NCBI GenBank assembly: GCA_034620365.1
Contig: JAQGEQ010000204.1
Coordinates: forward strand, 496,001-560,000
Source: Pegea sp. RAD2-039
Lineage: Eukaryota; Chordata; Thaliacea; Salpida; Salpidae
Direction of reading: 5' to 3'
Length of the DNA: 64,000 nucleotides
The first letter of the stretch is position 1. The number at the start of each line of letters is the position of its first letter. A model generated the notes under the pieces. That model saw only the letters and a program-made list of their open reading frames with translations. It had not been told where the DNA came from and searched no databases. A program made the position numbers and the translations under genes. Below are positions 1-64,000 of this stretch, in pieces.

Positions 1-1173
1 TTTGTGGAAGACAATTGCCATCAGGAAACTTTTTTATGTAATTTATACTTCGAATTTTTCATTCTTTTTACCATTTTTACAAACTGAAGAAGTGCTTTAT
101 ATTTGAGAAAGAATTTTATGATTAATTGCAAAAGTTAACAACTTCAAAAGAATTTTGTAAGCTTGAATCTGCTATAGATGTTCACATCTATGAGTGAACT
201 TTGTATTCAAAACTTATAAAACGAAAAACATAAATCGATTCTAATAGATTACTTTTAAATATGTACCAAACATGATCAAGGATTTATCAAATTAAAAATA
301 GTTGACACGACATCCAGGATTCCTAGGAAACATCTAGACTTCCAACATACGTGACATCATGAAAACTTCATTTTCTATAAAAATATATTTATCATTTTAA
401 TTCGTATAAATAAGTTCAAAAGTTTAGAAAATTTCAGAAAAGTTTTTAAGTCTTTTAATAGATTGTCATTTAAGCATTGGTTGAAATAGTTGACTTTAGT
501 TTATTTGGTCATTAAATGTAATTATGATTTTAAAAACTTTTTTAATGTTTACTGCTAGTAGTAGGATTCTTTTAATTTTTTCGTTACCTTTAAGAAAATG
601 TTTCTATGTAAATTTATTACAATAATCATAATTATAAAACTAATGTTTTTTAATTCTAGTTCTATATATATCGAATTTTTTACTGTATTTAAAAGGTAAA
701 TTAGAATAAAATAAATCATGAAAGTCATAGTTTGCTGATGAAACAAAGTAAATTTTATTATCTATTTTTTTTTAATTTATCGAAATTTTATTAAAATAAA
801 GTATTTTTTACTATTTTTATTAGGTTCTATTTGTACTTTTTGAGAAAGCTGTTATTTTATAAAAAGTATTCTTTCTGTTTGCGGTCAATAAATAATTTAT
901 ATACTAAACTAAAAGCTAATCAATTTTACTAAGCTAAAAAGCTGATAAATTTTATAATTATTTACAAAATATGGGTTTATTTTAGTCATAAGAATAAAGA
1001 TTTAAGAAGAAAATGGTCAAAGAAAATTATTAAGAAAAGTTTTAAAATTTCTTTCTTTCATCTTTTTAAATTACTTTAAAACTTCAAATGGACTTGCTTG
1101 TAGAAAAATTAAATTGATTTTTATTGAATAAGACATATTCAGTTTGTAACTTTTTAACTTAAATTAGATTTAC
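1..1173. other. intergenic, AT-rich
   Basis: No exon, RNA gene or repeat was recognised. The stretch lies downstream of the stop codon of the minus-strand CUB/VWA gene, so its right end probably holds that gene's 3' UTR. Confidence 0.5.
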
Positions 1174-2290
1174 CTATTTTTGATTTTTAATGACTTTTTC
1201 AAGGTCCGACGATATTTCCTTAACTCTGTTTGATATGATCGTTGAGATATCTGGAGCCATAATGACCTTACTTAGAGGTTCTCTTAGAAGTGCCTGATCA
1301 AACAAGATAGTTTAAACAAAATATTCAAACTTTACAAAAATGAGCTTGTTGCTTTAGTGGTTATATATTTCAATCTTTGGTGAGAAATTGAAATTGATAA
1401 CTATATAATGAATAAAATGTGAGGAACCTCTAGTTCTGAACGTCTTGCTTCATGAGTCCCCACTACATAAGAGTGTACACCTTCAATTTGAAGTTTCACT
1501 GCTATATTTCGAAACTGTCCCACATCTGAAACTCTACATACCAATAAAGCTGTTAAATCTGTTTTAAATGACGAATTCTGATTTTCAAGTTTGCCAAAAA
1601 GTTTGGGTTTTTTATGTTCAACAGTTTGAAAAATGTTATCAAACGATCACTAACTAAATTATTATATAAGCTTAAGGTATATTTGAGTTATTTAATTTAT
1701 CGATTTATTGTTTCATGAAGACTAAATATTTTTGAATGAGAACTCTACTAACTTGCTTCTTGTTATCAAAACCATAATTCTTTTTATACAAGTTGAGTTA
1801 TCCTTGGTCGATCTTACACGAAAGCTGTAGAATAAGGCTTTTTTCACGGCTTTTCCTGTGTAGGCTTCAGTTATGTCCTCATCATGTTTTTTAAGCAGCT
1901 GAAGATCTTTCTAAAAAATAATAATTTTAAAAGATAAAATACTTGATAAAATCTTTATCAATAAAGAGATTTTTACTTACAATAAAATCCTTTTTATTGT
2001 TAAAGTATTTCAAATCAAATTCTATTTTGATTTTGGGCTGATTTCTGAATGATCTAAAAATAATTAACTGTATAAAAAACTTCCAATCTATTTGCAGTAT
2101 AGTTTTAATACTCTTACATATCTTTGATGAGTTTTGAGTACAGAATAAAGCCCAAACGTAGACTGTCAAAATTTAAAGTGCTCACAACTTGTGAAATCAA
2201 TGACAGTGTTTCATTAAATTCTGTACTGTTCTCATAACCCGATCCTTGTACAACAAACATTATATCCGTACGTCTTTGAAAACACTTAGC
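1174..2290 (-). other. VWA domain of paralog A, degenerate MIDAS
   Basis: Five exons encode a VWA fold. The first begins around KCFQRRTDIMFVVQGSGY, then LRLGFILYSKL; later exons give AYTGKAVKKALF, IMVLITRSK, SDVGQFRNIAVKLQ, IEGVHSYVVGT and ALLREPLSKVI. Intron positions match the VWA domains of the two other paralogs (for example RRSELE|ALLREP here, KRELE|TIVG in B, RRPELQ|TLIN in C). The first MIDAS motif DxSxS reads QGSGY and the later TDG/IDG reads TRS; only the middle Thr is kept. Metal-dependent ligand binding is therefore unlikely. Confidence 0.8.
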
Positions 2291-5200
2291 TTGAAAAAAG
2301 TTAATTGTTAGTTATAAATGAAAGTTTTTAAATCATATTTTTTCTCACTTGGAGTTTTATTTATTTCTTCCAAAGCTGCAAAAGAAAATATGTTTAAGAT
2401 GTTAATAAGGTTCATATATCTAATAATACATGTAGTTACCGGTGCACTTTGGAAACTGAGCATTTGCCAAAATTTCTAATGATCTATTTTTAATCTCCGT
2501 ATAGAAGTTATGATACTTTTCTGGAACAAGCTTTATAAATTCATAAAAGAGGTTTTTAAACTGCCTTTCTTCCAATATTAGAACATTTTTGTACGCTCTT
2601 TAAAAGTAAATGGCATTATAGCATGTGAAAGGTTTTGAAAATATTTGTCACAAAACCTGCAAAACTCATTAGCTGATTCTGGTCGAATAAAAGCATCTAA
2701 AGTTGAACGTAAGCTATTCTCGTCAATAGATAAGTTTGACAATTTATTGACCAAAAATCGTTTGATTCTAGATTGTCCTGAACCTGAACAAATCTGTTCT
2801 AATAACTCATAATTCATTATTAATCCAAATGAAAATTGTTCCTGAAATGATGAAAGTGATCTTAGAAGATTATAGTTTACATTTATACTTGTTGTTTACC
2901 ATTTGTGAAGAACTTAAGATGGACTGTAACAGCGCGTACAGATTAGGCTTGCTTCCTATTAGACATTCCTTAACTTTTTTTTCAGCACATTTTTTAAAAT
3001 ATTTCATATTTAAGCTGCAACACAAAGCAGAATTTATTTATATAAATGCTAGTAATAAAATAAAATCATAGTAGGGATAACATAACTTTGGGCATCTGGT
3101 ATTATCTAAACAAATGAAAGTTAACGCTTGACAAAGTCCTGGGTAGCAGTTTAAAGAATTTATTTTAGTTGAACTGTTAAATCGAACAAACTTAAAAATT
3201 TACAGCTACCAATGATTCATAGTTGGCAGTTACAAAATAATAATTAAAATAGATAAATAAAAACAGATTTTTTTACATTGGTTAAGTACGTTTTTGGTTG
3301 AGTATATTGTGTAGTTATACCTGCATTCATAATTCATTTTATATGGGAAGTTATTGAATACCAACGAAGCACAAAGCATGTAATCATCAACCACTTGTTT
3401 GATTGTACAACTGGGATAAATATTTATTTCTTTCGAATCAGTTATTATACCATCAACCACTAAAAAATTCAAGAAAAATATTTTTATCATGCTAGAAAAA
3501 TAAGTGGTAATAACAGAATGATGCTAAAAAATGTTTAAGTATTTGGAAGTTTAGTTTATCTAAAGTTTAAATCATATATTTGTTTATATTTGTGTCTGAT
3601 GATAAGAGTTGGCACAATTTTAATGATTTATTAAGTTTCATAAATTAAAATATGCTGATCGATAAAAGAATAATATTTTCATGTTTACTCTTTTTGTACA
3701 TTTCATTTACTTAATCTTGTTTTAAAACATTTTAAAAGTTTCTAGTTTTTACTTACTATCTGCAACAGTATGACTTTCCACAGATGGATAAACAGTTGTT
3801 TGTTTATTTAAACTTGGTGTTGTCGATAAATCGAAGTAAGGCTGAACTTGTTGGCATTTTCCATTTGAAGAACAGCATGTAATGTTTGAATATTTTGGCA
3901 TAAAATTATCAAAATTAAGGTTTGAAGTTTTCACATATTCACTCAAAGAAGAAAATTGTAGCTCTTCACAAGGAATATCAATACATGAACCATACTCTAC
4001 ATCCACAAAAGCTAAAGAAAATTCCTTTATTAATAACACTGTTCTTTCAAGAAAAAGAGAACTTTTTATAACTTCTTTACTAAAAACATATTGGAATTTT
4101 TGATGCTGTAGTACAGTGACTATAGTATTTTTTGTTTAAATCATAAGGTGGTCGTAATAAAAAACTTAACTAAGATGTTTAAGTTGCATACCAAATATAA
4201 AACTTGAACTTACAATTTAGGAAAAAAACTTCCATTTTTGTTTGAATACAAGAAGCTAGGGAACAATTTATAACTTGTTGCTGTTTGAGTTGAACTATAC
4301 CCTGAGATTTTAAGCCAACCACACAATCTCCTTTGATAAAAAGTATCCATCAAATAGAACTCGTATAAAATAAAAACGAGCTTACCATCAGCTGATGGAC
4401 TATCTGTCGTTATCTTTTGTGTCGTTAGGTTTTCTGTTGTCATCTTTTGCGACGTCATTTTTTGTGTTGTCATACTTTGTGTTGTTGTGTTTTCTGTTGT
4501 CATACTTTGTGTTGTTGTATTTTCTGCTGTCATACTTTGTGTTGTTGTATTTTCTGCTGTCATACTTTGTGTTGTCGTATTTTCTGCTGTCATACTTTGT
4601 GTTGTTGTATTTTCTGTTGTCATACTTTGTGTTGTCGTATGTTGTGACGCCATATTTTGTGTTGTCATCCCTTGTGACATCATTTCTTGTGTCACTATCT
4701 TCTGTGATGTCGTTGCTGATGTCGAAGTAGCTATCATCTCATTTCTTTCATGAGTCGTTTGATGACAAGTTCCGTAGCGATCACAGCAAGTCACGTGGCA
4801 TAAAGATGAAAAAGATGCTTTCCGAAAGAACAAATTTGTGACGTCATCGCTTCGAATTTCATCACAATTGTAAGAGCTTTGACACGTCGAAATCTCATCA
4901 ACACAATCCTTGTACTCCACCAGAAAATTAGCTGAAAGATTTGAAATCTTTTAGAAATTGAGCAACAGAAGAACAACAATATGAATTTTTTAGCAGAGTT
5001 ATATGATACTAATTTGAATATTTTTTTTTACTTTCGTCAATCGTCATGTTTGTTGCTACAGTAACACAGCCAGCAGATGGAGATGATAGATGGCAAGCTT
5101 TCTGAGAGTCGAAAGTATTTGAAAAGGAAGAAATCTTCATTCCTTGCAGGCAGGAGCTTATACCTATCAAAATTATTCTATTTATTAAATGTGAATTTTG

Positions 5201-8200
5201 ATTGTTGAAGAAATCAGATTATTTAAACAAACCTGGTGAAGTAGTTTGAGCTTCAGGAAGTGATGCAACTGAAAAAAGATGTAAGCTTCAAATTAATATT
5301 ACAAGGAGTGATAAAAATGAAGAACCTGGAAGACTTTTTAGTGAAATTAAATATCCCTGGTAATTGACAGAAGAATCAGAAGAGAAAAAAATTTTAATAA
5401 ACCCTTGAATCGGACCAATTTCGTAGGTTTGAGGACTGTATATAGAACCAGACTGTCTACCTATGCTTTCATATTTTCTAGTTACACTGTTAAATGTATC
5501 CATCTATGTTTAAATATATATAGTAAGTTAATCATCATATAATAAACTGAAAAGTCCTAAAAATACCTGAATATAATCACAACAGTACTCGGTTCGACCA
5601 GGATAGAGTTTTAACTCTGCGTTACTTATATTCGGCAACAAAATAGTCCAAGTACAATTGAGATTGTTATAGTAATTGATAGGCCAGCCAGGAGTAGAGA
5701 TATTTTGCCATGTCTTAGTAATTGTCGTGAGGAATCCACAAGAAGTTTCTAAAATGAACTACTTTGTTAAAAGATCTCACATAATCTAGAAGTTAAAGAA
5801 TAGTGTTTACCGTTTGATGACTTAGTTGTAGCTATATCGTGAGTTGTGTTTAAAGTAGCAGCAGTAGATGTTAGGTAATCTAAATATAAATGTTATTCAA
5901 TATACCTTTTGAAATATATTCAAGAAAAATAATTTGTGGTATAAATATGTACAACTTACACGTTGTGTAAGGCATTGTTGGGTTTCCTGACTTCTTCTCT
6001 GCAAAAATTCAAAGTCAAGTTATAAAACAATTAATTTGAAACAATTGTAGCTACCAACTGCTCTGAAAGAAGCTGAATATCCAGTTGTCGAAACCGATCC
6101 GTCTGACTTGAAGATAACTATGATCAAATTGGTATCAAAGATATTTGGTGAAAAGTATCGAGCATTGCCAGAATACTTTTCAAGCAGCTCTCTTGAACCA
6201 GTAAGGATCTTTTAAGAAACGTTTAGTTTTAAATTGTCGACTTTTAGTTGAGCTCAGACCTGGAGATGATCACAACATTCTTCTGTTCGCCCAGCAAGTT
6301 CAAACATTTCTATATCTTTCCCACTGATGGATTCAATTGTCCATTCACAAGTAATCCCATCTGGATAACCACTTGATAAATAACCAGGAGTTTTAATACT
6401 GCTGGCTGCTTCATTTAATCTAATGTATCCACCGCATTCATCTAACAAATTACAAAGCTTAATCTTTTCTAACTTCAAATTGAATCGAAAATCGTTTACT
6501 TATCGGTGTTGTGGTAACTTGTGATGTCGAGGCACCTGTTAAAAACATTTGGGTTTTATTTCCGCATATAACATTTTCTATAATAAGATGTTTAATTGCT
6601 ACTAATACTTATATATAATAAATTGTATACAGCATGCTAAGCAAACAAAGCCTTCACTGGCTCGGACACGTCCGTGGAATAAATGACGAATCCCAAAAGA
6701 TCTGTTTTAGAGGGAGCTATCTAAGGGCGAACGCAACGTCGGATGTCCCTGTCTACCTTTTAAAGATACCTGTAAGAGCGATATGAAATCTTTTAATATC
6801 AATACTAGCAAATGGGAAGATGTCGCTATGGATCGCTCCGAATAGCGCTCTCTACTTCGTAAACAACTAAAGGAGAGAGAAGAAAAACCTTTAAAGAAAA
6901 GAACCCTAAAGGTTTTTTTATTCCATTTTACTGTGTCTTACTCCTATATTTCTTCCGCATTTCACTGGGGTTTTGCTTTTCTTCTTTTTAACATCTTCAC
7001 TTTGATCTTTAACATCTCGCTGTTCTCAGCGGAAGCTGGCCCTATCACTATTACTATTATATAATTTGACTTTTAAAATTTGCAGTATGTTTAATATCTT
7101 TAATTAATATTATCTATATTTTGTAAGAAAAATTAAGACTTGTTCACTATCAGGTAAACATCAAATTTAAAATTGGTTGATTCTCGAATTTTATTAAAAT
7201 AAATATTATATGTGAAATTTACAGGAACAAATCTCATGAATTTTTCAAAATGCTTTTAATTACAACATTGGATTAACTTATCAAAAAATGAATAGAATTT
7301 AAAGTCATAAAAAACCTCAAACGATCGCTATTATGAAGTAAAAAGTATTTCTTAAACTTTATAGACGAACAATAACTAATCTCATCGCTCGAAAATTCTT
7401 TGGAGTTTTTGTAGTGTACATTCTTTACACAAATGTATATAAACAGCCTTAAGTAAAAATAAAACTAAAAATAAACTTAGAACTTCCAAATTTTTTTCTT
7501 TGTCAAGAAATAGTTTCAATTAAGTAGAATTAGCTATTTACACATTAGTAAAAATACAACCAAATCAATGCAAAAATGATAAGTATTTGTACGTCTCCTT
7601 TATAGGTTACATTAAAGTATTTATGAAATTTTAAGAGCTCTTACCTTGATAAAGCTTGTATGTTGCTATAAATCCAATATCTGTAATCGAAATATCTGAT
7701 GTAAATCTTAAAGCAAGCTTGTTGTTTGTTGATATGATTTTATCATTTCTTAAACGTCCTGAGTAATTTCCGAGTGATATACCCTCAGAAAATGCCTATC
7801 AGAAGCATAAAAAATACTTTATTAATTCATATTATTTATTTCATGATTTATAATAAATAAAATATAAATATACCTCAATTTTATCACAACACAATTCAAT
7901 CTGCCCTTCAAGGATTGTAACTTCTATTCTATTATTACTAGGAGCTATAAACTCATATAAACAGTCAGCTGAGTTTGGATATTGAGTAATAGGCCATCCA
8001 GGAGATGTGAAGTTTACGAGAGATCTACCATAATCATTGACAAAAGCTTTCATTCCACACAAACCTTAGAAACCATAATGATATTTAAGCTTTTAGTCTG
8101 TCTATTTTTTATAGTTTATCTAGTTTTATAGTAAATTAAATTTCTTTTGAACTTTATTTTAGCATTTCAAAGATTTTTATTTATTAAATAGATCTTTTAA

Positions 8201-10995
8201 AAAACATTATATCTGTTGTTGACACGATAATTTTATGTGCATCATTCTTTAACTTGTCGGAAATTAAGTATCTTCAAACTAAGAAATATTATTTGATTAG
8301 GTTTACTTGCAAACAAAAAACAATAAAACTATTTCACCTAAAAAAACTATAGAAACCAAAAAAATAAATTTTTTTCTAACCAATGTTTGTTGTAGAAACA
8401 TCTGTCAATGTAGATGAAGGTGTTGTAAAGCTTGAATTAAGTGAATCGTGAGATCCTATATCAATAAACAGTCGATTAGTAAAAGCTAATTATAATAATA
8501 GTATTAAGAAATAAAATTATAATTTATATAAATTTCAATTTTGATTTCAGATAAAATGAATAAAACTACAACAATTGTTATGATGAAAGAAGAATTGACG
8601 AACGTTTAATTGCTCTGTAAGATATTCGGTAACCACGCTCCCATCCAGAATGGTCAGATTTGAAAGTGACCGCCATCTCACCAGTACTTGAGACAAATCT
8701 CTCAACCTTTTGAATTTTCCCTGACACAGTACCAATACTTGAATTTTTAGATGAATCCATTTGAAACACCTAAAATTATCAGCTAATAACAAAGTAATTA
8801 GATAAATATTTGCTACCTGTAGCATATCACAACAACTTTCACTTTCTCCCTCGAGTACAATTACTTCAAGATCCATTCCTGTCGGTGCATGAATGTTCCA
8901 GGTACATTTAAGGTTATTAGCATAGTTGTCTGGCCAACCAGGAGTTGTAAGGAAGTTAACAGCAGAGTCGTTCACCACCACCGATGACCCACAAAATGCT
9001 AAAATATAAATTTTGAATATGAAATATATATTAAAAATAAAAGCTAACTTTTTACGGTTCCATATGAAGCTAGGAATCCTTTTGAGGTTACAGATAGATC
9101 AGAAACAAAAGTAAGTTCGATTTTTCCGATCTTCGACACAAATTTTGTGTCTTGCAAGACACCCTCCATCTTGTAACTATCAAAGTTTGTATCATTGTCA
9201 AAAACACGAACCTGAAGAAAGATAGTTAAAAAACACAAAGTTATTGTTTGAAGCTTGAAATAAAACTAATCTAATTTTGATTTGTTTATTTTTTGTTTAA
9301 AAGTTTTAGCAAAAATCAAACAGTATCAGCTTACAGTGACATGATCACAACACCTTTCTGTTTCTCCTTCTGAAAACCAAAACACAACTTGTTCCCCTGA
9401 CGGTGCTTGAAAGATCCAGGTGCAGTTGACGCTGCTTGGATAATTATTAGGCCAACCAGGCGATGAAATCTGCTGAACAGCCTCAGAAGCATTTAATCGA
9501 TGTAAACACTCGTCCAAAACTGCAATATTTTGTAATTTCGACTTTTTGTAAAGTAATTACCAAAATTTACTTAATCTTAAGAAAAAATAAATGTTTTTAT
9601 AAATTTTATGAACAATATGATACATACTAGGTGAGGTATTTGGTGTGGTTTCAAGAGTAGATACTTGTGTTGTCAGCTGTATATCTAGCAAGATCAAACA
9701 AAATCTTAAATCATATTTTAAAAGTAATTTATTTCTCTTAAAAATCTTATTTTTCTTGCTCCAACTTAAGCTATTTTCTTAAATTGGTCTGATGACAAAA
9801 TCGTATAACGATTTCAAGCAAACTTTCATATTTTTAAGTAAAACCTGAATTAAGTCGAAAATATCCGCTAAAGCCGCGGTCTTCTATTGAGCTATCAGAT
9901 TTAAAGGATATTGTTAAAGTCCCAGAAGTTGATCGAAACCTCTTCTCATCCAATCCTATTGATCCCTTTACAGTATCAAGCTTTTCACCAAATATATCTT
10001 CCTTATCATAAATCTGTAGAATATAAATATGAAACTGTATTCTAAAAGACACAAAACAATAAACCGAACTTAAAGTAAATTAAAACTAAAAATAAATTAA
10101 TTTTCAGATATAATAAGCAAAGAAGAGTTGACAGAATCACCTCAACATGATCACAGCAAAGTTCCGAAGCTCCTTCTTGTACAACAAACTCGATTTGATT
10201 TGAAGCAGGCGCAGTGACTCTCCAAACACATCTTGCATTGTTTGGATAATCACTGATGCCAAATCCTGGAGTTTTCCACTCCAATGGTGAATTGGAAGCT
10301 TGCAAATTTATTTCAAATGTACAATTGTCTAAAGAACAAAAAATAATTTAAAATGTGTCAACAATCAGCAGACCCAATCAGGCTTATGTCACTTGTTTGT
10401 GTCTGAACTAATTTTTTACACGAGATAAAATGTAAAAAATGTCAAGTGCTTTTCACCTAAACTTGGACCTGAGACTGATCCTTCTATTTCATTCTCTAAA
10501 AATAACAAAACTATATTTAATAATAAAAACTAAAATTTGTCAAAATCTTATTATTTAAAAAATGTTTTAAAATTTTCTTCTGATTCTTAAAATCAAAACA
10601 AGTTATATTATATCAACAAAAAATATTATACAGAATCATCAAAAGAATAAGAAGCAAATTACAAACACATGAGGAAGTTTCGTTTGATTTCAAATAACAC
10701 TGATAGCAATCTTTCAATTTACAGAAACATTAAACTTTATTAGGTATACATCAACAAATTAAAATTTATTTACAAATAATTACAACACTTGCAGAAATTC
10801 CTTCATTTGCCTTATTATACAAATACTGAATATCTTTTAAAAGTGCTGTATATGCATAATATGATAATTTACGATTGCTGATAAAACTTACATCTATAAA
10901 AAATATGCTTCATAAAAACTCTGCTTACCTCTTACTGCATTCAATGCTGTGCAATGCAAAACAAACAATATCCAATATTGTAGATATTCTTTCAT
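1174..10995 (-). CDS. secreted CUB(x6)-mucin/Ly6-like-VWA protein (paralog A)
   Basis: Multi-exon gene. The start at 10995 opens a signal peptide (MKEYLQYWILFVLHCTALNA) followed by a GTAAGC donor. Six CUB domains follow at about 10.33-9.84, 9.52-9.05, 9.00-8.61, 8.07-7.65, 6.44-6.05 and 5.75-5.32 kb. All carry CCD (for example LCCDHVE, RCCDHV, YCCDYIQ) and a second half ending in F.SD...GF. Thr/Ser-rich linkers separate them. Next come Cys-rich, Ly6-like exons (5.16-5.03, 4.93-4.38 and 4.01-3.76 kb, with HVTCCDRYGTCH and ITCCSSNGKC), a Thr/Gln repeat, helical Cys-containing exons (3.46-2.44 kb) and a VWA domain over five exons (2.29-1.17 kb) ending at TAG 1174-1176. There is no membrane segment after the VWA. 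The VWA metal site is degenerate (VQGSGY in place of DxSxS). The reading frame slips by one base in an A-run near 2586-2590. One gene is inferred from colinearity, open splice phases and the lack of an internal stop or second signal peptide. Probable role: extracellular adhesion or recognition; ligand unknown. Confidence 0.82.
4440..4660 (-). repeat. 10-residue Thr/Gln mucin-like tandem repeat in paralog A
   Basis: A 30-bp unit encoding TTTQSMTAEN (with E/K and T/A variants) is repeated about eight times inside one exon. It follows the Ly6-like motif HVTCCDRYGTCH. On the plus strand it gives cysteine/valine-rich open frames, which are artefacts of the repeat. It is expected to be an O-glycosylated spacer between the CUB array and the VWA domain. 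Confidence 0.9.
6636..6890 (+). pseudogene. non-LTR retrotransposon reverse-transcriptase C-terminal fragment
   Basis: Lies in the intron between CUB4 and CUB5 of paralog A, on the opposite strand. Translation shows the conserved tail of LINE endonuclease/RT proteins: LHWLGHVRGINDESQKICF, then after a frame change PCLPFKDTCKSDMKSFNI and SKWEDVAMDRSE, a stop, and RSLLRKQLKEREEK. One frame shift and one stop make it a dead fragment. The family resembles the RTE-like or CR1-like group by the LGHV...D...FKD...W...DR pattern; the clade is uncertain. Confidence 0.75.
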
Positions 10996-13900
10996 TATTG
11001 ACAATCAATATTTTTTAAATGAAATTTTAAGTTAAATGATACTGTTCTAGTTATAAAGATATAAAAATTACTTTACATAGAAAAAAACATAGAGAATTAA
11101 TATGAGCTTGCAGCCTAAGGCGATAGCGTGTAGATATCAGCATACTTCAAATCAACTTTTTATAGTCTAAAATAATACGTTTAAATGACATGTGATTGAC
11201 AAACACTAATTGCTTCCTAAAGTTCATAAAAATATTAACGATGATTGGTCTAACTGCAAGCATCTTTTTAACCTTGGTCAGTATATAAACTTAAATTAAA
11301 ATCTAACATAGGAAAAGACAAATCTTATATGACTTATGTAAAGAAAAATTATTTGTAAAATCAAGTTGATTGAAATAAGTATTATATTGATAAAAAAGTT
11401 CAGATCTTTCATAGAAAATAAGTTTCTGCAAAAAAAAAATTGGAAATAAAAAACTATAAGCAGCTCATGCATGCAGCTTATATAATAATTTAACTTAAGA
11501 ATAGATAAACAGATAAACTTCGAGACTGACTTACTATCTTAGGAGATTGTTTAATTTCTAACAATCATTTTCTTATTCTTACTGGGATAGATAAATTTAA
11601 ACTTTTTTTGGATAAAAATATCTGAAGTTAATTTTTGACAGTAACATCTCTTATGTCCATCATCTGCTACATTTACTTTTTATACGGAGATTATATATTT
11701 CTGAGTTAGTAAAATTAATTAGCATTTTAATAATCGTGTAAGTTCATTTATTAGCTTTAAAAATTGTGGCTAGTTATAATAAAAGTTTTGCAAGTTCTTG
11801 GAAGAAAGATTTTTAAAGTAATTGAAGCTCTCATCATTTTAACAAAGTTATATAAAAATATTTTACTTAAGTTGTGGGTCAAATAAATTATAAAAGTTAA
11901 TAAAAATAAGTAACGGTTATAATAAGGAAGATTTTTTTACTTGCTGATTAATTTATCGTTATTAGGCATAAATGATATCTATGAATTCGTGATTAGCCAC
12001 AAATTTATAACAAATATAATTTTTAAATTAGTTTAAAGTCTAGACTTTGGAGCTGTTCGAATAACGTTTGAGTTAAAACTAGCTGGCATAAGTACGAAAT
12101 GTTTGCACAGCAACAAGTGTACATAATAAGTTATGTACAGTGTCACGCAGCTTTAATCGGATTATAAAATTTGCAAGTTGTTTAAGAGTTTTCAAAAAAC
12201 ATATTTATAAAAATGTTTTTAAATCTCTGTACACAGTTTTTTAGTAATAAATCATTTAATTAAGCTTATGCCTAATGCAAACCTATATAGTGTATGTAAT
12301 TTCAATTTTCATTCGTAAATGGCTTGTAAACATGAAATGAAGATCACTTTTTAGTTTTTCCAGCTTATAACATTAAAAAGTATGTTTATTACCTTTAATA
12401 AAAAGCTCTGCTAAAATATCTTGAAAACTTGAAGATTCAACATGCTAATATATTAGCACTTCAACATTTCAGATCTTGATTTTGTTTAAAATCAGTGTCA
12501 CAAACATTTCAATTTTAATTCTAAGACTACAATCAATTTCAGAATATTCTAATGAATTATTTCAAAAAGTAACTTCTACAATGAATAAGCCAGTTAAACT
12601 TCATTTTTTCATTCAAATAGTTTTTAAAAATGCTGTACTTAAACTTTTAATTTATCTATTTATTAAAAGCAATTTAATATGCATGATAGATATCATTGAA
12701 TAATCTAGAAAGGTAACTAATGATGACAGAAAATATTTATTTTTTCATTTTCTCTAATAAAAAATCTTGCATTATTTTCTGATTTCAATATAGATAAATT
12801 ACAAAAATAAAACTATGTTTATCTCGAAATTAGAAAATCTAATAAAAGGTATTTGAACTCTAGTTGTCAAATGACGATTTGAAATGATAAGATAAAAAAT
12901 ATTTCATCAAAATGTGATTACAGGCGACTTAGAGCTAAATTATCATTAAAAATAATTTTAGCGATGAGATATTTCATATAGATTAAGTTAAAAATATCAT
13001 TTATTATCGAAGTAAATATGTATGGAAAGAAAAGAAAGTAACTGTTTGGATGACTTGTTTATATATAGACTTGTTTCTTTATATTTAATCTTTTTGGTTT
13101 TAAATATCAGATCATCAATCAAGAAATAGCATACTGTTGAATTTCTTTACGTAACTTTACTTTGAAGAAAAGAAATATAATTACTTTTATACATAACTAT
13201 TCTGAAGAAATAAGGATGATCAATTTTTCAGACAGATGACTCTTTGTACTTATTATGCAGCTGATAAACTGATATAAGAAGATTTAGTTTTTGAACAAAG
13301 TAAGTGCAAGAAATACTTCAGTCTAATCCTGCCGTATTATATATAGAATATAAAACTAAGATATTTTATAGGTTTATAAGGAGACTCTTATAAGTCATTT
13401 CTACATTAAATGTACCAATTGATGCATAGAAAAATTTGTGTTGATTGTCAACAGTCGTAATGACTTCAAAAAAGTATTTTAAATATTTTAATAGTTTTGG
13501 CTCATCAAAAATCAAAATAAAGCAACCTTTGTTTAACTCTTACACTATTTAAGTTTGTTACTAAAACCCTTAGGGTAGGTTGACAGCAAATTGTATTTAT
13601 TAGTTCTTGCATGACACAACGGTGTTATACTGCAAATTATGGTTGAAATGATTTCATAAAGCTTAAGTTATCTGAAGATTGTCCTTCTATATTTCAAAAC
13701 CTTTTAAGCTACTTACGTTGAAGGATGCTGAAAACCTTAAACAGTTTTAAGATAAAGAAGATATCGTATTGATGAGCAGTGTTGATAATTGAATATTCAG
13801 TTTTAGGTTAGATTATAAAACTAATACAGTAATAAAATAACCCAAAATAAATAATTATCCGATTATAACATTTTGAAATTCGACTAATAATATCATTCAT

Positions 13901-14664
13901 CTAATTATACAGCAAAATATCTTATCTTCTTTTGTTTGAGCTTTATGGTTAATACTTACAAACGATACTTTCCATTTACAATAGTTCTGGTTTTTCTGAT
14001 TGAATGAAATTCAGAAAGTTTATATCAAGATTTTTTTTACAAATAATCGTTCCATTATTTAATCAGCATTTTTTAAAAGAAGATCATGATACAAGTGAGT
14101 CATCTGATGTGTACATAACAGTTTTAATTCCGTACAATATAAACTACTTTTACATTATTTATCAATAGCGCTGAAGTCGTGCTATCTTAGAAGGCTTCTT
14201 CTGCTAATATATAGTCTGACGTATTTTTTACGGGAGTAGCTTTATAGGGTAGACAAGTGCAAATCAGCCTAACAGTATTGCTTAAATGTATTTTACGTGT
14301 ATAACAGCTCAGACAGTTTGTCATAAAATTTATTTAAGACTATTTTCTGGAAATAACGATGGCTATGGTTTAATTAGCTAGATTTTAATTAAAAGCAAAT
14401 ATTTGGCAGAGTCTCAAAAGTTCAACATATTCATTGCACAAGAGAATTGCTCTTTCCGGGAATCAAATATTTTTATTTAAGATTTACAATAACCTCAAAA
14501 CAATACTATCTACGAAACTATTTTGTTTATTTTATTTTAGAGTTGATTCACCGATAGTTTTGTTTGTATTCTAATACCAAGTTTAGACAAAATATTGTTA
14601 AAAATCAATTATATCGCAGAATACAGTAAATTTATGAAACAACTCGAAGCTTTTACAAAACAAA
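10996..14664. other. intergenic, no gene recognised
   Basis: AT-rich sequence between the start of paralog A and the end of IFT43. It should hold the promoter of paralog A just above 10995. I saw no exon with splice sites and no recognisable protein; the short open frame at 12476-12703 has no family resemblance and strong AT bias. Confidence 0.5.
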
Positions 14665-15629
14665 TTAATCATCTTCATTTTCAATTATCTTTGTTGGGTT
14701 TGTTTTCTTTGACTTTAAATTTGATGAGACATCAGTAAAGAGCTTGTCCCAACTCCATACCATATCTACTTCTTCACGTATTTCATCTTGAGATGAAAGA
14801 TTTCTAACCAACATTTTTAAATCAGTAGATTCATCAAGCATTCGAAAAGATGCACTATTCATTAAATCGGCATCAAGCTCTCTGTTACAGGAAGTTTTTA
14901 TCACGTGCTTTTTACAATACTTTACGTAACTCACCGATAAGTTGCGATGTCTTTGTTGAGCAACTGAGGAGGGGCAGCTATCTCTTGAGCCATATCTTCA
15001 TCTTGAATATCATCAAGATCGGGAATAAACTCTAATTCAGTTTCATCTTCATCATCTCTTTGTATAAGACGTGAATCAACAACTACTTTATCTTGTGCAC
15101 TTGTATTCGAACCCCAGCCTGTTTGACGTTCGCTTTTTCTCACTCTAGGGGCTTTTTGTGGTTTTTCTATATCATCATCCAAACTGAGTTCAGAGATCTT
15201 TTTTTCAACTGCTGCTTCTGGATACACAAGGAAACTGAAATTATTGGTTTGAATTTTAAATTCAATGTAAACAAAATATTCCTTTTTGTAATAACTTAAA
15301 AAGGAAATAAATCTTTTAACCCAACTAGAATTTGCAGAAATTATTGATGTCTATATACAGTAACTTTATAAGATTAAATATTTTATCGCGATGAAATAAA
15401 AGAGCATTATTATTAAATAAACAAATATTTCTTTGCAATAACTATTGTGTAAAGAACAACACCTCAAAAGTATTTAAAAGTTCCGAATAAAACCAGGGAA
15501 TTAATATTAGTGAGTCGTAACAATAAATACTCAAAACACAAAAAGTTTGATTAAATCACCTTTTTTTGCTCTTCTTCCTTTAGATGGTTTTGATTTTAAA
15601 TTGGATGGATTAAAATCATAGTCTTCCAT
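14665..15629 (-). CDS. IFT43: intraflagellar transport protein 43 (IFT-A complex)
   Basis: Three exons on the minus strand: 15629-15560 (MEDYDFNPSN...KGRRAKK), 15234-14935 and 14881-14665, ending in TAA. The core matches IFT43: an acidic LEFIPDLDDIQDEDMAQEIA followed by AAPPQL, then a spliced TYR|ELDADLMNSASFRMLD, DLKMLVRNLSSQDEIREE, and VWSWDKLFTDVSS. IFT43 is a small subunit of the IFT-A complex, which drives retrograde transport in cilia. The intron between the last two exons is 53 nt and rebuilds R-ELD in frame. Exon 1 and exon 2 as written are one base out of phase; the 7-A run at the end of exon 1 is the likely site (assembly error), or a small exon is missing. Identity is secure, the N-terminal join is not. 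Confidence 0.9.
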
Positions 15630-18398
15630 TATTTGCAATCTAACTATATTATCTGCAATAGAGCTTATTAAAGCTTAAAAATTGTATCATTATTAAAAAT
15701 ATTTCATTTTAAACGATAAAATCCTAATGAAACTTAAATTCGTTGAATTAAATTTGTTTTCATGTTTTACAAAGCTTCTGATTATCATATGATCTTTTAA
15801 TATAAAAAAAGAAATTAATTTAAAACACAAAGCTTTTTTTTCAGTTTTGTTAAAAACAAAATATTTGCCAGTCTAAAGTGCTACAGATAAAGTACATTTT
15901 TATGTTGTGGTGAGTTTTGTAGACAAATAAGAGCATCTAATGTCAAAGCTTCTATTACATTAAAACAGATCTTATAAAAGTTATGAGTAATTACGATTTA
16001 CATAAATATAACTAAGACAGTAAGTGATTGCATCTTTTAAAACATTCATAACATTTTAGTCCTAGTTACAATAGCATTATTTTTGTTAATCTATATTTAA
16101 TTTCTAAAGTATTTTTTGAACTATAAGAAATATAGCAAAAATATCAGTTTCAAAATCTAAAATCTTCTAAAATAACAATTTAATTAATAATTTTTAAATT
16201 GACAAAAATATTCTAAGATATACTTTTTTATATTATCTAACTAGATAAAATGAAAATATTTTTAGATAAGGATTTCATTAGTTCAGCTAGTTACTTTAAT
16301 TTATCAAATAATAAATTCTTGCCAAACAAGATTTATTAATTAAAAATCATATAACATTAAGTACTATATTCTAAATTTCAAAGTATCAGTACATTTCCAA
16401 AATAGTTATAAATTATAGCTTTGTATATAGGCACATAAGTTTTAAAAAATATTTGAAGATTTAATTTAACATTAAAAAATCTTTATTTTTTAAAACTTTC
16501 CTCAATTTAATATATAATCATACGCATTGTTGTCTGAATCTTTTAATGTTAAAATTGAAATAAATTATTTGCATCAAGTAAAACTTTTATGAGCAGATTG
16601 AAAAAATATATTTTGTAAACATTTAACCTATCAAGAGCTGTTTTCACTATAAAGAAATTAATTTTTTTTATTGGAATTTTAAAATAATAAATTTCAGCAT
16701 ACTACTTTTGGTGAGTACGTTAAAATATTTTCACTTATCACAATAAACTATTGATCAGTTTGATAATTTTTAAAATATTATGAACATAATTTTTTGAAGT
16801 ATTCATGGCTGTGAATTTTGGTAAAACAAAACTTTGCATAAACTTTAAAATTGAACCAGCTGATAAATATATAAATACAGAAGAACTAGGTATTTATAAA
16901 AATTTACATGGTCACTATGATTAATTTTTCTGATAAGCGTTTACAAATATATTTTTGAACAGAGTTTAGTCGTTGCTATTTACATTGATGTTTACTGAAG
17001 CGTGCAGTAATACTCTTATGGCTTTTTAAGTTATTATCGGTTTGAAATTTGAAAACATTTAAGCTAGTTGTTTAAAAGACGAAAAGAGCAACAGAAACAA
17101 TTGTAGATCAAAGCATGACTACTAATGTTTTTTTTAGGATTTTTTGGAATAAAAAAGAAGCAAAAAAATGTAAGACTAGTCTGTTTCTTTAAGTTTATAG
17201 ATTTTACTACTTGTCTAAGTTTTTAAATTGATGGTCGAAGTGACTGCTTTATACCAATAAAGCACAATCTTATTATATATCTTTAACACCATATCTAAAA
17301 AAATAAAATTCTATGGTAACCTAACTGTAATTTTAAATGTAAATTTAGTTTTAAAGCCCACTCCAACATCGCTTAAACGTGAAGCCAAAACGTGGATTAA
17401 TGACAAAAGCAGAAAATTAATTAAATACTTAAATAGTAATTTCTTATTATTTTATCTTTAAAATTTTATATTTTGGTAATAAAATTTCACGAATTAATAG
17501 TGTCGTTATTTGATGTAGTAATAACTGAATATTTATGCTTTATCAGTTATAATTGGATAGATGATAATATTAGGTATACTGAGTAATTGAAATAATTTAT
17601 CAAATCTTTTTTAGTTTTATGTTTTTTTTAAGAATTCGACAATTCTTTTTTATGTTTGCTGTTAACAACATATGAAATTTTGTAAAAAAATTAGTCAATT
17701 TAATTTTAAAGTGTCTTGTGGTCAGGTTTAAACAACTTTTTAATCACATAATAACCAAAAAATTGTTCAAAACTTTTTAGAAAGAAAAATGATTAACAAG
17801 ATACAAACTGCTGTTATAAAATCTTACATTAAACTAAATTTATATTCTTTATTTGATAAAAGTAAGACATTCTTTTCTTTGAAAGATTTAAGAGCTATAA
17901 CGGAAATAAATTATAGAAGTATTCTAAATAGTTCGACTTTTTTTGAAAATTAGGTACATGACAAAAAAACTATCCGTGTTTCTAGTAAAAACTTCGAATT
18001 TTCGCTAATCTTACAACTTTTCTGCTTAATGCCTAATCAGAGCTGTATTCTAGACTTAGAACTTGCAAGGCAGCTACTAAAATAGCGAATAAAAGTAGAA
18101 TGCTATTAAGAAGCAAAGACAGTTGTTTCATAAAACTATCAAAACGAGTTGTTGATAAACATTTATTTAAATCTTTAAAATCAAACAACAACTTAAAAGA
18201 AAATAATATTTGAAACATTTATTGGCAATAGTTGACGATGAATTTCAATTTTTGTTTTGATTTATTCTATAAAATGTTCAATTTATCTGCTGTTAGCAGC
18301 TCAGTTGTTTAAAATATTCAATTTTTCTAAATTCTGAAAAATAAAATTAATCTCGTTAGATAGAAATATGTACATTTATATAATAAGTTGATCTAGTT
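15630..18398. other. intergenic, no gene recognised
   Basis: AT-rich gap between the IFT43 start and the end of paralog B. A minus-strand open stretch at 18033-18218 has a hydrophobic run (LLLNSILLLFAILVAALQVL) and was considered as a last exon for paralog B, but its splice phase does not fit. Nothing else was seen. Confidence 0.5.
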
Positions 18399-21300
18399 TT
18401 AACCACTTTTAGAATAAGATAGCATAACATTTTTGTCGAAAAAACAGCTAAAAAAAGTTAATTTCAAAACTAAGTTTTACTTTTGTTTTTATAAAAGCAA
18501 AATTGTTAAAACTGTTTTTAGATTTTGATACTGGATTGTTGTAATTGAAAGCTTACTTACCTTAACAAGTCAAGTAATTGGTCTTTCAACCGCTTAACAA
18601 ACTTGTAAAGTGTTCTGACTTGTGTTCTAAATGCTCGCTTTTTAGCAAATCTTTTGCCAACTATGGTCTATAACAAAACACAACGTTTGAAATCGAAAAT
18701 TCTTCATTTTTATTCAATGAAAATTTTATTTTTTTTACCTCTAGCTCACGCTTGCTTGCATGGTCGATTCCAGCAGCGAAAAAAGTGAAGTTTTTTGCTC
18801 CAGAGTTTGTAATTATATTTTCCATTATATCGTTATCGTTTGCACTAAAATAGAAATAGAACATTTCAAATGTCTTTCATATAAATAACTTAGAAGCTTG
18901 AAAAACGTTTCTACTTACAAAAAACATTTTTAAAATATTTATACTTACTATCCGTCGGTTACAACAATTATTACTTTCTCCACGCATGGATCAATGTATC
19001 TTCCGGTTTTAGGAAAATCATAATCAACAGCTTTTAAAATAGCATGAGCTGTGTAAGTTGTGTAACCGTCTGGAACTATTTTTCTTAATGCCACCTGCAT
19101 TAATTAATAGTCAGCAGTAAATTTCTGTACTTGAAACAACTTTTAGTGAGCTCTTACATTAAATTCAAGATGGTTAGTAAATTCGCCGATATCTATTTCA
19201 GTCGATAAATATCTCTGCTTTTCCATTGATCTGATAATAAAGAATTTTGGTTTCTTAAGATTAGCAACATTGAGTGTTTAGAAAATTTATAAATAGTTGA
19301 TAATTAGTCTTAAATCAAAATAAAATAGCATAAGCTTCAACAACGTGTTTATTATAAATTCAATTTATTATAAATTTTAAAATATTCAAACATTTTTACT
19401 TATAACGCAATTTATCGCTCGATATTTAAACTATTTTTGAGACTTGGTGATGACTTATAACGAGTAATAACTAGTTATTTACTGTAAACTTAAAAGCTAG
19501 TACCGATATAAAGCAACCGAGACAGAGTAACTAAAAAACTTATAGCATTTTGATCTACCAATTGACTTTGATCAAACTCTTGTAAACTCTAGAAGTTAAG
19601 TAAGATTTCACTAATAATGACTAAACAACAGATAATGAAAAATCACTTTGAGAAAATGATTCTATTTACTGTGGTATATTTCATCAAATATATTTCAAGC
19701 ACAAAATTTATGCTGTTATTTAGTAAATAACTTAGTAGATCACCTCGAGCCACTGTAGTGAGAATACTGCATGACTCCAACCTTATTTTTAGTCAAATCC
19801 AGATATGAAGTTAGATTTCGAGTAAAATCTAATACTAAATTAAAACTTTGTGTACTCATTGAGCCAGATCCATCTAAAAGAAACATTAAGTCCAATGACT
19901 TTGCCTTACAATCTGCAATTAAATTGTTAATAATCAGATTGTTAGCTGTCGATGGAAGTAATAAAACACTGACCACTCATGCTGGAGCTTGAAAGTGTTG
20001 GTTGCGGCAACATATCTATCAAAACAAGATATTTTTGAGAAAAAAAAGATATTTCATCGTTTCAACAAATAGTTTTCATCAAACATAAAATAGCTGATTG
20101 ATAATATTTTAAAAAATGAAGTATGACTTTGATAACTAATATTAAAGAACAATGGTTTACATTGAGACTTAATATATATGATGATATAAATATAAATAAC
20201 TAAGTTTTTTTCTTACTTCTTGAATTTTCTTTAACTAGGACTACAAAAGCTGAAACACAAAAGTCATTTAAAGAAATGTTTACAACTTTTTCCAAAAACT
20301 TACATATGCAATGAGGAACAAATGAAGAGTCAATCAAATCGATTAGTTTTTCTGAAATCATTGAATGAAAAACCGAATTTCCAAGCTTTTCTTCAAAATA
20401 AGATATAGTTGGAAGTATATGATTTACAACTTGTGAGCAACTTCTTAGTTGTAAAGATATTCCTTCCTTATATTCCATATAGTTTCTAACAAAAATAAGT
20501 TATGGTAAATTACAAACTTCAGATGAAATAAGCTGTGAATAATTGCCTCACTTGCAAAATGTTAAAAAGTCTTTTTTTGACTTTGTTCTATTTTCAAAAT
20601 TCTTTTGAAGTCTGTTGATTTCGTTTAAAGCTTCAAAGGCACAAGAGTCAGTCAAATTAGTTTCATCTTTTAAAAAGTTGTTATTTAGATTAATAACTGA
20701 AAGACTTGAACCATCTTCTCCAGAACAAATTAAGTTTTCGGTGGGTTGTAAAAGAAATGGTTGAGTGTAGTGTAGAGCATTTTTAACATCCTATAAAGAA
20801 GCAAACTTGTTGTAAGGACCACAAAATACTTGTGAAATACTCACTTGAGTGTATGCAGCAAATGAATCATTACGAAGAATAATAGAAGGGTTTGTTCCCG
20901 TAGAGCATATTTGTATCATTCCAATCATACAACTTTCTAAATGCTGCATGTACAAACTGCAAACAACATAATATTTAATGAAAAACTATCGATAGTAACA
21001 CACTTACTTGCAGGATAGACTGTCTTCGAATGGAGCTTCATTGAGAAAGGAAGCCACGCACAGCCAGATTTTATTATATGTTTCTACCCAATTGCATCCT
21101 GGTAAAAACGGAATAGTGTCAGGATTGCTTTTTTCTCTTTGACATTCAACCAGTTCTGCTCGACTTTCAGAAACAAATGGTGTGCTTGTTGTCCCATGAA
21201 TATTTGTGAAGATTTCTTCATCTGTTGTGGTGTTTATGTCAACTTTATCAAGTAGTGTTGTATTTGGAACAGTTGATTGGGTAACTTCGTCATCAATAGT

Positions 21301-24300
21301 TGCATTCATTGCTTGCACATGCATATATGGGTTTAATGTTGTTGTCCTTGCATCCGTCACATTTATTTCTTCATTTAAGGATGCGTTTGTCTTGGCAATT
21401 GTTTCAATAATTAAATGATTTGTTGTAATATGTAGTTTCGCTGTTCCATTGGCTTCGGTTTCAGTTACTGGACTTGTTTTATTAATTTCACTGAGCACTG
21501 TTAGTTTTGTTGTTACATCAAATGGTTCCACAACTGGTTTTACTGTTGAATCAAATGGTTCAACAACTGGTTTTACTGTTGTATAAAATGGTTCAACAAC
21601 TAGTTCTGTTGTTGTTTCAAATGGTTCAACAACTGGTTCTGTTGTTGTTTCAAATGGTTCGACAACTGGTTTTACTGTTGTATAAAATGGTTCGACAACT
21701 GGTTTTGTTGTTGTTTCAAATGGTTCAGCAACTGGTTTTGTTGCTGTTTCAAATGGTTCGACAACTGGTTTTGTTGTTTTGTCAAATGGTTCAACAACTA
21801 GTTCTGTTGTTGTTTCAAATGGTTCCACAACTGGTTCTGTTGTTGTCTCAAATGGTTCAACAACTGGTTTTGTTGTTGTTTCAAATGGTTCGACAACTGG
21901 CTTTGTTGTTGTTTCAAATGGTTCGACAAATGGTTTTGTTGTTTTGTCAAATGGTTCAACAACTAGTTCTGTTGTTGTTTCAAATGGTTCAACAACTAGT
22001 TCTGTTGTTGTTTCAAATGGTTCGACAACTGGTTCTTTTGTTGTTTCAAATGGTTCGACAACTGGTTCTGTTGTTGTTTCAAATGGTTCGACAACTGGTT
22101 TTGTTGTTGTTTCAAATGGTTCGACAACTGGTTCTGTTGTTGTTTCAAATGGTTCGACAACTGGTTCTGTTGTTGTTTCAAATGGTTCGACAACTGGTTC
22201 TGTTGTTGTTTCAAATGGTTCGACAACTGGTTCTGTTGCTGTTTCAAATGGTTCGACAACTGGTTTTGTTGTTGTTTCAAATGGTTCGACAACTGGTTTT
22301 GTTGTTGTTTCAAATGGTTCGACAACTGGTTCTGTTGTTGTTTCAAATGGTTCGACAACTGGTTTTGTTGTTGTTTCAAATGGTTCGACAACTGGTTCTG
22401 TTGTTGTTTCAAATGGTTCGACAACTGGTTCTGTTGTTGTTTCAAATGGTTTGACAACTGGTTCTGTTGTTGTTTCAAATGGTTCAACAACTGGTTTTAC
22501 TGTTGAATCAAATGGTTCAACAACTGGTTCTGTTGTTGTTTCAAATGGTTCAACAACTGGTTCTGTTGTTGTTTCAAATGGTTCGACAACTGGTTCTGTT
22601 GTTGTTTCAAATGGTTCAACAACTGGCTCAAGAGTTTTGTTGTACAGATCAATCACTTGTTTATTTGTTGTCTCAGAAATTTTTGTGTTCTGTCCATTGG
22701 TTATGTTAAATGGTTCACTTATCTTTCCTTCTGTTGTTTTAAATATTTCAGTTAAAGATGCTTTAGATGTATTCAAATATTTGCTTGCAGGTTCAGTTGT
22801 TGTAATTAATGGTGTAATTGCTGATAGTGTTGTTACGTTGAGGCTGTCATTTGTTAGATTTATTGGTTTTTCGGTTTTGTTTGTAGCATTAAGTGACTGT
22901 TTTTCTGTTTGCATGTCAAAAGTAAATTGCTCAGTTGTCATTGGTTCTGTGAAAGAAGAAATTTTATTTGATTTTTTTGTTGTCATTCTCTGAGTTGTTT
23001 CACTGATATCAGATATCATAGTAATAAGTGCTTCATTTGGTAGAAAGGTAGTTGCAACTCCTGATAAGAAAATAAACTTTTTTCAACAAATAAAATTACA
23101 GATGAAAAAATATCTAACCTGGTCGAGTATTTGTGGTATCCACGTCACTTTTGCTTTGCTGAGTACAGCCAGACTGGTTGCAACAGCTTAGTCGGCACCT
23201 AGTTACTTGAGCAGACTCATTGAAAGCTTGCAATGTCGCCCTAATGATTTCAGAGCAGGATACTTCTTCGCATTTTTTAGTACAATCTTTATGATTTAGT
23301 TTAACTGCAATGTTTCAAAGATTTTTGATTATTACTTTTGATAGAAGCTCAACTTAAATATGAACTGTAACCTGCTGATTGTATATCTGAACCAAATTGT
23401 GGCAAAACCATTAACTCTGCGGAAAAACAGGAAAAGTTTTCTTCGCATTTAATCATTTTTTGAGTATTAATTTGGATCTTGCCGGCAAAGTCGACATATG
23501 TTCCAACAAAGCATTTTACTTGTTTATCTGAAAATATTATTTGATTGGTACAAATTAAATGAAAGTTTCAAAGCTTACGAAAAAGTTGGTTATTGGTGTT
23601 AGTTGTAAACAAACATTTTATATCTGGTAAGTGTATCAAACTTACTTGCTAATAATGGTTTCATTGTAGAATATTTAAAACTCACTGGCATCGTTGTTGT
23701 GACTAAAAATTCAAATTAAGCAAACTTAAAAGCATATATAAGTTTGTAAAGAAATATATTTTGCAAATAACAAGAAAATTGAATATGAACTAATAATTAA
23801 GGTTTTTGATTTTACATAAATATTATATTCTATTAATGTATCATCATCTAAAAAAAGAAATATTGCTGATAATTTGCAGATAAATATCCTCTCCTTGTGA
23901 AATTTATTAAACAAGTATTGAAAAAAACAAATTTTTATATCAACTCACTGCCGACATCATCATCAGTTTTCAACAGTGGATGAGTTACTGCTTCTTTTAC
24001 CAGATTTTCAATTGAGGCTGGAGTTGAAAAGTTTTCTGATTTTAAAGTTGTTGAAAGAAACTCTGTTCCATTTAAAGTTGTTGTCGTACGTAATTTTGTT
24101 AAATATGAATTTGTGGTTAGGGATTCTGCTGTTGTAAGCGCTGTTGTAAGAATGGCTTTTTCTTTTGAGGTTTTTGTGAGTGTTCCTATTAATTCTTCAG
24201 TTGTTGTTGTGGGTCGCACCGTCGTTGAAGTTTTCCTTGTTGATGAATTTGTTGTTGACATTTGTGTTGTTAAAGGAATTCTTATTGTTTCTGAAGTTGT

Positions 24301-27300
24301 TCTCTGATTTGTTGCTACTGTTGGAACTGCTGCAACGTTGGTTGTCAGGAGTTGTTCAGGAGTTGTAGTCTCTGATAATAAAGCTGCTATTAAAAGTTAT
24401 TTTTATGAAATTATTTATATCTTTATGTTTTAATCTAAAATTATAATTGTTCTTCAATTACCTTTTGTAAGAAAGTAACCTAAGAAACCAGAGTTGACGA
24501 TACTATTATCTGATATGAAATTTAATGTTACTGTTGATGTTTTTGAAACAAGGGTTGTCACTGCTTTTTTCCCTTTTAATCTTGTTTGCTGGACATCTCC
24601 ATCAATAATCTAAAAGTAATTAGTTGATATAAAAATCAGATTTATTGTCGTCATGATAAATGAGGAAAGAACTCACATCAAGGTAATCGCAGCACGCTTC
24701 TGTGTGAAAATGAGTGAATGTGATTTGAATGACTTCTCCTGGAGGAGCTCTCAACTTCCAAGTGCAGTTAGCATTCATTGGATATGCCAAAGGATAATCA
24801 GGTGAAGAAATCTCTTGTTTTACTACACCGGCTTTTCGATCAAAACCACATGTTTCTATAAAATGAGTTATTAATGAAAACACGCAACTTACATTTTTAC
24901 AACTTTTTATTTCAGTAAATACTCAAAACCTAAAATATTTTAATACGTTGATCTCTCGATACTAAGTTGGATACATTTCCGATTTTTATTTAGTTTACTT
25001 TTAAAAGTATTTGAAATTAAAAGTTATCAAAACTTGGATCCTACAAACAATTATGATTATTTAATTATTCAACCATAAATACGCTTTTTAACTAAAAAAC
25101 ATAAAATGCTAAATAGAATAGTACAGCCTTGTGTACTATTTTAGCTTTAGCATACTTTTGTTGACACAGAAACTTGATCTAACCTTCTTTTTGCTTTGTA
25201 GATTCAGTTGTAAGAATAAGATCTTGTGGCTCGTAACCATATCCTGAAATTTCGTGATTATATGGTTAACGCTGAATGAATCACTGCTTAAAAACTATTA
25301 TTACCAGTTTTCGAGCACCAACTTACCCGTGGCATAAATTAATTTGAAGCCAGTGTGCTGAACGGACGAGTCGCTAAGGAAACGGACAATCAGAAGATTA
25401 GAAGTTGTGACGTAATCCATTTTTTGAAGAACATCTCCTGAGCCTCTCATCATCACAACACCGTTATCTAGAAGCTAATGACTAGCCCATTTTACTTCCT
25501 GGTTTAACTTATCGATATTACAATAAGTATCTTTGAACCAAGTTTTGAAATATTCTAGTTAATTTATCAATAAAAATTAAAACAATTAGTTTTTACTTCT
25601 ACGTGATCACAACATTGTTCTGTTTGCATGTCTTGAAAATGAATCCTTATGAATGTATCATTTCCAGGAGCACGAATTACCCACTGACAATTAAGATTAG
25701 GTGCATACTCTTCAGGATAATTAGGTGTCTCAATCACTTGCGGAAGATCACTAGAAACTTGTTCAAACCCACAGCCGACTGCAAGAACGAGATTAAATTT
25801 CAATCTCAATAAATCATCATAAAGACTCAATAAAAATGAACTCTGACCTGCAACAGCCCGTGTAGTAGTTGACTGTGTCGTGGTTAACTTGACTAGAGTA
25901 AATCTAAAGTAAGAGGTTTAGGGGTAATTACAAAGAGAACTCACGTGTCCTGAAATGAGCGACTAGTCCAGCCCTTTCTTCAAACTGGTCACTTTCAAAT
26001 ATGAGAGTCAGATGGTTTCCAGGAGATACAAAGCGTTGCTGATGCTTAATTACACCTGATACTTCTCCAACTCGATCATTTCCGGAGTATATCTGTAATA
26101 ACTCAACATCATTCTTGCTTGGATCACAAAACAACGAATTTGTTGCTTAAACAGAAACCAAAAATAAACTGACAAATAGTTTGTCGCAACATTTCTCTGT
26201 TTCGCCTTCATCTATCAACAGTTCAATCTTCTCATCATCTGGTGCATGAAGAATCCACATGCACTGGATAGCTCTTGGATATTCAATCGGATATCCAGGA
26301 GTTTGTATCAATTGTAACTCATCAGTCGATATCTTTTCAAACCCACAAACACCTGAAGTTGAACATCAAAAATCGATCAACTAAATGTCAAGCTGTCAAC
26401 TAACTTGGTAGATCTAAATCTGGAGGGTCATCCGTAAACACTGCAAAAGTACCGAATCAATCAAAGCGTTGCTTGACGTCACAAACTTACCTGCTCGAAA
26501 AATCCCGCGGAATCCCCGACTCATCAACTCTTCGTCTGAATGAAATCTGATTCTAGCAACTGCATCAACTGCCAATAAGTAATAAAATGATTTGTCGGAG
26601 CTGACCGGTCTCTCCAACGCCACTTCGTTTTCAAACGGCTAAAAGTGACCTAAGATCAGATCAACAACTTCCAGTCGCTCTTCATCTTACTTGGACATAG
26701 TCGCAGCAGCGTTCTACATCAACATCTGAGATTGTGAGCTGAATCCTTCCCCCGGGAGGAGAAGTTATGATCCAATCACAATCAACATTTGCAGGATACA
26801 TGTTTGGAAAGTTTGGTGAAGAGATCAGGACTTCTTCTTCGCTTCCAACAAAGTTTCCCCCGCATATAGGCGATGGTGACGTCACTGCTTCTGTAAGTCA
26901 CGTGACATGTTAACAAGCTAAATATTCATTTTGAAATTACACAAAAATCTTTTCGTTTGTATCTAGATTAAACATTACCAGCAAGCTTACAAGTTACCTT
27001 CAGTGGTCCTCACAGAAGTAGAAGATGGAATCGAAGGTTGAATAGAATCCTTATCATCTGGAATATCTAAAAATAAATAAAAAAAAGTTCACATTTCTTA
27101 TCGCATTATTGGTGAAAGATCCCAACCTGATGCTGTGTAGCTGATGTTAAAAGCGTTTCGACCATTTGACCTCCCAGATTTGAAGTGCAAAGTGACAAAA
27201 GTTCCATGAGTTAGTAAACGGAGACCAGGTAACACGTTGTCCTCATTTAAACGAATGATCAAATTACTTTCAATTGAATTTTCAATCGAGTCAGCATCGT

Positions 27301-30300
27301 AGATCTTTGAGTATTCAGAAAGTTAATTTGCTCATTAGAAGCAATCACAAAAGTGATAAACCTCTAAATTGTCTTCTTGACTCTCGAAATCTTCAATTGT
27401 GATTAAAATATGAAAGGTGGAAATAGATCTTAAAATCCACCAGCATTCAAAACCATCTCTCAAGCCGAAAGGATAACCAGGGGATAAAATAGTTCCAATT
27501 AAACCTTCAAGAGCAACAAGATCTGATCTTCCACAAAGAACCTCATCTACGTATTCTTCAGGTCATGATAAAAAGTAAATAATTATTTTAGAGCTTTTCA
27601 GTAGACATTTTCTAACCTTCTGTTATTGTAAGTAAATCGTCAGTTTCTGTTATTGTCACTAAGTCATCTGCTGGTTTTTCTGAAATATTGAGTTCAAAGG
27701 TTTAAATAAAAACCATTAAAACTTTAACGAACCAACAGATTTATAAAGAATTGTAAATCCTGAGTCTTGCCATTCAAAATCACTGTTAAAGTTTAATCTG
27801 ATGTAATGTGATTTCGAAAGAAATTGAGTAGTATTAATCGCTCCGGAAACTTCTACTCTTGCTTCTTCTTGATTATCAACTACAGCCCCATTAAATATCT
27901 ACTTAAAAATACATTAGGACATATAAAATGATCTGGTAGAATTTGTAGAACCTTTAATTTGTCGCAACACTCTTCTGTTAAAAAAGATTGTATAGTAAGG
28001 AGGACTCTTCGATCTTCTGAAGTAGATATTGTCCACCAGCAATTTAGATTAGGCATGTAGTCATTTGGATAACCCGGAGATAGCAATGTTGAGGTAGTGT
28101 TTGTGGCAATCAAGTCTGTTTTACCGCATTGATCTAAAAATGTTCAATTTTATCAACCTAAAAACTGTTTGATCATTTATTAAACACTCACCAATGGTCG
28201 GAGTGACTTGATTTGTATATTCTTCTACAGGATTTTGATTATTAGCTTCTACAAATTTTAAAACAACGTTTAAAGACATGCAAAAAATTTGATCAAGGGT
28301 TGATTAATTGCAATTTACCAATAGCTGTAACTGTGATGTCAAAACCGCCTTCTTGAAGATCAAGATCAGAGATAAAATGAAGAGAAAGATAGTTATAAGA
28401 TGAATATGTGTAAGTTTCATACGAAGTTCCTTTGTTGGTTCGAATGATATTGAGAAAATTAGAGCTTTGAGGAGAGGGTGAATCATATATCTAAATAGAA
28501 ATAAAATAACAATTGAAAAATGAAACGATTCAAATGTGAGTCACCTTTAGAAAGTCACAACAGTTCTCAGTCGAAAAATAATTAAATATCAAAGCAATTC
28601 TGGTGTTTGGTGGAGACGCTATTATCCACCAGCAGTTTTCCGACGGGTTATAGTTTAGTGGATAGTTTGGTGAAGTGATTTCAACACTTTGATTAATCTT
28701 AACGTATCTGTGATTGTTTTCACAACCCGTCTGAACACCTAAAAATAGTTTGTATTTACAAATGATACAAACAAAACTGTAACAGATAATGCTTACCAAC
28801 AGCCTTGTATGAGATGTTGAAGCCTTCAAATTCATTTTTATCATCTGTCAAAAAGTTCATAGCAAGATATGAAGTAGCTGATGTTATTTCTTGATTGGTT
28901 AGCTTCGATTTTTTGTCTTTTTTACTCTGTTCTCCTTTCATCTCAACAAATCGATGAGTCAACGCTGCCTCTTTGATATCTCCAGCGTTGTACAACTTTA
29001 AAAAAATGTTAGTAGAAAATAAGAAATTAAATTACTTTTTTATACAACTTACTGATAATGAATCACAACAAGCTTCAGTGTTGAAATGATTGAAGGTTAT
29101 TTTTACATAAGATCCAAATGGGGCCTCTATGATCCACCAACAATTTAAATTTGGCTGATAGTTCAGAGGAAATTGTGGTGAAGTTAAGCTTTTATCTTCT
29201 CCGGGAAATGCTTGTAGTTTCTGAACACCACAACTTGGTGTTATATTTTCAACTTAAAAAAAAGTAAACTCTAGAAAATTGTTGGAGGTATTTTTTAAAA
29301 CCTTACTAGCTTCGTTATCAGTTTCAAATTCTTCTTCAAGAGGTGATTCTGAAAGATAAAGATTAATTTTAAAAGCTTGTAGTAAAGTGTAGACTTAAAC
29401 TGAATATCATGTATAAGTAAACACTTGCACGTGTGAAGCTCAAAGTTATCAAAGTATTTTTTGATCTTTTCAACACTACACATGTTTCATATCAAATATA
29501 CATGAAAATATACTTTAAGGTTAGTTACAAAACTGTTTGATAAAGATAAGACGATAAGAATTTGAAGCAAAACACCTTTTACAGCAATTGTAACATTCAA
29601 TAATTGATCTTTCTCAACTTGACTCGAATTAAACCTAAAAGTAAAGTAATTCAAAGGTGACATCAACTCAAATGTGTCCGTAGATGTCGGTACAGCTGCA
29701 ATTAAGTTGCTCCTTGAACTGAAAGATTGGGATGTAGCAAAATATATCTGTAAATATTTTCACAAGTTAGTTTCAATTATTCAATTTATATTCACTTTAT
29801 TTCAATCACCTCTATTGATTGTCTCTCGTTAAGATTTGAAATAATTGCTTTAAGTTTATTATTTGGTTTTGTATAAACTGTCCACCAACAATTATTCAGA
29901 AAAACTTTATTGAATGTGAAAGTTTCAACCTTTTCAATTGACTTTGTTTGCCCGCAAACTAACAATAAACAAATAAAAATAAGAATCTTTCACCAGAGTT
30001 GTTTGTCACTAAGCAAAGTCACTCAATAATTAATTTAGAGTTAATCGAATAAGTTCAAAAATTTAAGCGGTAATTTACTTTCTGATTTTACCTTCTAATA
30101 ATTTAACTTATAACTAGTAAATTGAAATTTTCAGAAAGTAAAAATAAAACTTTATGGCTCTTAAAATAAAGATAAACACGAACTTTAAAAATATAAATAA
30201 CTTACTGTGAGATGCGAAAAAGATTATGGATGAGTTTGATTCTGATAAATTTGTCGTAGGATTGTACTTGCTGATCATATAGATTTTTATTGATGATGAA

Positions 30301-31119
30301 ATTGATGAAATATTTACTTCAAAATCCGAATAGTTAGAAGAGAACAGAACTTCTTCGTTTTCAATATCTGTGACCTGTTTTTATAATTATCATTTTTGCA
30401 TTCAAATATTCTATTTCGTTTGTAAATATTACTTCAATGAAATATTCTTCCATATTAATCAATTGTAAGTTGATTGTCATTCCTTTATTAGCAGCAGTTA
30501 CGTTCCATTCACAAAACTGTTGCTTGAAATGTTTGATTGAAAGTTCTTTGTGAGAAGTTGATGCTATAAAAGTTCTTCCACAAACATCTTGAGAATCTAA
30601 ATAACATAATGATAATTTCGCCGAGTATTTAACTAAAATATTTTATCAATTTCAACTGTCTTATATTGAAATGGAAGTTTTAGATTATCTTTTTTATTTT
30701 TTTATTGCGAATTAACTATATATAAGATTGAATATACTTTGATGACTACAGCTTATATAATGTTAACTTTAATTAATTATATAAATTCTATAAGCTGTGA
30801 TGTTTTCATAAATAAGATTTGATTCATGATAAGATTACAAAGTTTTCTTTGTGACTTCGTCAAGATCAATCTAAATTTTTAATTGAATGATGTTAAAACA
30901 GCTGTAATTAAAAAACAGCTGAAAGGAAAAATTTACAACAAAGCAAATGACTCGCTTTTGTTGCTTATCTTTAAAATCAAATAAATAACTCGTCAAATAA
31001 CTTATCAAAATAAAAAATATTGAAATAACCTTACCTTGGCGATTTGGCAAATAGTTAGCTGAACAAGAGGTAATCAAGGCGGTAATTACTAACAAACCAA
31101 AAAAATTAAAAAATTTCAT
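18399..31119 (-). CDS. secreted CUB(x10)-mucin-Ly6-like-VWA protein (paralog B)
   Basis: Start at 31119 gives a signal peptide (MKFFNFFGLLVITALITSCS) just after a possible 5' UTR splice acceptor. Ten CUB domains follow at about 30.60-30.23, 29.96-29.59, 29.23-28.80, 28.74-28.32, 28.13-27.73, 27.55-27.13, 26.88-26.40, 26.35-25.95, 25.79-25.33 and 24.85-24.46 kb. Seven carry CCD; domains 1, 2 and 6 lack it. Then come a Thr-rich exon (24.37-23.94 kb), Ly6-like exons (23.53-23.10 kb; KCEENFSCFSAEL, LSCCNQSGCTQ), a long exon with a mucin-like repeat array (23.05-21.00 kb), Cys/helical exons (20.96-20.2 kb), and a VWA domain (19912 to about 18.56 kb) with intact MIDAS: DGSGSMS, the Thr in DGYTTYTAH, and IIVVTDG. 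My preferred last exon is 18447-18399 (ends KSG, stop), which closes in phase. Probable role: secreted, heavily O-glycosylated, multivalent adhesion or matrix protein; partner unknown. Confidence 0.83.
18561..19912 (-). other. VWA domain of paralog B, intact MIDAS
   Basis: Exons at 19912-19744 (CKAKSLDLMFLLDGSGSMS...VGVMQYSHYSGS), about 19.23-19.16, about 19.09-18.95, about 18.84-18.73, and 18667-18561 kb. The DxSxS motif, a mid-domain Thr in GYTTYTAHAI and the VVTDG Asp are all present, so divalent-cation-dependent ligand binding is plausible. A basic segment (KRFAKKRAFRTQVRTLYKF) follows the domain. Confidence 0.88.
21004..23050 (-). other. large mucin-like exon of paralog B
   Basis: A single exon of about 2 kb encodes a Thr/Pro/Glu-rich segment. 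It includes Thr/Ser-rich flanks with many N-glycosylation sequons (NTSK, NITN, NATN and others), the central 33-bp repeat array, and a C-terminal Cys-containing stretch (LVECQREKSNPD, PGCNWVETYNKIWLC) before the donor near 21004. It is expected to form an extended glycosylated stalk. Confidence 0.85.
21507..22630 (-). repeat. 34 copies of a 33-bp/11-residue mucin-like repeat
   Basis: The unit PVVEPFETTTE is repeated about 34 times with no gap. Variants are limited (TTTK, TATE, DSTVK, DKTTK, YTTVK, LVVEPF). Outer units, especially at the protein C-terminal side (21.5-22.0 kb), are more diverged, while the centre (22.0-22.5 kb) is nearly uniform, the pattern expected of a minisatellite expanding by unequal exchange. 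Because 33 is divisible by 3 and the unit lacks stops in most frames, long open frames also appear on the other strand (21507-22454 and 21779-22993); these are not genes. Confidence 0.97.
23935..24380 (-). other. Thr-rich linker exon of paralog B
   Basis: Thr/Ser-rich coding exon just after the tenth CUB domain: runs such as TTTPEQLLTTN, SSTRKTSTTVRPTTTTEE and LRTTTTLNGTEF, with a donor before 23935. No tandem unit is visible. Likely an O-glycosylated spacer. Confidence 0.75.
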
Positions 31120-33705
31120 GATTAAGATGAGGCTACCCTGAAGTTTGAAAAAAAGCTGAAAAATAAATTTCATCAAACTCTAAAAATGTTTTAACTTTTG
31201 AGCGAATCAACAATGAACTTTAATTGCGTCATTTAATCTCTACGAAATCATTTGAAATCTTATAGAAAGTTGATCTCGGCGCAAATTCGAGTCTATTGCT
31301 AAATAATCAATTTAGAATTCAGTAGAATAAGTTTCCTGTGGAAATACGTCTCTTTTGACTACTTCTTTTTTTTCTTCGCTTTTATTCCACATCTTTCTGA
31401 TCTTTCTTTTCTGTGATATCGGAGAGAGTTTTTATTCTCTCCTTTTCTTGCTCTTGTGACGTCATATAAAACTCGTATAAGTCTCGAATTATCGCTATTC
31501 GAATTGTTAAAATATTATTAGTTAATGAATAACTTGATAAAGTCAAAACAATGTTTTATGTACTAAACCGAAAGTTGTTGAAACTGTTGACCAATTGATG
31601 TGTAAGTTGGGTTTTTGAGCAAATATTTCCGTTTGGAAGTTGGTTATGGTTTCGTTCAAACAGTTTCCATCACTAAACATTAAATTTGATTTGCGTTTTA
31701 TTCAAACTCGTAAATAAATTTCTTTGAAACACCTTAGATTAGTGGTATCATACATAAGTTGAATAAATATCTTAAATACACAAATTTAGTTACATTGCGA
31801 ATGAGGTAAGTCAATTATACAAACAGATATAATTCCAGAATTTTATAAATCTTATAAATGAGCTTTCTTTGACTTTAGATGTATACTGATTATAGCTACT
31901 TTCACCAACATCATTTATCAATCGTTTAAAGCAAAGATTAGACAAAGAAACAAAATGTGGTTTTAAAACTGAAGATAAAATAGAATTTTTTCATCGGAAT
32001 AAAGCAGATCATGTAATTTCTAAATCAACAAATTAGGCTAGCAGGGTGTCAATAATTGAAAACGTTGTTAAAAATTCAAAAAAAGAAGATACAGACTAAA
32101 TGAAACTGATGAAGCATTATAAATTTTAATCCAATCAATTAGGGATTTTGTTTAAATTTAAATAATTTTTAAATCAAAGTTTGTTTTAATAGAAATAATG
32201 TAAGCTGTTCTCGAATTTGAACATGAAAAATAATTTTCTTAAATTTTTTGCAACAATTTTCGGCTCCAAGCACTAAAAGTCTCATTTCCGATACTCAACA
32301 ATTGCTGAGAACGAAGTCCCGATAATTAATACAGTCAAGTAATTGAGGAAGTTGTTACTTGTGAGTATTAAAATGTATTTTTCAACGTTAAACAACGAGC
32401 TAAATTCAACCATTTCAACTTATTGTTGCTGTGAAATTTTGTCTTTTAATTTTTAAGTCATCGATAATTATTATTTTCTAAAAATATTTAAGAAGCAAAA
32501 ATTTTTTGTATAAACAAATCTAAGATTAAGATAAAATCAGGTGGAAACGTCATCAGAAATTCTTAAATATTTTATCGAGTAGTTTTTGAAAGAAAACTAC
32601 TTGATTTTCATAACCAATTTTAATGAGATATTTTTAGTTGAAACCATATGTTAGGTCACAATCTAAAAATATTAGTTATCCATCTTATATTAATTTTATC
32701 CAAACTTACCCTACAACTTAAAGAGTAGTTTTAAAGCTGCTAACCAAGTATGCATGCATTTGTACAAATCTTATACAAAGAACGTGAATTTTAAAACCAG
32801 GAAACTGACAATAATATTAAATTAATATTTTTTTTTGCTTTTACTTGTTTACATTTCAATTCAAAGCTTCTTATTTGACCCAATTTTACTCAACAAATTG
32901 TTTCAGTATATGCTAATTAAACCTTAAATCTCATTTGAACTGTTCAGATTTTGAAGTTTAATCTTAATGAAATTATAACTACTGTATATGTGAAATATAT
33001 ACTGTATTTAACTATCTCAGCTAAGATGAAAGACTTAAATCTATTAGAAGTTAATTTGATGAAGGTGATTAATTTCAAGGTAACTTTCTTATGATGTAAT
33101 CTTTGATAAATTCGTCTCGACAATGTGGCATCTTTGTAAACGAAAATCATAAGTTGTGTAAAAATATCGCCTCAAGCTTCAATTTCAGCATCTTCATTTT
33201 CTGTTTTTCTAATCTCAACTTGTTGTCTTTCAGTTATATTTTCATATCCGTGCGAATATTGTAAATTGTAAAAGATCTTCAGTGTTATGCTTACTAGTTC
33301 AGATACTTTGTGAGGTTTGAAAGAAAGGTAAAAGTTGAGAAGAAGAGCTATTTATTGTTACTTTTCTATTCAAATTTAAAAAATATTCTTTAATATTTCG
33401 AAAATATAGCAAATTGCTTGTTTCTATTTGATGTAAATATATTCAAGCTTTTCCAACTTGTAACTACTTTGGTTTTTAGTTTTTATAGTTATTTAATCTA
33501 CAAAGTTATGTTTTTTCATAGAAAATAATAAGTCAGTTTTATAGCACTATTATAAAAGTAAATCGAATGATAAAACTTTAATAAAATTTTTGATCTGATT
33601 TTAAATTTTAACAGCTAACACATTTAAACTATTTTACATTTTCAACACTTTTCAGTAAATATTACCACCACTAGAAACAAACAAATTAAAAACAAATACA
33701 GAAAG
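31120..33705. promoter_or_regulatory. shared upstream region between divergent paralogs B and C
   Basis: About 2.6 kb separates the start of B (minus) from the 5' UTR of C (plus). The two promoters must lie here. A perfect TGACGTCA palindrome (CRE-like) is at 31457-31464, and an inverted repeat GGAGAGA...TCTCTCC lies near 31420-31441. No protein-coding exon was recognised. Regulatory function is inferred from position only. Confidence 0.35.
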
Positions 33706-33782
33706 GTGAGTACAACATTTTTGAAATTTGTTATTCGGCTCAAATGTTTACCAAGATCAATAACAGATATTTGGATCTCATG

Positions 33783-36700
33783 ATGACCATTGATAAGTAC
33801 AAAGTTGTTAGACAACAGAAAATGCTACTTTTACTTGTGTTTATCTCTATATCACAAGGCCTTAGCTCGTCATTACATGGTATGCATTTCATTAAATTGT
33901 GAAACCTTCAGTAATAAATATATTTAAGAAACTTGTGAAACGGAAAGACTAATTGCAAGACCTATAAATGATACGAATCGAACTTTTTTCACTTCTTATG
34001 CTTACCCGAAGCTCTATACAAATGGACTTGATTGTTGGTGGATAATTAAAGCCAAACAAAATGAAAGAATCAAATTAACAACTTTTGATTTTCTAACTGA
34101 AAGCTGCTGTGATATTTTATGGGTGAGACTAGAGCTGAATAAATTTTTTTACTCAAAAGTAAAAACTTGAATATTGTTGTAGATTTTTAATTCTACTGTC
34201 GCTACTAATGATGGAAGTTTATTAGTTAATAAATGGTCTGGATCGATACCACCCCAAACATCAATAGTATCACCTTCAAATTTTCTTGCAATCAATTTCC
34301 GTACAAACAGTATTAAGAAGTTAAAAGGATTCAACATTTCCTATGAACTTACAAGTCATCATTAAAAAGTTAATTCTTTAAGAAATTGATTACTTTTCTA
34401 ACTTACAGATGAAGCAGCCACTCCAATGTTTGATTTGAAGAAAGAATATGAAAAATCAAACAAGAAAATTTGTAAATAATTGTTTTATGGTATTAAGTTT
34501 TTGGAATAACAAAAAACTCTTTATTCAGCTTCCAATAACTTCAGCAGTTGTTTTGATGTAACGTTAGAAGCTACTCCAGAACCATTAGAGATTGCTTCGC
34601 CAGGTTATCCACAAACTTATCCAAACGAGATGAATTGTAAATGGAAAATTGAAACCAAAGAAAATTATTTAATTCAATTAAAATTTAACTTAATTGATTT
34701 TGAACCTTGCTGTGATTATCTTCTTGTAAGATAAATATGTCAGATGATGATTTAGATAATCAGTTGTTCACTTCCAGATCCGAGAAGATGGAGATATTGT
34801 TAATACTCTAAGAAAAAATGAAGCCTCAGGCAGAATATTTTTATCAAAGAGTAAAAGTGGTTTTGAGCTGGAAATGAAAACGGACAAATCAATCCGACGA
34901 AGCGGCTTTCATGCAGTTTTCAGAAGTGGTGAGTATTTAACATCAGCGCAATATTTTTATACAAACAAGTAACATCATTAATAATTGTTGAAAAAAACGA
35001 AAAAACGTTTCTAAACTAAATTAACAATCGTTGTAATTCAAAGTGTACAACTTTCCATTTGAAGTAATAAAGATTGAGTTCTGTTCAAGTACTCACCTAA
35101 TTCCTTTTTATTAAGAAATATTTTATTTTCACAGTTCCACCTTCAAAGGCGAAGCAACCTTTTCCAAAAAAATGTAAATAAAAGAAGACATTTATTAAAA
35201 TCTGTGTTTGTTATCTGATTTTGAAATTCAGCGGTTAACAAAAATTTTACAATATTTTTAAACTTTAGGCAAATATTTAAAAACATGGATTTTAACGAAC
35301 TTTCAGATATATGCAAAGAAACTTTAGTTGCTTCAAATAAAGTACAAACATTCACTTCGCCAAATTGGCCGCAAAATTATCCCTTAGATATCCATTGCTT
35401 CTGGATTATATCAGCTGAGCAAGATGATTATTTAATTGAACTAAATGTCCACCAATTGTTATTAGATGAATGTTGTGATTATCTTGAGGTTAAACTTTAT
35501 TTACTTGTTAACTATCATTAAAATTTTAGCAAATTTTTGTCAACATTTTTGTGATTAATTTCTAATTTTTAATCTTAAATGATTTTTTTTAATTTTCAAG
35601 ATAAATGAAGAAAATCAAGAACCAATAAGATTGAGTCAAGGTTTTATCAAAACTTCATTGAAGTCTCATAACAACACCTTGAAGGTTGAGTTTATGTCTG
35701 ATAAATCTCTCGTTAACAAAGGCTTTCAAATCTCCTATAAGCAAGGTAGGATTTTATGAATTAGTTCAAGAAAAGTTTAATACTCTTCAGTAAATTGAGT
35801 TAATACTCTTTGATTAAAGTACCTCCAAAAATCACCACCTTGGAGGATAATCTGGAAGAAGCGAAAGAGGATATATTTCTATTTCGTAAACCATTTTTAC
35901 CAGGTTAGTTTAATCTTTATCTAAACAATTTGTCTTGTTCAGGATTTGATGACAGATTGGTTCAGAATCATATTTTTTTGATGTTCACACAACTGACAAA
36001 AACAATTTTTTTTTATTTGTTGGTTTTGCAGAGGTCGAAAATAAATTTTGTCCAAAAGAAAAAAAACAGATTTCTGAAAGTTGCATTCGTCTTCCTTTAT
36101 GGGTTTCTTTTCGTGAAAGTCAGTTTGAGCAAATTTGTTGACTTCAGAAGTTTATTTATTCTAAATTTCATCTTCTTCAGCCTATCCATGCGGATTCACA
36201 ACAACAGCTTCTGATGATATTCAAGATCTCAATTCGCCAAAATTCCCGTCATTATATGGAGCTAATGAAAGGTGCAGATGGCATATAAAAGCTTCACCAG
36301 GGTACAAAGTCCAACTTACAATCGGGTATTTTGAGACAGAATCCTGTTGTGATATTCTCAAGGTAGAACTCTCCTCTTGTTCATAAATCCGATGGTCTGA
36401 TTGGTTAACTTTAGATCTGGGGATCAAATAAACTAGAGATACGAATGGCTGGATCTTTGAGGAAAGATCAAACTTTTATTTCTTCAAATGAAAGTGGATT
36501 TATTTTGATCTTCAGATCAGATTCTTCTGTTCAGAAAACAGGCTTCAGAGGAATCTTCCGAAAAGGTGGAATTTTTACAAACAATCGAATATCGAGTCTA
36601 AATATTTTTTGAATTTTAGTTGAAGACAACAAAGAGGTCAAACCTCTTCCTATTCAACGTTGGTACTTTTATTTCTAGAAATTTCTGGCATCAAGTTTTT

Positions 36701-39700
36701 TGTATTTAATTTCGATTTTATTTACTGACAGCTCCAATTATTTTAATAAAAATTATTTTCTAAATGATTATTTGTAAAAATAATAATTTTTTGATCGATT
36801 GCTTCAATTTGTAATTTCATTTAACAAAGTTTGCTGCAAAATATTTGAAATATTAAATTTATAGCATAAAATTTAAATTTAATTATATTTATGTATATTT
36901 TGATCAATTGCATATAAATCTGACAAACTTGTCAAGCTAATCACTACTTACTTGAAAGTAGATATTAAATTTATAAATCTACCGCAATGAAGTAAACTTT
37001 TACAGCATTTTTACAGAACTTCTTTAACAAAACAATTATTTTAGCTCAATGTGGGTTTGAGGCATCTGTCACAGATAAATTAGAACAACTTGAGTCTCCT
37101 GGATGGCCTGGCACCTATCCAAACAATCTGAATTGTATTTGGAACTTTACTACTTCGAGTATAGGAAAGGAAATCGAACTAACTATCTATAGTTTTAATA
37201 CAGAAGCATGTTGCGACTACTTAGAGGTTTACTGAGTTTTGTTAGCTTATTAGCAATTAACATTCCGATAATTAAAATGCTTGATATGAAATTGTTTAAC
37301 AGGTTTTCGGTAAGAATGCAACAACTAGAATTAAGGGTGAACTTTTTAAGCCAATGACCATATTATCAAACGGAGCAAACTTAAATGTGTTTTTCTTTTC
37401 GGATAAAAGCAAGACTTCTAAAGGTTTTAACGCAACAATCAGACAAAGTAAAAACTTAAATGACAACTTAAAGTAATATCAAACACTAATTTATAACTTA
37501 ATACCTATCTACATTTAATTATTACATATTTTAGCAAGTTTTTATTATTATTATTACTATTGTCGTTTATTTTATCAACAAAACTTAATAATAGGTTTAT
37601 TCGTTTTAATTGTTAAAATGATTTTCAGAACTGATCACAAATTAAAATTTGCAATTTTACAGTTGATGCCATTTCAAATATTATTTCGGTTTCAAGTATG
37701 ATTCTTTGATTTATATTTGTTTTTCAAATTATCACTAAACTAGAAAACTATAGAAAGTTTTACAATTGAATTTTTAGATCTAGAAACACTGGCGGGAAAA
37801 TGTAAATTTAACTTGGAAGCAACTTCACAATTAAATTATGCAAAAAGTCCAAATTATCCATTTCCATACGATCCTAATACTGATTGTATTTGGATTATTA
37901 AACCTAAAAATGAAAACGAAATAGTTCAAGTTCAAATAGAAGAGTTAAAAACCGAATCATGTTGTGACTTTTTAGATGTAAGTTGATTTAACTGAAATAA
38001 TGGAAAGTCATTACAATTTGTGTAACCAATTAAAAACCTGCTCCAGATTTACTTAGTTGGAAGCGATGGTTACGATCGTTTAAGAGGAGATATATCATCA
38101 GTACGAAAGTTTATCAGTAGATCCATAGCTTTGAGATTTTTTTCTGACGGAACTGATCAAAGAAAGGGATTTAAAGCTTCGTATATTTCAGGTTATATTT
38201 CTACAATAGCTAAACAATCAAATAGTTTATTATAAATTTAAATGTTTTTTTCAGAAATTTTTTTAAAATGTTATTTGCTTTTTGTTGCAGTAAATCCTAA
38301 GCCTGAAAAGAAAGAGATAAAAAGTAATTTCCAAAACAACAATGAAACAGAAGAAGGTTTTTAATTATTTGAATTACACAAATTCCTTAAAATATAAAAA
38401 CGTTTTCAAATTCTGTGAAATGTTATTTTGATCTGATGATCAGCTAACTTTAGAAATGATGTCATTTAGTTTGTGGATACAAAGTTACTGCGGAGTCATA
38501 CGAACAAGAAATCACATCAGCTGGCTGGCCACAAAACTATCCCAATGATATGAATTGTCTATGGGTGATCGAAACATTTAAAAATAATCACAAAATTGAA
38601 TTGACTATTGAAGACATCAATACTGAAGCTTGTTGTGACTTTATTGAAGTAATTATAAAGTTGTCATATTTATAAATAGATTTATCAACAAAAAACTAAT
38701 CATTTTTTTCAATAACAGGTTTCTGACGGAGATTCGGCGCAAATATTTAAAGGGACTCTGTTAAAAAATCAAGTTTTTCGTTCGAAGAGAAATCGTGTTG
38801 CAGTGAAATTTGTCAGTGATTCAAATGGGAGGTTTCGAGGATTCCGTCTAAAATTCAAAGAAAGTAAGTTTATAGTCATGTAAATAGAAAATTATTTATG
38901 GATAAACGCTTGTGAAATATTTATTTATTTTCGTTCAATAACTAAATCTTTTTTTTCAGTTCAAATAAATGAAACTAAAAACATTATACCAGGTACCAAA
39001 CAAAACTTTGTAGAGTTGATAAACTTTTTTAATGTTATCTTGTTAGTTAAAGGTAAAAATAATTGTACATCATATCTCGTGGCAAGCGACAAAGAGCAAT
39101 TTATCACTTCCAAGGATTATCCAAACACTTATTATTCATATGAAGATTGTGTTTGGATTATACAAAGCTCTTCTCCTATGTCTCAAGTTGAAGTGATTAT
39201 AAATGAAGTATCATCAGAAGACTGCTGTGATTATTTAGAGGTTTTAACAAGTACATTACTGAGTAACTTTCTATGTTAGTAAATAATGGAATCGATTGTT
39301 TAGATTTATAGTGGCAAAGATAAGTATGAAAGGTTTAGTGGTTTCTTGAACAATACACAGAAGTTTCAATCTTCACTAATTGTTGTGCGATTTTTTACCG
39401 ATGGTAACATAGTTGAAAAAGGATTCCGTCTTTCTTACAAAAATAGTTGAGTAATTTGATTGAATTCATATAAAAATGAAAATAAAATTCATATAGAAAA
39501 ACTACTTTTTCTTATAATGAAGATTAGATTTTATTCTTATGAAGTCTTTTATTGTTTGCATAATTTTAAAAAATATAAATCTATCAATGACATATCATCA
39601 TACTATCACTTCACTGGAGATAGAAATTCTATTTATATTTTCAATAAAAGAATTATTTTTTGTTTCAGTTTATTCAAACTTTTCATCTGCAAACGAAGGT

Positions 39701-42700
39701 GAGTTTTTATATTTCTTTTGCTCCGAATTTTGTAAAGTTTATAAAATCAATCTCAGATTCATGTCAATTTGATATCCACCTCTCCAACTCTAGCCAAACG
39801 ATCAACTTCCCTGACTCACTTTTGTATCCATCTTTATCCAACTGCACCTGGAAGATCAGTTCAGAAAAAGATGAGAAGATCAGTTTGAATTTTACCATGT
39901 TTGAAACAGAGGAAGGTTGTGATTTTGTTCAGGTGAATCTTACAGCTGATCACTGATAAACTTCTTGAAACTAAGTCCTTAATTAGATCTTCGAGAAGCA
40001 GGAGTTAGTCGCTAACTTAAGTGGAGTAATCAACTTCTATTCTTTTCTTTCCAAAGAAAATCATCTTCTTCTAAGATTTATATCAGATAAGAAGATTAAC
40101 TTAAGAGGATTCAATGCAGTTGTCAGTTCTTCAGGTTTTTATTTAAACTTGCTCACCTTGTCGTGGTGGTAAAAGTTGTTTACAGAATTGAAACAAGGTC
40201 ATGTGACTAGCAGTAAGCCATCAAGAGTTGTAGATGAAAAATCAGCGTCGCAAGTGATGAGGAAGTTTAATTTGACAAAAGCTATCAGCGAAGCATTTTG
40301 TTAGTTTCTAAATTTTTAAAGAAAAATGTTTTGACTTCGACTTTTGTAGATCCAGAGTGTGATGAGGAGTTGATCATAGAAGATGAAACGATCTTTGTAG
40401 CATCTGATAATTATCCACAAAATTATAACCCCAACACTAGATGTCGTCATATCTTCAGAGGAAAAAACGGACGAAGGATTAAAATGATCTTTCATGATGT
40501 TAATGTAGAAGAATGTTGTGATTATTTGGATGTACATCTTCTGATGGTGATCATACAAGAACATGATTTTAAAATCTCTATATCTTAGCTCACTGATGGA
40601 GTGATTGGAAGTCGAATAAATAAATTAAATATGAAAAAAATCTCCAAGAACCTGACTTTTACGACAACAAGTGACCAGCTAGTTTCAAGCTTTTTTAGTG
40701 ATGACGTCATCAATATGAAGGGATATCTTGCAAGTGTTCAGTTGACCTCCTCTGGTAAGAATCTTGAAGTAGTTTTATTTTCCTCAAATGATTTAATGAA
40801 AATTCAGAGGAAGACGGATACAGAACTTTTTATTTTGATTCTGAGCTTTCACTTTCTTCTGAAATCTTTTCAAACTTATTGAAAGAACTTCATTTATTGA
40901 TTGTTAATACAAATCCAAAAAATAGGATTAAGGTTGATTTAAAGGGGACTGATTTTGACAATTGTTGCGAGAAGATAGAAGTAAGTAAACAATCTCGATT
41001 CCAAAGATGAATTTTTGATGTTTATTTCGATTTTCTAGTTATTTGATGGAAAAGAAACCCGGCTGATAAAGAATATGTCATCATCAAATTTGGAGGATAC
41101 TATTGAGACTACAACTTCTATTTTAACGATTAAAATAAAAAGAAAAACATCTTTGTCATCAAAAAACAAATTTCAGCTTTCATTTCAAAGCGTCGAAGGT
41201 TTTCTATTTTCGACTTTGAAGCTAAAAATTGATACATTAGTGAATTCATACATTCAAGCTATTATGCAAATTGATGCATTTGTTTTGAATCTTTAATTAT
41301 TTCAACGTTGATTTCTAGAGACAACAGAATCATTCACAAGTAAAAGCTGTGGGTCAACTTTACTTGTGAAGGACATCAGCCAGCTTATGATGTCGCCAGG
41401 ATTCCCTGAACTTTTCAAAAACAACTCGAATTGCAAATGGCTTTTAAAAGCTGATGATTCCTCTAAACTGATTCATTTATTCATCGAAGAATTTGAAATT
41501 AATGACTGTTGTAGCAAAGTTAAGGTTTGTAGCTCCTGAAAGTCTTCATCATTCTCATAGAATGTTTGAATATTTTAAATTAGGTTTTTGATGGGTACAA
41601 TGATAACTTTCCTCTTCTTACTGAGTTTGATGCCAATAATTCTCCCAAGGACACACTAAAGTCATCATCCAGATTCTTGTACATAACTCTGCGAGCAGCT
41701 GAAAACTCTGCTGAAGGCAAATTTATCATTTCTTATTTTCAAGGTACAAATTTATTTATGGTGAAAAGAAATGTTTTAATCGTGTGTCTATAGATGCAGC
41801 GGAAAGATCCACAACTTGTGATCTTACTTATGTGTCTCTTGATTCTCCGACATCCTTGACATCAAAAGGATATCCAACTTCATATCCTCATCAGGAAAAT
41901 TGCTCTTGGCATCTTGTAGCTGAAAATGGAAAGATCATTGAGTTGATCATTACAGATGCTGATATGGAGACTTGTTGTGACTTCCTTGAAGTACGATGTA
42001 GGGGGAACTTTTGAAAGATTTACAATCTTTTAATAGATTACAGATGGAAGAGATAATCGCTTGATCAAGAAATTTAGTAAACTAAATGACAAGCAGATGA
42101 TTCTGTATTCTTCTACCTCCCAGATGAAGATTAGAATGTTTTCAGATCGATCCGTAGGAGGACGCGGCTTTCAAGCAACTTTTCAGACAGGTTTCTATGA
42201 CGACAGCATCACTTTAACCAAAGACTACTTTTAATAATGAAATCATTAGTTAAGAAATCTTCTGAACGCGATTTGTGTGGATATACGTCATACGTTCGAG
42301 AAGACGAAATCATGACCATCTCTACTCCCAATTATCCTAAGGCTTACTTGCCTAATTCTGAGTGTCACTGGTTGCTAGTTGCCGCTGACAAGGACCAGCA
42401 AATTCGTCTACAAATCGATGATGCACGAATCGAAAAATGCTGTGACGTCATAAATGTAGGTTTAGTTTGAGCCAACCAAACATGTAGCTTAGAAGTCACG
42501 TGATAGATTTATGACGGAAGAAACATCGATGCTAAAGTGATTGGAGTGATTAATGACCATGTGAGTGGATCGGGGCGCGAGTACACGTCATCTTCGGGTG
42601 CTCTTTACATCGTTTTCAGATCTGATCTCACCGGAAGCTTTCGCGGATTTCACGGAATTTACTTTCAAAGTATAAAATCTTAACAATCCCATTAAATGTT

Positions 42701-44122
42701 ATTGAAGTGTTTTACAAACTACCAGCTGATGGAAGCAGCTCCTTTTCACATATTTGCCACCAGATGGCGCTGCTTCAAGCTGATGACGTCATCATTAAAG
42801 AGAAATCGATGGAAAGCTGTGAGAGAAATTCGAAATGTTTCCAAATAACATCAGAAGACTTCACTGCAGAATCAAATATTTCCTCCGAATCAAGTCAGTT
42901 CCTACTCCTTTCTATTTAATTTAACAAATCTTCATCTTCAGCTCGTGTAAATCTTGGAGGATGCATTTCTGCTGATGAATGTGATAACCTTACATGTGAT
43001 TACATCTCACAAGTTTCTAATGTTTCAATTCAGTTGAACTCTTGTAAGATCAGTTGCTGTAGTGGTGATCTTTGCAACTCAGGTAAGATTCAACTCTTGA
43101 GCATTTCTTTTGGAAGCATTTTGATAGAAAAGTTGTTTTTTCTTGTTACAGATGAAGCCACAAATGGAAACGGTTTGTTGAGTTTTGTTCTATCAACTTT
43201 TGTGCAACAGAAACTACCAGACTCATGTTATAATATCTTATGATCTAAATTTGCAGAATGTCAGAATCGAAATTTAGATTTACTCTTCCTTATCGATGGA
43301 TCAGGATCTTTGACGTTAAAAGAATTTAATTTACAAAAAAAATTTGTTGAAAGAGTAGCAGAGAAATTTGAAATTGGAAGAGTTTGGATTGGAGTAATGC
43401 AATACTCTCATTGGTTCAAATGGAGGTAATTTGCATACTTCTTAACCTGAGCTACAAATTTTAATATCAACTAAATTAAATATTTATCGATAAATACATT
43501 TATTTTGTTTCAGATCGCTGACATCCGAAGATCAAACTTACTTTGAAACTCACATTTCACTCGGCAACTATTCATCATTTGATGAATTTTCAGTCAGTTA
43601 CTTTGAATATTAATCATAAATTTCTACAACTGACCCATTTCTGTTTTAGGACGCTTTAGATGCAATCAAGCCTCATGGTTTCACTTCTTATGTGGCCCAC
43701 GCCTTAGAAAAAGCTGTTGTTGAAGACATGACTGAATCAAACAGATTTCTGGACAAATGTACAACAAAAGCGATCGTAGTGATGATTGACGGGAAGTTAG
43801 TATCACCAAAGCTCGATATTTTTCGATAATGATAAAAAATTGCTTTGAAGGGCTTCAGATAGTCGATACTTGAAGACAGGGCATAGGAGGGCCAAATCTT
43901 TAAATGTTGAGCTACTAGGAGTTGGAATTGATCAGTTTCGAAGACCCGAACTACAAGTAAGATTCTATTAACTTTAATCTTGTTACTTTGTTTATATTCT
44001 ATGTTTAGACGCTTATAAACGGTCAACCAGGTGTCGAGCGAAATATATTCGAAAGTAGAAAGTTTAACGAGTTGGAATCTTTGGTTGAGAGCGTGTACTC
44101 TTCATTGGATCAGTTGATTTGA
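33783..44122 (+). CDS. secreted CUB(x14)-Ly6-like-VWA protein (paralog C)
   Basis: A 5' UTR intron is likely at 33706-33766. Two starts are in frame: 33783 and 33822; the second gives a compact signal peptide (MLLLLVFISISQGLSSSLHG), the first adds MMTIDKYKVVRQQK. Fourteen CUB domains follow at about 33.93, 34.53, 35.27, 36.18, 37.04, 37.78, 38.47, 39.05, 39.76, 40.34, 40.80, 41.32, 41.79 and 42.24 kb, each two exons. Twelve carry CCD; domain 9 has GCD and domain 11 CCE with a poorly conserved first half. A Ly6-like segment follows (42.72-43.08 kb: SCERNSKCFQITSE, ARVNLGGCISADECDNLTC, SCKISCCSGDLCNS), then a VWA domain (43.26-44.12 kb) with DGSGSLT, GFTSYVAHAL and VVMIDG, and a stop at 44120-44122. 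No membrane segment, so probably secreted. It lacks the long mucin array of B. Same design as A and B; ligand unknown. Confidence 0.85.
42715..43085 (+). other. Ly6/three-finger-like module of paralog C
   Basis: Two exons carry a ten-or-so cysteine pattern ending in CKISCCSGDLCNS, the CCxxxxCN signature of the Ly6/uPAR/CD59 three-finger fold. It sits between the CUB array and the VWA domain, the same place as the CC-containing modules of A and B. The fold is inferred from the C-terminal signature and spacing only. Confidence 0.6.
43255..44122 (+). other. VWA domain of paralog C, intact MIDAS
   Basis: Begins ECQNRNLDLLFLIDGSGSLT and continues VWIGVMQYSHWFKW, ISLGNYSSFDEF, PHGFTSYVAHALEKAV, AIVVMIDGK and VELLGVGIDQFRRPELQ. 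All three MIDAS loops are preserved. It ends at the C-terminus with ESVYSSLDQLI. Confidence 0.88.
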
Positions 44123-44372
44123 AATTTCAACTTAATGATGCTTCGACGACTTATTACATGTCAAACCTTAAAACATTTTATAACCTATCCGTAAAAATTG
44201 CTTTCAATTAAATCTTTCAATATTTGAGCTTTTTTTACTTTCTGCCAACTTAACATAATACAAGAGAATAAAAATATATTTTAATTTTTCCAACTTATAG
44301 GATTATTGAATAATTAAAAACTGAATTCATCTTCATCAATTTAAGTACAAATGCATCTTTCAGACTTTAAAT

Positions 44373-46836
44373 CTATATATCAATTGGATCTCCACTTTCA
44401 GCGATGATATCATCACGTGATCTCATAAGACCTAGGTTAAAATAAAAGTTTTAAATTTCGAAATAGTTTGTAGATGCAGGTTACTACCTTGAGTTTCATA
44501 ATTGCTTCGATTTCTAAACCGACTATTACGTTTGAAATAAGCAAATTGATAACATCGTTTCTAAACAACAAAAACAGAGTTTTATTTATTTGTAATAGAT
44601 GGTTAATTTTCACCTTTCTGAAGATAAATACAGTCACCACCAGCAATACGATAATGCAAAAAAACGTAATGAGCCATGTTATTGATGCGCTTTTTGTTGG
44701 TTTTCTCTTTATATTCGTAATTAGGTGAACATTTGGTAAAAATTTTTCTAAAATCAAAAATAGGAAGATCAAAATTGTATCAAACAAACCTGAAAAATGA
44801 AAATCAATCTACCAACTTTTATGACAACAGAATTTATTTATTGGACATTTTTTTCTTGCTTCAATTTTTCCATCACAATGAATTTCATTTAATGTACAGA
44901 TCCCTCCATCTTTTTCACAGTCAGATTCATATTGTTGTGTTGTTGTATGTGTGTCTGAAAATTATTCATTCTTATAAAAATCCATGATTATTCAACCGTA
45001 ACAAACTAGATGAAAGACAGCAAACTCGGTCCACAGGTCCTCCACAAATGTTTTTAACTGTTCCTCGGCAGTTTAATAATTTGTGTTGACATTTGCCACC
45101 TTTGTTTAAGCAGTTGTCATCTGATACTTTCCACGAAAGTGTTTTTTTGCTACCTATAATAGTTTTGAGCGTTATTTCAAAGATTACACACATCCTAACG
45201 CATACTAACTTGGGAGGCAGCAAATATGATTAGCTCCTGCTCCACATAAACCCGATGAAATGTCGCCTTTACAAGAAGTTTGATTCGTAATACATTCGCC
45301 AAACTTCAATATACAATCTTCTTGCCATTTATGAATATCCTTTTTAGCTATTTTAGAATTTAATACAAAATTAAATCTGAACTTTTATGATCAGCTTTAT
45401 ATCACCTGGAACGCAACATTTTCTTCTTGAGTTTCCACCACATAGATTAGGGGCAAAGCTCCCTGAACAGCTACTACTTTCAGATTGGCATTTCCCCCAT
45501 TTACGTATGCACTCCTTGTCATGTTTTTCCCACTTCTTAACTGTCTTATCGTCTGTATTTTTTTTTAATTACTAAAACCGAATTTTGATTTTTAATTTAT
45601 ATAAAACCTAACAACAAAAATGGATAAGATCTTTCTTTTAGAAGGTTTTATTGAAAACAGCAGAATTAAAAATTGATAGTTATTACTTGGAAGACAACAG
45701 ACTCTTGTAGAGGGTCCTCCACAATAATCTGTGGTGTTTCCACTGCAATTAATAGAATGGTGTTGGCAAGTCCCAAATGAGTTTTTACATCTTCCATCAC
45801 TTGTTTTCCACTTGTTTAATGTCTTTAGAGCTGATGAATATTTTAGGTATTATTAAGGCTCTAAAATTTACATCAAATTATTATACATGGTGAGCAGCAA
45901 CTTCTAAAGATGGGTCCTCCACATAAACTTGTGTTGTAGTGCCCTCCGCATATTTCACTTACTTTTTGACAAGTTCCGAAAATCTTTGAACATTTTTCGT
46001 CTATCTTTTTCCATTTTAATCTATCTTGTTGATCTAAAAACATTTAAGAATTAATTTAATCTTCATTTTGATAAAAATTTAGCTTAAATCTGCAATGTAT
46101 GAAAATTTGACTCAGATTTTTTGTAAACTAAACAATTAGCTTATACTAGTCTAAACATTTCTACAAGATTATCAAAAATGGAGAAAGCGTGTAGAAAGAT
46201 GAAAGATTATTTCAGTGAAATTGTTGATGACCGTGTTCAGTACACAGGAAATAATAGTAACGGAACAAACTTTCAATAAACAGTCAACCAACTTGCAATG
46301 CAACAAAGCTCATGTTTGCTTGGACACATCCCTTTCAAAAGAGCATGACTCGCAGGACATCTTTTTGAAGAGACTAGTGAGCCATTTACTAATTTATGTT
46401 GATGCCATTTACAAGTTCCAAAGTTGTTTTCACATATTGATGAAGTATTCAAATACTTCGCACCTAGTCGGTAAAAGTGAATGATTTTAGCTTTGGTCAG
46501 TAAAATGTTATGCGACGAAATAAAGTTAGAATATGTTTATGGTCGTTTTCATGATTTTTATTTTTCTTCTAATGTCTGATGGCATAAAATAACCATTAAG
46601 ATTTTATTCTAAAATAGTTTGATGAAATAAAAATTTGCTTCTAGAATATAGTATAAAAGATATAAGAAGTCATAGCAATAAATACAAATGCGTCGTGCTA
46701 GAGCTTATAAAATACAAAAACCTGTGTTGTTTTTCTTCACAGATGCAGTAAAGTGTAATTGAGTCGAAGTTAAGTTTTTAAAATCTACAGAGCAAAATCC
46801 GAAATGTAATAATAGAGTAAAAGCTAAAATCTTCAT
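44373..46836 (-). CDS. type I membrane protein with seven Cys-rich CGGxxRxCC modules
   Basis: Eleven exons close in frame to 470 residues: 46836-46722, 46463-46293, 46033-45887, 45830-45687, 45552-45406, 45347-45210, 45153-45007, 44954-44817, 44747-44614, 44560-44488, 44431-44373. Exon 1 is a signal peptide (MKILAFTLLLHFGFCS). Exons 2-8 each encode one module of about 46-57 residues, all bounded by phase-1 introns. The module pattern is W-x-x-x-D-x-x-C-x4-G-x-C, then C-x-G, then CGGP-x2-R-x-CC. Module 1 is longer and modules 1 and 7 diverge. A membrane segment follows (ITWLITFFCIIVLLVVTVFI), then a basic tail (RFRNRSNYETQGLMRSRDD) ending GDPIDI. The module recalls short Cys domains ending CxGxxxxxCC found beside lysozyme or amidase domains; that resemblance is from memory. 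No enzyme domain is present, so a receptor or adhesion role is inferred. It converges on paralog C, with about 250 bp between stops. Confidence 0.88.
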
Positions 46837-48810
46837 TTTGAATGTTAGCTTGTTAAAGGCCTGTAATATATTTCTTATAAAATGTCTTGTTTATCTGTTT
46901 ATTAGAAAATTATCGAAAATATGAAAATTTTATAAAGATTAGCGAACAGCGCATGATATTATATTTTGAATGGTTGATATTTATACTTTGTTGACTTTCT
47001 TAAATTAAAATTAATCTTTCTAATTTTTCAAAATAAAATCTAAATATCTTTGACTAATTACACTTTTTATCTTCATCAATTTTACAGACTAAAATGATGC
47101 ATTTTTGCAAAAATAAATCTTTCATTAAAATAATCTTTAAACAAATTGATAAACTTTAAAGCTACTGCTTAACTCTCCAACATACTCTATTTTTATCAAC
47201 TATTAAATTTAAAGTTACTATCAAGCTCCAGCCTATAAGCAGGAAACACCGGTAATATACAAAGTTCCTTTTTATGATAACTGAATAATTTTTACCGCTT
47301 TTATTAAACTTTTTTTTTTGGTTCACTAATTTAAATTTCATCTGTATTAGTAAGAATATATATTTTCAAAATAAATATTATGAATCAAATCATAGTTAGA
47401 TGAATTGAGTATTTAGTTTAATCTGGTCTAAGCTGTAATCATAAATAAAAATAAAACATACTATAATCAAATTTATACTTTACATACTACAATAATCTAG
47501 CAAAGCACCATCACATAGCTAATCAGTAAGTATTAATATCAATTTGAAGGAAGTAAGTTCTTTTTGTTTGAACCATTGTTCATTTGCTCTTAGTACTTAC
47601 GGTATAGGTTCACAAAAATGGAAAGTTTAAAAAACTGTTTAATAATTTTTCTTTACTTGAAATAATGGAACAGAATTTAAATAAATTATACTTAAGCGTA
47701 AATTTAGCATATAGTGACTTAAAGCAGAAAGTTACATTAAAGTATTTGTTAGAAAAAAGTATTCAACAAACATTTTGAAGTTTATCATAAAAAGTTATAA
47801 AAGGAGGAAGACCCAACTCTAGACTCAAAGAAAACAGGAGCAAAGATATCTGCGATTCCATAACCTCTTACATGATTGTTTTATGAACAAAATGCGATTA
47901 ATTAAATTGCTTTTAACTGATTAACAAAAGCATTTGACAATAAAATATAATCTGTTTAAGATCTTTATAAAACTGACAAAATTTTAATACATCAAAAAAA
48001 GCTAACCAAATAATAAGAAAAGATAAATCTGAATATTTGAAGTCTCTCAGACACTGCAGAATTACTTGGACATGTAATAGGTTTCTCTGGCATCTAATCA
48101 GTTACATTTCAAGTTTGACTCTGATATATAGGAACGAAACTTCTCTACTAAACTATGGAGACTCCCTTGCATACTTACAAGTGATACTGCAATCAGAGTT
48201 GATCCGTAAAATTTAAAGTTTTGTTGGATAAAGTTTTATATTTCTTCAATATTCAAGTTTCACATCTACATAGGCATCAACAACCTTAAAATCAAATACA
48301 GCTACGAATGACTAAGCTCCTTTTTTGTTATCTTACAAAATGGTTGAACAACAGTTGATAGAATACAATGTAGACATCTCTTCAAGTAGATAGGCAAATG
48401 TTAACAAACTCTATTTTAATTATCATCACCAACAACCTCATCTTCCGAAAATGTACAACATACGATCTATCAGATTTGCCAGAACAAAATTCGTAAAAGT
48501 TTTGTTTATGGAATAGAGCAACATGATGGTAAGAATTAATTTTAATTTAACTGCTTTTTGACGCTTTATATTTGAATATTACAAATAAATTACCGATAAT
48601 TACAATCATTAATGTAGTTTGTTGTTACACTTTTTAAATGAGAGGAAGAAACAAAACGAAAACGAAGCAACAAAAATGAACAAAGCAATTTTGTGTCACT
48701 AACAATTGAATTTGGATCAATCATACTGACACAATAAGTTTCAAATACTTGCGCCGTCGGTGGTTGGTTGGTTACTAATAAGAAAGCTTTTGTTTAAGTT
48801 TAACTTTTTT
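46837..48810. other. intergenic, no gene recognised
   Basis: Contains the upstream region of the seven-module membrane gene and the 3' flank of CSNK2B. No exon or repeat family was recognised. Confidence 0.5.
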
Positions 48811-50009
48811 TCAGTGTCGAACTTTGCCGCTACTCTTTTTTTGAGTAGAAGATTGATATTGAAGTTGCAGAGCCATTGGATGAACCTTGAAACCAAACAG
48901 TCTGCACAAAATGAAAGTTTTAAATCATTGATGACGGACTAATAGGGCAAAAAATAATGAAAATCTGTAGAAACCTGGGGACAAATTGGCTGCTTGATCG
49001 TTTTGGTCGGCAATCAGGATGAACCATAAAAAGCATATGAGGAAATCCAGTGCCAAAGTAAGCGCCGTCGGTGTGATGATGGCGAGAAGATTTTGGATTA
49101 TAAACATCCTGACACTTTGGACAGTACAACTTCACCATTTGCTCACCAGGTACATCAGACAAGCCTGCGCAAATATTTGTATCAATCAAAGACAGAGGGA
49201 GAAAGTAGAGGACTTACCAATCGGTAACATAGGCTGGTTCTCACAGTAAACTCTAGAACAATGACCAAAATCTCCTGTTTCATATTTTTCAAGCTGCAAA
49301 AACATCAGTTTTTAAATTGAAAATAACTCGCTTACATCTTAAAAGATTAAGTAAAGCAAGAACTAAGATTAAGTTTTCAATTATTCAAACATGTCAAAGT
49401 TGAAAAAAAGAAAAAAATGCAAAATAGTATTTCAAAATCACACGAATGAACAACAGAAATATATTGTTTGAGGAAAAACTGAGCTAAAAATAGCGATGTG
49501 TTGAAAAGCAAATCAAATGGCAAAATTATAGATTTTCAATATATAAATTGAACGCGAAATTATTTTAGCTTTATTGGTTATTCTGCGTGAACGACCAACA
49601 GAAATCTTTTGACCAAATCTAGAAAATTGAATCTATATAAAAATATTTCATAAAAGTCTGCTTACCATTTGAGCAATTCCTCTGTTAGTGAGAGTATATC
49701 TGGCATGAATAAGACCATACAGCATTTCTGCAGCTTGCTCAATCAAATCCGATTGATTGACATTATCTTCTTCATCATCAGGCTCAAGATCAAGAATCAT
49801 ATCTAAAGCTTGTCTAAAAAATACTTCGTAAATATTTGTGATGATGAGAAAAGTGAACTTGATGCAAACCTGTAATGTGGTACTTGCTCACCCAGACCAG
49901 TAAGATTAAATTTATCTTGAATATAATCTTCATCAACTTCACAAAAAAACTCATTTCCTCGAAGACCACAAAACCAAGAGATCCAAGAAACTTCTTCAGA
50001 TGAACTCAT
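48811..50009 (-). CDS. CSNK2B: casein kinase II regulatory subunit beta
   Basis: Five coding exons: 50009-49870, 49813-49666, 49293-49218, 49164-48975, 48901-48811. They sum to 645 nt (214 residues plus TGA), essentially the length of animal CK2 beta. The protein begins [20 protein letters not shown], carries the acidic loop ([10 protein letters not shown]), the zinc-ribbon cysteines (HCSRVYC and [10 protein letters not shown]), and the conserved [20 protein letters not shown] and [11 protein letters not shown]. It forms the dimer at the centre of the CK2 tetramer and controls substrate choice of the catalytic alpha subunits in nucleus and cytoplasm. The N-terminal MSSSEE autophosphorylation site is kept. 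The last residues ([10 protein letters not shown]) differ from vertebrates, as is usual. Intron lengths are 52-372 nt. Confidence 0.98.
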
Positions 50010-50311
50010 TTTTATAAATATTCAGTAATTATCATCTATCGAAGCCTTTGAGTGATTTAAATCTATATATACAAAAGTTGTGTGATAATATAAGATTCAA
50101 TATAGGGAGTAAGTAGAAAATCCAGAAACATGTCAAATGACATTTAATGAGTTGTAAAAATCTTTCTCTTCTATTTTATAGTTCAAACAATCAATTTTCA
50201 CTAGTGGCAACGATGGAATCATGAGTCTAAATCTGAAGCTCTTTACCACAACATATGATTTATGAGAAATGTTGGCACATTGTCACGAGGGACATTCTTG
50301 GATTTTCTGTA

Positions 50312-50530
50312 CTAACAGGACAACTTAAAGTCAACGATGGATCTCACAATTTTGTTGTTAATATCTAAACTGTTTGCCATCTTTCTCACAATTTGCTTGG
50401 AGTTCCTCCTTACCCACTTCTTAATGTATTTAATTTTGGGTTGGACCACGAGCAGTGCCAGGTCACCCACGCCAACATCAATTACCTGTGGCCCCCATTT
50501 TTTGGTACCTTTAACAGCATCTCTAAGAGA
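50312..50530 (-). pseudogene. Tc1/mariner-like transposase N-terminal remnant
   Basis: A GC-richer patch just upstream of CSNK2B reads on the minus strand as a helix-turn-helix region: LLVVQPKIKYIKKWVRRNSK, then QIVRKMANSLDINNKIVRSI, followed by a stop. This resembles the RIRRNPxxSxRKMAxxLxIS segment of Tc1/mariner-type transposases. The flanks are disrupted and no catalytic DDE region is seen. The assignment is moderate, from motif resemblance only. Confidence 0.45.
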
Positions 50531-52560
50531 ATTTTATTGGCTCTAGCAACTTAATAATCTCTGGATTTATCTTTCCTGCTCAGCCTAACTGAATAATAGC
50601 CTCATGTTGCCTCATTTTTATAAAACAAAATATAAACTTATCAAAATTTAGAACTAGAAAACTAAATAAGATTATAGAAAGAAAATGAGATACATAAATA
50701 TCAATTAAAATAGTTAGTCTAAAGATAATGTAAAATAAACAATCAATGCCAGCTCTTTGATTATAAGGTTTAAGTAAAAACCTAAACCATAGAGAAATGT
50801 TCATTTCATAGAAACACTAAATGTTACTATGGATGTATCTTTTATTTAAATTATCTTAAGTATTAGTTTAAAAAATTGAGTAAAAACTAATAGAAGCATA
50901 GAGCTCAATTTTTATAGATATTTTACAAATTTAAATAACTTAAAATTATTCATTTATAGCTACAATGAATATTAATCATAAGTTTTTCAGTAACTCTAAC
51001 TCTTGTTATGGAATTAAGTTATAAAACTTGTTTCAAATCTATTATCAATTAAAGACAATAACCAAAAAAAAAATCATTTCAAACCTTAAAATTTTATTAT
51101 TAATCTGTCAATTGAAAGATAAAATAAAATGATTTATAACTAATAATGAAATTATAAAATTAAAGTAAAAATACAAATATTATGACAAGCAAAATATATA
51201 AAAAATTAATAATTGAAACCACACCTAAATGTTTAGTTTCTATTACTATTTTATATTACAATTTAATATTTTAAACAGAATTATATCATGCTTTTTCAAG
51301 TACATAGATAAATTCATATAAATTTACATTCTCTAAAAGTTTAAAACAAAAATATTGAAAATCAAATTTTAAATATTATACATGAGAATCTTTCAACAGA
51401 ATATTATTGTAATTATGTCATAAGGTAAACAAAAGCTGACATAGATTTTTTCAAAAAGTTTGTCATCTTAAATTACTAGTTTAACTTTCTACTATAGTCA
51501 AAAATAACAACAAAAATGTTTATCAATTATAGCCAAAAATAAGACAAAATCATGATTTAAATTCAAATAAACTAGATACTAATAAATAAATAAAACAAAA
51601 AAAAATAGATTGAGATATCATCACTATCAAAATAACTTTACAAAAAAGTAATATTATAAAATTGTTAATTTACTAGAAATAATAACATATATTATTGTAC
51701 AAACTTTGTTAAATTATATGTCATCTTTTATATTAAAACATAAATAATATTGATAACAGGCTATATATATTATAGTCTTTTGTGATCTACAAAAGAATAA
51801 ACCTGCATAAATAAATTAAATCTGAGCTAATAACTGATTAAACTAAGTTAGCTTCCACAAATAGTATTTTTTATTAGATTATGATGAAATTTTTATGAGT
51901 CCTTTAGTGTAGGTTCACACCAAAGATTTATTTATATAAATCTTAATATTTATTATAAGATTTTTCATTATTAGCAAAAATTCTTTGAATATGAGATGAC
52001 GCTAATCATAAAAAAATAAATTCTAACAAAAGCAAAATCAGATGACTTATTCTGAGTTTAGAATTACATTTTTTTAAATGTGTGATACTTCAAAAAACTT
52101 TAACTTTATCAACACCAAAACATAATGTTTAATTCAATTTTATTTTAATTTTAAGATAATTTAGAAGAAAAAATAAATAAAAATCAATCTAGCATCTTAA
52201 ATACACTTAGAGAAAATAGTTGTAAAATAAAACTAATATTCAATAATCAGGCATACTAATAAAAGAAAAGAACTTTCAGCCTCAAAATTCAGTTTTTTTG
52301 TTTAATAAAGTTGTTTAAATCGATAACCTATTAAAAAAAAGTTCCTGAAAAAAATTGCTTAAATTGTAATTAGGTTTACTAAAACAATATTTAAAATAAC
52401 AAAGTAAAAATTAAATACTGATTGCAGTTTTAAAATAACGAAATTAGCAACTTTGAAATTAGGAAAATATTTTAACAACTACAGAGTTGTTAAAAATAAA
52501 AGATGGAGAACAATTAATATTAGTTCAAAGACCGATAATAAAAAAGGGGAATAATAAAGA
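50531..52560. other. very AT-rich gap, probable first intron of CSNK2B
   Basis: Low-complexity AT-rich sequence without recognisable exon or repeat family. If the candidate non-coding exon near 52.6 kb is real, this is part of the CSNK2B 5' UTR intron. Confidence 0.4.
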
Positions 52561-52564
52561 GACT

Positions 52565-52680
52565 AACCAACCTTTCTATCCCAACGACCGATACAGTACA
52601 AAATCGTATCTATCGAAATGGCGAAAGTGACGCCAACGCGTTTTGTAGAGTTTATACCGTTTACCATAAAATTCCAAGTA
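52565..52680 (-). promoter_or_regulatory. candidate CSNK2B promoter / non-coding first exon
   Basis: A short patch that is clearly richer in G and C than its surroundings, with several CG dinucleotides (acgccaacgcg). On the minus strand it ends in GATAGAAAG followed by GTTGGTTAG, which could be a splice donor to an acceptor just upstream of the CSNK2B ATG. Housekeeping CK2 beta genes often have a non-coding first exon. On the plus strand it contains a 25-codon ATG frame, judged incidental. Speculative. Confidence 0.35.
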
Positions 52681-53338
52681 ATCAAAGTACACTAATTAAA
52701 AAAGAAAGATTTTTTAAAATAAAGTCATAGTTCTTCTGAGTCTCTCAGATATTTTATGAAACGAATTTCATGAGAAAATAATTAAAATAAGGTGGTAATG
52801 TCTTTTTATTAAAGTTTTGATAAATCAATTTAAATTCTTATTTTTTATAAACATGCATCTTTCCCCAGATCAATCCTTCTACCAAGTCTAATATTTCATT
52901 TATAAAACTTACTTTAGGACTTAATCTATCCTATTGTTTTTGACATAAATACAAACAACTTGCTAAAAATAAATCAATAAGAAATTTCTTTAAAAAACTA
53001 TTGCTTCATTTGTGAATTATTTTCTTTCAAAATTTTTTTAAACTTTTAAATTTTGAACCATTTAAAAGTGTTTTCAGTCCCTGATTTGCGAAAAGGGTTA
53101 AAATTTCGAGAAAATTGTATTACTGACAAAGTGAGAGAGTATAGCTTTCTTAATATTGGTATCAGTTCTAAAATATATGCTTTGCGTAATTAAAAATGTG
53201 GAAATACTGGTAATTTCTTTAGTTCGTAACTTTGTCCTTCATAGTTTATTTTCTTAAAATTGATGTAAAAAATATTATTGTACTGTCTTAGGTAGTTAAG
53301 TAATAAAAGTATTTAACGATTAAATTCTTATTTTTAAA

Positions 53339-53800
53339 ATTATCAACAATTTAATTGACATTCAGTTTGATGATTTCTCTTCCATTACTCCTTTCCTCAA
53401 GTTATATCAGCTCAGACGACATACATTACATCCTAAAAAGCCTATATTATCTGGTACATTGGTCAGAGCAAATTTTTTCTCATACTGCACAGTTAATACA
53501 TGGAACCAGCTGCCATCAGACATTGCCATGTCAAAGTCGCTTGCGTTGTTCAAGCAGAAGTTGAACTACTATAATATTGCCAACATTGTCATTTCTAAAC
53601 TGTGATTTTTTTTCTCTTTTTTATATTATTAACATTCCATGTAATTGTTCACTGTTATATGCTTTAAATGCCATCGAAATACTATGTGTTACATCTTTTA
53701 CTTTCTATATTTCTAATTAAATAGATGTGAGAATTTGTGTTAGCGAGAGGTGCTCTCTTCAGCTACCCTCCTTCGCATTTATTGAAATAAATAAATAAAT
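53339..53800 (+). mobile_element. LINE 3' end: RT C-terminal tail plus 3' UTR
   Basis: A 5'-truncated non-LTR retrotransposon. The frame to TGA at 53603-53605 shows the typical C-terminus of LINE ORF2: LIDIQFDDFSS, YQLRRHTLHP, LVRANFFSYCTVNTWNQLPS and SLALFKQKLNYY. A 3' UTR of about 190 bp follows and ends in a short AAATAAATAAAT tail at about 53785-53800. The truncation and simple-repeat tail are as expected for target-primed reverse transcription. Clade (CR1, Jockey or similar) not determined. Confidence 0.8.
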
Positions 53801-53920
53801 GGTTATAAATGTTGATGAGAAATCTGAATATCTGCCTTATGAGTTCATCTAACGATTTTTTATGCACTCGGAATATAGAATATAATTTGTTATAAACAAT
53901 TTATTATGTATTCTTTTGCG

Positions 53921-54245
53921 TCTCTGTAGTGTAGTGGTTATCCTGGCCGCCTAACACGCGGTAGGGCCCGGCCTCGAGCCTGGACGTACACATATTTGCG
54001 ACAAAGAAAAGTTCATACAAAATCCGAGTAAGTATGGTTGGTAACTAACAACACTTCTAGGGAAGCAAAGTTCCAATTGAGTCGGCGTAGCGGCATCAGT
54101 TCTTTCATTCCGCTATATACTTTGTTGGCGTCAAAGTGGAATCTTGCCGCAACAAGATCTCCATAATATCTGCCCTGGCTTACAGCAAGGCCGTTCTGGG
54201 CAGAAGTAGACCGCACTTCACTGTAACAGCCGTATGCTGTGTGGA
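53921..54245 (+). mobile_element. tRNA-derived SINE, copy 1
   Basis: The 5' head (53921-53988) is clearly derived from a valine tRNA: TGTAGTGTAGTGGTTATC (box A), GCCGCCTAACACGCGG (AAC anticodon arm) and GGCCTCGAGCC (decayed box B). The body then shares several blocks with copy 2: ACACATATTTGCGACAA at 53989, CAGTTCTTTCATTCCGCT, CTTTGTTGGCGT and CTCCATAATATCTG near 54162. The 3' end is approximate. The head is not a functional tRNA gene because its acceptor stem does not pair. Confidence 0.8.
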
Positions 54246-54935
54246 TTAATTGAAAATTATTTGGTCTACTTTTGAATTTTATCACGAATAAGTATTTTTA
54301 GGAAACTAATTTGAACTATTGCATCGAAAGTTTATTCAGAATTTACGTTTTTAAAACTCTCTAGCTACCAATTTATGAACTATAAGCTGCCTCCAAATCA
54401 AAATGTTTTTGTAGTTTATTTTAGCATGCGGCCAACGTTGTATTCTATATTTTAAAAAATTGTTTGTTTATGAGGATCTGATGCCTACTTCTAGTTATAT
54501 TCATTTATTGTTTCTAATTTCAGACTTGTTGAACTCAACAACATTTTGTAAGTTTCTGCCATTATACAACTTAACTGGCTAAATTTATTGTTTACACTTT
54601 TTAGATAGAGTCACTATTTAAAATAAGTTTTAATATTTCAGATTAAAATTTGTTTATCTAGAATAATCTTTTTTCAGTTAAAACACAGTAGAATAGTTTA
54701 AGTAAGAAACAAAAATATTCGCTTTACTGTAATTAGATTAATTTTAAGACTTAATAATAAATCTTAGCAGTAAAAAGAATATTCGAAAAGAAATTAGAAA
54801 ATAAATTTTCTAAGAAATATGGTCGGAGAAAAACTGAACCTTCGAAAAAAATCAGTTAAGCTTTCAATAAAAAGCACTTCTGATTAACACAAGTACATGA
54901 TTTAATTTAAATAATTTCCTTTCACTTCATTTTTT

Positions 54936-55311
54936 AGCCTGCTTAGGTCGAGAACGACCATGCATATGTTTGTCAGAACAGATATTATGGAGATATAGAC
55001 GTTGCCCATGCATCAGAATTCCACGCCAACAAGGTCATGCAGCGGAACAGACGGACTGATTCGGCTGCGCCTAATAGGCGTCGCAGGAGCTGCCAGAGCA
55101 AAACTGAGACCAACTGCCCATGAAGTTACTACAAATTTAAACTCAGAGTATCACGTCTCATAGAAGTGATGTCATTAATCAGACTCACAAGGCACTTCTA
55201 CCCAGTTTTTTATGGACTTTTCCTTGTCGCAAATATGTGTCCATTTGAGCTCAAACCCGGGACTTTCCGCGGGGTAGATGGGTATGGAACCGCTACACCA
55301 TACAGATGGAC
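54936..55311 (-). mobile_element. tRNA-derived SINE, copy 2 (inverted)
   Basis: Same family as copy 1 but on the opposite strand. The head starts at 55311 (GTCCATCTGTATGGTGTAGC) with a tRNA-like box A, a CCCGCGG arm and a GGTTTGAGCTC box B. The body has ACACATATTTGCGACAAGG at about 55240-55222, TTCCGCTGCATGACC, CTTGTTGGCGT and CTCCATAATATCTG. It is more diverged in the head and contains an extra segment (about 55.05-55.19 kb) compared with copy 1. Ends are approximate. Confidence 0.75.
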
Positions 55312-55468
55312 ATTTTCACTTCATACATTTCTTTCATTGAAGATGTTTCTGACATACTAGCAATTAAAATAATATTCTAAAAATATCTGGCATCAATAAA
55401 AAGTAAATCAGACAGACAGCGTTGTGAAATGATACAAATAAAAAAAGCAAATTGGAGGTTGAAAAAAA

Positions 55469-57284
55469 TCAGTTTATGCTTCTACTGAAGCGTTCAAGAA
55501 TTTCTACAGTCGTTGACAAATTCTTCTTCAGAAGTCTGACATTATATTGATGCTTTTTTGATTTTATATGAGCTAGAAAAAAATATAGTGAGAACAATCA
55601 CTTGATCAATTCATACATCTTACCCTCCCAACAAGCAGTTTGTACATACAAATCTCCACAAATCTTACACTTCTTCAACGTTCTTCGTTCCTTGGCAAGA
55701 TTGGATGGTTCAGGCATCATGGGAGACACTTTCAAGACATTCTAAATATTTTATAATCTTTATCGTTTCTTAATGAGTTAAAAACTAACTTTAGGATCGA
55801 CATCAAGAAGTTGCTCAGAAATATGTGGATGATTGGCGAAAAAATTCTTAATTACAAGTAAAGCTGGTTTGTGTACTAAATCATCCCATCGAGATGGTTC
55901 ATCACCATTTAGTGGGTACACTTGTAATGAGTTCATTCCTACAAAGAAAATACATCATCAAAGTGAAGGAGAAGCCATCGAGCAACTAACTATTAACTAG
56001 TCGTTTAGTGATCCATTTAATCTGATACTTGGCATACTTCCAAGTTGCTACTTTCATCTTCTCAACTGATTGTTGAAACAACTTGGGATTTTTTTGTTTA
56101 ATTTCATCATCAGAAATAAGATATTCATGAAACTCTAAAACAAAACTATCTTCTTTATCAGTTCGTTTAAATACCATCAAAGCAACCTTTAAATCCGATA
56201 CTTTGAAAGATTCCGCGCTCATAATCTGCATCTTCATCAGATTGTAATCTTTGAGAGTTGTAAGATGAATGAAAGTGCTCCAGCTCATCTACGAGTCCAG
56301 ATTCAATCATCTTTTCAACTCTCACTCTTATACGCTCTTCAAGTACTGACCAATAACATAATTAGCTGATTCATTGCTGGACATGTGGACTAACTTTTAG
56401 CTTGGCACTGGACCCACAACATACAAGTATTTGGATAGCGGAGCGGACCTCCATAGCAACCACCTCCACGCTGATTTTGTTGCTGTGAAAGATGTTCGCT
56501 CATCGAGATTTGAGTTTGATCATAAATCTGAAAAGAAGAGATATGAGATGGATGGGATTAGTGATGAAGATGGCCAACTTCTAATGCTCTGATGATCTTC
56601 CTGCGATCATTCGGATGCAGAAGAAGAGCAGTGTCAGGATCAATTTCTTGTAACTGTTGATGTAGTGACTCGTTTGTTTGATCATCAAATTTCTGATAAA
56701 TAAATTTTTAGAAGATAATGAGTAGTTGCTAAGCAACCGACTTCTCGATCATCGTCACTTGTTTGTTTCGTGTTGAGAAGTTGATTCCAGAGAATTCCTT
56801 CAAGGTAGTAGTAAGTGCCACCCGCTATCACCGGTACTTTACCACGTGAGTGGATGTCATCAATCTGAAAACACGTGATGAAAAGAGAAAGTGATTTAAG
56901 AAAGACTCACAATACGGAGGACTTCTTGTTGAAATTGAAGAGATGTAAACTCATGTAAAGGATCATAGATCCCAATCATATGATGAGGACACAATTTCAT
57001 CTCTTCTGGGGTTACTTTGTTCGTAATGATGTCCAAACCTTTATAAACCTGTAAATGAGATGATGAGAAAGGAAAAGGGCACTTTTGGGGCGCCAAACCT
57101 GCATCGAATCTGCGCTAACAATTTCTCCATTGATACGAGATGCAATTTGAAGAGCTAGTTTCGATTTTCCAGCTCCAGTTGCTCCCAGAATCACTACAAC
57201 AGGTGGGAAGCGGTCACGTGCTCCGGTCGAAGACATTACAGAACAGAATTTTTGAAAGAATTTTTTTATCATAAATTTGAACAA
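55469..57284 (-). CDS. TRIT1: tRNA dimethylallyltransferase (isopentenyl-A37)
   Basis: Ten exons closing in frame: 57236-57099, 57048-56911, 56864-56742, 56692-56579, 56527-56395, 56345-56187, 56134-55991, 55938-55790, 55741-55624, 55572-55469. This gives 439 residues from the ATG at 57236, or 455 from an in-frame ATG at 57284. It transfers an isopentenyl group to A37 of certain tRNAs. Visible signatures: P-loop [78 protein letters not shown], and a C-terminal C2H2 zinc finger ([10 protein letters not shown]...HIKSKKH) typical of eukaryotic members. The longer start adds [16 protein letters not shown], a basic, hydrophobic stretch that could target mitochondria; the shorter start would be cytosolic/nuclear, as in dual-localised relatives. 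It lies 106 bp downstream of the EXD2 stop, same strand. Confidence 0.96.
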
Positions 57285-57390
57285 AACTTTAATTTCCTGA
57301 CGAAGATGAACATTTAGTTAATAATATTTTAAACATAAATAAAAGAGAAACAAGAAGTTAAACGGAGATAATAAAAGAGCAAATATTGTT

Positions 57391-60300
57391 TCATGACGAG
57401 TTGTTAGCTTCGACGGGTATCTGCTCTACATGTTTCTGATGGCTGAAAGGACGAATTAGAATCTGATTAGCTTCTACTGATGATGAACTTTCATTTATAT
57501 TTTGAAATCGATTAAATGTTTTTCGAGTGTTGCTACTAGCAACTGTTGGCAATTTTATTTCTTCATTATTCTCCAGACTTTCAGATTTCTCTTCAATTTT
57601 TGTTGCTGCTGCTTCAGTTGATTCATCTTCAATGACTACATCTTTCACACAACTTCCTTCCGAATTTGGAGGCAAATTGTCACCACCAGAGTGCGCTGCT
57701 GAGTGACCATCTACTGGAGAAAGATCTTCTTTGAAAGAAGATGTTAAGATCGATGATTCAAGCAATTCATTTGATTCAGCAGTTGGTGGATATTTGGGGC
57801 GTTGAAAGTTGATAGACCATCTGATAGGTAAAAACTTTGGCTTCATCGAATTGACGAAATGTTTACGCCACAAACGCTCGAAGTCGTAAATTCTCTGCAA
57901 CAAAATCGGTTGGTTGTGATGACATGAGAGGTGACAGTGATGAGAGAAACCTGGAGAGCGTTTTCTTTCATCAGACTTTCAATTACAGTTTGCCCATGTG
58001 GTTTAAAGTGAGGGTTTTGAACTCTGCAAACAGCATTTCAGTCATAAAAAGTGAAGATAAAAAACGGAAATTTGAAATGAAACGAAGAAAATATGTAATC
58101 TGCCAACTGACTTTATAGATAAATTCAAAGCTCTTTCAATCAATGATTGATTTATCTCAGGTTCATTAAAATAGTCCATAATGATCTGCTGGAGTTCATC
58201 GCGTCTTTGTGGAGGAAGATTTAAGTATGATCTTGATAGAGCAGTAGCTAAATAAGAGATGAAAGTCTAGGGAGGAAGAAGGAAAGAACTTGACGAATAT
58301 TACCTGCTGATTGAACCTTCTTAATAGCTGGAATTTGAATCCAAGCTTCAGTGTGCTAAAAAAACAACAGCTGAAGTTTGTGAATTACCAATTGGACTTA
58401 CAATTGGGGCGTTAAACTGTATAGCTATTTGCTCCCTTAAAGATACTTCAGTGAGATTAGATTTGTAATGACAACTCAGACATAAGGGCAGGACATCGTG
58501 CGAGACATGTCCTTTTATAGGTACAGGAAAAAACCTACCACAAAATGTATTTGTTAAAAGTTCTATTAGAATATTGTGCATCATACTTCCTATATTCATG
58601 AGGCACGATATTTTTACGAAGAATGTTTTGTTCAGTTCCACATACTACACAAATATTCAGCTTTTCTTCGGCATCGAAATGATCTTCTAAGTTTCTACCA
58701 GATGGTTCAAATTTTAACTGTACAGTGAATGGGTCTTGGCATATAATAGCTGAAATTTACAAAGAAATCAATTTAGTCGCAAAACTCATTGAATTAGATT
58801 AACTTCAAGTGACAGAAATTTCAATTACTTGCAAGCCCTTTCTTCACATACCAATCAGCTCTTTTCCTACCACATGTACACAGCAAAACTCCGTCAGGGG
58901 CTTGTAGTCTGCAATTACTGTAGATAGGACGACTTCTGTAATAGTAAAGATGAAATTGAAACTTATATATTATAAACTAAGTTTTTGTTTTGATTTATCT
59001 ATCAAATCATTTAGTAGATGTTGAAAATATACAAAAATAGCATTTAAAAGGGCAAATAATAAATACAACCAAATAGATTACAAAATTGTAAGATCTGAAC
59101 ATAATAAAGTGTGCTTGCTGTTATTTACGTTGGTGTAATAGCTCGCTACTTCACATTTTTATAAGAGCAAAACAATTATTTTTCTACTTGCTTAACTACA
59201 TGTGCTAGAAGCAAGTAAGTGCTTAGCACCTTCGACCACTAAAGCCCAAGATTCAAAACAAGTTTTTTGTTAGCTTAGTTTTGTTGACAGAGGAGTTTTA
59301 CTATTCAAGGTGCTAACCTCAACTTTCTATTTGTTGCGCCCTACATAGGATTTTAGCCAGGGTCACTAGATCACAAACCAAAATTTGTATCACGATATCA
59401 GCCAAAAGTGCTGATTAGAAATATTAGAATTAAAAAAATTCAAATTACCTAACCAAATGTTTCTTAGTTGATAGGTTTTTAGGCGGTTTATTATTTGATT
59501 TCTTTGTCAGAGTGTCTTTTTTGCTTTTAACGCCTTTTTTTGATTGTAAAAACTGAACATCAATGTTACTATGACATTGTTCTATCATCATAAGCCACAA
59601 TTCTTTATGGACAGTTAGTTCTAAACTTTTAGTAACCGCTGAGGCTCGATTAGAAAACTTCTTAAAAATAGCAGCAACGAATATTTGCACAGCTATACTA
59701 GCATCTTCAGCTGCATATTTGATCTGAAAAAAAAAAAAAGGATTTGTAGACAAGCTTTAAGAACTGATGTAACATTTTTAAAATGTTTAGTAAATAAATC
59801 ATTTAAATTTTAATAAAAAAAACTACTTTCTATTTAATCATTGTTTTTGAAGTTAAACAATAGAATAAAGAAAGCTAATTTGACATTTTTACAAAGTTAT
59901 ATATATAAAAATGTTCAAACTTGGTTAGATGAAAGAACAGTGGAATCCCAGTTGCTGCATTGAATGCTTCTAGGTTTTGATATCTTCACATTTAAATATT
60001 TTTCAGCTAATACTTTCAAGCTTAAGCCACTGTAAGATTAATGAAACAAGTTTTAAGATTATCACTTAAAGATGAAATTTTGATGAATACAAAAGCAACA
60101 GCCATTGATAAAACACCAAAATTGATAAAGTTTGTTTATATTTACAAAAATAAGTATTTAGCTCAAAGAAAATGAACAAATTCGAAATAGTAGATTTATG
60201 TTTGAGAGTTTTGATGGAAGTAATGACTCATTTACCGTTTGGTATCAAATGGTCCAATATCCACCAAAAATCTCAAATCAAAACAACCATTTACTGTTAT

Positions 60301-61275
60301 AGATCTACCACTTTTTAGTTTATTAGCATCATGGATACATGAAACACCAAGCTATGAAAAATTCAGCATAAAAAAGGTTACTTTAATTGAAAATATTTGT
60401 TAGTTTAAAATATATTATAAGATAACAAACCTTAATTATAGAAGGATTTTCTAACATATTTACTAATATGTCTGGTAACTCAGTGATACTGTTCAATTTA
60501 ATAATCATAACATGACCATTATAAGTTGCAAGCTGAACAATGGAAACTGGCCTACCAGCTACCCATTCACAATCAAATCCTAATAATGGAACCTAAAGTA
60601 AAATCAATTAAAATAAAATTTCACCTATAATTACATATGTTAAAAATTAATTGAATAAAATTAGTGTTATTTCAATAAGAAATAATAACTAATAAATAAT
60701 AGAATTTGAATAAATACATATTATCTATAAACAACTAAATGGTTTATAAACTATGAATGAACTAACAAATATCATAATAAATACCAAAACACTAAAAAAT
60801 GTTCAAACTATTATTTTGAGTTAAACAATAAATTATATCTAAATTAGAAATGAAGAAAATATTACTAGAATATACATAATCATTCAAATTATAAAACTAT
60901 TTCAAATAAACAAAATCATGCAAAATATTTTTGTTAGATTTAAAACATTATAAGAAAAAATACAAATAAAATTATAACTGTTTAAAACAAAAGTATAAAA
61001 GTACTAACTTCATTAACATCTTTAATAAAGTGAGGTAAGCTTGTAGCAAAGTCTTTCAAAGTTCTGATGACATATATTTTTGAGGTAGTATTTTTAGAAA
61101 TAGTTAAAAAATCCTCTTCAATTTTTCTAAGACAATTTTTAAGGAGAACTTGAGTTGATGTTTTAGATCTAACTTCTTCAACTCGTCTGATCATCTTAGA
61201 TAAAGAAGTTCCAATAAATATACCAAAAGCAACACAGCCAACACATACAACAATTTTTGCTTTATTTTGAGGCAT
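57391..61275 (-). CDS. EXD2: exonuclease 3'-5' domain-containing protein 2
   Basis: Twelve exons sum to 2097 nt (698 residues): 61275-61009, 60592-60431, 60351-60236, 60029-59921, 59723-59449, 58935-58829, 58749-58587, 58534-58402, 58355-58304, 58247-58112, 58023-57951, 57894-57391. The N-terminus is a membrane anchor (IVVCVGCVAFGIFIGTSL), as in EXD2 of the mitochondrial outer membrane. The DEDDy exonuclease domain shows LGFDCEWV (motif I), GCFDLRFL (motif II region), GLSLKVLAEKYL and YAAEDASIAVQIF (motif III). A Lys-rich linker leads to the EXD2-specific region RSRPIYSNC...LCTCGRKRADWY and an HNH-like zinc site (CVVCG...NIVPHEYRKFFP...LCLSCH). The tail RLWRKHFVNSMKPKFLPIRW matches vertebrate EXD2; an acidic, Ser-rich extension of roughly 130 residues follows. 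Known roles are DNA end resection and mitochondrial RNA metabolism. The protein is longer than the human 621 residues. Confidence 0.95.
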
Positions 61276-64000
61276 TTTTAATTGAGAATAATTTTACAAA
61301 ATATAAACATAAATAAGAAACAGAAAAGTTTATATGAAAACTCAAATTTTCCACTTATTCGACAAGTCGTCATACTAACACAAACAGTACGACAACCGAA
61401 GCAAAATTCCCTTTGCTGAAAGTTATTATCAAATCTATGAAAATATTAAATCAAACTTTATCATTTAATCTTGCTAATTATATAAATCAAACAATTCATT
61501 AAAGAACAATTAAGTTTCATCATTTATAGAAACAAATTAAAAAGAAGCCTTACACTTTTCTGTGAGTTGCGTAGATACTACTATAAAGGTATTTTTAATC
61601 GTAAGCTATTATGAGCAGATGAGAACTTAGCTTATTAAATCATCATGTATAAGATGCATACCTTAAAAATACCTGATCAGTCATATTTTTATGGATTAAT
61701 GTTTGAATTTTCTAGCAGAAAAGTTTTGGTGAGCATACTAAAATCAAACGAAAGGTCCAAATTTATTCCTTATGATAAATTTAAAAACTCATATAATATA
61801 AACGACTTTTAATGTGTTTGAAGTAACGGTTTAATTGGATTACATTGCTTTTATCATTGCAAAACTTTAATATTTAAATAAAAAGTTAATGACTCTTTAT
61901 AATTTAACTCTAAGTTTAAATATCAATAATCGTTTGCAGAAGTTAAAAAATAAAACAAAATTTGATAAATGCCTAGGGGTATACTACCACAGGAATTATA
62001 CTTTTTTTTAAGAAGTAAAAGATGATTAAGTATATATCACTTTCTACTTTCTATAAATATTCGTTAATTGTTGTTAATGTGACTGGTTACATATAGTAAG
62101 ATTATACAGCAGTATATTTTTCATAATATAAAAAGATCTTTACAATTGGTTTTATAAATTACTCAAATTAAATTAAATATTGAAAGTTTTAAACAGTAAT
62201 TTATTCTCTATACTTTGCTCATAATACAGTAAAAATCTACAGCCTTACATAACAAGTGCATCCAAAAGAACAAAGAAATATTATAAGGGATGAGTTTATG
62301 TTGTAATCAGTTCAAAAATATTGAAAAATGACTTTATCTATTAAAAATTTAAAAAATGGTTTATAAAATGATTTTACATTTTTATAAAGTTTTGTTTCTT
62401 TAAAAATATATGTATTCATTAAAAATTAAACTAGTTATATTAACTAAATTCTAAACAGTCGCAAAACTGGTAAGCGACTGAAAAGATAAATGTCAATTGT
62501 ATAATGTGTATCATTTTTAGATATTATTTCAAAAATACAATACATTTAGTGTTATAAATATGAAGAAATTTTTTTTTAACTTTGTAAGCAAAATTCTTCT
62601 ACTACAAAACTTTATAAATGTTCTAATAATATCTATAGCTGTTTAAAGTCAACATAGAATAAAACTTTTTATTTAGTTCTAATTATTTACCAATACCAGC
62701 TAAATATTAAATAAAATGTCATCTGTCAATCGCAGGATGCCAAAAATTACCGAGTGAAAAATTCTGGTCTAATTCCAAAGTCACGAAAAAGTTTAAAGAG
62801 AAAAGCTCAAGTCAATTTAGCATTAAATCTAGCTAATTAAAGCTTTAATTTTGGTAATTGATTGTATCAAAAAAGAGTCCGTTTCACTAAACTCATGTTG
62901 CTGTAAAGGATTTACTATATATAAATTTGATGCAGCTAGTAGCTGGAAACTCAGAGTCAGAATTTAGATTTAGTATTGGCCAATAAATACTTTATGAAGT
63001 TTAAAAACTTATTTTTCGTCACTATAAGTTATCTCTTTCTTTTACAATTACAAAGTCAGTGCAAATAGAGTCGACTCAGTTCAATCTTAAGACTTCTACA
63101 GTAAAGCCAAAGAAAATCAAATTAACTATGATAATCTTATATAAATTAAAAGTAAACCGTTTTTTATCTGACTAATGTTTTATTTAACTGTGTCTTAGGT
63201 GAAGCCAAGTATAATTATTTGTTTTTATTTACTTCTAAGATGAAGTTTTTATACCTTATATAAGCTAACAATTTTTATAATAAATGAGAATAACAAGATT
63301 TCATTATTCTTTAACGTTTTCATTTATCAGATTGCAAAGCCTTATTAAGCTGCAACGAATAAGTTTTGATATAAGACTATTATAGGAACAAATTAAAAAC
63401 TTTTGAAGGGTATATTTGTAAACTTAGTCAAATATACCAACGATTGAAAAAATACGATTTTGTTTGTTAAGTCTTATGTGCTTTTTTCTGCTTGTACAGC
63501 TTTTAATAAGCCTTTTAAGCTGTATTTTTTGGGCAAGCAGGTCTTCTGCACCATCTACCTACACGCTAAAGGTTTTTTATTTATAAATATGAAAACTCAC
63601 AGCAGCACTCTAATTAGCCTTTAATATGCTTAATATTCTAAATGAAAATAATCCTTGATATTTTTAAATTTTTGTATAAAATATTATTTCACAATAGTGT
63701 TGAGCTCAAATGCACTACAAATACTGGTCATGCTGTAGTAAAGTAAAACATTGTTTTGTTCAAAAGTCAAAACATGATAAAAACGTTAAACTTGCATAAG
63801 CAACTAGTAAAGTTCATAAAGGTTAACTTCAAAATATCAAATGTTTTTCAGCATATGTACAAAAACAGAAGATTACTCATTAATTACATTAGTAATTGCT
63901 AAATCAATCTTACAAATTTTTAATTTGCTATCAATATTTCGATTTTTTCTGTAAACATACATTCAATAAACTCAATTTAATAACCTCTTCTAGCAACAAG
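61276..64000. other. mostly empty flank upstream of EXD2
   Basis: Holds the EXD2 promoter just above 61275. The remainder is AT-rich and shows no recognised protein, RNA gene or repeat family apart from a weak gene start at about 62.99 kb. Confidence 0.5.
62995..63069 (+). CDS. possible first exon of a small secreted protein
   Basis: ATG at 62995 opens a signal-peptide-like run (MKFKNLFFVTISYLFLLQLQ) about 70 bp after a TATATATAAAT element at 62917-62928. The frame meets TAG after 24 codons, so a donor before it (for example AAAGTCAGT) and downstream exons would be needed; a second frame stays open just beyond (SVQIESTQFNLKTSTVKPKK). No family was recognised. Weak candidate only. Confidence 0.2.

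Follow-up and report, generated by a model that had tools for sequence, protein, structure and literature searches.

A three-gene cluster in the salp Pegea predicted to encode secreted proteins that combine CUB arrays, cysteine modules and VWA domains

Introduction

In the genome of the tunicate Pegea (105.7 Mb in 387 contigs), a stretch of contig C42 (positions 496001-560000, 64 kb, henceforth the window, to which all positions without a contig name refer) contains three neighboring genes in which CUB domains, cysteine-rich modules and VWA domains follow one another. Two questions arise from this locus, namely whether these modules really belong to single proteins and, if so, what such proteins might do.

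Results

Three genes with one module order

The coding modules of the three genes (A, B and C) span positions 1174..44122 in our hand-set spliced models, these two positions being the stop-codon ends of A and C, respectively. Exons were fixed by hand from splice sites and phase, since automatic models split, skipped or over-joined them, and the models were in part fitted to a rule by which each CUB domain is an exon pair (phase 1 to 0, then 0 to 1). All introns of the curated models are GT-AG and each gene is a single open frame with no internal stop. The first exon of A (11412-11334), which carries its signal-peptide-like start, is the least certain of that gene; several linker exons are also uncertain (6500-6577 in A; 35820-35885, 36032-36118, 38960-39240 and 40186-40299 in C), and a candidate 42-nt exon of B (19974-20015) was omitted. 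Genes B and C are arranged head to head, and an IFT43 gene (14668-15350) lies between A and B. Beyond C, three adjacent small Cys-rich open frames on the minus strand (44975-46536) show a defensin-like spacing ending in CC and have no Pfam match. An Rfam scan of the window gave no match at gathering scores.

Table 1. Positions of the three genes and their modules in the window.
Feature	Position	Strand	Basis and remarks
Gene A	11412-1174	minus	35 exons, 1648 aa; spliced model and Pfam; signal-peptide-like start, 6 CUB, Cys module 1, Thr/mucin stretch, Cys module 2, extra Cys domain, VWA
A CUB 1-6	10328-9845, 9519-9049, 8998-8604, 8064-7645, 6441-6055, 5748-5326	minus	exon pairs; Pfam CUB in 6 stretches
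A Cys module 1, mucin and Cys module 2	3757..5163	minus	spliced model, alignment
A Cys module 1	exon 5163-5032 and start of 4931-4386	minus	
A mucin repeat	4416-4665	minus	30-bp unit
A Cys module 2	4330-4214, 4011-3757	minus	
A extra Cys domain	2440..3459; exons 3459-3321, 3014-2900, 2841-2657, 2597-2440	minus	alignment to B
A VWA	1174..2289	minus	5 exons; MIDAS lost
Gene B	31119-18557	minus	39 exons, 2591 aa; spliced model and Pfam; signal peptide, 10 CUB, Thr stalk, Cys module, mucin stalk, extra Cys domain, VWA
B CUB 1-10	24462..30596; first 30596-30206, last 24855-24462	minus	exon pairs; Pfam CUB in 8 stretches
B Thr-rich stalk	23646..24371; exons 24371-23949, 23702-23646	minus	spliced model; upstream of Cys module
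B Cys module	23149..23527; exons 23527-23372, 23304-23149	minus	spliced model, alignment
B mucin exon	21008..23060	minus	its end starts the extra Cys domain
B extra Cys domain, remaining exons	20304..20956; 20956-20845, 20790-20552, 20485-20304	minus	alignment to A
B VWA	18557..19912	minus	5 exons; MIDAS DGSGS / T / D present
Gene C	33822-44122	plus	44 exons, 2137 aa; spliced model and Pfam; signal peptide, 14 CUB, Cys module, VWA; no stalk, no extra Cys domain
C CUB 1-14	33929..42669; first 33929-34354, last 42250-42669	plus	exon pairs; Pfam CUB in 13 stretches
C Cys module	42708..43082	plus	three-finger Pfam Activin_recp match
C VWA	43257..44122	plus	5 exons; MIDAS DGSGS / T / D present

An initial annotation of this DNA had proposed that the three genes share one order of modules, and the spliced models together with Pfam bear this out (Table 1). 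It listed one Cys module with an optional mucin stalk, but A has two Cys modules around a mucin stretch, in B one stalk precedes the module and another follows it, and C has no stalk. Likewise, CUB, Cys module and VWA were correctly listed, but an extra Cys domain in A and B and the loss of the metal site in the VWA of A had been overlooked. The modules, their order, the predicted signal peptides and the metal-site residues can be read from the sequence itself, and the common ancestry, secretion and multivalency suggested for the three proteins are supported at that level. The top hydrophobic stretch is N-terminal in all three and none of the stretches listed is C-terminal; weaker internal ones lie directly before the VWA in B (residue 2367) and in the doubtful exon 38960-39240 in C. 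N-glycosylation sequons number 31 in A, 41 in B and 29 in C.

CUB arrays and VWA domains

The proposed CUB counts of 6, 10 and 14 agree exactly with the number of exon pairs in A, B and C (in models partly fitted to that rule), and the Pfam CUB model (PF00431) independently recognizes 6, 8 and 13 stretches above its curated cut-off, i.e. 27 against 30 by exon structure. The three copies that Pfam does not match are supported by exon structure and by weak matches to a local profile, built from 11 domains, that marks most half-domains in the window (B CUBs 1 and 2 weakly). One copy, CUB 11 of gene C (40808-41198), is degenerate. A tree of the CUB domains had little resolution, with stars on 2 of its 27 inner branches. 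The CUBs of A cluster in it (2 label changes, with 0 of 500 shuffles as low); those of B (225 of 500) and C (51 of 500) show no clear clustering. A phase-0 intron after the C-x-Y/F-D motif was dropped as a candidate family-specific trait, given that canonical CUBs on contig C47 show it as well in four automatic models.

All three VWA domains score above the Pfam cut-off (PF00092; E 1.1e-17 in A, 1.4e-23 in B and 2.9e-24 in C). As the initial annotation had stated, their intron positions match, with entry phases 1-2-0-2-0 in each gene and exon lengths of 172/73/158/106/120 (A), 169/73/146/106/110 (B, whose last exon is one base short at this length, its stop ending at 18557) and 169/79/146/106/114 (C). 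Identity to the VWA of B is 35% for C and 21% for A. The MIDAS motif of VWA domains consists of DxSxS, T and D. Its residues in B and C predict metal binding, whereas A has QGSGY and an Arg where the last Asp would be expected. The nearest solved VWA domains by profile are those of collagen VI, integrin alpha-M and the mussel thread protein PTMP1. Within the genome, VWAs of integrin-like genes on contig C58 are among the closest outside the window, and in automatic models they have 4 of the 5 VWA intron positions in common with A, B and C. These genes form a cluster of similar members (C58:265279-414218) in which a VWA comes after an N-terminal part that we take to resemble the first blades of an integrin-alpha propeller; in a two-copy composite, the VWA is the only domain recognized by Pfam. 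Genes like these are also found on contigs C35 and C132.

Cysteine modules, stalks and an extra domain

The Cys module had been described as Ly6-like. For C this is backed by a match to the three-finger Pfam family Activin_recp (25.1 bits against a cut-off of 20.9, E 3.5e-5), but Pfam gave no match for either module of A or for that of B. These three align to the module of C at 16–23% identity with six invariant Cys. In PDB profile searches the best match of the C module was BMPR-2, at a non-significant E of 1.7, and a profile of all four modules had no match; NCBIfam returned for the C module one chance-like match far below cut-off. As judged from sequence, the label "three-finger-like" is therefore fair for C and only probable for A and B. 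Ly6/uPAR proteins are small or GPI-anchored and consist mostly of the module itself, whereas here the modules are embedded in proteins of 1.6–2.6 kaa, and none of the hydrophobic stretches listed forms a C-terminal tail. The mucin exon of B contains a 33-bp (11-aa) repeat (34 copies, 92% match, 21504-22626), whose length may vary between individuals.

The extra Cys domain occupies 200–230 aa before the VWA in A and B, which share 22% identity and matching exon phases over it. Read by eye, it is probably helical. It had no match above cut-off in Pfam (A and B), in PDB, or in NCBIfam (scanned with B only); a DUF1759 match of the B domain (E 0.029, below cut-off) was discounted. Gene C has no room for it, as its Cys module and VWA are parted by just two introns (69 and 84 bp) and a 21-bp exon.

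One gene or two

The point on which the module combination depends is whether CUB array and VWA lie on one gene. An automatic pass with no CUB bonus recovered B and C as one gene each, from the CUBs through the VWA, and broke A into three; an earlier pass chained B to A via IFT43. Because of this over-joining, the continuity from CUB to VWA rests on splice sites and phase and not on the automatic passes. On that basis, much the better reading of the sequence is a single gene in each case.

The alternative, that CUB arrays and Cys/VWA parts are separate genes of operons, appears highly improbable to us. Ascidians do have operons and spliced-leader trans-splicing, the Ciona spliced leader occurs in this genome, and automatic models do over-join genes here. 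The gaps after the last CUB are just 57 (A), 90 (B) and 38 bp (C), and unspliced frames would stop in or near them, but all three have GT-AG ends with phase 1 on both sides and fall within the size range of the other introns (median 80, 67 and 59 bp in A, B and C, respectively). Nor do the models of A, B or C contain a clear start codon with a signal-peptide-like stretch downstream of the last CUB. The internal hydrophobic stretch of B, with a Met about 20 residues upstream, might be taken for such a start, but it falls at the end of the extra Cys domain, which A has too. Moreover, the same order is seen three times.

Elsewhere in the genome, none of the matches listed placed a CUB within 90 kb of a VWA (150 candidates scored per profile). 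When the Cys and extra domains of B were searched against the rest of the genome, the sole match at E 0.1 was a VWA match on contig C6 that runs on into the last part of the extra domain. The search with C gave one weak VWA match that extends into the Cys module, on contig C38 (E 0.006, with 3 stops).

Some general features of the genome were also observed. The fusion of cellulose synthase with GH6 is a tunicate mark, and both are found in one automatic gene model on contig C14 (66000-76000; Cellulose_synt 1.4e-8, Glyco_hydro_6 1.8e-14). Counted with a following GT, the Ciona spliced leader is present 99 times, against 0 for a reversed control, and 33 of the 99 are exact copies in a tandem array on contig C4 (1135044-1142219), mostly about 199 bp apart. 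An identical leader is described in Ciona intestinalis, there within a 264-bp repeat (a passage in PMC7986045), and cellulose synthesis is described as confined, among animals, to tunicates (a passage in PMC3390340). Taken by themselves, the fusion and the leader very probably indicate an ascidian or a near relative sharing that leader. Searches for nematode (Col_cuticle_N, TTR-52) and arthropod (Chitin_bind_4) families gave no match; their built-in controls were silent too, so that these searches add only supporting evidence. COX1 was not found.

A CUB variant with adjacent cysteines

In canonical CUB domains the second disulfide joins C3 to C4, about 20 residues further on. The CUBs of A, B and C depart from this plan. 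An adjacent Cys pair is present in 26 of the 30 (24 times as CCD), never with another Cys after it, and all 25 copies that have exactly four Cys possess the pair. In an alignment of cubilin with a profile made from 10 of these 30 copies, the first Cys of the pair fell on cubilin C3 and the C4 position was not a Cys. Neither Cys of the pair occurs in B CUBs 1, 2 and 6, and this joint absence is what a vicinal disulfide predicts. Because CUB 9 of C is an exception, with one Cys of the pair missing, we still only infer the bond; CUB 11 of C keeps the pair and lacks the first two Cys. A vicinal Cys-Cys pair would then replace the canonical second disulfide, and it may alter the usual ligand site of the domain. 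Calcium-binding CUBs (cbCUB) carry a Glu-Asp-Asp acid triad, which is complete in 22 of the 30 copies and absent from 8, so that calcium binding is predicted for most of them.

How widespread is this variant? By a simple motif test on 17 other loci of the genome (some overlapping), 8 had the canonical C-x-Y/F/W-D motif, 3 had adjacent Cys and 6 were untypable, one of the latter (on contig C147) having canonical CUB forms in automatic models. The three adjacent-Cys loci are all on contig C21, which also has CUBs with no such pair. There, tandem and near-alike CUB arrays that include adjacent-Cys CUBs extend over positions 2525000-2555000, with no VWA match within 290 kb. A CUB variant with adjacent Cys was not found in the open literature searched; the vicinal disulfide of BMP-1 is placed in the catalytic domain and not in a CUB (a passage in PMC6372009).

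Tentatively, these domains could be a CUB subclass of their own: in most of the 30 copies at this one locus, the C3–C4 disulfide would have given way to a vicinal Cys-Cys bond next to the calcium site. Coupled to a VWA, such a subclass might represent an adhesion or recognition system, tuned by metal and perhaps by redox state, that is special to tunicates, or common to them and the nematode M02D8.5 family.

Discussion

Comparison with known proteins

The individual modules of A, B and C are of kinds already known, and no named ortholog with CUB, Cys module and VWA combined was recognized among the open-literature matches listed; an unnamed one may well exist in ascidians. Cubilin resembles these proteins in having a CUB array of the same fold by profile, but the aligned piece has the canonical Cys pattern. 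Cubilin also has an EGF part, and is not known to carry a VWA or a three-finger module. For the C. elegans protein M02D8.5, a name not met in the open literature searched, comparison was through the Pfam models PF23061/PF23062: the three arrays pass PF23062 (M02D8.5-like third CUB) at 2e-53, 4.3e-59 and 8e-105, although plain CUB scores higher, and 12 of its 13 matches in the genome are in the window, the remaining one being on contig C21. The VWA is of the integrin alpha-I type in its shared intron positions and PDB profile matches, but the beta-propeller that surrounds it in integrin alpha subunits was not recognized here; instead, the VWA is C-terminal and preceded by CUB and Cys modules. 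In nematode C-type lectins both CUB and VWA occur as added domains (a passage in PMC9085898), but those proteins are built around a C-type lectin domain, none of which was found by Pfam in the pieces of A, B and C scanned. The house proteins of larvaceans (oikosins) are, like A, B and C would be, secreted matrix proteins of a tunicate. Compared by description only, they have CUB in oik4 and oik6 and VWA in oik35, that is, in different oikosins (a passage in PMC3390340).

Possible functions

The reading to which we give about an even chance is that A, B and C are secreted, multivalent and cation-dependent extracellular linkers. The manner in which such CUB and MIDAS sites bind is general knowledge, and the metal binding, ligands, tissue and cross-linking proposed here are put forward on these grounds. 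The reading draws on the gene models, the N-terminal hydrophobic stretches, the acid triads, the sequons, the VWA intron positions in common with the genes of C58 and the nearest solved structures. For the VWA these are the ones named above; for the CUBs, with a profile built from 10 copies, they are cubilin, neuropilins, PCPE-1 and complement proteases. An array of 6–14 CUBs, most with a calcium-site triad, would provide a large number of weak contacts to the basic side chains of one partner, and the C-terminal VWA of B and C would bind, through magnesium at the MIDAS, an acidic group of a second partner in the matrix or on a cell surface. These two ends would be spaced by the three-finger module and the glycosylated stalks, and A, with its dead MIDAS, would bind through the CUB array alone. 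Binding would not be uniform within the family, because the triad is missing in 8 of the 30 CUBs and the MIDAS in the VWA of A. Such linkers would most likely build or decorate a body coat, be it the tunic, a mucus sheet or an egg coat.

Recognition roles draw on the same modules as adhesive linkers, and the main rival reading is that these are not structural coat proteins but recognition proteins, acting between sperm and egg, in self/non-self discrimination or in the immune binding of microbes. Strong divergence among the paralogs and their unequal CUB numbers might suit such proteins, but there are only three genes, two of them with long stalks, and we hold this rival to be somewhat unlikely. 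CUB-bearing proteins do take part in gamete interaction, with sea urchin EBR1 (CUB and TSP1 repeats) and the CUB domains of HrProacrosin as described cases (a passage in PMC9265791). A soluble carrier or scavenger like cubilin, gathering ligands on its CUB array and docking via the VWA, is a further and quite improbable alternative. The best solved match of the CUB profile is indeed a four-CUB piece of cubilin (E 4.5e-55), but the EGF part of cubilin is missing from A, B and C, and mucin stalks would be unusual in a carrier.

The three genes document a multi-domain extracellular family for which no name was found in the open literature searched, and whose CUB variant has a Cys plan unlike that of textbooks. 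Should the vicinal bond prove real, disulfides would have been rearranged within a ligand-binding fold that is very common. For work on the protein chemistry of the tunic, of mucus or of gamete coats, the family supplies candidates.
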